Below are positions 1 to 64,000 of a DNA stretch of 64,000 nt, in pieces. Location of the stretch: positions 222,501 through 286,500 of the forward strand of contig JAEMWC010000103.1 of assembly GCA_016490735.1 (NCBI GenBank), in the 5' to 3' direction. Each line of letters opens with the position of its first letter. The first letter of the stretch is position 1. Made by a program: the position numbers and the translations under genes. The notes beneath the pieces were generated by a model, which saw only the letters and a program-made list of their open reading frames with translations, made no database searches and had not been told where the DNA came from. The stretch is from Pachyseris speciosa. Taxonomy: Eukaryota > Cnidaria > Anthozoa > Scleractinia > Pachyseridae.

Positions 1-246
1 TATTTCACCAGGCTTTTTCTTAATTTGTAAATAGATTTTTATTTTTATTTTTCACACTTACATATGCAGTTACATATGTAGATATTTAATTTATACGTTT
101 GGACATTTATTTGTTATTCTTGGTATTATTAGTACTACTATTCATATGCCTATTATTGTAATTTAATTGTATCTTAATACATTTTAGTAATATTGTAAAG
201 CGCCTAGAACAGGTAGTGATATAGACGCCATATATAGAAATAAAGT
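1..246 (+). repeat. AT-rich 3' end of a LINE/SINE-like repeat
   Basis: AT-rich, with no coding signal. Positions about 196-246 read like the common cnidarian retroelement 3' end: a GCGCCTAGAAC-type stretch, then TATATAGAAATAAAG, running straight into an (ATT)n tail. No match to the sequence before 34,430 was seen, so the copy 1/copy 2 homology appears to begin just after this repeat. Confidence 0.4.
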
Positions 247-260
247 GTATTATTATTATG

Positions 261-308
<48 letters not shown>
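247..308. repeat. (TTA)n microsatellite
   Basis: About 20 TTA units with one interruption (ATG at about 258). It is probably the 3' tail of the retroelement to its left. It produces a spurious poly-isoleucine reading frame. Confidence 0.9.
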
Positions 309-309
<1 letters not shown>

Positions 310-403
310 GAGTGAAAGATACTCTCCCTATAGTGGGCTTTGTTCAGGCGTTGTGTATAAATTTTCTTGCACAAGTTGTAATTATGGCTTTCCTGTTGTC
401 CAG

Positions 404-539
404 ACCTTTTGGCAATATTAAAATTCTTGTCGTAACCATGGAGAGTGGCTGTGTGAGGCCTGAAAGATACTTGGTCGCGACAATCTATATTAATACGTTG
501 ATCACCAAGCAGTTTTTATGAGTGCTGTGTCTCTGGAAG
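404..539 (+). pseudogene. Decayed exon, possibly TMEM184/OST-alpha-like (copy 1)
   Basis: A 136-nt exon-like block with a pyrimidine-rich acceptor (TCCTGTTGTCCAG) and a strong donor (GGAAG/GTGAGT). The reading frame RPFGNIKILVVTMESGC, then YLVATIYIN, is loosely like the membrane-helix region of TMEM184/organic solute transporter alpha (DUF300) proteins, but a TGA stop lies about 20 nt before the donor. The copy at 34,525-34,660 has the same length, the same splice sites and the same stop, so the lesion predates the duplication. The alternative is a non-coding 5' UTR exon. The family assignment is weak; the exon-like structure is well supported. Confidence 0.35.
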
Positions 540-1150
540 GTGAGTAAAATACTTTGACAACTTCTGTACTTTATTTAAGACGGTCACTGATACGACGCTA
601 GACCAAACCTACAGAAACGCAGCGAGACAATAGAGAGCGGCTCTCTTCCTGTCTAGGAAGTCGAGCTAGGAAAACAATACATTCAAGTGCCGTTGAAGAT
701 CACAAACAACCTAGTTGCAGTAAACCCAGGCGACAATTTGTGCTCACCAACTCACAGAAGTAGGCATGTCCATGATTACTCCATCATCCCGATTTCCACT
801 TCTATACTACCTTCCACACACTGGCCTTTTATCTTAGAACTATAGTACAGTGAACCTCTCTGCGTCTGGATGTCTTTTCTCCCTCTGCTCATCCTACTCA
901 ATTTTGAGCCAATGTGTATAAAATCACCCACAAATAGTTATTTAGATAACCCCATTCCTGTAAGTTTCTTTTTTGCTGACCACACCGCCTTCTAATCCTC
1001 ATCTCGAGGGGTTGTTGTATTGATAAATAAATAAATAAATAAAGATGATGAAGGCGACTTTAAACGTTGTATTTAAAGGTATTCCCCGACTGTGGTAATA
1101 ATGCATTCCACATTCGGTGTACATACACAACTGACATCCTGTGATACGGT
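540..1150. other. Non-coding, partly duplicated sequence
   Basis: No gene is visible. About 540-690 matches 34,661-34,810 and about 1,090-1,150 matches 34,830-34,870. The stretch between them (700-1,080), including a short (AAAT)n at 1,023-1,042, is missing from copy 2. Confidence 0.6.
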
Positions 1151-1437
1151 AGTTATTTTTATATATTTTTTTATTACCTTTATTTACCTTCGGTGGTATT
1201 TATAGCACAAAGGCTAGTGGGGCCGAGCAAATACAGAAACAAATAATTCAGATAAACAAATAAACATGATAAGAATCCCAACTGGCCGGAGGCAAACCAG
1301 TTGGCAATTTACAAGGATGACCGAGGAGTTGAACCAGGGACTACCCAGAACAACACCATCTAGTGGTTAGAGCGGGATTTGAACCCGGGGTGACCGCATT
1401 GATATCCAGCGCCCTAAACCACTCGGCTATCCTGCCT
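1151..1437 (-). mobile_element. tRNA-derived SINE
   Basis: On the minus strand the element begins at about 1,437 with a tRNA-like head. An A box (GGATAGCCGAGTGG) lies at about 1,419-1,432 and a B box (GGGTTCAAATCC) at 1,375-1,386. It runs to an A-rich tail, seen as T-rich plus-strand sequence at 1,153-1,180. Copy 2 at about 34,870 has the same flanks joined directly, so this is an insertion missing from the paralogue. No clean target duplication longer than 3 nt is visible. It is not a functional tRNA gene, because the head is fused to an unrelated body and lacks a matching acceptor stem. Confidence 0.75.
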
Positions 1438-2289
1438 CCGTTCGTGTGTCGTGACGTTGTTTTGGCCATCAGTGTGTTGAAAAATAACACAGTTATCCAG
1501 CTCAAAATTGCGTAACTTCCCCTGATTGGAGAATGGTCTCATCGGCTAACTATTTAACAACCATCCTGCGAAATGTCGTGGAAGATCGCCTGATAGCCTA
1601 CGAGGTAGCCCGCGATCAGGAGTTCTTATTTGGGGGAACATTGTACAAAAGAAAAAGAAAACTCTTGCTCGCAGGTTACGACGAGGTCGTAAGCATAGTC
1701 GGCTAAAATCAGGAGAAATTCCGTAAGACTGAGCAACAATTGTTTGATTATTCAACGCACATACAGTTTACTGAGTTTGTTACAGAAAACTGGCAAAGCC
1801 GCCATTTTTCTCCTCGATTTAAAAAATACGTATATCGATCGTCTGTTGAATGCAAAAGACGAATATCGAATCCATTATGGCTACATTTGGAAAGTTTTTC
1901 AATGTGTTGAATAATAACAGGCTATATATTGCGCGCGATTTCACTGGAGAATTGTTTAATACCGAGGTCGGGACCCACCGCAGGGCAGCAAGGCTAAGGG
2001 GGACAACGATATAGTTGAAAGCAAAAGATTTGGTAGGCTACGTGTAGGTAACCTGCGATCAGACGAAAGGAAAATAGAGCCTGATCGCAGGTTAACGTGT
2101 AGGTTAATGTGAATCACGGTAATATAAAATAAAGCCGATTCCGCTGAGAAGACACTCATCACCCATCACAGCCAGAGATATCTTAAAATTTCAAGGACTG
2201 GTTATTAAGCAATGGCGTCTTAAGATAGTGCGGGAGGCCTCATTGTATTGAATTTGCTTCGTTCACATTTGTTACACCACAAAATGTAA
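1438..2289. other. Non-coding sequence with inverted repeats
   Basis: About 1,438-1,650 matches 34,873-35,095. The remainder is missing from copy 2. A hairpin-forming pair, CTGCGATCAG and CTGATCGCAG, lies at about 2,051-2,096. No gene is seen. Confidence 0.5.
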
Positions 2290-2291
2290 TA

Positions 2292-2739
2292 CAGTAAAAA
2301 CCCACTTATAAGAACCTGGGTTTTAAGAACCTGTTTGGCTAAAAGTTTCATTTAAAGCCCCCTCCACATAAGAACCTATTAAGGCTAAAACTTTAAGCTA
2401 GGTTCTTATCAGTGGAGTTGTATCGTAGTCGTCCCAAGATTTTCTTGGTATCAACTTTGAAATGGCATTTCAGAGAAATGATTATGAGTTTGTTTGAGCA
2501 TATGTTTTGTTAAGGACATACCTGCAATGTACTGCCTTTAGGCATTATGGCTTCAATGATTTATATTGTATTATGAGATGATATTTATAATATATTTAAC
2601 TGAAATTCATATGAAAATATAAGAACCTATTTTAAGAACCTTGGTAGCCTAAATTTGCTTAAAGTACCATTTATATAAGAACCTGTTTAGGCTAAACTAA
2701 AAAATCCAGGTTCTTATAATTATACGCGGGTTTTTACTG
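2292..2739. mobile_element. Tc1/mariner-like MITE, TA target duplication
   Basis: The terminal inverted repeat starts CAGTAAAAACCC and continues CTTATAAGAACCTGG. It is present at 2,292 and inverted at 2,739, flanked on both sides by TA (2,290-2,291 and 2,740-2,741). CAGT termini with a TA duplication are typical of Tc1/mariner. The interior is AT-rich, repeats the motif TAAGAACCT several times and has no transposase frame, so the element is non-autonomous. Confidence 0.8.
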
Positions 2740-2747
2740 TAATCGAG

Positions 2748-2925
2748 TCAGAATTATTAGTAACTCAAAGTGTAATAACGTTTGACGCAAAATGTAATTT
2801 TAACTCAAAGTGTAATTATAACTCATAGTGTAACGTTGACGAAAAATGTAATAACTTTTGAGCCAAAATGTAACAGTGACGCAAAATATAATATCTTTTG
2901 AGACAAAATGTAAGACTGAGTAATG
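2748..2925. repeat. 40-bp satellite-like array, block 1
   Basis: Degenerate tandem units of about 40 bp, built from two half-units that each end in CAAAATGTAA (for example TAACTCAAAATGTAATAA, then TTTTGACGCAAAATGTAA). Further blocks lie at about 5,600-5,850, 7,125-7,200 and 35,165-35,520. The spacing in copy 1 suggests one original array split by later insertions. Confidence 0.75.
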
Positions 2926-2929
2926 GTAA

Positions 2930-3184
2930 TGAATTTATATACCGCACATATCACATAGTTTCATGGCGGTTTACAATTCTTCTCTAGGGTGACATCGGAC
3001 GTCAGCCTGTAAAGGCGCCTCTGGCAGCCGCTATTAGTCCATATTTGATCTCACCCACCCACACATGAATGTCAAGACAGATGAAAGGTAGACCACCACA
3101 CCGGGAACTACGTCCCCTACTCTTTTCGAACAGTGTGTGGGTTCTTTAACGTCCCACAGATTACTAGGAACAAGTGTTGTGAGA
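2930..3184 (-). mobile_element. SINE with conserved GGGACGTTAAAGAACCC core
   Basis: The same family, inverted, as the elements at 20,277-20,601 and 60,467-60,791. It shares the core TGTGGGACGTTAAAGAACCC and the end GTGCGGTATATAAAT followed by a TACCAT-type tail. It is inserted into the 40-bp satellite. Near-matching flanks (GACTGAGTAA and GACTTGAGTAA) look like a diverged target duplication. Confidence 0.75.
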
Positions 3185-3201
3185 CTTGAGTAACTCAAAA
3201 T

Positions 3202-3203
<2 letters not shown>

Positions 3204-3246
<43 letters not shown>
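3204..3246. repeat. (AAT)n microsatellite, LINE tail
   Basis: About 13 AAT units abutting the low-coordinate, and therefore 3', end of the minus-strand LINE fragment that follows. Confidence 0.85.
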
Positions 3247-3247
<1 letters not shown>

Positions 3248-3845
3248 TAATTAAAAATTCAGCAAAGCTGATGTGGTCGTATACATAACAATAAAATTAG
3301 ACGTCCTAACTAATCACAATAATATAATATAATCACTTTAATATACGTGGTTTAAAAATACACTTTAGTGACTTTTTAAAGGTGTCAATGTCATGAATTG
3401 ATCTCATTTCGTTTTCTAAGACACTTGACTTGTATGAGCATGATTTCCTCACCATATCGATCTTAAGCCTGGGTAACATAAAGGTCATTTTCCTCCTGAG
3501 ATAGTAGCTCCTTACATACTTTTCAAAAAGACAATTCATAGGACATGGTAAAAGACGATAATGAACCTGATACGTTAAAATTAACAATCGTTTCTCATAC
3601 ATAGTAATCTCTGAGGTATTCCATTTTGCTGTGCATGGCAAGAACCTCCTTGCCTCCCGTACACCAATCTAAGTTAAATATTATATTTGCCGCTCTGACA
3701 TATATAGATTCCAGGTTTGTGAAAAGCACTTGGCCACAAGAACCCCAAACTAACATTCCATACGAAACAGAGGGCAAAATAACCACAAAATAGAAATCCG
3801 TTCTTCCCTGTCTAGGCAGGAAGTACAATGATTTAAGTAGTAATT
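3247..3845 (-). pseudogene. LINE reverse-transcriptase C-terminal fragment
   Basis: Two overlapping minus-strand frames (about 3,595-3,845 and 3,333-3,641) join across a frameshift into the C-terminus typical of APE-type LINE proteins. Recognisable parts are LLKSLYFLPRQ, FYFVVILPSVSYGMLVWGSC, a stretch resembling the conserved R-A-A-x-I-I-x-x-L block, and a final YKSSVLENEM-like segment. It is 5'-truncated and frame-broken. A short related piece survives in copy 2 at about 35,098-35,165, so the insertion predates the duplication. Confidence 0.65.
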
Positions 3846-4497
3846 TCAACTCAAAATGCAATAACGTTTGACCGAAGATGTCATAGTAACTCAAAGAGGA
3901 GGGCGTTGGGATTGTCGGTTTTTCGGTTTTGGCCATTTTTTTAGGCCGGTTTTTCGGTTTTTGCAAAGAAAAACTTCGGTTTTGGTGTCTGTTACGGTTT
4001 GGAGGTTTTGCTTTTATTATCGGTTTTCGATTTTCGGCCAAAATATAAGCGGTTTTTCGGATCTGGTATCCGGCGTGCTTTTCGGTTTCTCCTATTTGTT
4101 GTTGTTTTTTTTTCGGACGACACCAGTACCGTTTACATCAGTACCGATGGCAGCAATTCACAAGGCCAGCAGGATGAGTTAGGAGCATCTAGCTACTACT
4201 ATGTCACGCTGTCTATGTCTATGTCCGCTGACGACGAAAAAAGTAACAAACTGTGCAATCGCATGTAGACCATTTTACAGTCAAACCAGGTGGCAGGTGA
4301 CTGATTGCTGCAAGATTTCAATCGAATCTCTGAATCCACGTCTAAGTTCTCAAAATTCGTGATTTTTGATGGAGTATTAATAGGATAGCATTTTCCGATT
4401 GCAAAATCCCTAATTTAAACAGAGTAGGAGATATGCCTGATTAGGCCCCACGGGCCGCGAAAGTCCGTTTACTAGATACCGGCGATTAAAAAGAAAG

Positions 4498-4596
4498 TTA
4501 GTCTCCTACGCAGCCGTTCTGTGTCTCGTCACGCGACGCTCCTCGCCACTAAGGAGCGTTGCGTGACGAGACAAAGAACGGCTGCGTATGAGACTA
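4498..4596. mobile_element. Near-perfect 99-bp palindromic MITE
   Basis: The arms begin TTAGTCTCCTACGCAGCCG and return as GGCTGCGTATGAGACTA around the centre GGAGCGTCGC/GCAACGCTCC. It is flanked by AAAGAAAG on both sides (4,490-4,497 and 4,597-4,604). It is nested in the hAT-like relic and has no coding capacity. Confidence 0.75.
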
Positions 4597-4899
4597 AAAG
4601 AAAGTAAGTTATTACAAAAAAGGTAAAATCGATGTATAAACTGCAGTACTTGCGTTCCAACACGCTTGTTGTGTAGTTTGAAATGAAACCCAATTTAATG
4701 AACCGTTTTCATTTTATGTCCGTTATGCGACCCCCCTGCCATGTCGATACTATTAAAAATTGCTGGAAGACTATTTCGGATACAGCTCGAAGCCAAAAGG
4801 AGAAAGACCCAATAACACTGCAAATAAAAACCTTGAGGCATCAAATCTTTACGTCCTCTTGAAGATTTGTTTCAAAATTTTTATATTCCAGCCACCAGC

Positions 4900-5096
4900 T
4901 GCGAATGTGAAACTGACAGAGGAGCTCTAAGACGGCTCCACACTTACAATAGAGCAAGCATAGCTCAAGGAAACCTCTCTTCGCTTGCTTCATGCACATT
5001 CACTACGATACAGACATCAATCTGGGCGAAGTGGTAGACTTGTTTTCCCAGAGGCGTTCAAGAAGGCTTGAGCTTGGCACACTACTCAAAGATTAA
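4900..5096 (+). pseudogene. hAT transposase dimerisation-domain fragment (ZMYM1-like)
   Basis: Reads CECETDRGALRRLHTYNRAS and then, after a 1-nt frameshift near 4,990, MHIHYDTDINLGEVVDLFSQ and a last block ending LLKD before a TAA. This is the characteristic C-terminal block (C-E-R-S-F-S-x-L-R-R-L-K-x-x-x-R, then L-M-H-I-H, then a hydrophobic tail) of hAT transposases and their domesticated ZMYM1-like relatives. The frameshift makes it a relic. Confidence 0.65.
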
Positions 5097-5599
5097 CCCC
5101 AAACTCCATTTGGACCAAGAAATTTTTCTTAAGTATTTTCGTTTTACGTTTCATCTTCACTGTCTGATTTTCTATGAAACGGCCTTCGAAACGCACAAAA
5201 TGTAGTCTTAGTACAGTGTTTCAAAATTTCCCGGGGAGCATGTCCCCGGACCCCCTAGAATCTCACGCCTTCGGTTCTCGTCATTTAGATCCTTCGGAGC
5301 TCAAACGCACCTCCCCACGCCACGCCAAAACCTGTCTACGGGCCTGTTGACTCACAAACAGACAAATGGCATCCACAAATACCGTGATGAAGTTAACACA
5401 GTTTAGTCTGTATCCTCCACGTGCCACAAATGTATCAGGTCGATTAAGTTTTCGGAAATCCGGGTCTGTACAGTTTTTGTTTTGATGGTTTTGGATTCGG
5501 TTTGCGATATTAATCCAAATTCACTTCGGTTTTTCGGTTTTGGATGCTTTTTTGAGCGGTTTTTCGGTTTCTAGTAGACCCCAATGCCCCCCCTCCCCT

Positions 5600-5850
5600 C
5601 CACAAAATGTAATAACGTTTGAGGCAAAATGTAATAACTCTTGAGACAAAATGCAACAGAAACTCAAAGTGTAATAACTTTTGACCCAAAATGTAACATT
5701 AACTAAAAATGTAATAACTTTTGAGGAAAAAAGTAACAGTTACTCAAAATAATATTAACTGTTGTCTCTAAATGGAAACGTAATGTAATAAGTTTCGATG
5801 CAAAATGTAATAGTAACTCAAAATATAATAACTTTTGTAGCAAACTGTAA
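5600..5850. repeat. 40-bp satellite-like array, block 2
   Basis: Six or so degenerate units of the same CAAAATGTAATAACTTTTGA family as block 1, resuming immediately after the hAT-like relic. It is followed by a short (AAACAT)n at about 5,857-5,885, which is the 3' tail of the next LINE. Confidence 0.75.
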
Positions 5851-5856
5851 AACGTA

Positions 5857-7075
5857 TCTGTAAACATAAACATAAACATAAACATAACGTATTTATTCAA
5901 GATGGGGAAACTAAAAGTTATAATACATCTTGAAAAGGAAAACTAGAGGTTGACCCTATGATGTTTCCCCAAATAAAAGATAAAAACAGTAAAAACTATG
6001 TACAATATAAATCCTTCAAGAGCTAGCTACAAGAGGTAAATTAAATAACTGATGCACATGTCATCGAATTCCCCGTAGGGTCGACCCTCGCGCCAACTAG
6101 GGAGATATGTGGGGGAAAACGAGGAGATAGATTGGATTCTTTGCCTGAGGGTAGGGGAAAATCTCGACCGGCAATGTTTTACGATCAAAGATTAGGGGGT
6201 GGGGGAATTCAAAATATTGTAAAGGATGACAAGGGAATTTTCTGCTGAGAGGCACTGCACCCAGGGGACTTTGTCTTGCAAGATTCCTCAATTCCCTGGG
6301 GAATTCCTTTATATTCTAGAACCAGACACACAAGAGATTTGTATAACGTAGAGAACGCACCGAGATTCGACGAGCCTACTGTTCTGTGAACCAAACCCAA
6401 TAATTTGTTAGCCTTATTAACGGTCGCGTTAACTTGTTCGCTCCAGGATAAATCCGAAGAAACCATAATGCCCAATCCTTGACGCACTTTACGCTTTTAA
6501 GCCTCGTACCCAGTGAGTATGTATGTAGGGAGGGAGAGGTCACGTTTGTGTGTAATACGTAAAACTTCACACTTATTGGGATTAAAGCGTAATTGACATT
6601 TAGATGCCCAGGATAGTAGCTGGTCCACATCAAGTTGTAGGGCTTCACTGTCTCTTGCTATATCTGACAGTTTCCTATATACTTTGATGTCGTCGGCAAA
6701 CATCCTTAGTGTCGAAGAGATATTAAATGATATGTCATTAACGTAAATTAAAATTAGAATTGGGCCCAAGATCGCACCTTGGGGAGCCCCCGACGTTTAC
6801 ACAAAACCAGGATGAGTGGGTGCCTCGAACAACAACTCGTTGTTTGCAGTCAGTCAAAAAGCTTCTAAGCCAACGCAATAATGAGCATTTTAATTTGAGC
6901 AACAGCCGTTCGTGAGACACAGAGAAATCTAAAAATATAGCATCGGTGGATCTTGATTAATTTCGTCAAGATGCCCAGTCATCAAAACAACGCAGCAATT
7001 GAGTTAGAGTTGATTTTCCTTCCAGGAAACCAAATTGGTTTGGGTTGAAGACATTTAGGGCTTGCCAGAAATTAA
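5857..7075 (-). pseudogene. 5'-truncated APE-type LINE reverse transcriptase
   Basis: Minus-strand frames at 6,738-6,920, 6,497-6,769 and 6,209-6,487 are successive pieces of one RT: QFGFLEGKSTLTQLLRCF at about 7,000, SHERLLLKLKCSLLRWLRSF, GPILILIYVND, the catalytic block MFADDIKVY, then LRFNPNKCEVLRI and LGIMVSSDLSW. Frameshifts separate the pieces, and the C-terminus is replaced by a MITE fragment at 6,049-6,308. The 3' tail at 5,857-5,885 is (TTTATG)n on the minus strand. It is missing from copy 2. The type is CR1/L2/jockey-like; the exact clade is unresolved. Confidence 0.7.
6049..6308. mobile_element. Truncated copy of the GCACATGTC MITE
   Basis: Similar over its length to the complete element at 9,842-10,172: TGCACATGTC at the left, then AGGGAGATATGTGGGGGA, then TTTTACGATCAAAGATTAGG. 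The right terminal inverted repeat is missing. It lies inside the LINE. Confidence 0.65.
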
Positions 7076-7124
7076 CTACACGATCTTTAGCAATCTTCTC
7101 GCTAACTTTACATGCAATGGAGTT

Positions 7125-7200
7125 GACGCAAACTGTAATAGTAACTCAAACTGTGATAACTTTTGACGCAAAATGTAATAGTAACTCAAAATGTAATAAT
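7125..7200. repeat. 40-bp satellite-like array, block 3
   Basis: About two further units of the CAAAATGTAATA family, ending in ACGAGGTTAGCTGCAAC. That sequence is also the empty site for the IS3EU-like insertion in copy 2. Confidence 0.65.
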
Positions 7201-8896
7201 ACGAGGTTAGCTGCAACAGTGAATGAAAGGATCGTAAATTTCGGAACTATAGAATTTGGAAAGCTCAAACACTACTTACTCTTCGCGATAAGCGTCTAGC
7301 AGCATCGGTTTTATTTGAACTTAGTCAAACAAAACAGTCAAGCATGTTTGTCGTGGCCACTTACATCGCACAACGCTTCATTCTTATGAAAGACGGGAAT
7401 ATATTCTGACGTATAACGAGTTAAAAAAAAGCAGATTCATGTAAAAATGCAATAAAGAACGCGAATTTGCGTGTCCTGCCCAGGTGCGTTGAAAGATAAT
7501 TCAGTTTATAGTCAATACAGTTTATAGTGTAATAATAGTGTTAGACGAAAAAACTATTAACTGATGCGGTTCTCATGGCACGATCGTTCATGCGTACAGT
7601 CGATTGACAAAAAAAAAATTACCATGACAACAGCTGACTGTTTTTTTATCGCGTTCGCGGCGTTCAACATTGTTCTTAGTAATCTTTGTCTTTGCGCACT
7701 AAACTTTCTTTACCTTCAGTCTTAAAAGAAGAGCCAAATATATTTCTGAATTGTGTTTTTTCCCGAATAGTTTTGTTTTTAAAATTAATGAAAGATTTAT
7801 TGTCATGACGCCATTTTCAAGAGTAATTAATTTTTGCATGTCTTTGCTTTTGCAAATCTTTTTCGATCAGATTTAACTTGTTTGTATCAACCGACTTTTT
7901 TTTATGAATAGCGTTCATTTTCAAGCATCTTAAGAAGCTGATGGTCAATGATAGTTTGCGAGCACTCCTTTAAATTATCAATTCAGTATCGTGTGATATT
8001 TTAGGCAAAATATCAGGTTTTCCCGTTTCAAACGTAGCGCTACTGCCGTGTCGAACTCAATTCATAGTTAACATTTTGGAATTGCTTCATACCACAGCTG
8101 GTCAGTGTTTTGATCACGGCACGCACCCGACGACTCTGAGTAAGAGATTGATCTAACCAGGATCTGACGGATATTAACAATTTACCGGGAGGGTACCAAG
8201 GCCACAAGGGACAAACAGGTAGGTAAATGGAAAAGCATCAGCAGGGTAACGTGGATCAAAGCACGGCTAGTTGGAGGGATTATATTCCATTAACGGACGA
8301 TACCCAATACGAGACCCTACCGAAAAACGAATTTCAGACAAAAATAGTTTTTTTACGAATTTTTCTTGAGTTCCACAAGTCAGCAAAACAGGTTAACAAA
8401 GTAAATGGAGTAAAGGTGCCGAGATTTTAGCTCAAGAAAAAGTGCGATTGCGCGATTAGCGCATGTACAGCCACAACTCGATGTAAACAACCCATCAAAG
8501 CTAAAAAACGACCTTAAAACTCACTTTTTTTAGTTTCGAAAAGAGGAAATGTTGTACGTTGAGCTTTGTGCGGTCACAGTTGTTACAATGTTTTCAACAT
8601 ATCTGCCTTTTGTTCGAGGAGAATTTGAATTTTTGTTCTGTACTCAAGGACTCAATGAATTGCCGCGAGAAAATTTCAACCAATTGTAGGCCTAAAGATA
8701 CAAAAATTACTCGTAAATTTTCCTCACCCATTCACTTCCTTTACTAAAAAATGATCACTGATAAATTACATCATTGAGTAATCAACTGGTAATAAACTGC
8801 TATAAACAATAAGATATCATGCTTGTTTTAGCAAACTAAAGAAGCGCTACTCGCTTTTTTTTGCACTCACGAGTGTAGGTAAACGAAGACGACCTA
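7201..8896. other. Non-coding duplicated block, upstream of glycosyltransferase copy 1
   Basis: Colinear with 40,650-44,117 of copy 2, which contains several extra insertions. No gene is recognised. A possible splice donor (GGGACAAACAG/GTAGGT) at about 8,218 is shared with copy 2 at about 42,650, so a non-coding exon is possible but unproven. Confidence 0.5.
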
Positions 8897-9035
8897 ATTA
8901 CTCTAGCCAATCGAAAAAAACACAACAGCACAATGAGCCCGCCAAGTACGGGAAAATTTGCTCCTGCAGTCGGTTTTGGTTTTGCTTCCCATTGGCTGGG
9001 AAACTATCAGATAGCAAACTGCCTCTGTATAAAAG
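8897..9035 (+). promoter_or_regulatory. Putative promoter of glycosyltransferase copy 1, MITE-derived
   Basis: Two CCAAT-type boxes (GCCAATC at about 8,906 and, inverted, ATTGG at about 8,991) precede a TATA box, TATAAAAG, at 9,028-9,035. About 8,930-9,005 aligns with the interior of the MITE at 29,722-30,021: a CGGGAAA block, GTCGGTTTTGGTTTTGCTTC, then CATTGGCTGGGAAA. The boxes therefore look transposon-supplied. A 5' UTR exon likely runs from about 9,058 to 9,134 (donor ATAC/GTGAGT). A 171-nt intron follows to the acceptor TTTTGTTTTAG at 9,305. Copy 2 (44,852-44,985) keeps the CCAAT part but has lost the TATA core. Confidence 0.5.
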
Positions 9036-9340
9036 TAAATGGTTCAACGGTGATAGCCGGGCTAGAGCAATGCCGCGCAAGCGATTGTGTCGGTATTCTT
9101 AATGGGGATGCGAACTAGGAAAATGCCGAAATACGTGAGTTGCTATTTTTCCTTATTTTACAGAACTCGAAAAGAGCAAAGTCTTTCGCCGTGTTTATTT
9201 GCCAGTTTACCTCCTTGTCTCCCCAATCAATCCCACAACCGCTTGCGCGACTACTCTTGATTTCAGTTTTCCCCAAAGTGAGCTGAAAAGCTTCTTTTGT
9301 TTTAGGGGTCGTTGAACACACAGAAGGCCAAAGAGGTGGT

Positions 9341-9637
9341 ATGGCTTCAAGAAGATTTTTTCGAAACAAGCGTTGTCGTGCATTATTCGCAGCAGCATTG
9401 GTGGTAGGGGCATTTAAAGCTTTGTTGACAGTTCCGCTTCGTCCAAGCAAGTATGGAACGGCAGACTCTTCTGAAACGTCAGGGAGACTGAATCTGCTAA
9501 AAGGCAAGAACTTTGATGTAAGGTTTAATTTAAGACACAGAAACCAGTCACGTAATCAAAAAATGAAATTTATAAAACAGAGTGTGGCAGAGGTCGCCTG
9601 CGGGGAGTGGTTGGTCGCTTACTATACGATCTTTAAG
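9341..9637 (+). pseudogene. GT54 (MGAT4-like) gene copy 1, exon 1, frame-damaged
   Basis: The N-terminal exon encodes a type II membrane anchor: a basic start (MASRRFFRNKRCR), a hydrophobic helix of about 15 residues (LFAAALVVGAF), then a stem region with SGRLNLLKGKNFDVRF. Compared with the intact copy at 45,287 it has an 18-nt in-frame deletion in the stem, a 1-nt deletion near 9,570 that shifts the frame, and a different 3' end. The only good donor (TTTAAG/GTAGGT at 9,638) is in phase 0, whereas exon 2 needs phase 1. Joined this way, translation stops in exon 2. The exon is therefore probably non-functional unless another 5' exon is used. The start is the same ATG as in copy 2 (GGTATGGCTTCA). 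Confidence 0.65.
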
Positions 9638-9841
9638 GTAGGTTGGACTGTATTTTGCGTTCGAGGAAACTTATTGAAAGCCCAGCCTTCCTGTGCTTAA
9701 TTGTGGCCAACGCCTCCCACAGTGTCTGCGCCCCGGATACCGCATGAGTTTTCCCGATATTTTTGACGTCAACATGAAGAAGAATTAAGTATGGATTTTT
9801 CGGGAAATTATTTGGGCGAAAGAATGTGCATCTCAAAGTTA

Positions 9842-10172
9842 TGCACATGTCGTCGGCTTCCCCTCGGGGTCTACGCCTGGGCCCACCAGGGAGATATGTG
9901 GGGGAGTACAAGGAGATGGATGGGATTCTTTAACCGAGGGTAGGGGAAAATCTTGACATTGTTTTACGATCAAAGATTAGGGGGTGGGGGAATTCACAAG
10001 TTTGAAAAGGATGTCAAGGAGATTTTCAGGTGAGAGACACCTCACCCAGGGGAATTTGTCTTGTGAGATTCCCCGGTCCCCCGAAGAAATTCCTCAAGTT
10101 TGCTTGACTGATATTACAATCCCCCTGGTTGGCCCGGGGGTCGACCCCACGGGGAAGCCGATGACATGTGCA
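9842..10172. mobile_element. Complete 331-bp MITE in intron 1, missing from copy 2
   Basis: Terminal inverted repeat TGCACATGTCGTCGGCTTCC at the left; the right end reads GGAAGCCGATGACATGTGCA. It is flanked by TTA and TAA. Copy 2 has the unoccupied site AAAGTTACACTGG at about 45,788-45,800, so insertion came after duplication or was lost from copy 2. A 3-nt TWA-type target fits PIF/Harbinger, but that is an inference from the flanks only. Confidence 0.75.
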
Positions 10173-10333
10173 TAACACTGGCTATTGCTGTTTGCAAAAC
10201 GAGGAAGTAAGTTTTCCCATTTTTTTTGTCACAATTTCTCCTTTTTCGTATAAAAGTGTGACGCGTAAACATGCAGGTTTTCAGAGATTACAAACTATCT
10301 GATAAAGAGAGTAAAATGTGAGCGCATTTGATC

Positions 10334-10344
10334 ACAATTGACCT

Positions 10345-10385
<41 letters not shown>

Positions 10386-10597
10386 ATCGCACCGGTAATT
10401 GCGAGGTCACGGGTTCAAACCTCCGTTGAAGTCCTGAATTTTTTTCAGGCTTCTTTTCGCAATTGCATAAATTGCGTTCACAACTGCGAGGATCATTCTT
10501 CATTTGATTTCATTTCCGCAGTTCATATATGATTCATTTCATATATCATCCACACTCATTTCTTTCACGGGAACATATGAACCCACAATTGACCTGT

Positions 10598-10636
<39 letters not shown>

Positions 10637-10878
10637 ATCGCACCGGTAATCGCGAGGTCACGGGTTCAAACCCCGTTGAAGTCCCGAATTTTTTTTCAGG
10701 CTTCTTTTCGCAATTGCATAAATTGCGTTCACAACTGCGAGGATCATTCTTCATTTGATTTCATTTCCGCAGTTCATATATGATTCATTTCATATATCAT
10801 CCACACTCATTTCTTTCACGGGAACATATGAACCCATAATTGACCTGTTCCCAACGTCAGTGGCTTCATAGCTGCGAG
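10334..10878 (+). mobile_element. Tandem tRNA-derived SINE, 251-bp period
   Basis: Two full units and one truncated third unit start at 10,334, 10,585 and 10,836, exactly 251 bp apart. Each full unit holds a tRNA-like head (10,360-10,434 and 10,611-10,684) with A box TAGCTCAGTTGG, B box GGTTCAAAC and pairing acceptor arms (GGCTTCA with TGAAGTC). A shared body follows: GCTTCTTTTCGCAATTGC, TGCGAGGATCATTCTTC, TTCATATATGATTCATTTC. The heads resemble tRNA-Thr, but the anticodon loops have C at position 33 and imperfect stems, so they are SINE heads and not tRNA genes. The third unit jumps from the head directly to the body. It lies in intron 1 of copy 1; copy 2 has a LINE complex here instead. Confidence 0.8.
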
Positions 10879-11284
10879 GATCATTCTTCATTTGATTATT
10901 GATAATGTTAGTCTCTGAACAATGAGATATAACCTTTTTCAAATTACTTGACAAATATTATATGCGAAGATGAGCTAAAGTTTACTTCTCTGTAATGTTT
11001 AGGCGTTATGACCAGGTCAGCGAATGCTCTTCTTTGTGTCAGCCAGGGGGAACTAAATGACGACTAATCCCCCACTCCTTCTCCTTGTACAGGTTTGCTT
11101 TGTGCAAACCTGTCCTTTATACTGATATAAAATACCTTCTACCTCAATATCGGAAGAACAGAAAAACTGCAATTCTTCTTAAAGTCGAAATCGATCATTT
11201 ACTTGGACGTTATTGGGCCTGAGCTGCCAAGAGTTTTTCTTCCTCTTCCTCTTTCAGCTGATCTGTGCTGTTAATTACTTCCAG

Positions 11285-11383
11285 AGTCTTCAAAAGTGCT
11301 GCAGAGACATTCCTTGTGTCCAGAGGATGACATCATGAAGAGTTCTAGGGTCACCAAGTTGGGAAGATATCCAAAAATAAAAC
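11285..11383 (+). CDS. GT54 (MGAT4-like) gene copy 1, exon 2
   Basis: A 99-nt exon between acceptor TTAATTACTTCCAG and donor AAAAC/GTAAGT. It encodes SSKVLQRHSLCPEDDIMKSS and then RVTKLGRYPKIK. Both boundaries are phase 1, so its last base plus the first two of exon 3 make an arginine codon and the frame runs into the catalytic exon. Copy 2 (53,016-53,114) has the same length and only conservative changes. Confidence 0.7.
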
Positions 11384-12059
11384 GTAAGTTTTCTTCTCTT
11401 CGCGATCTCTTGCGTGAAATCTTGTTTGTTCGTCCAGTCACGGCGAACCCGCTCAAAAGAAAGTTACAAGTTAAAACTTGTGAGAACTTTGAAACTTGAG
11501 AAGACTGAAATTACTCAAGTGAAGAACTTTTTTATAGAAATGTGTGTTTCTTGACGGAAATGTATTTTGAGGGCGGACTGCTGTAGCTGCTTATCTCCTC
11601 GAGGCAAGACCGTTTCTGTTTCGGAACGTGATATATAGTAAGGAAGACTGCGCACGTGCAACATAATAAGGCTTTTGAAGAAGAAAGTTAATTGATAAAA
11701 ATTAACAACTGAGTAAAAATACTTGGTGAAATTGATATCATGGAGGCCCAGGCATCAACACATCCACCGCGTGCGAAAATAAACTTAAGACAGCAATACC
11801 ACTTGTTTACCACCGCCGACCGGTTACCTTTAAATAATTAAGGAGAAAGTGCTGTCTTTGTCTCTTTGTAATGACATCTGCAAATAGTTAGACTTTCTAG
11901 TCTTCTCGGATAAGGATTCTGTGGGACGTTAAAGAACCCACACACTGTTCGAAAAGAGTAGGGGTGGTGGTCTATCTCTCATCTGATGGATGGGTTGGTA
12001 AATACTCGGAGAAATTAGGTGTATAAGCTACTAGCTCTAAAATCCGAGGGTAGATAAAG

Positions 12060-12091
<32 letters not shown>

Positions 12092-12227
12092 TGTATGTAT
12101 GTATGTATGTATGTATGTATGTAGTACCACAATGAAGTACCAAGCTTACGAGCTGAAGACACAGGGGGCAGAAATCTGTGATTACTTATTGATTACTGAT
12201 CGATGAAATTCAATTTTATTTTCGAAG
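11384..12227 (+). other. Intron 2 of glycosyltransferase copy 1
   Basis: An 844-nt intron bounded by GTAAGT and TTTTATTTTCGAAG. It contains a SINE with a long (TATG)n tail. Copy 2 has the corresponding 854-nt intron at 53,115-53,968. An ATG inside the polypyrimidine tract at 12,203 makes the reading frame look as if it starts there. Confidence 0.65.
11894..12124 (+). mobile_element. SINE with (TATG)n tail
   Basis: Begins TTCTAGTCTTCTCGGATAAG, contains TGTGGGACGTTAAAGAACCC and ends in about 16 TATG units (12,060-12,124). It is related to the SINE at 20,277-20,601 but internally shorter and with a different tail. It is shared with copy 2 (53,630-53,864), where the tail has partly turned into (TG)n. 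Confidence 0.7.
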
Positions 12228-13381
12228 GATTTCTGTCAATCGGAATAGCGTCAGTTGAAAGGCCTTCTGGAGCAAACTATCTGCTAAAAACCACTCAAAG
12301 TTTGATCGAAAATTTGCGCGAAGAGGACAAGAACAACATTTACATTGTGATATTCCTTGCTGATCTTCACGAGCCACCAAAATCCAGAGCAAAAGAAGAG
12401 ATTTCAAAATCCTTTGGCAAATATATTGATCAGGGGCTTTTGACGGTGATTGAAGCGTATCCCGAGTATTATCCACCACTGACAAATTTGAAAGAGAAGT
12501 ACGGTGACTCCGACAGCAGAAGAGTTTGGCGCTCAAAGCAAAACGTTGACGCCAGTTTTGAGATGTGTTACTGTAAAGATTTATCAAGGTATTACATTCA
12601 TCTCGAAGATGATGTGATATCGTCGCCTAGCTTCTTTCCTAAACTGCAGGATTTCATAAATGCACAGAAGGGTCTGTCTTGGTCTATGCTCGATCTCGCC
12701 GTCCTAGGGGGCATAGCAAAGGTTTATCACTCGCGAGATCTGAGAAAAACTGCTTCGTTCTTCTACCTCCTGTATGATGAAATGCCCGTGGACTGGCTAA
12801 TGAATCGTTGGCGGAAAATTGCGGAAGGAAACAGACATCGGCGATTACCTCCGGCGTCGCTTTTCCAACACACTGGCGCTAGATCCTCTCTGAAAGAAAA
12901 GGGAATGTCCAGGGTAAGCCGGAGAGAACCATTTTTTGACCAGTATGACCAAAAATACAAGGGACTCAATCCCCCGGCTTCTGTCACCTCATCACTGTCT
13001 TCTTACCAGGGAAAACCACAAGACGCGTATGACAAGGGCCGCAGTTATTTCTGGGCGATACATCCGGAAATAGAAGATTACGTCCTGATAAAATTTAACA
13101 AGCCAACTTCTGTACAAGAGGTGTTTGTGGATACAGCATCCAACCAAGCAAAGACGGATTGGTTGAGGTCTGGTGATCTTCAAGTGAGCTTTGAGCCCGC
13201 TGAGGGAGATCCTCAGTTAAACGACCACAATGCGTGTGGAAACTTCCAAACGTTTGGGTCATTCAAGGGTGGAAAAGCGAGAATTTCTGTCGGCAAGTCG
13301 AAAAAGGTTGTTTGTGTAAGAATCATTGTAACCCAGGCTCAAAAGGAGCATGTTTACTTTCGCGAAATTGACGTGTGGTAG
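12228..13381 (+). CDS. GT54 (MGAT4/GnT-IV-like) glycosyltransferase copy 1, catalytic exon 3
   Basis: Family members are Golgi type II enzymes that transfer GlcNAc to the mannose core of N-glycans (UDP-GlcNAc donor). The exon carries the family's landmarks in order: IGIASVERPSGANYLL (start of the catalytic domain), YYPPLTNLKEKYGDS, RRVWRSKQNVDASFEMCYC, the metal/donor-site acidic motif YIHLEDDVISSPSFF, ASLFQHTGARSSL and, after PPASVTSSLSSYQGK, a C-terminal lectin-like region ending REIDVW. About 384 residues are uninterrupted. The exon starts after the acceptor TTTTCGAAG; the upstream in-frame ATG at 12,203 lies in the intron. The neighbouring exon 1 is damaged, so this copy may not make a complete protein. 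It could be MGAT4A/B-like or MGAT4C-like. Confidence 0.85.
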
Positions 13382-14023
13382 AGCTGTCAAACTAAAACGG
13401 CTTTACAAAACTGATCAGGGTTTTTTTGCTAGGTCTAACGCACCTTAACCTGACTATTGCCAGGGTCACTACATAATGTAATTGTTTGCTTTACCAATGT
13501 ATTTAGTTTTGACTTAGGTGGTCGATATTCAAATAGTTACCGCGGGCATTCCAGCGGTTATGTTAAAGTTGATTTGCTGTGTTCCTATAAGAGTAGTTAG
13601 AGAATTAACTCATAATGAGCGGGTAAAATTCGTCTCCCTGCCCTGCCATGTAAACCGAATTACAAAGTTATACTGTTACTGTGGTAGCCTATGATGTCAA
13701 TAAAATCAGCATAACTTGTTTACGAACAACTGGGAATTTATACAGTTAGAGTTTGTAGATCATGCAGCGGGGAAAATGTGATTCGAGTTTTCAGTGAATC
13801 ATTGTGTGCACTGCAAATTGCCCCCCCTTAAAATTGGAAAAGAACCAATCAAAATGGTCATATATGTATATTACCCTATGAGCTTCAATAGCTTCCTTTA
13901 AACATGGCGGCGTTAGGGGACGAAGTCATGCAGGTAGGGGAATTTTCTTGGAGCGTGCCCAGCCTGAAAATTCGCATTTCATTCTTTAAAATTAATCTTG
14001 TGCTGTGGGATAAGGATCACAAG

Positions 14024-14024
<1 letters not shown>
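13382..14024 (+). other. 3' UTR and flank of glycosyltransferase copy 1
   Basis: Follows the TAG stop. AATAAA occurs at 13,699-13,704, about 320 nt downstream. The matching position in copy 2 (55,432-55,437) reads AACAAA. Nothing else is recognised. Confidence 0.5.
13699..13704 (+). terminator. Polyadenylation signal AATAAA
   Basis: Canonical hexamer about 320 nt after the stop codon of copy 1, in the context GATGTCAATAAAATCAGC. The hexamer is mutated in copy 2. Confidence 0.45.

Positions 14025-14088
<64 letters not shown>
14025..14088. repeat. (AAT)n microsatellite, left half of LINE target
   Basis: About 21 AAT units. The array continues at 15,512-15,560 on the other side of the inserted LINE. 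In copy 2 the same place is a short imperfect (AATAAG)n at 55,727-55,790 with no insertion. Confidence 0.9.
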
Positions 14089-14089
14089 G

Positions 14090-15511
14090 GAAGAAATAAT
14101 AGGCGGAAGAGGTCTGCGGAAGAGGTCTGCGTGCGGTGGAGATGGAGTATAAAGTGACCAAGGTCAAAGCAGCGATACGAATGTATGAGAACCAAGACCC
14201 GGTGATGAAAATGGTGAGAGAGTTTGACGAAAGAGCCGAGTCATCCGGCCATAAATCAATAGTGAAAGATGCGGCAAAGTTTGCGGCGGAGTTGGGTGTT
14301 GACCTTCATCTTAAACACCCGGAACCTGTATGTGTTATGACCAGTGGAGAGGCCATCCCACCGCAACGTGTGAAGGGAGTGCTGAAAGAATGTGTGGAGG
14401 AGAAGTATGAGAGGGACGTACGTGGCCTAGAATGGCAGGGGAAGCTACTGAGAGAGAGAAAGGACGATGAACAGCTGTGCACGAACGGATGTTTCAGCTG
14501 GCTGAGAACATGGAGATCATGTCCCCCGTATACTATTGCCGGTGCGTTTGAACTGTACGAGCAACTTTTGCCAACAAAGCTCTACACTAGCAAAAAGACT
14601 CACACAAGTTGCTCTGGGGATGTGAAGTGTAGAATATGTGGCCACGCCCAAGAGAGTGTCTCTCATATCCTGTCCGGGTGCACTGCGTTGGCTCAAACCA
14701 AGTATTTATTCAGACACAACATGGCTCTAAAGGTCCTGTTTTATGAGATCTTACATGACCAGGGTCTTCTCGAGGAAGTACCACCGTGGTACTCGCCAGT
14801 AATGCCCAAGCCGGAGTACAGGTCAGAACAAGTGGAAGCATGGTGGGATGTACCCGTGTATGCGGACCACCAGGAGGTTCGAGCCAACCGTGTAGACGCG
14901 AGGATTGTGGATCATGCAAACAAGAAAGTGCTGACCTTAGAGATGAGCTGCCCTTGGATTAGTAACCGAGAGAAAAAGAGCGAGGAGAAGACGATGAAGT
15001 ATGGCCCGTTAAGGTGGGAATTGAAGCAGCAGTATAGAGGTTACGAGGTGATTCAACATAACATTATCATGGACGTGTTGGGAGGCTGGTCGACAGAAAC
15101 CGAAACCTCAATTCAGTCACTGGTAGGACGTAAGGCGAATCAAGTTTTAGAGGCCATGCAAAAGGCAGTCTTGTCGTCATCCCTAAATATAGCGAGAACT
15201 TTCAAGGTTATGATATGAAGACCTAAGATCAAAGCCTGACTATCAGCCACGAAGAACGAGAGACACTACAAACATTTATATGCCTAGATAATAGTTTTTA
15301 GCCATGTAGATAGATATATATAGATATATATTTTATTTTTTATATATATATTTTTTTTTTTTATATTTTTTTATTATTATTATTATTATTTTATTTTTTT
15401 ATTTTTTTTTTACTCATATGGTTATTCCTTTTAAGTTTCGCTTGTGCGCACAGGTTACGCTTTGCGCCCTGTGTCGCTTTATAACACTGTGCATACAGAT
15501 AGTTTTACTGC
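14090..15511 (+). mobile_element. 5'-truncated RLE-type LINE inserted in an (AAT)n microsatellite
   Basis: An insertion of about 1.4 kb inside an (AAT)n array. It holds the C-terminal part of ORF2 (14,136-15,218), a 3' UTR of about 290 nt rich in TATATA and T runs, and a precise 3' junction GTTTTACTGCA/TAATAATAA. Copy 2 lacks the insertion at the matching microsatellite. R4/Dong-type LINEs with a restriction-like endonuclease are known to favour TAA repeats, and this element fits that behaviour. The insertion came after the duplication or was lost from copy 2. Confidence 0.8.
14136..15218 (+). CDS. LINE ORF2 C-terminus: zinc knuckle and restriction-like endonuclease
   Basis: An open frame of 360 residues running in from the truncated 5' side; the in-frame stop before it is at about 14,100. 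It carries the post-RT region, a CCHC knuckle C-x2-C-x8-H-x4-C (CRICGHAQESVSHILSGC), the following LAQTKYLFRHN, and a downstream region with NRVDARIVDHANKKVLTLEM followed by SCPW, as in the restriction-like endonuclease of R2/R4/NeSL-type LINEs. The RT core (YxDD) is missing because of truncation, so this copy cannot move on its own. The lack of any stop over 360 codons indicates a recent insertion. Confidence 0.75.
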   Translation: MEMEYKVTKVKAAIRMYENQDPVMKMVREFDERAESSGHKSIVKDAAKFAAELGVDLHLKHPEPVCVMTSGEAIPPQRVKGVLKECVEEKYERDVRGLEWQGKLLRERKDDEQLCTNGCFSWLRTWRSCPPYTIAGAFELYEQLLPTKLYTSKKTHTSCSGDVKCRICGHAQESVSHILSGCTALAQTKYLFRHNMALKVLFYEILHDQGLLEEVPPWYSPVMPKPEYRSEQVEAWWDVPVYADHQEVRANRVDARIVDHANKKVLTLEMSCPWISNREKKSEEKTMKYGPLRWELKQQYRGYEVIQHNIIMDVLGGWSTETETSIQSLVGRKANQVLEAMQKAVLSSSLNIARTFKVMI

Positions 15512-15543
<32 letters not shown>

Positions 15544-15560
15544 TATAATAATAATAATAA

Positions 15561-16218
15561 AGAAAACCCGAAAAGAATGCCCTGACCCAACTTTCTGGCA
15601 AAATTGGAGAAGGAAAAAGCGTTATACAGTCTTTCGGTGTAATCTGCGATATTTTTCTTCCAACGCAGAAGTATGTGTTCTTTCCTTGCAACGCGCCTCC
15701 TGTGCAGTGCACGCGATCGCGAAGAGGCTTGTCCCCACTTCACGTTTTTTCTACTCGTCCCCAAGTGAAATATGCACCGACCTTAAACAAACAAAAGATG
15801 TTTTTATCTGTTGCAAATATTTTTATTCCATTGTAAATATTTTTACATATTGTATACACTTTTACCGCTAGTTAAATTTTAATTTAACAGATGAAGAGCC
15901 ACTTTGTGGAAACGCTGTTATGAACTAAACCGTTACTTACTTACTTATTCACTTAGGAGTGGCCACCCATTAAACAGCCACCCCCTACTAGGCGTCCAGT
16001 AGCCAAAGTCCCGATGAGGCTTCTTCTATCGTTTTTTTTCTCCCTCTATTAAAGCGGCCACTATCCATTTTCTCGAGGGTGGCCTCTTAACTGAGGGGTT
16101 GAACTGTATTGTATATTGTTATGTGGGAAACAACAACAAAAAATGGAAATTGGCACATCACAAGGTTGCAAGGCGTCATAATCTAAAATACCATTTTTAC
16201 GCTGATGCTACTCAACTT
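15561..16218. other. Non-coding duplicated block with a relic TIR element
   Basis: Colinear with 55,790-56,438. About 15,955-16,110 contains GTGGCCACCCATTAAACAGCC and, inverted at the right, GGTGGCCTCTTAACTGAGG followed by GTTGAACTGTA. This looks like a degraded Tc1-type MITE end. No gene is seen. Confidence 0.45.
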
Positions 16219-17061
16219 TATTACTCGAGCTTTGTAGAAAAGCCCGAGGTTTAAAATGGCCTTGATTTTTCGTCGTCGTGTTTCATCCACAAAGCTCACT
16301 TCCGGCTTTTCTGCGCAAGCGCTAGCTAATTATAACAACTCACAATAGCAAAAATGATGCCTGTTGTCACGCATCGGAAAACGTCGATTCACCTTGTGTC
16401 TTTGAAGTCTGAACAGCTAATATGTTAAGAAAACTGTCTATACGAATGTTTGCAAGTTCAACAGCGCGAAGAAAGCTTTTGACATGACCAAATTGAACTC
16501 CAGATGTCTTAGACTGCTGTGTTTCCCCGTGACGGCTCCATACTAAACTAATTTTGAGTGGTACATTTTGTTGAATAACTCAAGTACGGAATATCATATA
16601 CCCCTGAGACTTCAACACGTAGTTTATTTACTATTTTTTTTTCATAATATCTCAATTTCTGGACATTAGGTTTTGAATAAGAAGCGATTTCAGTTTTTAC
16701 TTGCGTGACGTGAAACTGATCGCAGAAACCTTACTCTCTTTCTTATGTTTCAAATGACCTATTTGTAAACAGTTTCACTCTGCTGATTATCTCAGTTTTT
16801 CTCCTCACATTTCACCAAGACTCCATTGACGTTTATGCACAAAATCCTACATCGTTCCATAAGCGTTTCCTTTTTCAAACTCTTAGCAGAAATATCCATC
16901 GAAGCGAAAACAAGTGTGCTTAGTTTTTTTGGAATTAATACACTATTTTTACCTTCAGATGGTCCAGAGGTCATTGCTACTACTACCTCTGATGCGGATA
17001 ACCTACGCAGGCATATTTTTTCGTTCCTCTTTTTCTACTTCTTTTATAAATATGTTTTACA

Positions 17062-17102
<41 letters not shown>

Positions 17103-17262
17103 CAATGGTTGAGCTGTAAAGCAATTTTGTAATTTTAAAGGGGTATATGTTGATAGGGGTCTATGGATATACACTGCAAAGAAATAGACTCCAACACAAG
17201 CGCAATGCATCCGATGTAAGAAAGACAGACTTCTCTCTATTTTGTTTAGCGCTAAATGAGCT
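16219..17262. mobile_element. Family E element, copy in duplicated block (copy 1)
   Basis: A repeat of about 1.04 kb sharing long stretches with the two elements in the LINE at 48,359-52,482: an outer hairpin (ACTCGAGCTTT...AAAGCCCGAG), TGTTGTCACGCATCGGAAAA, TCGATTCACCTTGTGTC, and an inner end with ATGTTGATAGGGGTCTA and GTTTAGCGCTAA. It contains an (ATT)n tract (17,066-17,102) and a decayed tRNA-like stretch at about 16,958. It is shared with copy 2 at 56,439-57,458, so it is older than the duplication. No transposase frame is visible; unclassified. Confidence 0.65.
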
Positions 17263-17734
17263 CTACAAAATGCTGGGACGCAAACAACCCACTGGGACTA
17301 GTCAAACAAAGAGCTTATATCATTGATCAAAGGCTCCTCTGAGCCAGCTGATGGATGCATCTTGCTACATTAATTGCGATCTACACTTGACTAGTAATGC
17401 AACCTCTTTTCCAGAGTCAGTCTAGCTTATTAATCAAACTAGACTGGTTGTGATGTTTTCTCCCCGCACGCAACCTCCCATCAAAGAGAGCGTTGTGTGA
17501 CGCCCCGGAGGTCACAGCATGGTGACTGTTTTTTGCCACAATAATAAATTACTTTTGAATTTTTATAGTGATCGTTAATTTGAGCCAAAGGATAGACTTT
17601 CTGAACAAGATCGGTTTTTTGGCGGCTAGATTTGAGAATACGCGACTATTTCATTTACAAACCATGGAATAACAATAGCGTCCATTGCTATATGCCTCCG
17701 TCTTGGAAAGCTATTTCAGACATTTCAGTAATTT
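17263..17734. other. Non-coding duplicated sequence
   Basis: Colinear with 57,459-57,941. About 30 nt (TTTGCAGGATGTCAGTCACG region) present in copy 2 at about 57,459-57,483 are missing here. No gene is seen. Confidence 0.5.
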
Positions 17735-18356
17735 TGGCCGTTTTTATGCTAGAGACGTCAAAGTCGTCCAGACGCATTTAACGTCTGAGACGTTAAAGTC
17801 GTCTGGTATAAAAACGGGACGCACAAAAGTAGAGGACCTAACAGAAGAAACAAAATTTTTCTAAAAGAAAGACTGGGTTCTATTCTCGGAGGACAATAGG
17901 TAGGAGTGAACTCGGCGCCAAACGCGTGAATGTACGAACAAATAAACATGGCGGAATTGCAGCGGCGTGAAGAAAGACAAGAAATGAAGATGCAAATGTT
18001 TTTTGACAAAGAAAAACAGTCGAGGAAGGGGCATTTTCAGGCGATGAACGAGGAAATAGATATTGCCGAAGCACTTGGCTTGTGAGCCATGGTGAACAAG
18101 AAAAGCAAGGAAGGAACGAAGTCCTGATTAACAAAGGAGTTCAGGGCTAAATGCGTCCCAGTTAGGTCGTCCCGTTTTTATACTAGACGCATTTAACGTC
18201 TGAGACGTTAAAGTCGTCTGATAAGTGCGTCTAAACGACGTCAGACGTTAAATGCGTCTGTCTTATTTACCGTTTTTATACTAGACGTTAAAGACGCGTC
18301 TCAAGACGACTTTAACGTCTCAGACGACTTTAACGTCTGTAGCATAAATACGGCCA
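17735..18356. mobile_element. 622-bp TIR element with GACGTTAAAGTCGTC subrepeats
   Basis: Terminal inverted repeat TGGCCGTTTTTATGCTA at the left; the right end reads TAGCATAAATACGGCCA. Inside each end are several inverted and direct copies of GACGTTAAAGTCGTC and GACGCATTTAACGTC, many of which are self-complementary. The middle carries a small conserved frame. It is shared with copy 2 at 57,942-58,585, which has one extra subrepeat but a degraded left terminus. The superfamily is unresolved. Confidence 0.7.
17948..18085 (+). CDS. Small conserved frame (45 aa), charged, coiled-coil-like
   Basis: Starts ATGGCGGAATTGCAGCGG and encodes MAELQRREERQEMKMQMFFD, a KEKQSRKG block and a C-terminus ending EEIDIAEALGL. 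It is highly charged and probably helical. The paralogue at 58,155-58,292 has no indel or stop and mixes silent changes with two conservative replacements. Frame conservation over 45 codons is weak but real evidence for coding. It may be a truncated accessory protein or captured host exon of the element. No family is recognised. Confidence 0.35.
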   Translation: MAELQRREERQEMKMQMFFDKEKQSRKGHFQAMNEEIDIAEALGL

Positions 18357-20266
18357 ATCATGAGTAACGATTTCGTCTTCGATAAGCAGTACGAGCCTGT
18401 CTTAGTTTAAACAGTAAAATCGATCATATGTTTCTCCTAAAACAAATGTGTTGCGTGTCTAAATATCGGTTTTATTTAGTAGAAAAGCTCTGCCTGTTAC
18501 TTTGTTTATGCTGATTCAGTGTAGCGATTCACTGGCGATTACGACATGTATGTTGTGTCAAACATAAGATCTAAGCTTTAACCTGATATGCAACAACACG
18601 CAGTACTCATCATGCGACGGAGGATTCAATCCATTGCTGAATGTTCCAATCCTTTGCTCAAACGAATTAGTTGCTTTTGGTCCTTGTTTAAAGCGCCTCA
18701 GGATAGGAAATGTCTTATTTCCTAGCTTGCGGTCGCAAGAAATTTATTTCCAAACACTCGGTGGCCATAGTGTGCCTTGTTAAGGGCCCACTGAAGTATC
18801 TCGTTGCTAAGGTACAAGTTTGCTTCCCAAGTGCAATTTCACTTCCGGTCAGCCAAAAATTTTTCGCGCGCTTTTTTCGGCGCCGGCCCGTCGTCGATTC
18901 AAGTCGCCGGTAACTTTTTTTTACTTCGTTGCAACAAACACAAGAAAACACGGTTTGTTTACATTTTTATTGATTAATTTTCTGCTTTACGTTTACGACA
19001 TGTCAGTCGTGCCTATATTTTTGAAACTTGCGTGTTCTGCTTGAAAATGTCATCCACGTACGGACGTAAAAAGGAAGCCGCAGCGATGGCTGCATGTTCT
19101 GTGCATGTCGATGGGAAAATCTCGAAAAGGCAACAGTAAAAGATTTCCAGTGTCAGGTTGCGAATAGAAATCTCAAAGATGCGGAGACACAAGCTGAAAT
19201 TAGTATTGGGCTATCATCACCTGCAAACTTCAAAGAAAACTCGGTGTCCGTGGCCTTTTTGACCGCTCCGAAACTCTCTGACGTCTCTTGCGATAAAACT
19301 GTGCGATCCCGGCTGTGAACCTGTCCGGGTGTCCGTGAACTGTCCTTCCGAACCTGAGAAACTCCTTTGTCTAGGTATAACACAAATAATCGAAGCTATC
19401 GAGGCCACTAAATTGCAACCACTCTCCCAAGACAGCATGGAGCAGCAGACGGTGAGCAAGGAGGCTTGTAAATTATCCTTGAAAGCAGCTCTATCACAAG
19501 AATTTCTATTCTTATTACATCAAAAATGCTAACCGCTCGATAGAAAACCTGACTCATAATGGTGAGCTCGAAACTTGTGATGGACAACTTCTCCAGTTCA
19601 ACATCAACTTCGCTTGAGAACCTAGTTAACAGTAATTAAAGTAATCTGCAACACAGTGACTGTGAAAAAGAAACTGAATTCGATTTTTTTTCGGTAAAAC
19701 AAAACATAATTGAAGAGTTCGAGTTCGAGTTCGAGTTCGAGTTCAAGTTCGAGTTCGAGTTCGAGTTCGAGTTCAAGATCGAGTGTAGTTGATGTGCCTG
19801 GCCAGCAATAGTCTAGTGGCTTAGCGGAATGATCGTGACAGACTGGACAAAAGAGCCAAAATTTGTACACATGTAGCTTGGCGCTAGTTAATTAATTCTA
19901 GGATGGTTGCCCAATCCAATCGCCTATCGTTCTCATTTTATTAAGCAATCAAATATCCTAGGTAATAGCTATGATGGGGTACCTGTGGTGTAAATAACAA
20001 AAACAAAAACAAAACAAAAAACCCAACAGAATTTTACTATTAATGTCAAAAAATAGTAAATAACCCTTTTAATCTACAGAATTTCAAATATTCAAAAGGA
20101 AGATTAGTTATTGCGTTCTAGAAAGGAGACCGCACACCTAATTTCTTGTTGGTTCCTTGTGCTTGAAGTTCCTGTGCACTATAATACTGTAAGTATAATA
20201 CCGTAAGGACTCCAAAATAATTTTTCAGGGCTGAATAGACGGAGGGGGTCGAGAATTTATCGGGGG
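18357..20266. other. Duplicated block with a decayed, unrecognised coding relic
   Basis: Colinear with 58,586-60,456 and clearly conserved. Frames 19,094-19,318 (ANRNLKDAETQAEISIGLSS, ending CDKTVRSRL) and 19,329-19,532 (CPSEPEKLLCLGITQIIEAI) lie on one strand, separated by a stop and frameshift, and both persist in copy 2. They may be remnants of a single protein, but no family is recognised. The region around 18,700-18,760 has an inverted pair of AAATAAGACATTTCC-like segments. Confidence 0.35.
19713..19786. repeat. (GAGTTC)n microsatellite
   Basis: About 11 near-perfect hexamer units. Only about four remain at 59,946-59,969 in copy 2. Confidence 0.85.
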
Positions 20267-20276
20267 AAGTCGGAAC

Positions 20277-20601
20277 TTCTAGTCTTCTCGGATAAGAACG
20301 ATAAACCTTAGGTCCCGTCTCACAACACTTGTTCCTAATAATCTGTGGGACGTTGAAGAACCCACACACTGTTCGAAAAGAGTAGAGGACGTAGTTCCCG
20401 GTGTGGTGGTATACCTTTCATCTGTCTTGACATTCATGTGTGGGTTGGGTGGGTGGGTGAGGTCAAATATGGGCTGATAGCGGCTGCCAGAGGCGCCTTT
20501 ACAGGCTGACGTCCGATCTCACCCTAGAGAAGAATTGTAAACCGCCATGAAACTATGTGATATGTGCGGTATATAAATCTATTACCATTACCATTAACTT
20601 A
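20277..20601 (+). mobile_element. SINE with 10-bp target duplication
   Basis: Flanked by AAGTCGGAAC at 20,267-20,276 and 20,602-20,611. It begins TTCTAGTCTTCTCGG, contains TGTGGGACGTTGAAGAACCC and GGCTGCCAGAGGCGCC, and ends GTGCGGTATATAAATC followed by a TACCAT tail. It is shared with copy 2 (60,467-60,791) with the same target duplication, so it predates the duplication. Full-length for this family in the window. Confidence 0.85.
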
Positions 20602-21127
20602 AAGTCGGAACGGTCGGGTAGGCGTGTTTTCCGCTGGCGTTATTTTCGCGTTGAAAGATGGGTGGTGCAGATTCTGACGTTACCCTTATTTGAGTTCCTT
20701 GTGTTACACTACGACAACCAGTTGCCGTTTTCATCCCGAGAAATACTTGTTTTCAATTTCGCTCGCTTTTCTTTGCTGTTAATTTTTTTAGCTACCAAAT
20801 ACACTGTACTTTCGAGTTTTTTTACAATCGTAACAGCGCCAGGTAAACATGGAATATTCAAATATAATATGCCGCTTTTCGGCTTACAACTGGCTTTCGA
20901 CGATGTGAAAAGTACGGTGCTCCAAAGCTACTTTTTTGTTTTGCGTAGAACAAGCGCTGTTAACATCGTAGCAAAAAGGTAAACAATGTTTTATTCCACG
21001 CAGGAAAAGAAACTGAAACGTTGCTTGAAATATCAAAGTTCGCCGAATGGTGCGGTGCGAAACATGATCGCTCTGTTTGCCTAGCACGTGACATAAATCT
21101 GCCTCTGATAAAAGTTCCGTTGGTTAA
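20602..21127 (+). other. Duplicated block with an unrecognised open frame
   Basis: A frame from inside the SINE to 20,982 (for example FNFARFSLLLIFLATKY and KSTVLQSYFFVLRRTSAVN) has no stop or indel in either copy (60,747-61,172), and a donor-like AAAAG/GTAAAC follows. The frame overlaps the SINE tail and the composition is ordinary, so chance is as likely as a real exon. Confidence 0.2.
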
Positions 21128-21647
21128 GGCCCTGTTCACAAGCAGGGAGGGTAACCCTAGTGCTAGGGTTACCCTAGCAGGAGGATCAAAGATAGCCCGG
21201 GTTTACAAGCAAAATTTCACAGGTATAGTTACCCTGGCACCCAGGACAACAGAATCGCAAACAAAATGGTCGACAAGAAAAGAGTTCTGCTAAGTACTTC
21301 GATTCTCCTTTCGTGCTGCCTGTTATTGCTCCTCTCGAGTATCATGGGATGCTGTTATGTTACCTTTTTATTTCTAGACAACGACAACAAGTTACTGAAT
21401 ACAATACTTCACTCGCGCGAATGACTTGAATGCAACATGTGAAACGGGAGAGTGATTCGACGAAGAAGATTACGAAGAAAACTTAGTCGCACAGATCATT
21501 GGTGGAAGAAGTTCTTCGAGGGAAGGATGCTTACCTAACTTGCACTTAAATTGTTTTCTGTTTAGCTGCCTTGTAAACACGTTGATACAAAAACGAAGAA
21601 ATGTGGGAGCTCTTATAGCGTTACCCTACCTGCTTATAAACAGGGCC
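21128..21647 (+). mobile_element. PIF/Harbinger-like element, 520 bp
   Basis: Terminal inverted repeat GGCCCTGTTCACAAGCAGGG at the left; the right end reads CCTGCTTATAAACAGGGCC. The target duplication is TAA on both sides (21,125-21,127 and 21,648-21,650). A GGCCCTG-type end with a 3-bp TAA duplication is typical of PIF/Harbinger. Just inside the left end is a near-perfect palindrome GGGTAACCCTAG/CTAGGGTTACCC. It is shared with copy 2 at 61,329-61,857. Confidence 0.8.
21266..21424 (+). CDS. 52-aa leucine-rich frame inside the Harbinger-like element
   Basis: Encodes MVDKKRVLLSTSILLSCCLL followed by a leucine-rich run and DNDNKLLNTILHSRE. Copy 2 (61,467-61,625) is the same length with three replacements and no stop. 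The start M-x-D-K-K-R followed by a leucine run resembles the N-terminus of many cnidarian Harbinger transposases, so this is probably a truncated transposase start and not a new gene. A small membrane peptide is the alternative. Confidence 0.35.
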   Translation: MVDKKRVLLSTSILLSCCLLLLLSSIMGCCYVTFLFLDNDNKLLNTILHSRE

Positions 21648-22379
21648 TAAATCAAGACCTCTGTAAAAGTAATCGTCAAGAATACAGCTTCAATATGGCT
21701 CAGAAATTGAAAACGTATGGCTAGTGAATTTTTACCCTTAACTGCGCTAAAATTGCGTAGTTATCTGATTTGCAACGGTTTTTCCTTTGCGTGCTAAACT
21801 ATTTTCTCTCACTCACAATTTTGCTTAAAAACTTCTTACCCGCTCTGGTCACTGTGCCCCTCACGGGAATGACAGATCTTCTGAGCTGACTAACTGATTT
21901 TGAATTTGATTGATTGATTGATTGATTTCATACTATCAATTTATGCCGTTTTAACACATACTTTAAGTGAGCAAACTGAATTATAATTGTACAGAGCATA
22001 TTACTGTTAGCATTTAGTGCTAAAAATATACAACCGCCCCCCCCCCCCCCCCCCCACCTTGAGCCGTTTTCTCTTCCCATATTTGGAACACAGCAGTCAA
22101 GTGTTTAGCTCGGAATAAATAGTTGATACAGGTTGTTGTTAGATAATTCTGTCTCGTGTTTTTGTCCATGACCCCCCCCCCCCCCCACCACACACACGGA
22201 TTCTGCTTTCCAAATTTTTACACCGTTTCAAATATCAGTTTTTGGAATGTTCCTCCGATTCCTTGTAAATTAACTGCTATGAGAAATTTCTATCATACAA
22301 AGTTTCTGGCAGTTGAAATGCCAAGATAGCTACTAATTTATGATCTGTTTATGGAACTACAACAAAGTTCTACGACTTA
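21648..22379. other. Duplicated non-coding block with long C runs
   Basis: Colinear with 61,858-63,380, where copy 2 has an extra LINE fragment. It contains (GATT)n at about 21,908-21,925 and C runs at 22,037-22,055 and 22,172-22,186. No gene is seen. Confidence 0.5.
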
Positions 22380-22923
22380 CCTTAAATATTAAATGAAATT
22401 TTTGCGACATGTTTATTTCGCGATTTCACGAGGCGCGTATTTCGCGACACTTAAATTTCGAAATTTTGCGGAAAATTTCCGATTTTGAATCACTTTAATT
22501 TCGCGTTTTTGGGTAAGTCTTAATTTATAACTTGTCCTTGCATCAAATAAAACTACTTCATTTTATGAACAACCGTAAAAGCCACTGAGAGGTTCAAGCA
22601 GCCTGTGGAACAGCACGACAAGGAGCCAGTAAATGGACGGTTTGAGGACTGTTCAAAAGAAATACTGCCTGCAACGGAGAAAGAAAATAATAGTGATGAG
22701 GAGGATCAAGACGTTGCCTCAGAATAGTTAAAAATATGATTTTCTGAAGGTTTCATTGCTATTAAACTCGTTCTTTCTTGATTATTGACACAATGTGAGT
22801 CACCTTAGTTATTTTCGCGTCATGTTATCTTCGTGACACTTATTGTTCGCGTCGCTGTAATTTTGCAAATCTTTTAAAATCGCAACATTCGTGAAAGTGT
22901 CACGAAAACTTTATGTAATAAAG
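22380..22923 (+). mobile_element. TA-flanked pogo/Tc1-like relic with TTTCGCG-rich ends
   Basis: The left end reads CCTTAAATATTAAATGAA with TTTTTGCGACA. The right end, on the minus strand, reads CTTTATTACATAAAG with TTTTCGTGACA. TA dinucleotides lie at 22,378-22,379 and 22,924-22,925. Subterminal sequence is rich in TTTCGCG and CGCGAAAT. It is shared with copy 2 at 63,381-63,929. It contains a short C-terminal coding remnant. Confidence 0.55.
22578..22727 (+). pseudogene. Acidic C-terminal tail remnant in TA-flanked element
   Basis: Reads KATERFKQPVEQHDKEPVNG, FEDCSKEILPA and a serine/acidic end DEEDQDVASE before a TAG. The same frame is open in copy 2 (about 63,581-63,728) with a few replacements. 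It resembles the acidic tail of a pogo-like transposase, but no catalytic part is present and no family can be confirmed. Confidence 0.3.
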
Positions 22924-24100
22924 TACCTGTCCCATGTCTAGCTACTCACAATAACATATATTTGTTATTATGATGAAATACAGATCGTACCATTTGATTC
23001 AGTGCACAACTGATAAGCTTGGTTGGCCTGTGCTGGAAACACCCTTCAAAAGTGTAGCTTGGTAACCACCCACATTTATGTAATATGCATTTATACAGTA
23101 ATGAGCATAATTTGGATAACCTTCGAAAGAAAATCTTCACAGAAATCCTAATGTTCATTATATAATCTTTTAATTGCCTAATAAACTTTGTAAAGGGCTT
23201 ATAATATATATAAAAGTAACAATTGCTTGGTAACCAGGCAATTTTGAAACATTTTATGACAGGGCAATAAGCAATTACCATTTAGGGAAATCCTTGCATT
23301 AATTTTGAGCCATTTCACGCTTTAAAACATGTCAAAAATACTATTTTGCGACAAAAGCCTGGTTACCAAGCACAGCAGTGTGAAGATGAAAAGTATTTTC
23401 CTAGTTTATACATTAACGAGAACTTTCTTTCTTGGGCACCCATCCCAGATTTAATACTCATATCCCAAGGAAACTGCATACAAAGTTTGGCACTTTTGTC
23501 CGCTATGTCACGATCCGTCTCAAATTTTGCGTTAAGCCACTAGACTACAATGCTTAGGTACCAGGTCGCTGAAAATTCGCTCGCCACTTCCGGTGCCGCG
23601 AAAAAAGAACTTTTCTCCTCTAGAGATAATTGTGGTTGCTGAATTGTAAAACTATTCGAAAGAAGAACATATTTTCTTGGAATTCAAGTATGGGTTTTGC
23701 GACAAAATGAAAAACAACAAAAAAAAGATGCTCAAAAGAGTGGTCAAACAAGCACATTTTTCATTATCATTTTGTTATTTTTCATCATAAGCCAAAACGC
23801 ATGCTTAAATTTCTTCAAAACGGCTTTTGAATTGTTATTGTACAGAAAATGCGGAGAAAAGGTTAAAGCCATTTATTGAAAGACGTTCTCTGGTTAAAAG
23901 TTTTAAAAACGCTGAGCTTTCGATTGCCAGTCTGCAATCTTTAAAAAGTGAGGTGTAAAAAGCGAAGGTAAAAATATATATGTCCAAAAAGGTGAGAAAA
24001 TAACAAACGAGTATAAATAAATAAATACAAGAAATACGAAAGAAATACTTGTGTGAAAATAAAATGCTAATAACATGGATAAGATTACAATAAAATTGAG
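22924..24100. other. Non-coding sequence at the right end of the copy 1 homology
   Basis: To about 23,000 this matches the end of the window (63,930-64,000); beyond that the partner lies outside the window. A pair of inverted segments, TTGCTTGGTAACCAGGCA at about 23,222 and GCCTGGTTACCAAGCA at about 23,358, suggests a small hairpin element. No gene is seen. Confidence 0.4.
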
Positions 24101-24125
24101 TATTGTCTTGGCAGCTGCATAGAAT

Positions 24126-24345
24126 TATTGTCTGCCTGGCTAGTAATTGCAGTGTGCCAGGATTCCAGCGTTTTTCTTACGCGTGAATTGCCTCTGTCGA
24201 TGACGCGTGCATTCTCAAAATCAATAGTGTGGCCTTCGAGCCACGCATGGCTGGCAACATTGGAACCACTCTTAAAAACTTTGGTGTTTCGTATGTGTTC
24301 CTTTTTTCTAGTGTGTAAGCATCTACCCGTTTCTCCGATGTAATT
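24126..24345 (-). pseudogene. Penelope-like element GIY-YIG endonuclease fragment
   Basis: On the minus strand from about 24,340 down: YIGETGRCLHTRKKEH, then KSGSNVASHAWLEGHTIDF, then ENARVIDRGNSRVRKTLESW and ending in QADNN. This is the GIY-YIG nuclease tail of Penelope-like elements (Y-I-G-E-T-G-R ... E-H ... S-x-x-A-x-H ... R-K-x-L-E). Its N-terminal half is missing, and a stop occurs just upstream. It is oriented opposite to the RT fragment at 25,616. Confidence 0.65.
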
Positions 24346-24546
24346 CCATGTCTTTAATCAGAATCGAGTGAGTGGGTGACATCGAAGTGTCTCCTATACC
24401 TCGTGGCATTACTACGTCATCCATGAGCTAAAAATGGAAATTTCAAATCCCATCTGGAACTCGGATTTTTTTCGAGTTTCCATTTGGGGTTTCATGCATT
24501 TCTATCATGTTGTATTTCTTATTTCACTCACTTTGGAGGTCTTGGA

Positions 24547-24555
24547 TTATTATTA

Positions 24556-24593
<38 letters not shown>

Positions 24594-24620
24594 TTTGTGT
24601 TTTTTTTTTGTTTTTTTTTG
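24547..24620. repeat. (ATT)n microsatellite followed by T-rich tract
   Basis: About 15 ATT units to 24,591, then T runs interrupted by G. It is probably the tail of a retroelement. All reading frames across it are low-complexity artefacts. Confidence 0.85.
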
Positions 24621-25278
24621 TTTCAGTATTATAAGTAACGGGAAGTGGACGACTGAATTAAGACTTACCTTAAATGAGTGAATTTCAAATTCAACTAGGA
24701 TGGACACTATATTCACACTGGAATGTTACAATTAAGATGATGAGATATGCAAATTGCATCGACAAAATCAAGAGCGGCAAACAAAACAAGAAGATTTCCA
24801 GTTCGTATCGTACGAAATTATAGTCAGAAATGACACCAACTCCAAAACACCCTTAGGTTTCATCGAATTGCTTGCAAAGTTCACAAGTTGCGTCTGACTG
24901 CTAGAACTTAAAGCTTATTGTAATTTGCAGTAATTCTCTACAGAAATACAAGACTGGTCAGCAAATGGTCATCCTGTAAAACAGTCAGATCATCTACATA
25001 TGAAATATTGGACTGTCATTTATCATCAACACTGAAAACAATTCAACTGATTTTGCAGAAATAGCCACTGATACCTAATATGTTTGTTTTCCGCAGCAAA
25101 CTTGTCAACTGTAACGCTTTTGAGAACTATTCTTTTGTTATTCAACGGTAAGCTAGTGTTTTCGTGATCAGTCTTTCTAGTGTACTAGTAGGAGATAATG
25201 CTGGTCAACTTACACTACAGTCTACTCTCTCTAAAGCGGACATCCTTGGGACCAGCTCCAGGTGTCCGCCTTATTTAA

Positions 25279-25459
25279 GCAATAGACCACAAGTTTCTAA
25301 GGTTTATAGGCTGACAAACCACGCGGGATGTTGGAAGAACACTCGAAGAATTCGTAAATCACGAGCCGCAGGCGAGTGATTTACGGATTCTTCGAGTATT
25401 CTTCCAACATCCCGAGAGGTTTATCAGCCTGTAAACCATAGAAACTTGTGGTCTATTGC
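25279..25459. mobile_element. 181-bp palindromic foldback element
   Basis: Arms GCAATAGACCACAAGTTTCT and the matching AGAAACTTGTGGTCTATTGC enclose a near-perfect hairpin running through ATGTTGGAAGAACACTCGAA to a GAGCCGCAGGC loop. Nested in the TA-flanked composite. No coding capacity. Confidence 0.75.
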
Positions 25460-25615
25460 TTTTATATAATAATTCAGAAGACGCGCGAAATTTCCATGAG
25501 TTTACGGGCACAATAAACCATAGCTGATTGACCAATCAAAGCGCGCGCATTGACGTGGTCATTATAATGATAGGAAGGCTAATGATAGGAAGTCTACGAA
25601 ATACAATTACTTCTC

Positions 25616-26304
25616 ATGTATAGGGAACTGTGCCTCGCTATCGACTTTCTTATCGACAACATCTACGTTCGCTTTGGAAACTCAGTTTTTCGACAAGTTA
25701 TTGGAATACCAATGGGCACTAACAGCGCACCTTTGCTAGCTGATCTGTTCCTTCACACCTTTGAGTATGATTTCATGCTTAGAACATTGAAACGAGATAA
25801 AACCATAGCCGTCCAATTTAGCAACACCTTTCGTTACATTAATGATTTATTCAGCGTCAACAATGAGAATTTCGGAAATTACATCAGCGCTATTTACCCG
25901 TCGGAACTGGACTAAAGGACACTACCTTGACATCAAATGAAGTTTGTTATCTAGACACAAGAATAAGGAATGGTGATAACAACACTCCTTTTCATCTCAG
26001 TGTCTACGATAAGAGGGATGACTTCTCATTTCGGATTGTCAATTTTCCTCACATGGACAGCAACATTACCGCCAATCCGGCCTGTGGTGTTTTCATATCT
26101 CAATTAGTGAGATATGCTAGACTTTGCACATCGAAACTGGATTTTATTGATAGACTTCATCGACTTTCATCACATCTCCTCCACCAAGGCTTCAAATCTA
26201 CGCTGCTTCGTAAATCGTTAACTAAATTCTTGAAACGCCACGGTGCTATCGTTGAGAAGTATGGTGCTACACTACAGGAGATGAGATTAGCAATCCAGAG
26301 ATGA
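25616..26304 (+). pseudogene. Penelope-type reverse transcriptase fragment, catalytically dead
   Basis: Two frames (25,616-25,915 and 25,927-26,304) join across a 1-nt frameshift near 25,913. Landmarks are ALDFLIDN-like LAIDFLIDNIYVRFG, VIGIPMGTNSAPLLADLFLH, TFRYINDLFSVNN, then VCYLDTRIRNG, LSVYDKRDDFSFRIVNFPH, SQLVRYARLC and LTKFLKRHG. The RT active site normally reads Y-I-D-D; here the first aspartate is asparagine (YIND). With the frameshift and 5' truncation this is a dead copy. PLE assignment is from the overall motif order and the nearby GIY-YIG fragment; another RT class is possible. Confidence 0.6.
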
Positions 26305-27099
26305 GATGATATCCTTTATATTATCCTGACGCCCAAATTTGATATCCTTGTTGCTTCCATTCATTACATTTTTATGCAAATGTGCGCGAGCAATTTTCCT
26401 AAAGTTGTGCGCGTGCTTGCTTATTTAGTTTACGTGTGCTTAGTTCGTTATTTAACGTACTCCTATTATTTTACGTTGTTTTCCTTGCTAATATGTATTG
26501 TCAATAACTGTGCTCACAGTGTGGGTGGCTCCTCCTAAAATGTTCTGCAATTGGTATAGGATTTGATGGAGCCGAAACCAATTGTGGAATTGCACATGTT
26601 TTAGGTATCCTACTGATGAACAGTTATTGCATGCAGATATTTTTAGAAGCAACAATTGTTTGCGGTCTGTCACCTTTGAATTGAATATAAAGAGAGATAA
26701 TGTAACTTGGCATTATATAAAATTGTGACGTCAGAACTGAAAACATCGTTATTAAGGCAAGTTACATTTGCGCTTGCTGATTATTACAATAAGCGATACC
26801 TTTTCTTGTTATGAGATCGGTTTGATTGTTTGTTGCTATGGCAGTCCCAGAGTGGAATGGCAACTCAATTTGAAACAATATCCAAGTCATAATCCATTGA
26901 TTGTACAAAGAATGCCATTCTAGAGTCCGCCTTGAGAGGCATTTTCTTCCAGAAGTTTTCTAAAATAGGTGTCCGCTGTCCGTTTTAGAGAGGTGTTCGC
27001 CTTATAGAGAGTTTTGTAACAGAAAAACGTGGGAAATACGGTAGAGAGCAGCCATCACTATCTGCCTTAAAGAGGTGTCCGCTTAGAGAGGGTTGACTG

Positions 27100-28058
27100 T
27101 ACATGTATTATTCGTCCTCGCTTGAGACCCTGTAAGTGGAAGCTTGGGGTTGGGGGGGGGGGGGGAACCGGGTTAGGGCGAGGGTTGGGGATGGGGATGG
27201 GGGATATTTTTGTGGTTTTGAAGGAAGGGGAGATTGCACAGCACTGGAAAAAGGGGCATTTTCTATGTTGAGAAATTCGTGGTTCATGGGCCAATTCTGG
27301 TGGCGTTCTGCGGTAGAATTTTGGTTTTACCAAAGCTGTTCCGTTCCCCTAGCTGTGCCTTCGTGGGTTGAAATAGAAGAATATATAATTCTTTTGCATC
27401 CCTCTCAGAAACACACACTTTCCTTGTGACTGTCGCATTCAATACGTCAAAGACAAAGGTGTAGTGTCAATTATCCTCTTTCGAAGGTTGTTTTAAATTT
27501 GTCATCTTTCGGTATTTAAGCTTATGTGTGCTCAATAACTTGTCATTGAGATACATTAAGCAATTCTGTGCGTTAAGACATGAAACTGTACTCGTTTTTA
27601 TTGTAGAAATCAGCTGAAAGAGATTTCTCTTGAAAATCTTGAAGTTTCCGACCAGGTATAAGATTTGTTTTCTTTCCTTAACAGAACGCCCTGCTTATAT
27701 ATCCGGCTTGAGTAGTTGATTGCAATAACTTGTGGTTAGATTAATACTGTTAATAGCTCTTTTAGGGTAAGCTTAAGTGATTAATACGGGATTTATCTTG
27801 CACCTATAAACGGGGACAGCTAGAAGTATAGCAATCAGCAGTTATTGGTCGAGGTTGAGCAAAATATCGGGATTTGTCAGTGGCGAGCGGTATCTGCGAG
27901 ATACTGGGAAATTACGATATTTTGCGAAAACCGAGTTCAATAATAGCTTTATCATTCGATTACTGAGCTTGTTTTTTAGGGGATGCCTAAGGGCATCCCC
28001 TATCTATTTTCACGAAAGCGTGTGTATTTCCCTTGGGGATTACAACATCTAGTGAGGA
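27100..28058 (+). other. Single-copy sequence with a G run and one possible small exon
   Basis: A G run lies at 27,152-27,165. A 49-nt exon candidate sits at 27,607-27,655, between TTTTTATTGTAG and CCAG/GTATAA, encoding NQLKEISLENLEVSDQ. It could belong to the CatSper-like gene downstream, but nothing confirms it. A short palindrome GGGGATGCC/GGCATCCCC lies at 27,979-28,000. Confidence 0.25.
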
Positions 28059-28175
28059 CCAATCAGGAATAAGTATATAAAGTCTCTTGGGAGTTCCAGT
28101 TCTTTAGTCTGAGCCTCAAGGAATCGAGAATTTCTAACATTTTCGACGCTGGTTTTCGGCTAGAAAACGAAAAAC
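28059..28175 (+). promoter_or_regulatory. Possible promoter and first exon
   Basis: CCAAT at 28,059-28,063, TATATAAAG at 28,074-28,082, and about 95 nt further a strong donor, AAAAAC/GTAAGT (donor at 28,176). The spacing suits a TATA promoter with a short non-coding first exon. No coding exon could be linked to it with confidence. Confidence 0.3.
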
Positions 28176-28240
28176 GTAAGTGTGCTATTGCTTTTTGCTC
28201 GTTTTTATGAGGTATGTTTCTCAGCGTAGAAAATAGTATC

Positions 28241-28593
28241 AGGGAGCTTTAGCAACGAGGACGGCAACGGCGGCGAGAACGCCACAAAACAATGGGTTTA
28301 ATGAGCACAAACAATGGTTCTGCACGTGAATTTTGTATTTTGATACATTGCTTTGTCGTCAACTTGAAATGACCAAATTTTAGGTTTTCTCGAGAACGTA
28401 AGCCGACGACGGTAAATTTGTCTTTCTTTTTCCGTACTTTAACGCCGTTCAAAGTAATTTAGTCCCTGGATATTTCGTCAGTAATTTAGAAGCTAAACAA
28501 ATTGGAATAATCGCGAAAAAGTTACAAAAACGAGAAGCTGTATTTTGAAACGTCGTTTCGTTGCCGTTGCAGTCGTCTTTGCTAGAGCTCTCT
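28241..28593. mobile_element. 353-bp MITE, AGGGAGCTTTAGCAACG ends
   Basis: The left end reads AGGGAGCTTTAGCAACGAGG with ACGGCAACGGCGG. The right end, on the minus strand, reads AGAGAGCTCTAGCAAAGACG with ACTGCAACGGCAACG. The target duplication is not clear. No coding capacity. Confidence 0.6.
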
Positions 28594-28642
28594 ATTTTCA
28601 GTTAACTACGTGACTACATACACGTTTAAGACGCAGTTTTAA

Positions 28643-28930
28643 ATGAGTGACACTGAGTTGTTGCCGAATACAAGGGTTCGCAAACTTCTTCAAATCGTGC
28701 CTTCGCGACTCGTGGATTCTCAGATACTCGGTTTACAGCTCTGCATCATTCAGTTAAGCATAGAATTAAAACCTATGAGACAGAAATACACGTTGTTTAC
28801 CGCGTATACTGACCGAGTATACCGCGCTGTTTTTAAAGGACGGAAAAGTGATCTACGTTTTGGAAGAAATTTTCGCGGCCTGGCGGTGTTTTTGTTGTTT
28901 TGGGCGTTTTCCGGGAGTAAATATTCATGA
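28643..28930 (+). other. Unrecognised open frame of 95 codons
   Basis: Starts MSDTELLPNTRVRKLLQIVP and has a hydrophobic C-terminal stretch (LAVFLLFWAF). No family is recognised and no splice or promoter signal supports it. Chance is the simplest reading. Confidence 0.15.
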
Positions 28931-29579
28931 ATATGAGTTTCAGTGGGAACAACTTTTGTCGGATTTCGGGCAAGTTTGATTTAAATAGGTACTTTCCACA
29001 ATTGATAAAATATACTGTAGGGTGTGATTTCCTTTGCATCCTGAGAACGGGGAAAACAAGTAAAACGCTAGAACGTTGAAGAAATTGTAATAAAATGGCT
29101 AATAATGATTTCTTCGGTAAAATATTTATTCGAGTCGTCCTTTGAAGGACAACTGTTGTATGTAGCGTGACTGTGAAACTAGTCACGCATCACGCCTGTC
29201 AAAGTGTCCGGAAATAGGGGTGTCCGAGAAATAGGGCAACATACTGTTACACCTTACTTTCATCATTAAAAACCACCCACCTCTCCCAACTGGGTATCAA
29301 TATCATTTTCTCCAAACTAAATTTAACCTGACGGGCATCCCCGTTTGTTGCTACTTTTCTAGCAACAAATCTACTTGTCATAATTATTTTCGGGAAGCGT
29401 GAAACGATTTGCCATTTTTCACTGAGGATGGACGCATGGACACAACTAAGCATGAGCAGAATATAATTTTCAACTATATCACAGTTGGACGGTAATGTGG
29501 GGTTATTGTGGGGTTCCTGTATAAACCTGTGGTGAATTGATTAAATTTGAGGTACAGTTAATGTCATTTCTGTCTTCAG

Positions 29580-29671
29580 CTTATTGACTACGACTCCGTC
29601 AAGTTAGGATGCCCCTTCACAGCACTGAAGAATGAACCATTTAAACCAATCATTGACCTGTCAGTTGTCAA
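29580..29671 (+). CDS. CatSper auxiliary-subunit-like gene, exon (upstream)
   Basis: After the acceptor TTTCTGTCTTCAG the frame reads [20 protein letters not shown], then FKPIIDL. This resembles the conserved G-C-P ... P-x-x-P-x-x-E-L segment near the C-terminal end of CatSper gamma/delta/epsilon ectodomains. The donor is probably TCAA/GTAGTT (phase 2), just before an in-frame TAG. One further exon, not identified, would be expected between this and 30,902. The CatSper complex is the sperm flagellar calcium channel, and these subunits are single-pass proteins with large extracellular parts. Confidence 0.45.
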
Positions 29672-29721
29672 GTAGTTAGCCTGCGAACTCAAACAAGCCG
29701 GCTTGCTTTGGTGGGTCTTTA

Positions 29722-30021
29722 TAGAGCGCTTTTCAATTGAGTGTCGTAAAACCAAAACCAAAGCAAAGCAATTACTCTGTCTGTGACCAATCACAACAGA
29801 AGTAAGCAGTGCAATGAGCCAATCAGAATACGAAGCAATTACACGTAACCGGCGTCAAGCGCGGGAAATGGGCGCGTGCAAGTCGCAATTGGTTTTGATT
29901 TTGTTTCTCATTGGTTGAGAAAGTGGCGCGAGTTTTCCTGGCCAATCACAGACTGAGCGAAGCAATGCAAAACCAAAGCAAAGCCGTAATTACTTTCAAC
30001 ACTTAATTGAAAACCGCTCTA
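29722..30021. mobile_element. 300-bp MITE, TAGAGCG ends, CCAAT-rich interior
   Basis: The left end reads TAGAGCGCTTTTCAATTGAG. The right end, on the minus strand, reads TAGAGCGGTTTTCAATTAAG. The interior carries several CCAAT/ATTGG boxes and inverted ACCAAAGCAAAG segments. A diverged interior piece of the same family forms the putative promoter of the glycosyltransferase gene at 8,930-9,005 and 44,885-44,955. Confidence 0.65.
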
Positions 30022-30901
30022 AATGTGAAGTAAAACTAATAAGCAAGGACCGCCGACGATGATGCTGCTAGTTTACGTAGGATCTACAAGATATCTAGTC
30101 AGCCAAAAGATAAACCTTAACAAACCTTTGCCCAACTTGACGCATTCTCATTTTGGAAGTATGCCGGAATGGAAATAGTGGAATAGACGGTCTTATTGTT
30201 CTTTTGGGGCCTATTCTGTTTACGTAAAGAACGGAATAGCACTTCGTTTATTCAATACCCGATAGCTGAATGAATTCAATCAACAGAATTACGGTTTATT
30301 CGAAATTACTGGAGAACATTCGTTCCTCTGGGAAAATTTGGCGGAAAAATTCGTGCGCGGCCCGCCAAGGCCTGACGTCACCGAAAGTTAGCTTTAGACA
30401 CTCTTCCAAAATATGTTACTTATGAAACTGTGTGGCGCTTTTGGTGGATAATAACTGGTTTGGTAAAATATATGAAGAAAAATTTGAGGGCCATACGATA
30501 ATAATGTCAGACGTTTTGAGGTTGACAGACATGCCCATGGAGCGCCATTTTGCATCACCTGATCACTCCGCTAATGATATTCTTTTTTCCCCGTTGTCCG
30601 TTCTGACATCCAGAGTACCTCAGGGAGGCGCCAGGAGGCCTCAACGACGAGTTTAACTTTATTTGAAGCTTTCAAAAACCATACCCATATGTATATACAG
30701 ACATACATACAACCTTTATTTCAGTTCACACGATATTAATTTAGAGCTACAAGTTTGTGGGGTCGTGTGCAAAAATTACAAATAAAATAAATAAAATAAA
30801 AATAAATCACTATTAAAATGAAAATAGTGTTGTGGACAGAGCGCAAAGCACGTGGTAGTAGCAGAACAGTGACCATTTTCTTTCCCCTTTATTCTGTAAA
30901 G
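30022..30901 (+). other. Putative intron sequence of the CatSper-like gene
   Basis: No recognisable exon. A frame at 30,432-30,656 (DNNWFGKIYEEKFEGHTIIM) is open but not recognised. About 30,690-30,810 is AT-rich and repeat-like, ending in (AAAT)n. Confidence 0.3.
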
Positions 30902-30988
30902 GCTGGATGTGTCAACGAGCTGCAGAACTGGGAAAAGATGGTGAAATCTATGCAAGGACCTGACAAGGAAGCAGCTTGGTCTAAAGAG
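30902..30988 (+). CDS. CatSper auxiliary-subunit-like gene, 87-nt exon
   Basis: Bounded by a pyrimidine-rich acceptor (CCCCTTTATTCTGTAAAG) and donor TAAAGAG/GTGTGC, phase 0 at both ends. Encodes AGCVNELQNWEKMVKSMQGP then DKEAAWSKE. The A-G-C-V ... E-x-Q-x-W motif and the W before the next exon's N-Y-x-S-C-F are characteristic of the C-terminal ectodomain of CatSper delta/epsilon/gamma-type subunits. The exon joins in frame to 31,620. Confidence 0.6.
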
Positions 30989-31064
30989 GTGTGCAAAATC
31001 ATCTTAAAACCGTGATGTGTTGTTCTGGGCTAAGTGCGGTGAAAAAAGGTTCTTTGTTCAATAC

Positions 31065-31493
31065 CGTGAAAGCTCTATTAAGGCCCCCGTCTCTATTAAC
31101 GCCCCCTCTCTAATAAGCCCCCGTTTGTTAGTCCGTTTTTGTAACAACCCCCCCCCCCACCTCTCTAATAAGCCCCCCTCCCCTTTGGGACGCGAAATTT
31201 TGTAATTAGTCCCTCCTATTCCCTCTTACGAAACCCACTTAATCACGCCCAGTTGGTTTGTTTTTAAACAAATATACATTCAAACACATAATACTGTTTG
31301 CTGCTCTGTATTAAATAGTAAAGTTCCACTGCAGTTGTTTGAGTTTAGTACAAAAACTATTTAAAGACGAAATCGAAGGGTTTAAGATTTGAAATAATCC
31401 CCCCTTTCTATTAAGCCTCCCTCTCTAATAAGCCCCCCGTCAATGAGGCTTGACATTAAATAAGCCCCTGGGGGCTTAATACAGCTATTACGG
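31065..31493. mobile_element. 429-bp TA-flanked MITE
   Basis: The left end reads CCGTGAAAGCTCTATTAAGG. The right end, on the minus strand, reads CCGTAATAGCTGTATTAAGC. TA lies at 31,063-31,064 and 31,494-31,495. Repeated TCTCTAATAAGCCCCC motifs and a C run (about 31,149-31,161) lie inside. It sits in an intron of the CatSper-like gene. Confidence 0.75.
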
Positions 31494-31619
31494 TAATTGA
31501 AAATACATCAAATTATTATCAATATTTTCACAGCCAAGGATCGAATTATAATTCAAAGGCCCTTCGCTTCTGAATATAATCGAAGACATTTTTTTTATTG
31601 CATTATTTCAATTCAACAG

Positions 31620-31783
31620 AATTACCGCAGCTGTTTCGAGGATCCAACAAACGGTTCTGCGAGCATAGTTGATCTCAATCAAGCTTACGAGATCCTCAAC
31701 AGTTCTGCGGCCTCTTCCCATGTCATCTGGAATGATGTCGGCATATTTGTCTTCACTTTGAAAGTCATTGATCCAGAATTCAG
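31620..31783 (+). CDS. CatSper auxiliary-subunit-like gene, 164-nt exon
   Basis: Acceptor TTTCAATTCAACAG, donor GAATTCAG/GTGAGA, phase 0 in and phase 2 out. Encodes [20 protein letters not shown], then [20 protein letters not shown], then [14 protein letters not shown]. The signatures are N-Y-x-S-C-F, Y-x-I-L-N-S-S, and an aromatic beta-strand before D-P-x-[FY]-S-[FY]-C, with the S-F-C supplied by the next exon. The phase matches both neighbours, which is strong evidence for a real spliced gene. Confidence 0.7.
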
Positions 31784-32588
31784 GTGAGAAGCCTGACCTG
31801 CTGCCGTCTAAATTCCATTTTTTCAGACCTGGATGACCAGAACAAACAGTTACTAAATAGAATGCGCTATATATTTTGAACGAAGCAAAGTTCCCAAAAT
31901 TGCGTACAGTATTCTGAAAATTATATGTGCGGCACTGCCATATGGAAGTAGCCTACAACGCAGGCGTATTTGGGTTGAGCGAGGACTGAGTATTTTCGCG
32001 AAAACGATCCTGGGTTATGAGCAAGAAGATGGGGGGGGGGGGGGGGGGAAGAAAATATGACCAAGGGGGTGGGCGTCAGGCAGAGAGACGAAGAAGAGCC
32101 CCTTCCCCTTCTCCGCCCCCTTGATTTGCTTCAACGCTCCACGGTTTGAAAATCCGAGATGGTGTCCTCTCGCCCGCCAAAACAACGCGCCTGGACTGCA
32201 GGCTGATATGGAAGGAACTCGAAAACCCTGTATACACTGAACCAATCATTCAAACCAATGCGCTTCATTAACAAACAAACAAACCGGTCTGTCCAGCCAG
32301 TCATACTGGCAAATGGAAAGCACCGTCAGTCTAGAGTCAGCCGACACCATTTATCTTTCCTCGGTCGTGTCTGAGTCGCCTAACTCCTCAAATCCAGTTG
32401 AAGTTACTACTTTATTATAAAAAGGCCCGATCTGACGCTCCAAATGGTGTCCTGCAAGTTCAAGTGACGTTGATTATAAATTGATTATGTCAAACATTTT
32501 ATTATCTGTGTTGTCAGTAATTGTAACTTGTCGTAAAATTTTGCCAGTTATCAGTTTCCCAGTTACGAGACCTAATACAGTCAGTGTA

Positions 32589-32749
32589 CAGTGGAAACTC
32601 GATTTAACGAACCTCTACATAACGAAATCCTTGTTATAACGAACGATATTCTTCAGCCTGGCCTTTTAAGATGTATGGAAAAGGACTCCTCGATATAACA
32701 AACCAATTTCTCTAGTCCCTTGGTATTTCGTTAAATCGAGGTTCCACAG
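32589..32749. mobile_element. 161-bp Tc1/pogo-like MITE
   Basis: The left end reads CAGTGGAAACTCGATTTAACG. The right end, on the minus strand, reads CTGTGGAACCTCGATTTAACG. TA lies at 32,587-32,588 and 32,750-32,751. Internal GTTATAACGAAC motifs. No coding capacity. Confidence 0.8.
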
Positions 32750-32834
32750 TAAATGGAACTGAAATCAAAACGAAATATTTATTCGTCTCACTAAGCGCTC
32801 CTAGGCTACCAGAGGTAAGATGTCACGAACCATA

Positions 32835-33221
32835 GAGTACTAAAGTGATGACGTCACAAAAACTAATTCTGTGAAATTATGGGATTTGTTCGGATAATCA
32901 GAAAGAACACGATAAGAACGACCTACTTGCAAAAATCAGCATTTTCTTACAGTTTGAGAGCGACTGAGATAATAGCACCGTTATGATCTGCTAACTCCAT
33001 ACGAATCCTACTAAATTTTACTTAGTTCCTAACGTTATGAGCCAAGTCAAATTTAAAAGGATTTGTATGGAGTCAGCAGACCATAACAGTGCTAATATCT
33101 CAGAGTCAATTTGCCTTTAAATGCTCATTTTTGGCAAGTTAGCATTTTTCACCTTGCTCTTTCTGAGCAAGTCCCATAATTCCAAAAATTCTAATATTTG
33201 TGACGTCACACTTTAGCACTC
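32835..33221. mobile_element. 387-bp TA-flanked foldback MITE
   Basis: Long inverted arms (about 170 bp each): GAGTACTAAAGTGATGACGT at the left; the right end, on the minus strand, reads GAGTGCTAAAGTGTGACGTC. TA lies at both ends (32,833-32,834 and 33,222-33,223). The two halves can fold along nearly their whole length. Confidence 0.75.
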
Positions 33222-33333
33222 TATTGTGAAGAAATCAGTTCCTGGTAACTACGACGGAGCTCTTGCGAATATTCACTCCATACGTTTTTTGCACTGTCGA
33301 GTACCAAGACTTATCAGTGACTTTCCGTGGCAG

Positions 33334-33490
33334 CTTTTGTAATCTGAGGGTGGAGTTTGCTGTTCAAGTGATTGGTGAGCGGAGCTCGGAGCAGGAGATC
33401 CCCTCTTTTGTTGTCCTTGGTTCATCATGCTTGACCATCGTTGCTATGGTTTTATCCGCGTACTACACTAGTGTTTTCTGTCGGACTTAA
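33334..33490 (+). CDS. CatSper auxiliary-subunit-like gene, last exon with TM helix
   Basis: Acceptor ACTTTCCGTGGCAG. The first base completes a serine codon from the previous exon, giving D-P-E-F-S-F-C-N-L. The frame continues [18 protein letters not shown], a transmembrane helix of about 20 residues ([19 protein letters not shown]) and a short tail ending SVFCRT before a TAA. The order D-P-x-x-S-x-C-x-L, hydrophobic strand, V-x-G, one TM helix, short cytoplasmic tail is the typical C-terminus of CatSper gamma/delta/epsilon subunits. The exact subunit cannot be decided from these exons. Confidence 0.7.
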
Positions 33491-34430
33491 CATGGGCTTG
33501 ATGCGGCAAGAGATTTAGTTTCGCCTAGAAAGGACGCAGAAAAAGCTTCCGCCTTTTGTTGTCTTTCTGTAAAGTTATGAGAAGGCTGGTCGACTAGTTT
33601 CCGAAATAGTAAGATCTGCTCTTTTGATTATTTTACGAATATTTCAGTCTTGCCTTTCTATGAAAGTTTATACGGTATGCATTTTGTTATGAAGTCTGAA
33701 ATTGGTAAATAAAAAATGATTATTTATGGCGAAGCGTTGACTTTCTTGTTCAGGCACACAGCCACTCTCCATGGTTACAATAAGAATTTAAATAAATGCC
33801 AAAAAGTGGACAGCAGTATAGTCACAATAGCTTTTAGATATAAAACGATGGTTTTAAATGTTACAGACAAGTTTCAGCAGAAATGTTTGCCTTCTTCAGT
33901 GCAAGTGTTACAGGAGATAAAAATCTGAATGTAAGAAGCTTTTCCTTCAAAGTTGGTCTCGTTAAAACTATCGTTGACAGGACCTGTAAAATTAACAACG
34001 CGTGGAAGGGCTTCCACGAAAACACCAAGACTTAATATCCTGAAGAGAAATCTCTTTCCCAGCCACTTTGTTAAAAACGTTGGAAATAACTTCCTCACAA
34101 AAACGCAATTTCAGAATGTTTCGCCGAACAAAGTAAACGGAACAACAACATTTTACTTAATCTTCCCTACGTGGGCGGGTTTTCCATGCAACGACATAAT
34201 TTATAATTATAACAATCATTTAAACTTTTATATAGCGCTTATACATCACTGTTCTGTGCGCTTTTCAAAAATCATAGAATATTCAAACTTTATACTTTTA
34301 CGTAAAAATTTAAACAAATTGAAATTTATACTAAATTATCACGCACAAACGCCTAAGGGGTAAAGAAAGACGATATTGCAATAACATAGACATCAAATTG
34401 GTTTTCTCTTAATTAAAAATAGGATCCGTT
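33491..34430. other. 3' flank of the CatSper-like gene
   Basis: AATAAA at 33,708-33,713, about 218 nt after the stop, is a plausible polyadenylation signal. About 33,803-34,430 is AT-rich with no recognisable gene. The copy 2 homology starts near 34,430. Confidence 0.4.
33752..33802 (-). pseudogene. Inverted partial copy of the decayed exon
   Basis: On the minus strand this reads TAACCATGGAGAGTGGCTGT in the same surrounding sequence as exons 404-539 and 34,525-34,660 (TTTTGGCA..., AAATTCTT...). It is about 50 nt long and about 770 nt before the copy 2 exon, in opposite orientation. Confidence 0.5.
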
Positions 34431-34524
34431 AAGACTGAAAGATACTATCCCTAGTGTGCTTCGTTCAGGGGTTGTGCGTAAATTTTCTTGTGCTGGTTGT
34501 AATTGTGACTTTCCTGTTGTTTAG

Positions 34525-34660
34525 ACCTTTTGGCAATATTAAAATTCTTGTTGTAACCATGGAGAGTGGCTGTGTGAAGCCAGAAGGGTACTTGGTAGCG
34601 ACGATCTATATTAATACGTTCATCACCAAGCAGTATTTATGAGTGCCGTGTCTCTGGAAG
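34525..34660 (+). pseudogene. Decayed exon, possibly TMEM184/OST-alpha-like (copy 2)
   Basis: Same 136-nt length, acceptor (TCCTGTTGTTTAG) and donor (GGAAG/GTGAGT) as 404-539. Reads RPFGNIKILVVTMESGC then VKPEGYLVATIYIN. The shared in-frame TGA near the 3' end shows it was already damaged, or non-coding, before duplication. Confidence 0.35.
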
Positions 34661-35164
34661 GTGAGTAAAATACTTTGCAAACTTCTGTACTTTATTTAAG
34701 ACAGTGACTGATACGACGCTAGACCAGACCTATACATACCGCTCAGCTCAAGAGAGGAAACAAAAGAGAGCGGCTCTTTCACGGTTTAGGAAGTTGAGCT
34801 AGGAAAACAGTATATTCAGGTGGCCATAATGCACTCCACATTCATGTACATACACAAGTGATATCCTGTAATATACGGAAGTTCGTGTGTCGAGGTTTTT
34901 TTGGCTGTCAATGTGTCGAATAATAACACAGTTATCCAGCTCAAAATTGTGTAACTTCCCCTGATTTTAGCCAGCTAGTTTTATGGTCTCATCGGCTAAC
35001 AATTAAACAATCATCCTGCGAAATGGCGCGGAACATCGCCTGATAGCCGACGAAGTAGCCTGCAACCAGGCGTTCTTATTTGGGGGAGCATTGTTCTTCT
35101 GAGATCGTAGCTACTTACATACTTTTCAAAAAGACAATTCACAGGACATTGTAAAAGATGATAA
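34661..35164. other. Duplicated non-coding block, copy 2
   Basis: Matches 540-690, 1,090-1,150 and 1,438-1,650 of copy 1 without the SINE, then continues with a short piece of the LINE fragment found at 3,495-3,560. Copy 2 therefore lacks 1,650-3,495, including the TA-flanked MITE and first satellite block. Confidence 0.6.
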
Positions 35165-35520
35165 TAAGTAAGTTCAACTCAAACTGTGATAACTCTTGAG
35201 GCAAAATGCAACAGCAACTCAAAGTCTAATAACTTTTGACACAAAATGTAACAGTAACTCAAACATGTAATAACTTACTCAGAATAATTATAACTTTTGT
35301 CACAAAATGTAAACGTAATGTAATAAGTTTTGACGCAAAATGTAATAGTAACTCAAAATGTAATAACTTCTGTCGCAAACTGCAAACATGCATGTAATAA
35401 CATTTGGCAAGCCGTCTGTAATAGTAACTCAAAATGTGATAACGTTTGACGCAAAATGTAATAGTAGCTCAAAATGTAATAACTTTTGAAGCAAAGTGCA
35501 ATAGTAACTCAAAATGTAAT
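35165..35520. repeat. 40-bp satellite-like array, copy 2
   Basis: About nine degenerate units of the CAAAATGTAATAACTTTTGA family, uninterrupted here. It ends in ATGAGGTTAGC, the target site of the next element. Confidence 0.8.
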
Positions 35521-36379
35521 ATGAGGTTAGCTATGGTTGCCGGAATGTTGCAATATTCAATACGAACAATTTTGTATTCAATGTTTCAATATTTTATTCA
35601 ATAAACCAAAATTATATTCAATGTTTCAATATTTTATTCAATAAACCAAAATTATATTCAATATTTCGATATTTTATTCAATGAACCAAAATTTTATTCA
35701 ATGTTTCCGTATTTTGTTCAATAAACCAAAATTATATTCAGTGGCTTGATATTTTGTTCAATAAACCGAAATTATATTCAATGCTTCGCATTCTTATTCA
35801 GTAAATAAAATTTATATTCAATATCTCCCAATAAAATATGTATTGGAATAAAGATTTGTTTGCGTTTAATTTGCATTCAATGCGCGCTTGTTCAATTCAA
35901 TAACTGATTTTTGTTCAATAATTTCTGTGTTCATCCTGGTCAGCGGATGATGGACGACCCTGTAGTTACCCTATGTATGAGAACACCTAAACATGGCGGC
36001 CGATGCTATGTGCCTGGTCGGTGCTACGTGCGTGATAGTGCTTTCGTCTTTTAGATATAACCTGCTTCCATAAAGCCACACTTCTCTTTAGTAGACTCGT
36101 AATGGTATTATCTGTCCTGCGTTCACTGCTCGATATGGATTTGTTCTTCGATAAACACCAATCAAGTTCTAGGTCAGCTACGTACTTTGTTCGGAAGTGT
36201 ATCAATACTGAAACGAGAAAGTAAACCATTGGGTTTACCTCGGTGTAAAAACCTGGCGAGATTTTCTTTGTCTTACGAGGTATTGTTGTGCTGTACGCTT
36301 TTGTTTTGAATGTTTTGTTTTCTTTGTTTTACGTCATTCGTGAGTTTCCAAACCACTTGAGACTGTAAGCTCGCCAGAC

Positions 36380-36530
36380 TTTGGATCAAGCGGGGAGAAA
36401 CCATTTCGGATGTTGTGGTTTCTACACCTGGACAGATATTGCTAAGATGCTACGAATTTCGCGGTGTACACTGTATAGAAGGATAAATGAGTTTAACCTG
36501 GAGAATTTAGGTGGGTTTTCGGACATTTCC
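36380..36530 (+). pseudogene. Helix-turn-helix remnant of an integrase-type transposase
   Basis: Reads FYTWTDIAKMLRISRCTLYR then RINEFNLENLGGFSDIS. The W-T-D-I-A-K-M-L-x-I-S-R-x-T-L-Y-R-R pattern is the N-terminal helix-turn-helix found ahead of rve/DDE integrase cores in cnidarian and fish IS3EU-like proteins. The frame stops before any catalytic region. Confidence 0.55.
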
Positions 36531-36573
36531 TCGTTTCAGTATTCATACATTTCCGCAAACAAAGTACACAGCT

Positions 36574-36835
36574 CAGGGGCAGATCTAGGGGGAGGGTGCA
36601 GGGGGTGCACCCCTCCTCCCCCCGAGATGACCTGCGGCTTTCTAATACAACTGGTATTCTGAAAAAAAAAAAAAAACACTATGTGGTTTATTGGTGTTGA
36701 TGTTATGTGATTGCCTAGGCAAAAGCCTTCGTCTTCGTATTCGCTATTAAAATTTGTTTACGTCCGGTCACCAGTCAGTTACGCCATTCCTTAGTGGTGC
36801 ACCCCCTCCTAAAAAAAATCCTGGATCCGTCCCTG
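36574..36835. mobile_element. 262-bp hAT-like MITE nested in the IS3EU-like element
   Basis: The left end reads CAGGGGCAGATCTAGGGGG. The right end, on the minus strand, reads CAGGGACGGATCCAGGATT. CAGGGGCGGATC-type ends are typical of hAT MITEs. The flanks share CAGCT on both sides; a full 8-bp duplication is not clear. It sits in the right arm and splits the transposase start from the centre. Confidence 0.65.
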
Positions 36836-37066
36836 CAGCTGACCTAGAACTTTGTTAGTGTTACCATCGAAGAACAAATCCATATCGAGCAGTGAACGCA
36901 GGACAGATAATGCCATTTCGAGTCTACTAAAGAGAAGTGTGGCTTCGTGGAAGCCTAAGTCAGGGTTATCATCTTGGATTTCAATCTCCTCTAGCAGGTT
37001 ATTTATAATAGACGAAAGCACTATCACGCACGTAGCACCGACCAGGCACATAGCATCGGCCGCCAT
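36836..37066 (-). pseudogene. N-terminal part of the IS3EU-like transposase in the inverted arm
   Basis: Reads MAADAMCLVGATCVIVLSSI, NNLLEEIEIQDDNPDLGFHE and SVLRSLLDMDLFFDGNTNKV. The same start occurs on the plus strand at 35,993 in the left arm, but there an internal deletion removes the LLEEIEIQ segment. The right arm is thus an inverted copy of the 5' part of the gene, not the original 3' part. Confidence 0.5.
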
Positions 37067-37548
37067 GTTTAGGTGTTCTCATACATAGGGTAACTACAGG
37101 GTCGTCCATCATCCGCTGACCAGGATGGACAACAGAAATTATTGAACATAAAATCACGCATTGAACAAAAAATCAGTTATTGAATTGAACAAGCGCGCAT
37201 TGAATACAAATAAAACGCAAACAAATCTTCATTCCAATACATATTTTATTGGGAGTTATTGAATATAAATTTGATTTACAGAATAAAAATGCGAAGCACT
37301 GAATATAATTTCGGTTTATTGAACAAAATATCAAGCCACTGAATATAATTTTGGTTTATTGAACAAAATATCGAAACATTGAATATAATTTTGGTTTATT
37401 AAATAAGATATCGAAACATTGAATATAATTTTGGTTTATTGAATAAAATATTGAAACATTGAATATAATTTTGGTTTATTGAATAAAATATTGAAACATT
37501 GAATACAAAATTGTTCGTATTGAATATTGCAACATTCCGGCAACCATA

Positions 37549-37604
37549 GTTAGCTGCAACAATGAATGAAAGTTTTCTTTCATTCATTGTTGCAGCTAAC
37601 CTCA
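37549..37604. repeat. Local inverted duplication at the L1-like 5' junction
   Basis: GTTAGCTGCAACAATGAATG with AAAG is followed after TTTT by CTTTCATTCATTGTTGCAGC with TAACCTCATATTA. The target sequence of copy 2 is thus repeated in reverse for about 25-40 nt just where the L1-like element begins. Confidence 0.65.
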
Positions 37605-40600
37605 TATTATTGCTCAAACGATCTGGAAAGTTTACAAACCGAATGCGGCGATAGACAGTATGCCGGAATATATAACGCAGGGAGCAATAATACGCTCAAG
37701 AGCTAATTAGTACGCCGATGAACACGGTGAGAAAAGTAATAAATACTTTTTGAACTGAACTGAAGCTGTGTTAGAAAGTTAGTGGGGGATAATGATGAAT
37801 GCGAAATAATGACAATAATATATGACAGAGATCCATAGCTTTTATACAAATCTTTATAACAAAGAATCATGTGATCAGCACGGCGGCGTGTCGACTGATG
37901 AGTTCCTCAAGAATGTAAATACTAAAATGTTAACAGACGAACAGATGGAATATTTGGAGAGAAAAATTGCAATAAACGAATATTTCGAAGCATTAAAATC
38001 CTTTGAGAAAAACAAAACACCAGGGAATGATGGATTGACTGTGGAGTTTTATCTCGGATTCTGGCATCTCGTAGAGAAAACCCTTGTCAATGCCTTGAAT
38101 TTCGCTCATGAACAGGGACAACTGTCAAACTCGCAAAAGCAAGCCTGGGAAGGTCAATACTCCACGGAGTTCGAATAATTGAAGATATTCTTGAATTTGC
38201 TATATTTACGCGGACAATTCAGGTATTCTTCTCGCAATCGATTTTGAGAAAGCATTCGACTCTTTGAATCATTCTTTCCTTCTTAAAATCTTGGAAAAAA
38301 TTAAACTTCGGAACACAATTTGTGCAATGGATCAAAACCTTCTACAATGACGTGTCAAGTTGTGTCCTTAAACAATGGTTTACCACTGATTTGTTCAACA
38401 TTCAATGTGACGTTTAAGGCAGGGCAATCCCTTGTCACCTATATTATTCATTTTGGCAATTGAAGTGCTTGCTTGTAGATATCGAGATGATAAGGACATT
38501 AAAGGTATTTTAATTAATGAGAAGACGTCAAACTGACACATTTTGCCGATGACATGACCTGCTTTCTCAGAGATATTGCCTCATATCATCGTTTATTGGC
38601 AACTCCGCAGCTTTTTTCTTAATTCTCTAACCTCCGAGTCAATAATGAAAAAACGGAGATCTTTGCAATCGGCAGACAGATATCATTTGGATCAAACTAG
38701 TATCTTCATAAAGTACGAAAATCAATTAAAATCCTGGGAATTGTGTTTGATTATCATACACCATCAAGGATGAAAGCAAATTTCGACTCTGTCCTTAAGT
38801 CTATCAAGGATATATTTAATATATGGAAGTGGAGAGGGCTTACATTAATAGGAAGAATACAAATTGTTAAATCCCTTATTATACCTAAAGTTTTAAGTAA
38901 ACCGGCGCTGATTGCAGTTACAGATGATTTGATTAAAGAGATTATTTTATTTGGAAAGGCAATGATAAAAGACGCCCTGCCAAGGTAGGGTCCCGTGTCG
39001 CTTGTCTGAATTTTAAAATCTCCCGTGTCGGTGTTTAAATCGCTAATTCTCGGCCTTGATGCCACTGTCGGAATTTTGCCGAGAATGATGTCGCCTGTCA
39101 GGATTTCAGTTTCGCTACTTTTTGGGCCATGTCGCTTGTCAGAATTTACCCTGGTAGGGCCTCATGAAATCAAGCGGTCCGCTCTTATCAATGAGATCGA
39201 AGATAGTGGACTTAGGATGCTAGACATCCAATCAATGATTCTGACACAGAGGGTGATGTTACTAAGAAGATTTGTAGATGAAGAAAACAGTAGTTCCTGG
39301 AAGTTAATATTAGATTACTTTCTCTCTCCAGTAGGTGGAAAATTCATTCTTAAGTGTAATTTTGATACCCGAAAGTTACTTGTCTACCTTCCTGCCTTTT
39401 ATAAAGAGTGTCGGTACTAAATGCCTCTCCAATACGTACATATGGAGACGGTGTGCATCAAGTTATTTGGAATAACAAGACTATAACTTTTCGAAAGCTC
39501 TCAATCTTTGAAAAACACTTCTTTTCTAAAGGAATTGTTACAATCGGTGACCTCCTTTCTGACGAAGTAGTCTTTCTAAAGGGTGCTAACGTATTAAATG
39601 CGAATCTCTCTCCATTAGAACGTTTTAGATTAATGAGTATTGTTGATGCAATCCCTGGTGAATGGAGGTAGATCATTAGACAAAATGTACAACATCTCCC
39701 TTCACACATCGGTGACATAATTTATTTAAAGATGGAAAACTCTGAGGTAGCTCTGTCAAAGGTCTCATCCAAATTGCTTTACACCGCTTTTAAAAGTAAA
39801 AAACAAGTGCCTCCAACTGCTCAAAAGAAGTTCCAGGAGAAATTTCCGCAACTTCAAACTGATTGGAGCGAGCTATACTCCTACCATTTACAGTTACAAT
39901 TGAAACCAAAATTCGGGAATTCCAATATAAAATATTGAATAATATAGTTTTTACAAATGAAAAGATGTTTAGGCTAAAAATGATTGATTCGCCCTTATGT
40001 ACCTTTTGCAAACGAAAAATTGAATCTATTTCGACGTGACGAAGACTTTTTGGGAAGCTTTTTCCTCTTGGCTTAGCAACTGTAAAATTAAAATTCACCC
40101 CTTCACAATCATAGACATTTTGTTTGGAGTATGTAATAAAGGAGACGACTTTAATACTTTAAATCATTTGATATTGACAGCTAATTGTATATTTATAAAT
40201 GTAAGTTAAATATAACGCATTCTACTTTACGGGTTTACAAGGCCAAGACCAAGGCTGTATATACCAATTGGAGAAAACAATAGCAAGTAGGCGGAACAAA
40301 TTAACAAAACGTTTCAACAAATGAGAAAAGCTTTTGGTATATGTAGGCTCGTAGTATGGGTGCCCTCCATCTCCAGCTCTCTATATGTGTCTCTCCATCG
40401 TTTAACCTATTTATATAGTGCATGTAAAAGAGTACTTCGCTTAAAATCTAAAGTAGGGTTAGTGTAGTAATGTTGTAGTGAGTTGTAATTAGTAGCGTAA
40501 TTTGTTCCGGTATTATAATTAGTTTAATCTGTTCCATTATTGTATTTTAGTTTGTAGTAGGTGTAATTATATCCCTGTATCCACGTTTTGAAGTCTTTAA

Positions 40601-40637
40601 ATTACAAAAAAAAAAAAATTAAAATAAAATAAAAAAA
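37605..40637 (+). pseudogene. L1/Tx1-like LINE relic with poly(A) tail
   Basis: Pieces of one ORF2 occur in order on the plus strand: MTEIHSFYTNLY (37,822), SFEKNKTPGNDGLTVEFYLG, LLAIDFEKAFDSLNHSFLLK (about 38,220), RQGNPLSPILFILAIEVLA-like (about 38,415), GLTLIGRIQIVKSLIIPKVL (38,840), MLDIQSMILTQRVMLLRRF (39,220), and FQYKILNNIVFTNEKMFRLK then SPLCTFC (about 39,915-40,010). Many frameshifts and stops separate them; the FADD motif is also broken. The element ends in an A-rich tail (40,602-40,637) before copy 1-like sequence resumes. It is missing from copy 1. Confidence 0.75.
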
Positions 40638-40649
40638 CAAAACAAAACA

Positions 40650-41677
40650 ATTAATGAAAGGATCGTAAATTTCGGAACTATAGAATTCGAAAAGCTCAAA
40701 CACTACTTATTCTTCGCATTAAATTTCTTGCAGCATCGGTTTTATTTGAACTTAGTAAAATGGGACCATTCTAATGAAACAAGTTTGCCGTGCCTACTTA
40801 CATCGCGCTACGCTTCATTCTTATAAAAGAGGAATATATTCTGACGTAACGAGTGAAAATAAACCGATTGATGTAAAAATTCTTAACTTTCGTTACATCT
40901 TTGCTGCGAAAAGAGCTTTGCTACGAAAAGAGTGCAAATTTCCATGTCCTGCTCAGGTGCGTTGAAAGATAATTCAATTTATAGTCAATAGACTTTATAG
41001 TTTAATAATAGCGTTAGACGAAAATACTATTAACTGATGCGGTTCTCATGGCACGATCGTTCATGCGTACAGTCGATTGACAAAAAATATAACAGCTCAC
41101 TGTTTTTTATCACTTTCGCGACGTTCGACATTGTTGTTAGTGATCTTTGTCTTTGCGCACTAAAAAGAAGAGCCAAATATATTTCTTAATTTTTTTCGGA
41201 ATAGATTTCTTTTTAAAAATTAATGAAATATTTATTGTCGTTATGACGCCATTGTCAAGAGTAATTAATTTTTGCATGTCTTTGGTTTTCCAAATCTCTT
41301 TCGTTCAGATTTAATTTGTTTGTATCAACTTTTTTTTATGAATAGTGTTCATTTTTATGTATCTTATGAAGATGATAGTCAATGACATTTTGCGAGCACC
41401 TCTTTAAATTATCAATTCAGTATCGTGTGGAATTTTAGGCCCGTCTCAAACGTCGTGCTACTGCCATGTCGAACTCAATTCATTTTGCCGGATTTGCTTC
41501 GTACCACGGCTAAACCGTCCAACTTCCAATCCACAAAATTAGCTCCTGACAGAAAATATGAAGATACTGGGTTTTAAACAACAGTGCTCCTGATTAATCA
41601 CCCGAAGTAGAAACGAATTGATAGCTAATTTCTTTTTTCTTTAGTGTGATTTTATTTGCATATACTGTTGACTGTTG
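40650..41677. other. Duplicated non-coding block, copy 2
   Basis: Colinear with 7,222-8,080 of copy 1 (for example TGAAAGGATCGTAAATTTCG). No gene is seen. Homology breaks at about 41,510 and resumes near 42,575. Confidence 0.55.
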
Positions 41678-42428
41678 GCTCCTCCACTATTACAACAAAT
41701 TGATGCTAAATTGTAGGCAGTAATTACTAGATTTCAAATTGATATAACATTTAAGTGTACAAAAAATGGATATCATTATCGCCTTTTTTCGCACCCAGAT
41801 TTTGGGTGGTCACGTGATCAGGTCCAACCAGGGTCTCTCTCTCTCGGCGACAAGGGAGGAAAGGAGAGAGCCTGGGTTCGAGGTTGGGCGCAGTAATTTT
41901 GGATTTGATGACGTGTAATGGCTGCCCTATTGCAACCTCGAACCCAGGCTCTCTCTCTTTCCCTCCCATGTCGTCGAGAGAGAGACCCTGGTTGGACCTG
42001 ATCACGTGACCACCCAAAATCTGGGTGGTAAAAAAATTTGTTGGTAGCGAGGGGTGGCAAAGTCGAGAAACTGTTACTGTGACAATTGACCCACCCTCCC
42101 TGCGGGATTGCTGTTTTACTAGTCACGTGATCAGGTCCAACCAGGGTCTCTCTCTCGACGACCAGGGAGGAAAAAAGAGAGAGCCTGGGTTCGAGGTTGG
42201 CCCTATTGTTTAACACAAAGGATTTTCGCTTCATTTGCTTCCTGACAATAGCTGCAACCATTACACGTCATCAACTCTAAAACGGCCGTTCCCGGGAAAT
42301 TTGAAAGCGGAAATAGGCGACATTGATATCGATTTTTTTGTACACTTAAATGTTATATCCATATTTCAAAAGAACATTTGGAAGCTAGTAATTATTTCCA
42401 ACAATTTAGCGTGAAGACTGGAGGATCC
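41678..42428. mobile_element. 751-bp long-TIR element, missing from copy 1
   Basis: Outer arms pair over about 100 bp: AACATTTAAGTGTACAAAA at 41,746 and TTTGTACACTTAAATGTT at 42,336, extending to GGCTCCTCCA and its complement. Inside lie three copies, in alternating orientation, of GTCACGTGATCAGGTCCAAC followed by CAGGGTCTCTCTCTC and AGCCTGGGTTCGAGGTTGG (about 41,808, 42,010 reversed and 42,122). No transposase. Superfamily unknown. Confidence 0.6.
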
Positions 42429-42755
42429 CTTAAGAACCTCTGGCTGTTTTTGATCAGTTTTGATCGGTTGCCAGTACAAATTGCGCTATTTAACAGTTGT
42501 CAGTTAAATTTTAAGCCGTGTGTCAATTGTCAGTAAACCAGCCCATCTAGACCCTTTATAAATCGTGACTTCATACGCTGTATCTAACCAGTATCTGACG
42601 GATATTAACAATTTACCGGGAGGATAGCAAGGCTACAGGGGACAAACAGGTAGGTAACAAGAGAGATATCGGTGACATGGATCAGAGCACGGGATCAGAG
42701 CACGAATTATATCCCATTACAACATATCTGGTAAATTCGTGTAGTCAAATTCAAC

Positions 42756-42980
42756 AGACCATTTTACAGTTCTTTGCGCAGTACCCTGGCCTTTGATTGA
42801 ATGCGAGGCTAGAGTTGACCTTGTTTTGATACAAACCTACTTGCTTTTCTTATTGAAATTATACAGATTAAACACTAGTTAGCATAAGAAAAACATGATT
42901 TACATAAGAAAAGTAGGTAGGTTTGTATCAAAACTAGGTCACCCCCAACCTCGCTTTCACCGACAACTGTAAAATGGTCT
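42756..42980. mobile_element. 225-bp foldback MITE
   Basis: Arms AGACCATTTTACAGTT and AACTGTAAAATGGTCT enclose inverted GTTTTGATACAAACCTAC segments. It lies within extra copy 2 sequence (42,720-43,262) missing from copy 1. Confidence 0.65.
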
Positions 42981-43083
42981 ATTGCACGAGCGTGCTTCAT
43001 ATTCCTATTGTGCACGCTGATGACGTAGCAGAGGGAATTTCTCTTTATACAATATTTAAACTACCACTTTGAAAATGTTATAA

Positions 43084-43260
43084 ACCAATTGGTTCATGCG
43101 CCAGCTGTGCGTTAATGGAGATATGAAGTTTGGAGAGCACTCTAGAAGCTAGAGTTGCTCTAGGTTACGCCTCGAGCAACTCTTACGCATCTTTCGTGCT
43201 CTCCAAACTTCCCGCGTGCTTCATATCTCCATGAACGCACGCTGACGCATGAACCAATTG
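43084..43260. mobile_element. 177-bp foldback MITE
   Basis: Arms ACCAATTGGTTCATGCGCC and CGCATGAACCAATTG, with GAGATATGAAGTTTGGAGAG paired to CTCTCCAAACTTCC. The central region (CTCTAGAAGCTAGAGTTGCTC) is also self-complementary. Missing from copy 1. Confidence 0.65.
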
Positions 43261-43667
43261 TTAATTTATAAACAAAACCCAGTACCGGAACGTACCGCAA
43301 AACGAATATTTCTTGAGTTCCGCATGTCGGTAAAACAGGTTGATAAAAGCGCCAAGATTTAAGCTCAAGAATGCCTTTCAAAGAGTGATTTCGTGATTAG
43401 TGCATGTACAGCCACAACTCGATGTAAACAGACCATCAAAGCTGAACTGAAAACGGCTTTTCAACACATTTTTTATATTCGAAAAGAGGAATTGTTGCGT
43501 TGAGCTTTGTGCAGTTGTTACAATGTTTTCAAGATATCTGGCTTTTGTTCGAGGAGAATTTAAAGTTTTTTCTGTACAGAGGAAACGATACGAAAATTAC
43601 ACGTACACTTTTATCACCCATTCACTTCCTTTAGCAAAAAATAATGACTGATCAATTACATCATTGA

Positions 43668-43963
43668 TTCCCTGCTAGCAGAGGCCTCTTTTCCTTGTAT
43701 TCAGCTTGCGGAAGAAAAGAGACCTCTGCTATGGGTCAAAACGGTCTGTGTTGAGCATGCGTTGCGGTTTCTTAGCGATCGAACGATCATGTGATGTTTT
43801 TAGCGAGTCACAGTTCGGCAAACAATACAAGGAGCACGCGTGTTAAAACCTCCGTCCACGACCTCGGACGGCGGCTTGCTCAAAGACCGTTTCGGCCCAT
43901 GGCAGAGGTCTCTTTTCTCCCGCACACTGAATACAAAGAAAAGAGGCCTCTGCTAGCAGGGAA
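43668..43963. mobile_element. 296-bp Mutator-like MITE with 9-bp target duplication
   Basis: Terminal inverted repeat TTCCCTGCTAGCAGAGGCCT at the left; the right end reads AGGCCTCTGCTAGCAGGGAA. It is flanked by CATCATTGA on both sides (43,659-43,667 and 43,964-43,972). Copy 1 has the single empty site ACATCATTGAGTAATC at about 8,768-8,784. A 9-bp duplication suggests Mutator/MULE. No coding capacity. Confidence 0.8.
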
Positions 43964-44117
43964 CATCATTGAGTAATCAATTGGTAATAAACTGCTATAT
44001 TCAATAAGATATCATGCTTGTTTTAACAAACTAAAAAAGCGCTACTCGCTTTTTCAAGTTCATTTGATCTCTAGTTTCTCACACTGAGCTGCACTCACGA
44101 GTGTAGGAAAACGAAGA

Positions 44118-44853
44118 CCGATGTAAGTAAGTAAGTAACTTTATTCATGTGTCAGTCGTTCTAGCTTTCGCTAATTGGTGACACAATTTAAAAGTTAAAA
44201 ACTAAAATACATCTATATACAAATTACGATTTCAAAAAAATGACTAACATTCCTATAGAATTTGCGAATGAAATCTAGAGAAAAGTCTATTCACATCCTA
44301 AGAACATAAATATATTGTCAGCTTGTGCATAAATTACAATTCTTGCATCCTTCATTTTCGATCAACATCGCCAAGTCCTTCTTCCTTATTTGTCGTTTAA
44401 AAGAGTTTAAACTGCTCAAGGTACGCTCCTCCTTTGTCAGCTTATACCACAACATAGGCCCTAAATATTTCAAAGAACGCTTCCCATACATAATAGTATT
44501 AAAACGTGGTACAATAAAATCAGCGTTCCTTAAGTTATAGCGCTTTTCCGTTTCTTTGCTGTACATTTAAAAGGTCCAGAAAGTGCTCTGGTAGAAGTTT
44601 ATATTTGGCCTTGAACATCAAAATCGCTATGTCCTGTAACCTTCGGTTATACAGGGTTGGCAAGTTAGCCTGCGTAAGTAAATTCTCATATGAGTCTGAT
44701 TTCCTATTAAATACCATTCGTAGAGCTCTCTCCTGTAGCCTTTCCAGTTTACGCCTATCTGATGCTTTACAGAAATGCCAGGCAGTGCTGTAGTACGTGA
44801 GATGACGTAAAATAGCTGCCTTAAATAGTTGTAATTTGGCATGAGTATGGTCT
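44118..44853 (-). pseudogene. LINE C-terminal fragment with (TTAC)n tail, missing from copy 1
   Basis: Minus-strand frames 44,535-44,853 and 44,318-44,566 give the LINE C-terminus: KLQLFKAAILRHLTYYSTAW, RLQERALRMVFNRKSDSYEN, LPTLYNRRLQDIAILMFKAK, then after a frameshift YNLRNADFIVPRFNTIMYGK and SLKYLGPMLWYKLTKEER. The 3' end is AATAAAGTTACTTACTTAC on the minus strand. Copy 1 has the flanks GAAGACGACC and TCTAGCCAATC almost adjacent, so this is a later insertion about 440 nt upstream of exon 1 of glycosyltransferase copy 2. Confidence 0.75.
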
Positions 44854-44985
44854 AGCCAATCAAAACAGACGCAACAGCACAGTAAGCCCGCCAAGTACGG
44901 GAAAATTCGCGCTTGCAGTCGGTTTTGGTTTTGCTTCTTATTGGCTGGGAAATAATTAGATAGCAAACTACCTCTGTAAAAAATA
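44854..44985 (+). promoter_or_regulatory. Putative promoter of glycosyltransferase copy 2, TATA lost
   Basis: Matches 8,897-9,035: AGCCAATC, CGGGAAAATTCGCG, GTCGGTTTTGGTTTTGCTTC, ATTGGCTGGGAAA. The TATA position reads CTGTAAAAAATAAATGG in place of CTGTATAAAAGTAAATGG. The 5' UTR donor TACGTGAGT (45,084) and acceptor TTTTAATTTAG (45,254) are kept. A LINE fragment now lies directly upstream. Confidence 0.4.
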
Positions 44986-45286
44986 AATGGTCCAACGGTG
45001 ATAGCCTGTGGTCGAGCAATGCCGCGCAAGCGATTGTGCCGGGATTCTTTATGGGGATACGAACTACGAAAATGCCAAAATACGTGAGTTGTTATTTTTC
45101 CTTACTTTACAGAACTCGAAAAGAGCAAAGTCTTTCGCCGTGTTTATTTACCAGTATACCTCCTTGTCTCCCCAATTAATCCCACAACCGCTTGCGCGAC
45201 CACTCTTGATTTCATCTTCCCCCAAAGTGAGCTGAAAAGTTTCTTTTAATTTAGGGGTCGTACACAGAAGGCCAAAGAGGCGTGGT

Positions 45287-45596
45287 ATGGCTTCAAGAAA
45301 GTTTATTCAAAACAAGTGTTGTCGTGCAGTATTCGCAGCAGCATTGGTGGTAGGGGCGTTTGTTGCTTTCTTGACAGTTCAGCTTCAACCAAGCAAGTAT
45401 GGAACGGCAGACTCTACTTTTGCAGAGATTCAAACTGAAATGTCAGGTAGACTGAATCTGCTTAAAGGCAAGAACTTTGATGTAAGGTTTAATTCAAGGC
45501 ACGGAGACCAGTCACGTAATCAAAAAATGAAAATTCATAAAACAGAGTGTGCTAGCGGTCGCCTGCGGGGGGTGTTTGGTCGCTTACAAAAAGGCG
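45287..45596 (+). CDS. GT54 (MGAT4-like) gene copy 2, exon 1 (signal anchor)
   Basis: Starts at GGTATGGCTTCA. Encodes a short basic cytoplasmic tail (MASRKFIQNKCCR), a type II anchor (AVFAAALVVGAFVAFLTV) and a stem with STFAEIQTEMSGRLNLLKGK, ending GRLRGVFGRLQKG. The donor GGCG/GTAAGA leaves one base, and exon 2 supplies two, making a glutamate codon. The three exons total 1,563 nt including the stop, a protein of 520 residues, close to the usual MGAT4 length of about 480-550. Intron 1 is 7.4 kb because of the LINE complex. Confidence 0.75.
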
Positions 45597-46002
45597 GTAA
45601 GATAGGTTGGACTGTATTTTGCGTTTGATGAAACTTATCATTGAAAGCCTAGCCTTCCTGTGCTTAATTGTGGCCACAGTCTGCGCCCAGAATACCACAT
45701 GTTTTCCCGATATTTTTGACGTCAACATGAAGAAGAATTAAGTTTGTATTTTTTTGAAAATTATTTGGGCGAAAGAATGTGCATCTCAAAGTTACACTGG
45801 CTATTGCTGGTTGCAAAACGAGGAAGTAAGTTTTCCATTTTTTTGTCGCAATTTTTCCTTTTCCGTATAAAAGGGTGACGCTTAAACATGCAGTTTTTCA
45901 GTGATGACAAATTGATAAAGAGAGTAAAATGTGAGCGCATTTGATCATTACGCCATGGAAAACGCGCTATACTGAATTCATGACTGTCATTGTAATTATC
46001 GA

Positions 46003-46003
<1 letters not shown>
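45597..46003 (+). other. Start of intron 1, copy 2
   Basis: Colinear with 9,638-9,841 and 10,173-10,334 of copy 1, without the MITE. Homology ends at GAGCGCATTTGATCA. Confidence 0.6.
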
Positions 46004-46034
<31 letters not shown>

Positions 46035-46351
46035 AACTTTATTAATGTGTCGAAATCGCTAGCATACAATGTATACTAATTGGGGACACCTAGCTAAAAA
46101 TTAATTATCAAGTAAATAAAATAGAAATATATGTACATATGTATGCTTGAATAAACGGTGAGTCATGCATTAAAATCAATTATGAAATATATTTACATGT
46201 GTATATATTGAATAGGTAATGAGTCATGCATTATCTGAAGATCAGTTGTTAGTCGTTGCATAAAAAAACAGTCTTTGCAAGTATAATCCAGCAGGCGTGT
46301 AAAATTAACCTTTTTAACGCGTTTTTTAAAAGTGTCTAATGATTCAGACGA

Positions 46352-48358
46352 TCAGATAGATTTATCAAGTTTGGACCAAATGACAGGGCCTAGATAAGTC
46401 AGGCTGTGTTTGCCATAAGCAACAGTCCGAAATCTCGGTATGACGAAATCAGAGTTTCTAAGATGATACTGAGAATTAGTAGCAACAAATAAGTCAGCAA
46501 TGTAAGGAGGGGCCAGACCATATTTGACTTTATACATTATGGTTGCAATAGCTTGGAGTCTTCGCGTATAAAGTGTTGGTAGTCTCGCTCTTTGCAAGAG
46601 TTCCTCATACGTCCATTTATTGTCACAATAAACAGCGCGTAATGCTCGTTCTTGAATTCGTTCTAGTTTTCTGGTATCAGAAGAACGACAAAAATGCCAG
46701 ACAGTATGTGAGATAAGGTAGTATTGCAAATTTGACAATGTGTAATTTAGCTGATGTCGGAATAAGGTTACGTAATCTCAGGAGAACACCCGTTTGACAG
46801 GAGGCTTTTCTACAAACATTGCTCACATGAATCGAAAATAATAGTTGATCGTCTTAAGTAACTCCTAAGAGCATGTCTCCGATTTCTGATCAATTACGAT
46901 GTCATTAATAACGATGTGTAGATCCTTGTGACAATTCCTCAGACCCAGACTCATCACCTGATACTTTGAAAAATTTCCTTGTAAAAGATTGTTGTTGTAC
47001 CACTTAGAGATGTTGTTTCCTTCCTCAGTTAAAATGTTTTCCGCCTCGTTAGTTGTCTTCGCCACTGAGAACAGTTGGTGGTCATCAGTATACATAAATA
47101 ACCTGTTTTCGTCAGTGGAGAGGTGTAGATCGTTTTGGAAAACATTCCAAAGAAGAGGCCCGAAGCTTGATCCCTGGGGACAACCTCTCGTCGTCGCATA
47201 CCAACCGCTTGTTGCTTCTTGACTAATCCTAACTCTGTTTTTCCTATCTGTGAAATATGATCGCATAAGGGCTAGTGAGTTGTTAGAGAAACCGCATGCT
47301 CTCAGTTTGTTTATCATTAGGGGAGGGTACAGCGAATCAAATGCCTTTGACATCTTTCCACCAATCCAATGAGGGAGGTCTCACAGCTCTGATCCTTTCG
47401 ATATGCAGTCAATTTGTTGCCTAACATTGGATCTATAAATGATGCCAGCTGTTTGCTCAATAACTGCTCAAAGACTTTCCCTATCACTGTTAATACTGTA
47501 ACAGGTCTATAGTTCTTAATGTCTTGTTTGTTATCTTTCTTAAACACGGGTACCCAGTCACCTTTCTTCCATTGCCGTGGCCAATCACAGGATTCGATGC
47601 AACGGTTATATAAGTCAGCGAGGGGATAAGAAAGCTCCCTACTTGCTAGCTTTAAGATCTTGGATGGTATTTGGTCGTGACCTGTGCTCTTGGTATAATC
47701 CAAGTTAGATAGCACAACCGCAATTTCATTCGGCTCAAGCATATGGAATTTAAATTGTGAGGAGTCACCAGGAGGTCCACAATTACAGCTTTGCGTTATC
47801 ATGTGTACACTCTCATGATGGTACAGTTGGTCCTCGGACATACCTAATAAACGAGTGTCACCGATGTCGTTAGCCACTGATGAGAAATATTTGGCAAAGT
47901 GCTCCGCAATCTTGCGTTGATCCCGTTCAATGACACCTTCGATATCTATGTTAAGTAGGACGTTTTCGCACTTTTTCGACTTTGAGTGAAGAAAAGGCTT
48001 AAAAACACTGTAGAAATTCCTAGGATTCGTTTTCAGATCGTCAGCTTTTTTGTTCCAGTACTCTTTGATTGCTCTCCGCCGGAGTCTTGTAGCAGTATTC
48101 CTCCACGTTTTCATTAGTTCTCGGTTCTCCTTGGTAGGGTTTCTTGCATATCGTTTCGCATACCTCCTCTTTTTCCTAATTGCCTTTTTCCATTCTAGCG
48201 TCATGTACGGTACGTCTACTGCACGGACTCTCGTCTTTTTCAGCGGAATATGATCATTAATGATGCTAGTGAGAAGAGTGTGCCAATAGGAATGTTGGTC
48301 GTCTATTGAATCGAAGATGCTGCTTACATGCCAAGGAGCCATGTCTAAATCCATTTGT
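46352..48358 (-). pseudogene. LINE ORF2: reverse transcriptase and C-terminus
   Basis: Minus-strand frames 47,317-48,354, 46,865-47,353 and 46,352-46,738. Recognisable are MAPWHVSSIFDSIDDQHSYW, VRAVDVPYMTLEWKKAIRKK, GHDQIPSKILKLASRELSYP, NYRPVTVLTVIGKVFEQLL, SKAFDSLYPPLMINKLRACG, GCPQGSSFGPLLWNVFQNDL, the active site MYTDDHQLF (normally Y-A-D-D), and a C-terminal block LPTLYTRRLQAIATIMYKVK with LTYLGPVIWSKLDKSI. A deletion between LIGLVE and MSKAFDSL removes about 20 residues and shifts the frame. CR1/L2-like; inactive. Confidence 0.75.
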
Positions 48359-48670
48359 AATTACTCGGGCTGCCCGCGCGTCTCGCGCGGCGCCCGGGTC
48401 TAAGATTACCGACGGTTCTTCTTTTTCGTCGTCGAGTATCATCCACAAAGTGCACTTCCGGCGTTTCTGCGCAAGCGCTAACTATTTTTAACAGAGTGAT
48501 GCCTGTTGTCACGTATCGGAAAATGTCGATTCACCTTGTGTCTTTTGAAGTCTGAACAAACAATATGTTAAGAGAAGTGTCTATGCGAATGTTTGCAAGT
48601 TCAACGGCGAGAAGAAAGCTTTTAACATGAGTAACCTTAACTCCAGATGGACTGCTGTGTTTCCTCGTGA

Positions 48671-48777
48671 GTAGTCTCTAATTTTGGCGATGGATTGTGG
48701 GGCGGGCGAAAGACACGTGCGCGCGCGAAGTTGCGAGGAGACGCGACGCGTGGGGAGCGCCAAAAATTAGAGACTAC
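48671..48777. mobile_element. 107-bp palindromic MITE nested in E
   Basis: Arms GTAGTCTCTAATTTTGGCG and CGCCAAAAATTAGAGACTAC around a GC-rich centre. The equivalent in the right-hand E element is at 52,056-52,152. Confidence 0.75.
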
Positions 48778-49438
48778 AGACAAAGGGAGTTTGACCTTTC
48801 ACGGCCGAGTGATTCGGAAGTGCAAATCTCATATCAACAGCAAGAATGATGCCTGTTGTCACGTATCGGAAAACGTCGATTCACCTTGTGTCTTTGAAGT
48901 CTGAACAACTAATATGTTAAGAGAAGTGTCTATACGAATGTTTGCAAGTTCAACAGCGAGAAGAAAGCTTTTAAAATGACCAAAATTTAACTCCAGATGG
49001 ACTGCCGTGCTCCCCGTATCCGCTCCATTGAGATGTAATATTTTGTTGAATAACTCAAGTACGGGATATCACACACCCCTGAGACTTTGACAGGTAGTTT
49101 ATTTAATATTTTGCCACAATATCTCAATTTCTGGACTTTAACTTTTAAATGATAAGCGATTTTTACAAATGTACTAGCGTCACTTGAAATTGTCCAGAAA
49201 CGTTCCTTTCTTGTGTTTCAAATGACCCTGGATTGACGGATTTGTAAACAGTTTCACTCTGCTAATTAAATTTCTAATCACATTTCACCGAGACTCCATT
49301 AACGTTTATGCGAAAAAATCCTACATCGTTCGATAAGCGTTTCCTTTCTCAAACAATTATCCATCGAAGCGAAAACAAGTGTGCTTAGTTTTTTTTTGGA
49401 ATCAGTACACTATTTTTATCATCTTGCATAACGATAAA

Positions 49439-49502
49439 CCTCTGTGGCCTAAAGGTCATTGTTCCTGCCTGTGACGCAGCTAACCCGGGTTCGATGTCTT
49501 TT
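49439..49502 (+). repeat. tRNA-like module inside family E
   Basis: Contains TGGCCTAAAGG (A-box-like), TTCCTGCCTGTGACGCAGC (anticodon arm) and CCCGGGTTCGATGTC (B-box-like). The arrangement is closest to tRNA-Asp but with GTG in place of GTC at the anticodon. The end pairing is lost, so it is not a functional tRNA. It also occurs inverted in the right-hand E (about 51,326-51,390). Confidence 0.5.
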
Positions 49503-49783
49503 AGTGGTATATATCACGGGCTTTATTGTTTCTGTTTCTCTTTTTCTTGTTCTTTTAGAAATATCTTTTACAAGTGGTATAATTATTGTTCTCAATGGTT
49601 GAGCTGTATTTTAGAGGAATATATGTTGATAGGGGTCTAAAGAAATAGACTCCAACACAAGCTAAACACAATGTGTCTGATGTAAGAAAGACAGACTTCC
49701 CTCTATTCTTTTGTTTAGCGCTAAGTAAGGGATACAATACTGTTTTTTGCAAGCCCGAGTTTAGGCTAATTGTAGCCTCTTGT

Positions 49784-51039
49784 TCCTTTTCATTCAGTTC
49801 TTTGTAACTTCTTACAGTCAGCACCTTGCTTTCGTAAAAAGCATTTCGTTCTTACATGAGTCCATATACTAGGGCGTGATCACTTATTCCGACATCACAA
49901 ACGCCACAATCCTTAAATAGCTCTGGCTTATTGGTTAAAATAAGATCAATTAATGTTTGGCTGTTATTAGTAATCCTTGTTGGTTTAGTTATGACACAAG
50001 TCAACCTGTGTGTGTCTTCCAGATCTCGTAAGATTTTCCCTTCCCTCGAGAGTGGACAAAGTCTGTCGAGGTTCAGGTCGCCTGTGATCACCAAATATGA
50101 TTTCTGAACTGAAGCCCATGATGTCAAGTCGTGTAGATCTTTCTCAAGGGTAACATGGTAATTATTTCCAGTCGGCTTGGGTGGCCTATAGATGCCCAGA
50201 ATCACTACATCGTACCGTCCAAATTTAGACTGAATTGCCAGAGGCTCGATCGTAGTAAATTTTCTTGGCAATCCCAGCCGTTTAGAAGGTAGTTTATCTG
50301 AAATATACGCCATTACACCACCTCCACCTTTTTTTCGATCATTCCTGTATGTATTATAGCAACTCTGTGCAAACTGCGAATCCGGATATGTGCGGTCGAT
50401 CTTAGTCTCAGTAAGAAATACGACTTGAGCTTTAGATTCCTTGATTAATGATCCAATCTCTTGCACTTTATTTTGAAGACTATTTACGTTCATATGAATG
50501 AGAAGAATTTCACGAGCGTCCTTTGTTCTTTGTAGTGAATCGGGTAATGAATCCACATTAGCATTTTCTTGTTCGTTGTCCGTATTAGCATAGGACAACT
50601 CAAGAATTGGTTCATCGCCGCTTTGATCAAAGAAAGAGTTTCCGCATTTCGGTAGGGAGCAAAGAAGACAAGTCCAATCAAGACTGTAATTCTCGAGATA
50701 ATATTGGAAAATGTGTTTTCCCATATTAATGCATTTAGCATGGAACCAGGTTTTGCATTCCGCACACAATATGGCGTCTTGATTCTTTCTCACCGATTGT
50801 TGACAATCACCGCAGGGATGTTTCGGGGTACTAGTTCTTTTCCTATGCGGTCCTGGGTTAGGATGGATGTCTCCGGACTTTAAATGTAGTTGGAAGGAGC
50901 TTGTACCTGAGAAGTTGTAGGGAATACGTGATGTAGTAAACGTTCTTCTACGTGTGCATGACAGCGGGCGAGGTCGAGTTACAAACCTTGCATCAGAAAT
51001 AACCGTTAGCAGGGTGACATCTACCGAGTTTTCGTACAA
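49784..51039 (-). pseudogene. LINE: 2A-like motif, PHD finger and APE endonuclease
   Basis: Minus-strand open frame of 395 residues plus a short continuation (KVLTVRSYKELNEKE) in another frame. In order: FQLHLKSGDIHPNPGP, a 2A-like motif (family consensus D-x-E-x-N-P-G-P; here H replaces E); a PHD finger (CGDCQQSVRKNQDAILCAEC, WFHAKC, WTCLLC); then the endonuclease with LLIHMNVNSLQNKV, VFLTETKIDRTYPDS, GGGGVMAYISDKL, ILGIYRPPKP, LVITGDLNLD, TLIDLILTNKPEL and ISDHALVYGLM. The endonuclease acidic and S-D-H residues are all present. It is separated from its RT by E on one side and from its N-terminus by E on the other. The endonuclease part is complete, but the element is inactive. Confidence 0.8.
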
Positions 51040-51043
51040 ACAA

Positions 51044-52482
51044 GAGGCTACAATTAGCCTAAACCCGGGCTTGCAAAAAACAGTATTGTATCCCTAACTT
51101 AGTGCTAAACAAAAGAATAGAGGGAAGTCTGTCTTTCTTACATCGGACGCATTGTGTTTAGCTTGTGTTGGAGTCTATTTCTTTAGACCCCTATCAACAT
51201 ATATTCCTCTAAAATACAGCTCAACCATTGAGCACAATAATTATAACACTTGTAAAAAATATTTCTAAAAGAACAAGAAAAAGAGAAACAGAAAAAAATA
51301 AAGCCCGTGATATATACCACTAAAGGACATCGAACCCGGGTTAGCTGCGTCACAGGCAGGAACAATGACCTTTAGGCCACAGAGGTTTATCGTTATGCAA
51401 GATGATAAAAATAGTGTATTGATTCCAAAAAAAAAAAAAAAAAACTAAGCACACTTGTTTTCGCTTCGATGGATAATTGTTTGAGAAAGGAAACGCTTAT
51501 CGAACGATGTTGGATTTTTTCGCATAAATGTGAATGGAGTCTCGGTGAAATGTGAGTAGAAAATTAATTAGCAGAGTGAAACTGTTTACAAATACGTCAA
51601 TCCAGGGTCATTTGAAACACAAGAAAGGAACGTTTCTGGACAGTTTCAAGGGACGCTAGTACATTTGTAAAATATAATCGCTTATCATTCAAAAATTAAA
51701 GTCCAGAAATTGAGATATTGTGGCAAAATTGTAAATAAACTACCTGTCAAAGTCTCAGGGGTGTGTGATATCCCGTACTTGAGTTATTCAACAAAATGTA
51801 CATCTCAATGGAGCGGATACGGGAACACGGCAGTCCATCTGGAGTTAAATTTTGGTCATGTTAAAAGCTTTCTTCTCGCTGTTGAACTTGCAAACATTCG
51901 TATAGACACTTCTCTTAACATATTAGTTGTTCAGACTTCAAAGACACAAGGTGAATCGACGTTTTCCGATACGTGACAACAGGCATCATTCTTGCTGTTG
52001 ATATGAGATTTACACTCGAATCACTCGGCCGTGAAAGGTCAAACTCCCTTTGTCTGTAGTCTCTAATTTTTGGCGCTTCCCTCGCGTCGCGTCTCCTCGC
52101 AACTTCGCGCGCGCACGTGCCCCCACAATCCGTCGCCAAAATTAGAGACTACTCGCTGTCTACTGAAGCAGACACGGGGAAACACGGCAGTCCATCTGCC
52201 GTTAAGTTTACTCATGTTAAAAACTTTCTTCTCGCCGTTGAACTTCCAAACATTCGCATAGACACTTCTCTTAACATATTGTTTGTTCAGACTTCAAAAG
52301 CCACAAGAAGAATCGACATTTTCCCATACGTGACAACACGCATCACTGTTGTTAAAAATAGTTAGCGCTTGCGCAGAAACGGCGGAAGTGCCATTTGTGG
52401 ATGATACTCGACGACGAAAAAGAAGAACCGTCGGTAGTTTAAGACCCGGGCGCCGCGCGAGACGCGCGCAGCCCGGGTAATA
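51044..52482 (+). mobile_element. Family E element (right), inverted relative to the left copy
   Basis: Nearly the complete inverse of 48,359-49,779, beginning GAGGCTACAATTAGCCTAAA and ending with the hairpin CCCGGGCGCCGCGCGAGACG and then GCGCGCAGCCCGGGTAAT. It interrupts the LINE N-terminus: ...DIYQHTSY on one side, YENSVDVTLL on the other. The target duplication is unclear (ACAA at the inner side, ATAA at the outer). It contains an A run (51,427-51,445) where the left copy has a T run. Confidence 0.7.
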
Positions 52483-52596
52483 AGACGTGTGTTGGTAAAT
52501 ATCCCATATTGAAAATAACATAAGTGCCAATATGAAGCAGTGACGCCGACAAGGTCTGTTATTAGTCAATCGATGCTCCATGCCTGTGACCGCCAT
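52483..52596 (-). pseudogene. LINE ORF N-terminal fragment
   Basis: Minus-strand frame MAVTGMEHRLTNNRPCRRHC then FILALMLFSIWDIYQHTSY, with a hydrophobic segment ahead of the 2A-like motif. It is severed from the rest by the right-hand E element. Confidence 0.5.
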
Positions 52597-53015
52597 GTTA
52601 TCGCGACATATATCGAGACATGTATGATGATAATGTTAGTCTCTGAACAATGAGATATAACATTGTCGAAATTACTTGACAGATTATTATATGCGAAGGT
52701 GAGCTAAAGTTTACTTCTCTGTAATGTTTAGGCATTATGACCAGGTCAATAATTGCTCTTCTTTGAGTCAGCTAGGGGGGACTAAATGAGGACTAATCCC
52801 CCACTTCTTCTCCTTGTACAGGTTTGCTTCGTGCAAACCTGATATAAAATACCTTTTAACTCAATATCGGAAGAAGAGAAAAACTGCAATTCACCTTAAA
52901 ATCAAAATAAATCATTTGCTTGGACTTTTTTGGGCCTGGGCTGCCAAGAGTTTTTCTTCCTCTTCCTTTCTTCCTCTTCCTCTTTCAGCTGATCTGTGCT
53001 GTTAATTACTTCCAG

Positions 53016-53114
53016 AGTCTCCAAACGTGCTGCAGAGACATTCCTTGTGTCCAGAGGATTACATCATGAGCAGTTCCAGGGTCACCAAGTTGGGAAGATA
53101 TCCAAAACTAAAAC
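53016..53114 (+). CDS. GT54 (MGAT4-like) gene copy 2, exon 2
   Basis: A 99-nt exon after the acceptor TTAATTACTTCCAG, with donor AAAAC/GTAAGT. Encodes SPNVLQRHSLCPEDYIMSSS then RVTKLGRYPKLK. Phase 1 at both sides agrees with exons 1 and 3, so the copy 2 frame is continuous. Confidence 0.75.
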
Positions 53115-53794
53115 GTAAGTTTTCTTCTCTTGACGATCTCTTGCGTGAGGTCTTGTTTGTTCGTCTAGTCACGGCGAACCCGCTCAAAAGAAAGTTACAA
53201 GTTAAAACTTGTGAGAACTTTAAAACTTGAGAAGACTGAAATTACTCAAGTGAAGAACTTTTTTTTTTATAGAAATGTGTGTTTCTTGACTGAAATGTAT
53301 TTTGAGGGCGGACTGCTGTAGCTGCTTATCTCCTCGAGGCAAGACCGTTTCTGTTTCGGAACGTGATATATAGTAAGGAAGACTGCGCACGTGCAACATA
53401 ATAAGGCTTTTGAAGAAGAAAGTTAATTGATAAAAATTAACAACTGAGTAAAAATACTTGGTGAAATTGATATCATGGAGGCCCAGGCATCAACACATCC
53501 ACCGCGTGCGAAAATAAACTTAAGACAACAATACCACTTGTTTACCACCGCCGACCGGTTAGCTTTAAATAATTAAGGAGAAAGTGCTGCCTTTGTCTCT
53601 TTGTAACGACATCTGCAAATAGTTAGACTTTCTAGTCTTCTCGGATAAGGATTCTGTGGGACGTTAAAGAACCCACACACTGTTCGAAAAGAGTAGGGGT
53701 GGTGGTCTATCTCTCATCTGATGGATGGGTTGGTAAATACTCGGAGAATTAGGTGTATAAGCTACTAGCTCCTAAAATCCGAGGGTAAATAAAG

Positions 53795-53826
<32 letters not shown>

Positions 53827-53968
53827 TGTATGTATGTGTGTGTGTGTGTGTGTGTATGTATGTAATACCACAATGAAGTACCAAGCTTACGAGCTGAAGA
53901 CACACGGGGCAGAAATCTGTGATTACTTATTGATTACTGATCGATGAAATTCAATTTTATTTTCGAAG
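53115..53968 (+). other. Intron 2 of glycosyltransferase copy 2
   Basis: An 854-nt intron, the partner of 11,384-12,227. It contains the SINE at 53,630-53,864, whose (TATG)n tail has gained (TG)n. Confidence 0.65.
53630..53864 (+). mobile_element. SINE with (TATG)n/(TG)n tail, copy 2
   Basis: Partner of 11,894-12,124 with the same core TGTGGGACGTTAAAGAACCC. Confidence 0.7.
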
Positions 53969-55122
53969 GATTTCTGTCAATCGGAATAGTGTCAGTTGAA
54001 AGGCCTTCTGGAGCAAACTATCTGCTAAAAACCACTCAAAGTTTGATCGACAATTTGAGCGAAGAGGACAAGAACAACACTTACATTGTGATATTCCTTG
54101 CTGATCTTCACGAGCCACCAAAATCCAGAGCAAAAGAAGAGATTTCAAAATCCTTTGGCAAATATATTGATCAGGGGCTTTTGACGGTGATTGAAGCGTA
54201 TCCCGAGTATTATCCACCACTGACAAATTTGAAAGAGAAGTACAGTGACTCCGACAGCAGAAGAGTTTGGCGCTCAAAGCAAAACGTTGACGCCAGTTTT
54301 GAGATGTGTTACTGCAAAGATTTATCAAGGTATTACATTCATCTCGAAGATGATGTGATATCGTCGCCTAGCTTCTTTCCTAAACTGCAGGATTTCATAA
54401 ATGCACAGAAGGGTCTGTCTTGGTCTATGCTCGATGTCGCCGTCCAAGGGAGCATAGCAAAGGCTTATCACTCGCGAGATCTGAGAGAAACTGCTTCGTT
54501 CTTCTACCTCCTGTATGATGAAATGCCCGTGGACTGGCTAATGAATCATTGGCGGCAAATTGCGGAAGGAAACAGACATCGGCGATTACCTCCGGCGTCG
54601 CTTTTCCAACACATTGGCGATAGATCCTCTCTGAAAGAAAAGGGAATGTCCGGGGTAAACCAGAGGGAACCATTTTTTGACCAGTATGACCAAAAATACA
54701 AGGGACTCAATCCCCCGGCTTCTGTCACCTCATCACTGTCTTCTTACCAGGGAAAACCACAAGACGCGTATGACAAGGGCCGCAGTTATTTCTGGGCGAT
54801 ACATCCGGAAATAGAAGATTACGTCCTGATAAAATTTAACAAGCCAACTTCTGTACAAGAGGTGTTTGTGGATACAGCATCCAACCAAGCAAAGACGGAT
54901 TGGTTGAGGTCTGGTGATCTTCAAGTGAGCTTTGAGCCCGCTGAGGGAGATCCTCAGTTAAACGACCACAATGCGTGTGGAAACTTTCAAACGTTTGGGT
55001 CATTCAAGGGTGGAAAAGCGAAAATTTCTGTCAGCAAGTCGAAAAAGGTTGTTTGTGTAAGAATCATTGTAACCCAGGCGCAAAAGGAGCATGTTTACTT
55101 TCGCGAAATTGACGTGTGGTAG
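53969..55122 (+). CDS. GT54 (MGAT4/GnT-IV-like) glycosyltransferase copy 2, catalytic exon 3
   Basis: Partner of 12,228-13,381, same length and no indels. The same GT54 landmarks are present: IGIVSVERPSGANYLL, YYPPLTNLKEKYSDS, RRVWRSKQNVDASFEMCYC, YIHLEDDVISSPSFF (acidic donor/metal motif), ASLFQHIGDRSSL, PPASVTSSLSSYQGK and the lectin-like C-terminus ending REIDVW. About 19 residues differ from copy 1, mostly clustered between the EDD motif and PPASVTSS, while the last 130 residues are almost identical. With exons 1 and 2 it gives a complete type II Golgi enzyme, so this is the likely functional copy. MGAT4A/B-like and MGAT4C-like identities cannot be separated from the sequence alone. Confidence 0.85.
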
Positions 55123-56438
55123 GGCTGTCAAACTAAAACGGCTTTACAAAATTGATCGTTTTTTTTTTTTGCTAGAGGTCTAACGCACCTTAACCTTACT
55201 ATTGCGAGGGTCACTACACAAAGTCATTATTTGCTTTACCAATATATTAAGTTTTGACCTAGGTGGTCAATATTCAAATAGTTGCCTCGGGGATTCCAAA
55301 GTTAATTTGCTGTGTTCCTATAAGAGTAGTGGGAGAACTAACTCATAATGAGCGGGGAAAATCCGCCTTCCTGCTCTGCCCTGTAAACCGAATTACAGAG
55401 ATATATTGTTACTGTGGTAGCCTATGATGTCAACAAAATCAGCATAACTTGTTCACGAACAACTGGGAATTTATACAGTTAGAGTTTGTAGATCATGCAG
55501 CGTAGAAAATGTGAGTCGAGTTTTCAGTGAATCATTGTGTGCACTGCAAATTATCCCCCCTTAAAAATGAAGAAGCCCCATGAGCTTCAGTAGCTTCCTT
55601 TAAACATGGCGGCGTTAGGGGACGAAGTCATGTAGGTAGGGGAATTTTCTCGGAGCGTGACCAGCCTGAAAATTCGCATTTCATTCTTTAAAATTAATCT
55701 TGTGCTGTGGGATAAGGATCACAAGGAATAATAAGAATAAGAATAAGAATAAGAATAAGAATAAGAATAATAAAGAATAAGAATAATAAAGAAAACCAGA
55801 AAAGAATGCCCTGACCCAACTTTCTGGCAAAATTGGAGAAGGAAAAAGCGTTATACAGTCTTTCGGTGTAATCTGCGATATTTTTCTTCCAATGCAGAAG
55901 TATGTATTCTTTCCTTGCAACATGCCTCCTGTGCAGTGCACGCGATCGCGAAGAGGCTTGTCCCCACTTCACGTTTTTTCTACTCGTCCCCAAGTGAAAT
56001 ATGCACCGACTTTAAACAAACAAAAGATGTTTTTATCTGTTGCAAATATTTTTATTCCATTGTAAATATTTTTACATATTGTATACACTTTTACCGCTAG
56101 TTAAAATTTAATTTAACAGATGAAGAGCCACTTTGTGGAAACGCTGTTATGAACTAAACCGTTACTTACTTATTCACTTAGGAGTGGCCACCCATTAAAC
56201 AGCCACCCCCTACTAGGTGGCCAGTAGCCAAAGTCCCGATGAGGCTTCTTCTATCGTTTTTTACCTCCCTCTATGAAAGCGGCCACTATCCATTTTCTCG
56301 AGGGTGGCCTCTTGAACTGAACTGTATTGTATATCGTCAAGTGGGAAACAACAACAAAAAATGGAAATTGGCACATCACAAGGTTGCAAGGCGTCATAAT
56401 CTAAAATACCATTTTTACGCTGATGCTACTCAACTTTA
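55123..56438. other. 3' flank of glycosyltransferase copy 2 and duplicated non-coding block
   Basis: Colinear with 13,382-14,088 and 15,512-16,218. AACAAA at 55,432-55,437 replaces the AATAAA of copy 1. At 55,727-55,790 is an imperfect (AATAAG)n microsatellite, which is the empty counterpart of the LINE-filled (AAT)n in copy 1. Confidence 0.6.
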
Positions 56439-57458
56439 TTACTCGAGCTTTGTAGAAAAGCCCGAGGTTTAAAATGGCCTTCATTTTTCATCGTCGTGTT
56501 TCATCCACAAAGCTCACTTCCGGATTTTCTGCGCAAGCGCTAGCTAATTATAACAACTCACAATAGCAAGAATGATGCCCGTTGTCACGCATCGGAAAAC
56601 GTCGATTCACCTTGTGTCTTTGAAGTCTGAACAGCCAATATGTTAAGAGAACTGTCTATACGAATGTTTGCAAGTTCAACAGCGCGAAGAAAGCTTTTAA
56701 CATGACCAAATTGAACTCCAGATGTCTTAGACTGCTGTGTTTCCCTGTGACGGCTCCATACTAAACTAATTTTGAGTGGTACATTTTGTTGAATAACTCA
56801 AGTACGGAATATCATACACCCGTGAGACTTCAACACGTAGTTTCTTTGCTATTTTTTTCACAATATCTCAATTTCTGGACATTAGTTTTTGAATAAGAAG
56901 CGATTTCAGTTTTTACTTGCGTGACGTGAAACTGACCGCAGAAACCTTACTCTCTTTCTTATGTTTCAAATGACCTATTTGTAAACAGTTTCACTCTGCT
57001 GATTATCTCAGATTTTCTCCTCACATTTCACCAAGACTCCATTGACGTTTATGCTAAAACTCCTACATCGTTCCATAAGCGTTTCCTTTTTCAAACTCTT
57101 GGCAGAAATATCCATCGAAGCGGAAACAAGTGTGCTTAGCTTTTTGGAATAAATACACTATTTTTACCTTCAGATGGTCCAGAGTTCATTGCTACTACTG
57201 CCTCTGATGCGGATAACCTACGCAGGCATTATTTTTCGTTCTTCGTTTTCTTCTTCTTTTATAAATATGTTTTACAACTATTATTATTATTATTCTCAAT
57301 GGTTGAGCTGTAAAGCAATTTTGTAATTTTAAAGGGGTATATGTTGATAGGGGTCTGTGGATATACGCTGCAAAGAAATAGACTCCAACACAAGCGCAAT
57401 GCATCCGATGTAAGAAAGACAGACTTCTCTCTATTTTGTTTAGCGCTAAATGAGCTCT
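56439..57458. mobile_element. Family E element, copy in duplicated block (copy 2)
   Basis: Partner of 16,219-17,262. It has the same outer hairpin and conserved blocks but a much shorter (ATT)n (57,278-57,292). Confidence 0.65.
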
Positions 57459-57941
57459 TTGCAGGATGTCAGTCACGTGGTACAAAATGCTGGGACGCAA
57501 ACAACCCACTGGGACTAGTCAAACAAAGAGCTTACATCATTGATCAAAGGCTCCTCTGAGCCAGCTGATGGATGCATCTTGCTACATTAATTGCGATCTA
57601 CACTTGACTAGTAATGCAACCTCTTTTCCAGAGTCTATCTAACTTATTAATCAAACTAGACTGGTTGTGATGTTTTCTTCCCGCACGCAACCTCCCATCA
57701 AAGAGAGCGTTGTGTGACGCCCCGAAGGTCACAGCATGGTGACTGTTTTTTGCCACAATAATAAATTACTTTTGAATTTTTATACTGATCGTTAATTTGA
57801 GCCAAAGGATAAACTTTCTGACCAAGATCGGTGTTTTGGCGGCTAGATTTGAGAATACGCGGCTATTTCATTTACAAACCATGGAATAACAATAACGTCC
57901 ATTGCTATATGCCTCCGTCTTGGAAAGCTGTTTCAGACATT

Positions 57942-58585
57942 TTACCGTTTTTATGCTATAGACGTCAAAGTCGTCCAGACGCATTTAACGTCTGAGACGT
58001 TAAAGTCGTCTGGTATAAAAACGGGACGCACAAAAGTAGAGGACCTAACAGAAGAAACAAAATTTTTCTAAAAGAAAGACTGGGTTCTATTCTCGGAGGA
58101 CAATAGGCAGGAGTGAACTCGGCGCCAAACGCGTGAATGTACGAACAAATAAACATGGCGGAATTGCAGCGTCGTGAAGAAAGACAAGAAATGAAGATGC
58201 AAATGTTTTTGGACAAAGAAAAACAGTCGAGGAAGGGGCATTTTCAGGCGATGGACGAGGAAATAGATATTGCCGAAGCTCTTGGCTTGTGAGCCATGGT
58301 GAACAAGAAGAGCAAGGAAGGAACGAAGTCCTGATTAACAAAGGAGTTCAGGCAAAATGCGTCCCAGTTAGGTCGTCCCGTTTTTATACTAGACGCATTT
58401 AACGTCTGAGACGTTAAAGTCGTCTGATAAGTGCGTCTAAACGACGCACTTCAATGAAGACGTTAAAGTCGTCAGACGTTAAATGCGTCTGTCTTATTTA
58501 CCGTTTTTATACTAGACGTTAAAGTCGTCTCAAGACGACTTTAACGTCTCAGACGACTTTAACGTCTGTAGCATAAATACGGCCA
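57942..58585. mobile_element. TIR element with GACGTTAAAGTCGTC subrepeats, copy 2
   Basis: Partner of 17,735-18,356. The left terminus has lost GGCC (reads TTTTACCGTTTTTATGC), and an extra subrepeat (AAGACGTTAAAGTCGTC) occurs near 58,456. Confidence 0.65.
58155..58292 (+). CDS. Small conserved frame (45 aa), copy 2
   Basis: Partner of 17,948-18,085. Encodes MAELQRREERQEMKMQMFLD and a C-terminus ending EEIDIAEALGL, with no indel. Unrecognised. Confidence 0.35.
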   Translation: MAELQRREERQEMKMQMFLDKEKQSRKGHFQAMDEEIDIAEALGL

Positions 58586-60456
58586 ATCATGAGTAACGAT
58601 TTCGTCTTCGATAAGCAGTACGATCCTGTCTTAGTTTAAGCAGTAAAATCGATCATATGTTTCTCCTAAAACAAATGTGTTGCATGTCTAAATATCGGTT
58701 TTATTTAGTAGAAAAGCTCTGCCTGTTACTTTGTTTATGCTGATTCAGTGTAGCGATTCACTGGCGATTACGACATGTATGTTGTGTCAAACATAAGATC
58801 TAAGCTTTAACCTGATATGCAACAACACGCAGTACTCCTCATGCGACGGAGGATTCAATTCATTGCTGAATGTTCCAATCCTTTGCTCAAACGAATAAGT
58901 TGCTTTTGGTCCTTGTTTAAAGCGCCTGAGGATAGGAAATGTCTTATTTCCTTGCTTGCGGTCGCAGGAAATTTATTTCCAAACACTCGGTGACCATAGT
59001 GAGCCTTGTTAAGGGCCCATTGAAGTATCTCGTTGCTAAGGTACACGGTTGCTACCCAAGTGCAATTTCACTTCCGGTCAGCCAATATTTTTTCGCGCGC
59101 TTTTTTCGGCGCCGGCCCGTCGTCGATTCAAGTCGCCGGTGACTTTGTTTTACTTCGTTGCAACAAACACAAGAAAACACGGTTTGTTTACATTTTTATT
59201 GATTAATTTTCTGCTTTACGTTTACAACATGTCAGTCGTGCCTATATTTTGAAACTTGCGTGTTCTGCTTGAAAATGTCATCCAGGTACGGACGTAAAAA
59301 GGAAGCCGCAGCGATGGCTGCATGTTCTGTGCATGTCGATGGGGAAATCTCGAAAAGTCAACAGTAAAAGATTTCCAGTGTCAGGTTGCGAATCGAAATC
59401 TCAAAGATGCGGAGACACAAACTGAAATTAGTATTGGGCTATCATCACCTGCAAACTTCAAAGAAAACTCGGTGTCCGCGGCCTTTTTGACCGCTCCGAA
59501 ACTCTCTGACGTCTCTTGCGATAAAACTGTGCGATCCCGGCTGTGAACCTGTCCGGGTGTCCGTGAACTGTCCTTCCGAACCTGAGAAACTCCTTTGTCT
59601 AGGTATAACACAAATAATCGAAGCTATCGAGGCCACTAAATTGCAACCACTCTCCCAAGACAGCATGGAGCAGCAGACGGTGAGCAAGGAGGCTTGTAAA
59701 TTATCGTTGAAAGCAGCTCTATCACAATAATTTCATTCTAATTACATCAAAAATGCTAACCACTCGATAGAAAACCTGATTCATAATGGTGAGCTCAAAA
59801 CTTGTGATGGACAACTTCTCCAGTTCAACATTAGCTTCGCTTGAGAACCTAGTTAACAGTAATTAAAGTAATCTGCAACACTGTGACTGTGAAAAAGAAA
59901 CTGAATTCGAATTTTTCTTCGGTAAAACAAAACACAGTTGAAGAGTTTGAGTTCGAGTTCAAGTTCGAGTGTAGTCGATGTGCCTGGCCAACAATAGTCT
60001 AGTGGCTTAGCGGAATGATCGTGACAGACTGGACAAAAGAGCCAAAATTTTTACACATGTACAAAGGCTTAGCACTTATCTAGTTAATCAATTCTAGGAT
60101 GGTTGCCCAATCCAATAGCCTATCGTTCTCATTTTATTAAGCAATCAAATATCTCACGTAATAGCTATGATGGGGTACCTGTGGTGTAAATTAAAAAACA
60201 ACAACAACAAAAAAACAGAATTTTACTATTAATGTCAAAAAATAGTAAATAACCCTTTTAATCTACAGAATTTCAAATATTCAAAAGGAACATTAGTTAT
60301 TGCGTTCTAGAAAGGAGACCGCAAACCTAATTTCGTGTTGGTTTTGTTGTGCTTGGTGTTCCTGTGCACGATAATACTGTAAGGGTAATACCGTAAGGAC
60401 TCAAAAAATTTTTTTCAGAGCTGAATAGACGGAAGGGGTCGAGAATTTATCGGAGG
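58586..60456. other. Duplicated block with decayed coding relic, copy 2
   Basis: Colinear with 18,357-20,266. Frame 59,322-59,546 keeps the ANRNLKDAETQTEISIGLSS segment. The (GAGTTC)n is contracted to about four units at 59,946-59,969. Confidence 0.35.
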
Positions 60457-60466
60457 AAGTCGGAAC

Positions 60467-60791
60467 TTCTAGTCTTCTCGGATAAGGACGATAAACCGTA
60501 GGTCCCGTCTCACAACACTTGTTCCTAATAATCTGTGGGACGTTAAAGAACCCACACACTGTTCGAAAATAGTAGAGGACGTAGTTCGCGGTGTGGTGGT
60601 ATACCTTTGATCTGTCTTGACATTCATGTGTGGGTTGGGTGGGTGGGTGAGATCAAATATGGACTGATAGCGGCTGCCAGAGGCACCTTTACAGGCTGAC
60701 GTCCGATCTCACCCTAGAGAAGAATTGTAAACCGCCATGAAACTATGTGATATGTGCGGTATATAAATCTATTACCATTACCATTAACTTA
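60467..60791 (+). mobile_element. SINE with 10-bp target duplication, copy 2
   Basis: Partner of 20,277-20,601. It is flanked by AAGTCGGAAC at 60,457-60,466 and 60,792-60,801. Confidence 0.85.
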
Positions 60792-61328
60792 AAGTCGGAA
60801 CGGTTGGATAGGCGTGTTTTCCGCTTGCGTTATTTTCGCGTTGAAAGATGGGTCGTGCAGATTCTCACGTTACCCTTATTTGAGTTCCTTGTATTACACT
60901 ACGGCAACCAGTTGCCGTTTTCATCCCGAGAAAGACTTGTTTTCAATTTCGCTCGCTTTTCTTTGCTGTTAATTTTTTTAGCTACCAAATACACTGTACT
61001 TTCGATTTTTCTCACAACCGTAACAGCGCCAGGTAAACATGGAATATGCAAATATAATATGCCGCTTTTCGGCTTACAACTGGCTTTCGACGATGTGAAA
61101 AGTACGGTGCTCCAAAGCTACTTTTTTGTTTTGCGTAGAACAAGCGCTGTTAACATTGTAGCAAAAAGGTAAACAATGTTTTATTCCACGCAGGCAAAGA
61201 AACTGAAACGTTGCTTGAAATATCAAAGTTCGCCGAATTGTGATCTAATGAAACATGATCGCTCTGTTTGCCTAGCACGTGATATAAAAATGTTTTCTAT
61301 CGCTTTCCGTGAACGTTCCGTTGGTTAA

Positions 61329-61857
61329 GGCCCTGTTTTCAAGCAGGGAGGGTAACCCTAGTGCTAGGGTTACCCTAGCAGGAGGGTCAAAGATAGCCCG
61401 GGTTTACAAGTAAAATTTCACAGGTATAGTTACCCTGGCACCCAGGACAACAGAATCGCAAACAAAATGGTCGACAAGAAAAGAGTTGTGCTAAGTACTT
61501 CGATTCTCCTTTCGTGTTGTCTGTTATTGCTCCTCTCGATTGTCATGGGATGCTGTTATGTTACCTTTTTATTTCTAGACAACGACAACAAGTTACTGAA
61601 TACAATACTTCACTCGCGCGAATGACTTGAATGCAACATGTGAAACGGGAGGGTGATTCGACGAAGAAGATTACGAAGAAAACTTAGTCGTACAGATCAT
61701 CGGTGGAAGTAGTTCTTCGAGGGAAGGATGCTTACCTAACTTGCACTTAAATTGTTTAGCTGCCTTGTAAACACGTTGATAAAAAAACGAAGGAATGTGG
61801 GAGCGCTAGGGTATAACCCTCCTGCTAGGGTTACCCTACCTGCTTGTAAATAGGGCC
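61329..61857 (+). mobile_element. PIF/Harbinger-like element, copy 2
   Basis: Partner of 21,128-21,647. TAA lies at 61,326-61,328 and 61,858-61,860. The right end here keeps an extra GGGTTATACCCT-type inverted segment lost in copy 1. Confidence 0.8.
61467..61625 (+). CDS. 52-aa leucine-rich frame, copy 2
   Basis: Partner of 21,266-21,424. Begins MVDKKRVVLSTSILLSCCLL, same length, no stop. Probably a truncated Harbinger transposase start. Confidence 0.35.
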   Translation: MVDKKRVVLSTSILLSCCLLLLLSIVMGCCYVTFLFLDNDNKLLNTILHSRE

Positions 61858-62205
61858 TAAATCAAGACCTCTGTAAAAGTAATCGTCAAGAATACAGCTT
61901 CAATATGGTTCAGAAATTGAAAACGTATGGCTAGTAAGTGAGTTTTCACCCTTAACTGCGCTAAAATTGCGTAGTTATTTGATTTGCAACGGTTTTTCCT
62001 TTGCGTGCTGAACTATTTTCTCTCACTCACCATTTTGCTTAAAAACTTCCTACCGGGTCTGGTTACTGTGCCCCTCACGGGAATGACAGATCTTCTGAGC
62101 TGACTAACTGATTTTGAATTTGATTGATTGATTTTATACTATCAATTTATGCCGTTTTAACACATACTTTAAGTGAGCAAACTGAATTATAATTGTACAG
62201 AGCAA

Positions 62206-63013
62206 TAATAACAATAAACTATTAAATACAATAAAAATATTAATATTTAACAATTAAAAGAAGAACATGAACAACTCGCATATAGCGTAAGCTAGTCGAG
62301 GCGAGTTGTACAGGAAAAAAAATCAATTTGTAAGCTTCAAATAACAGACTATGAACAATGACAGGAATAAACTATGAATAAATACAATCATTAGCATCCG
62401 GAAATAAATATGGTTACACAATTGATTAGTAATAGGTAGCTTAATAAACTAAACAAACTAAACAGGCGAAGACATTAACAATGAATGGTTACAAAAGGTT
62501 ATGTTAGGTGCCTCAATATAATCCTCCTCGCCTTCTAAAGCTGCGAATAAAGCTTTGCGAATTGATTTCTTGAACGCCAGTTTTGGTAGATTACATATTT
62601 GCGATGGGAGACAATTCCACGCTTTCGCGCCAAAGCATAAAAAAGAGTCCCGCTGTTGATTTAGACGTGAAAATTTGATATGATATTTGCCACAAGATGA
62701 AGCCCTCGTGTTATATGAATGAACCGAGCTGGTCTTGACAAATTTTTCAGAGATAGCTTTTGGAGCAGAGTTATTTGAAACATCATACATAGAGTGTAAG
62801 ATAGGTTCAAAGTAAAGCAGATGAATGGGTAATATTTTTGAAGAAATAAAAAAAGGAATAGCCTGAGTTCTTGGATTTAGAAAATGCATCATACGTAGTG
62901 CACGTTTTTGAAGCAACAATAATTTATTAAGATGGGCTTTTGCGGCTTGGCAAAATGTCAAGTAGGGAAGCATGAGGGACTGATATATTCTTCTCAAAGT
63001 ACAGAAAGGAGCA
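62206..63013 (-). pseudogene. LINE C-terminal fragment, missing from copy 1
   Basis: Minus-strand frame 62,458-62,997: MRRIYQSLMLPYLTFC, KLLLLQKRALRMMHFLNPRT, PIHLLYFEPILHSMYDVSN, SSVHSYNTRASSCGKYHIKF and AKAWNCLPSQI. This is the post-RT tail of an APE-type LINE of another family than 44,118-44,853. Copy 1 at about 21,993-22,005 has the flanks joined (ACAGAGCATATTACTG), so the insertion is specific to copy 2. Confidence 0.7.
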
Positions 63014-63380
63014 AATTACTGTTAGCATTTAGTGCTGAAAATATACAAACCCCCCCCCCCCCCACCTTGAGCCGTTTTCTCTTCCCATATTTGGAACACA
63101 GCAGTCAAGTGTTTAGTTCGGAATAAATAGTTGATACAGGTTGTTGTTAGATAATTATGTCTCGTGTTTTTGTCCATCCCCCCCACCACCACACACACGG
63201 ATTCTGTTTTCCCAATTTTTACACCGTTTCAAATATCAGTTTTTGGAATGTTTGTCCGATTACTTGTAAATTAACTGCTATGAGAAATTTCTAACGTACA
63301 AAGTTTCTGGCAGTTGAAATGCTGGGATAGCTACTAATTTATGATTTGTGTATGGAACTACAAAAAAGTTCTATGACTTA

Positions 63381-63929
63381 CCTTAAATATTACATGAAAT
63401 TTCTGCGACATGTTTATTTCGCGATTTCACGAGGAGCGTATTTCGCGACACTTAAATTTCGAAATTTTGCGGAAATTTTCCGATTTTGAATCACTTTAAT
63501 TTCGCGTTTTTGGGTAAGACTTAATTTATAACTTGTCCTTGAATCAAATAAAACTACTTCAATTTATGAACAACCGTAAAAGCCACTGAGAGGTTCAAGC
63601 AAACTGTGGAACAGCACGACAAGGAGCCAGTAAATGGACGGTTTGAGGACTGTTCAAAAGAAATGCTGCCTGCAGCAGCGGAAGAAAATAATAGTGATGA
63701 GGAGGATCAAGACGTTGCCTCAGAATAGTTAAAAATATGATTTTCTGAAGGTTTCATTGCTAATAAACTCGTTCTTTCTTGATTATTGACATAATGTGAG
63801 TCACCTTAGTTATTTTCGCGTCATGTTATCTTCGTGACACTTATTGTTCGCGTCACTTTAATTTTGCAAATCTTTTAAAATCGCAACATTCGTGAAATTA
63901 ACGTGTCACGAAAACTTTATGTTATAAAG
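63381..63929 (+). mobile_element. TA-flanked pogo/Tc1-like relic, copy 2
   Basis: Partner of 22,380-22,923. TA lies at 63,379-63,380 and 63,930-63,931. The internal acidic tail frame (ending DEEDQDVASE) is still open. Confidence 0.55.
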
Positions 63930-64000
63930 TACCTGTCCAATGTCTAGCTACTCACAATAACATATATTTGTTATTATGATGAAATAGAGATCGTACCATT

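Follow-up and report, generated by a model that had tools for sequence, protein, structure and literature searches.

A probable tandem array of MGAT4-type genes in a coral and a mosaic unit likely formed by unequal crossing over

The window analysed here, a stretch of 64,000 nucleotides (positions 222,501 to 286,500) of contig C103 of the coral Pachyseris speciosa, contains no N and holds two copies of an MGAT4-type glycosyltransferase gene, each with three exons on the + strand. Copy 1 has its first exon, a putative signal anchor with an N-terminus judged hydrophobic by eye, at 9341..9551, the presumed end being that of a splice donor common to four copies; exon 2 lies at 11285..11383, and exon 3, which carries the conserved and C-terminal domains and the stop codon, at 12228..13381. 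The corresponding exons of copy 2 are found at 45287..45515 (the end again presumed), 53016..53114 and 53969..55122. With the shared donor and predicted splice sites, open models of 487 and 493 residues are obtained. The MGAT4 conserved region (PF04666) was matched with 195.3 and 193.2 bits in copies 1 and 2, respectively (cut-off 51.5; E=1.3e-57 in the open reading frame 12200-13378 and 5.7e-57 in 53941-55119), and the MGAT4 C-terminal domain (PF23524) with 59.7 and 61.3 bits (cut-off 42.9; E=4.9e-16 and 1.5e-16 in the same frames). A sequence match to two solved C-terminal chains of MGAT4A applies to copy 1 only. Both genes are of the MGAT4 type, with putative N-acetylglucosaminyltransferase activity.

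Self-BLAST and chaining resolved the window into two collinear direct copies, both on the + strand, at 309..22994 (copy 1) and 34432..64000 (copy 2), which share 16 blocks with 13,817 aligned columns and 734 mismatches. This confirms the large direct duplication over most of the window that was the original prediction. The duplication extends past both window ends: the unit of copy 1 runs on outside the window, and that of copy 2 is cut by the window end. The spacer between them, 22995..34431, is without partner inside the window, but segments of it reappear near C103:363-387 kb and 294-302 kb. To the left of 11.23 kb, the copies align in islands only, which total 3,700 columns in 10.9 kb of copy 1. 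A dozen recurring landmarks had been announced and nine pairs given, seven of which map exactly to their named partners; 17,735/57,942 matches after an extrapolation of 3 bp, while 7,205/40,651 falls just outside the block 7,215-8,099/40,646-41,511 with an offset different by 15 bp, and the chain pairs position 7,205 with a tandem repeat of 40 bp located at 35,525. The offset said to drift from about 34 to about 41 kb is borne out by the larger blocks (33.4-41.7 kb for those of at least 354 columns) but not by short repeat-rich pieces, which go down to 28.2 kb.

Insertions had been thought to account for the differences between the copies, and they explain much of them, though not all. One of 6.6 kb in copy 2 (46006..52627, - strand) has an empty site in the C units C1 and C2 described below, and is made of pieces of a retrotransposon with PHD, endonuclease and reverse-transcriptase parts plus two copies, in inverted orientation, of a 1.45-kb element; at the same spot, copy 1 has 10,335-10,899 instead. 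Copy 2 also harbors a 0.8-kb insertion at 62205..63008 (- strand), which has an empty site in copy 1 and includes almost the whole of a 185-codon frame that matches no Pfam family, and a hairpin-ended, MITE-like insertion at 43668..43962, flanked by repeated target bases and likewise with an empty site in copy 1. Copy 1 has its own MITE-like insertion at 9842..10174 (empty site in copy 2; a relative lies at 6052-6287) and one in an AAT array at 14025..15560, with a 371-codon open reading frame without Pfam match.

The two genes do not stand alone. At least 11 MGAT4 places are found on C103 (1.44 Mb), at 234.7-602 kb and all on the + strand, some of them partial or with stops; six more lie on contig C1254 and three on C1429 (adjacent rows of one gene were merged in these counts). 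The A-type copy on C1254 has six in-frame stops and could come from a poor contig. The first six units of the array are spaced by 40-51 kb, and most have CATSPERD/E-like exons upstream of the MGAT4 gene. Upstream of copy 2, tblastn with P0049 located such a C-terminal exon at 31617..31781 (+ strand), which matched Pfam CATSPERD-E_C at E=2.5e-5 with 24.3 bits, below the 27.4-bit cut-off (P0049 itself reached 44.8 bits), and the last CATSPERD/E-like exon at 33332..33478 (+ strand); the latter taken alone matched neither CATSPERD-E_C nor any solved structure below E=0.05. Copy 1 belongs to a class of units named A (A1) and copy 2 is unit B; after it come units of classes C, A and C (C1, A2, C2). 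Copies 1 and 2 are 95.8% identical, which is below the identity of each to its best partners elsewhere: 99.4% at C103:361 kb and 99.6% at C1254:2 kb for copy 1, and 99.7% at C1429:17 kb for copy 2. The window thus looks like two neighbours of a real tandem array, with several related genes in one orientation on one contig, and the two copies qualify as paralogues by their divergence and their closer partners.

Like the MGAT4 family, both copies carry both domains above the curated cut-offs; unlike it, they form a pair of their own, at most 75% identical to the nearest 62 homologues. In a 64-protein tree, built from the two copies and 62 of the 120 listed homologues, they were sisters with full support, and the closest of the listed homologues was 75% identical, so that no relative splits the pair; the named relatives among those listed are stony corals. 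Towards the end of exon 1 the lengths differ, and the apparent frame shift that this gives made copy 1 a candidate broken gene. As the donor shared by copies c1, c2, c3 and c5 of the array precedes that place and yields open models in all four, this claim was dropped; unit A2 (c4) gave no open model under the shared-donor scheme. In exon 3, the two copies differ by 19 nonsynonymous and four synonymous changes (dN/dS 1.3; Fisher p=0.80), which is compatible with neutrality. At the 19 differing residues, the residue commoner among 29 of the 120 listed homologues was in copy 2 at 14 and in copy 1 at four, with one tie; relative-rate chi-square values were 0.09-4.57 with eight non-independent outgroups, and neither faster evolution of copy 1 nor selection is claimed. 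Once c4 and the C units were added, many of the residue changes were seen to be common to A1 and A2.

The divergence between copies 1 and 2 is not uniform. It drops from 10.3% on the left to 3.5% on the right, a step with a likelihood gain of 111.6, while 500 block shuffles gave 20.1 at most; the break in this two-copy comparison lies at 11,231/52,948 under a strict penalty or 11,451/53,182 under a weak one. The step is explained by the resemblance of copy 2 to unit C on the left and to unit A on the right. Scored in 1-kb bins, copy 2 was 8.4-13.3% from A1 to the left of 53 kb and, in every bin scorable for both, closer to C1 or C2 (0-5.9% from C2). Right of 53 kb, it was 1.8-6.2% from A1 and 6.1-9.7% from C in the four scorable bins, unit C being not alignable past window position 56.4 kb. 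Informative sites place the switch at 53060..53195, as 22 of 28 are C-like at 52,635-53,060 and 22 of 25 A-like at 53,107-53,543 (Fisher p=1.3e-6). Exon 1 of B is of C type and shares with C1 and C2 a 6-residue in-frame stretch missing in A1 and A2, and exon 3 is of A type. These comparisons between units show copy 2 to be a mosaic that resembles C up to a point at exon 2 and A beyond it.

The signal is noisier than one clean event would give. Of 84 sites in the exon-1 block, 58 are of C type, 21 of A type and five other; of 154 in the exon-3 block, 103 are of A type, 42 of C type and nine other. A short C-like patch lies in the A-like right part at 55150..55449, where 23 of 35 informative sites are C-like, 10 A-like and two other (counted by eye); there, the segment 13,413-13,684/55,154-55,417 has a divergence of 11.5% between copies 1 and 2, found with the weaker penalty only. 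In addition, the distance of copy 2 to C is 2.5-5.2% in the blocks adjoining the switch on its left, against 0-1.2% to C2 at 31-43 kb, which means that more than one event took place.

Since three classes of units alone do not fix which of them is the recombinant, its identity rests on context. The stretch from A1 through the spacer to the left part of B matches that from A2 through its spacer to the left part of C2 with 0.99% divergence over 42,758 columns, and the stretch from the right part of B through the spacer to C1 matches that from the right part of A2 through its spacer to C2 with 2.28% over 42,254 columns. Both flanks of B hence continue as the parents' own flanks, which is the layout expected of unequal crossing over. 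C103 also holds an unrecombined pair, A2-C2. The junction is found again in the locus L002 on C1429, which was compared from window position 52,868 rightward: 357 bp match at 99.7% over 52,868-53,224, and the match continues at 98.3% (gaps counted) to 56,631, with an insertion difference of some 0.4 kb immediately to the right of the junction.

We consider it probable, from these sequence relationships, that the window belongs to a tandem array in which copy 2 is a hybrid derived by unequal crossing over between older neighbours, with later patches and transposons. By non-allelic homologous recombination, the C gene of one chromatid would have recombined with the A gene of a misaligned partner, at a point within exon 2 or next to it, turning an A-C pair into A-(C/A)-C. 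The outcome would be a hybrid gene that has taken its exon 1 from one paralogue and its catalytic exon 3 from a different one, and later exchanges and transposon insertions may have left further patches.

Among other explanations, the best placed, although we regard it as unlikely, concerns a larger scale and leaves the window pair as paralogues: C103 might hold one haplotype, A1-B-C1 (222-333 kb), followed by the other, A2-C2 (348-416 kb). The regions C103:222.5-268.5 kb and 348.5-400 kb, 126 kb apart, differ by 0.99%, within the 0.3-1.4% that separates the closest copies on different contigs in six of eight cases, and C1 and C2 differ by 0.1% in the gene region. On the other hand, C1254 carries a third distinct A-type sequence, 0.4-0.7% from A1 and A2, and a diploid with a single A locus could not accommodate three such sequences, although, as noted, that copy may stem from a poor contig; furthermore, there is no N at C103 286.5-416 kb.

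It is rather improbable that the copies are real tandem duplicates whose step was produced by gene conversion of the right part and not by a crossover giving rise to unit B. The patch at 55,150-55,449 looks like a conversion tract, and the three unit classes by themselves would leave this choice unfixed. The A-like similarity of copy 2 nevertheless covers the remaining 10.8 kb of the window and reaches C103 287.5 kb, and conversion does not predict the A-C-A-C context matched by both flanks. A stretch of low divergence over exon 3 (11,452-13,412 in the weaker segmentation, 1.9%) also resembles a conversion tract and stands out against its immediate flanks, but in a scan of the right part 6 of 100 shuffles scored as high, and a tract at exon 3 is not claimed.

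The original prediction had left the choice between tandem duplication and two haplotypes of one locus placed in series by the assembler, with copies 1 and 2 as alleles. Corals are heterozygous (2.3% and 1.14% in two species; Noel et al., 2023, PMC10236652), the right parts of the copies are 3.5% apart, and for two of the eight copies on other contigs the best match on C103 reaches no more than 97.0% and 95.6% identity, a divergence of about 3-4%. Alternative haplotypes are probably present in the assembly, since its 984 Mb in 2,368 contigs exceed the haploid 650 and 350 Mb reported in the same paper. For the window pair, however, the divergence lacks the evenness of alleles, the left parts being 10.3% apart with a sharp step; each copy has a far closer partner elsewhere; and more units follow on C103. 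The number of MGAT4 places on the contig, the two-step divergence and the closer partners support tandem duplication, and the pair is probably not merely two parental chromosomes joined by the assembler, an explanation to which we give very little credence. An assembler chimera of C-type and A-type reads, a kind of join favoured by long near-identical repeats, is just as improbable for copy 2, as its distances beside the switch, 2.5-5.2% to C and about 4.2% to A, are greater than a patchwork of those units would show, and its junction recurs on C1429.

Under unequal crossing over, what was suspected to be an assembly artefact becomes a placed recombination event, with a hybrid coral gene whose crossover maps to a single exon. 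Cases of this kind put to the test the idea that gene arrays in corals follow birth-and-death evolution, their copies seldom exchanging sequence; they also call for caution, as removal of assembly duplicates by similarity only could delete real paralogues. More speculatively, and with considerable doubt on our part, the array might be an active source of hybrid MGAT4 genes, in which exon-2 crossovers would join the anchor and stem of one paralogue to the catalytic exon of another, so that haplotypes would differ in the number and combination of glycan-branching enzymes.

Among the papers matched on MGAT4C together with coral, none concerned a coral gene array, judged by title, and neither MGAT4 nor PF04666 was found in the main texts of two studies of coral gene arrays (Noel et al., 2023, PMC10236652; Takeuchi et al., 2025, PMC12314368). 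The former likewise describes tandem paralogue arrays, long kept in place, in a stony coral (effusa), with gene conversion judged rare in corals and mutations mostly in introns. Here, in contrast, the exon-1 block has diverged more than part of intron 2 (11 of 701 columns differ) and some 10 kb of flank, which is accounted for if the crossover cut through the gene. The latter reports non-syntenic regions with lineage-specific gene expansions in Acropora. These share with the present array recurrent tandem duplication, a gene order that differs between haplotypes, transposons within, and a model of non-allelic homologous recombination with unequal crossing over; the gene families described for them are others, and while the model is described there, the switch point is placed here within about 140 bp.

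Self-comparison of the window yielded two direct, collinear copies, at 309-22,994 (copy 1) and 34,432-64,000 (copy 2), whose chained plus-strand matches comprise 13,817 aligned columns with 734 mismatches in 16 collinear blocks, bearing out the large direct duplication of the original prediction. Eight of the nine landmark pairs on which it had been based hold, one of them through a 3-bp extrapolation, and the ninth misses a block edge by 10 and 5 bp. For the intervening stretch (22,995-34,431), the self-comparison found no partner within the window. A 40-bp repeat occurs in short arrays dispersed in both copies (2755-2916, 5602-5856, 7123-7199, and 35175-35521), which confuse the alignment of the left parts. 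Self-complementary palindromes of 100 and 185 bp are present at 4498-4597 and 25277-25461, respectively.

Several other elements were observed. At 10333-10873, in copy 1 only, a 251-bp unit is repeated in tandem (98%), with a tRNA-like gene in each unit (Rfam tRNA, 51.4 and 35.5 bits) to which ARAGORN gives a four-base anticodon and no assignment; the spot adjoins the position of the 6.6-kb insertion of copy 2. A 1.45-kb element found twice in inverted orientation (48360-49784 and 51039-52481; 93%) surrounds the endonuclease portion of a retrotransposon with a PHD finger; less closely related sequences lie at 16266-17268 and 56479-57449. A 371-codon open frame within an AAT array (14103-15215) has no match in Pfam and is perhaps a piece of a transposon.

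Each copy harbors a predicted three-exon gene of the MGAT4 glycosyltransferase type. The long open frames at 12,200-13,378 (copy 1) and 53,941-55,119 (copy 2) both score above the cut-offs for the conserved region and the C-terminal domain of MGAT4, and two solved MGAT4A chains of the latter domain are matched by the copy 1 frame. Most of the 120 homologues listed out of 292 are unnamed, and the species shown among those 120 are from Montipora, Acropora, Oculina, and Desmophyllum, pointing to a coral source for the window. Homology and splice signals indicate two upstream exons, the first encoding a signal anchor and the second short. With a donor common to four copies, the models stay open over 487 residues in copy 1 and 493 in copy 2, alternative donors being possible. 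CATSPERD/E-like exons are found upstream of copy 2 at 31617-33478, and one such exon precedes copy 1, beyond the window (C103:216,070, on the contig that carries the window). Because the Acropora cervicornis protein record P0049 joins the CATSPERD/E-like and MGAT4 families in one prediction, the two genes are probably neighbors in that species too; an old linkage in corals is suggested.

The window (C103:222,501-286,500) belongs to a larger array on this 1.44-Mb contig of a 984-Mb assembly. With adjacent rows of one gene counted once, exon-3 protein matches occur in at least 11 places on C103 and in at least six and three on two other contigs, C1254 and C1429, respectively. The first six places on C103 are 40-51 kb apart; among the later ones, the spacing is 79 kb in one case and 6-34 kb in the rest. 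Copies 1 and 2 are units A1 and B, followed by C1, A2, and C2. Both CATSPERD/E-like exons lie upstream of C1 and C2; for A2, the search recovered upstream only the last exon, at 340 kb, and this exon is matched again at 327 kb, downstream of C1, and at 414 kb, downstream of C2.

Identities were computed over 4-kb gene loci from the longest match, gaps excluded, leaving out the third C1429 place. Of the eight copies included from these two contigs, six match a C103 copy at 98.6-99.7%, and C1254:61 kb and C1254:166 kb reach at best 97.0 and 95.6%, respectively. Copy 1 is 99.4% identical to C103:361 kb and 99.6% to C1254:2 kb, copy 2 is 99.7% identical to C1429:17 kb, and C103:320 kb and C103:407 kb share 99.9%. 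The original prediction had left open whether the copies are tandem duplicates or haplotypes placed in series. Since they are 95.8% identical to each other, against 99.4-99.7% with partners elsewhere, they are, as judged from sequence, paralogues.

Their divergence is also uneven, with mismatch rates of 10.3% on the left (3,700 columns) and 3.5% on the right (10,117 columns) of a break at 11,231 in copy 1 and 52,948 in copy 2. The likelihood gain for one break was 111.6, compared with a maximum of 20.1 in 500 block shuffles. Synonymous divergence changes together with this step: dS is 0.135 in exon 1 (6/48.7 sites in 72 codons, the last six past the later-adopted donor) and 0.016 in exon 3 (4/247 sites; Fisher p=0.002). 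Alleles of a single locus should not differ in such a stepwise manner.

Copy 2 was compared with A1, C1, A2, and C2 in 1-kb bins. Left of 53 kb it differs from A1 by 8.4-13.3%, and C1 or C2 is closer in every bin scorable for both; its divergence from C2 is 0-1.2% at 31-43 kb and up to 5.9% at 45 kb. From 53 kb to the window end it differs from A1 by 1.8-6.2% and from C, scorable only to 56.4 kb, by 6.1-9.7%. At informative sites (A1=A2 and C1=C2, A differing from C), copy 2 is C-like at 22/28 over 52,635-53,060 and A-like at 22/25 over 53,107-53,543; this count covers 53 of 119 block sites, omitting a badly aligned indel run (53,562-53,637) and later sites (64 A-like, 2 C-like). Of the 84 sites in the exon-1 block, copy 2 is C-like at 58, A-like at 21, and neither at 5; of the 154 in the exon-3 block, it is A-like at 103, C-like at 42, and neither at 9, with 23 of the 42 C-like sites falling in a patch at 55,150-55,449. 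Exon 1 of B, C1, and C2 includes an in-frame stretch of six residues missing from A1 and A2. Divergence between A1 and C1 is 8.6% for the exon-1 block and 8.3% for the exon-3 block, which fits, without proving, that B is the unit that changes partner.

Such a unit probably arose through a crossover that joined the C gene from an A-C block to the A gene from another such block in misaligned position. Flank matches on both sides are the product that this crossing over predicts: A1, the spacer, and the left of B differ from A2, the spacer, and the left of C2 by 0.99% (42,758 columns, reaching 4.7% in the final 2-kb bin), and the right of B, the spacer, and C1 differ from the right of A2, the spacer, and C2 by 2.28% (42,254 columns; in 2-kb bins, 2.4-4.1% within the B/A part and 0-9.3% beyond it, many of the latter at 0-1.1%). 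The same junction is found on a separate contig, C1429 (357 bp at 99.7% over window 52,868-53,224), followed by an insertion of ~0.4 kb and then 98.3% identity to window 56,631. This insertion, at ~357-741 of the C1429 piece L002 and immediately right of the junction, sets the second contig apart from copy 2. On a larger scale, A1-B-C1 and A2-C2 repeat each other at offsets of ~126 and ~87 kb with low divergence, as would fit either a recent duplication or a pair of haplotypes placed one after the other. C1254 carries a third, distinct sequence of A type, interrupted by in-frame stops; on sequence grounds it favors at least two A loci and does not prove their order.

Noel et al. (2023, PMC10236652) attribute almost one third of the genes of two corals to tandem duplicates, and describe distinct synonymous divergence for alleles and tandem duplicates and apparently rare gene conversion. 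For arrays of coral genes located in non-syntenic regions, Takeuchi et al. (2025, PMC12314368) propose non-allelic homologous recombination, and segmental and tandem duplications are described as widespread in a paper on Astrangia poculata (PMC12005167). Word searches of the main texts of PMC10236652 and PMC12314368 did not find MGAT4 named, which does not establish a wider absence from print. Beside what these sources describe, the present region is one more coral array, with, in addition, a hybrid unit whose switch point has been located.
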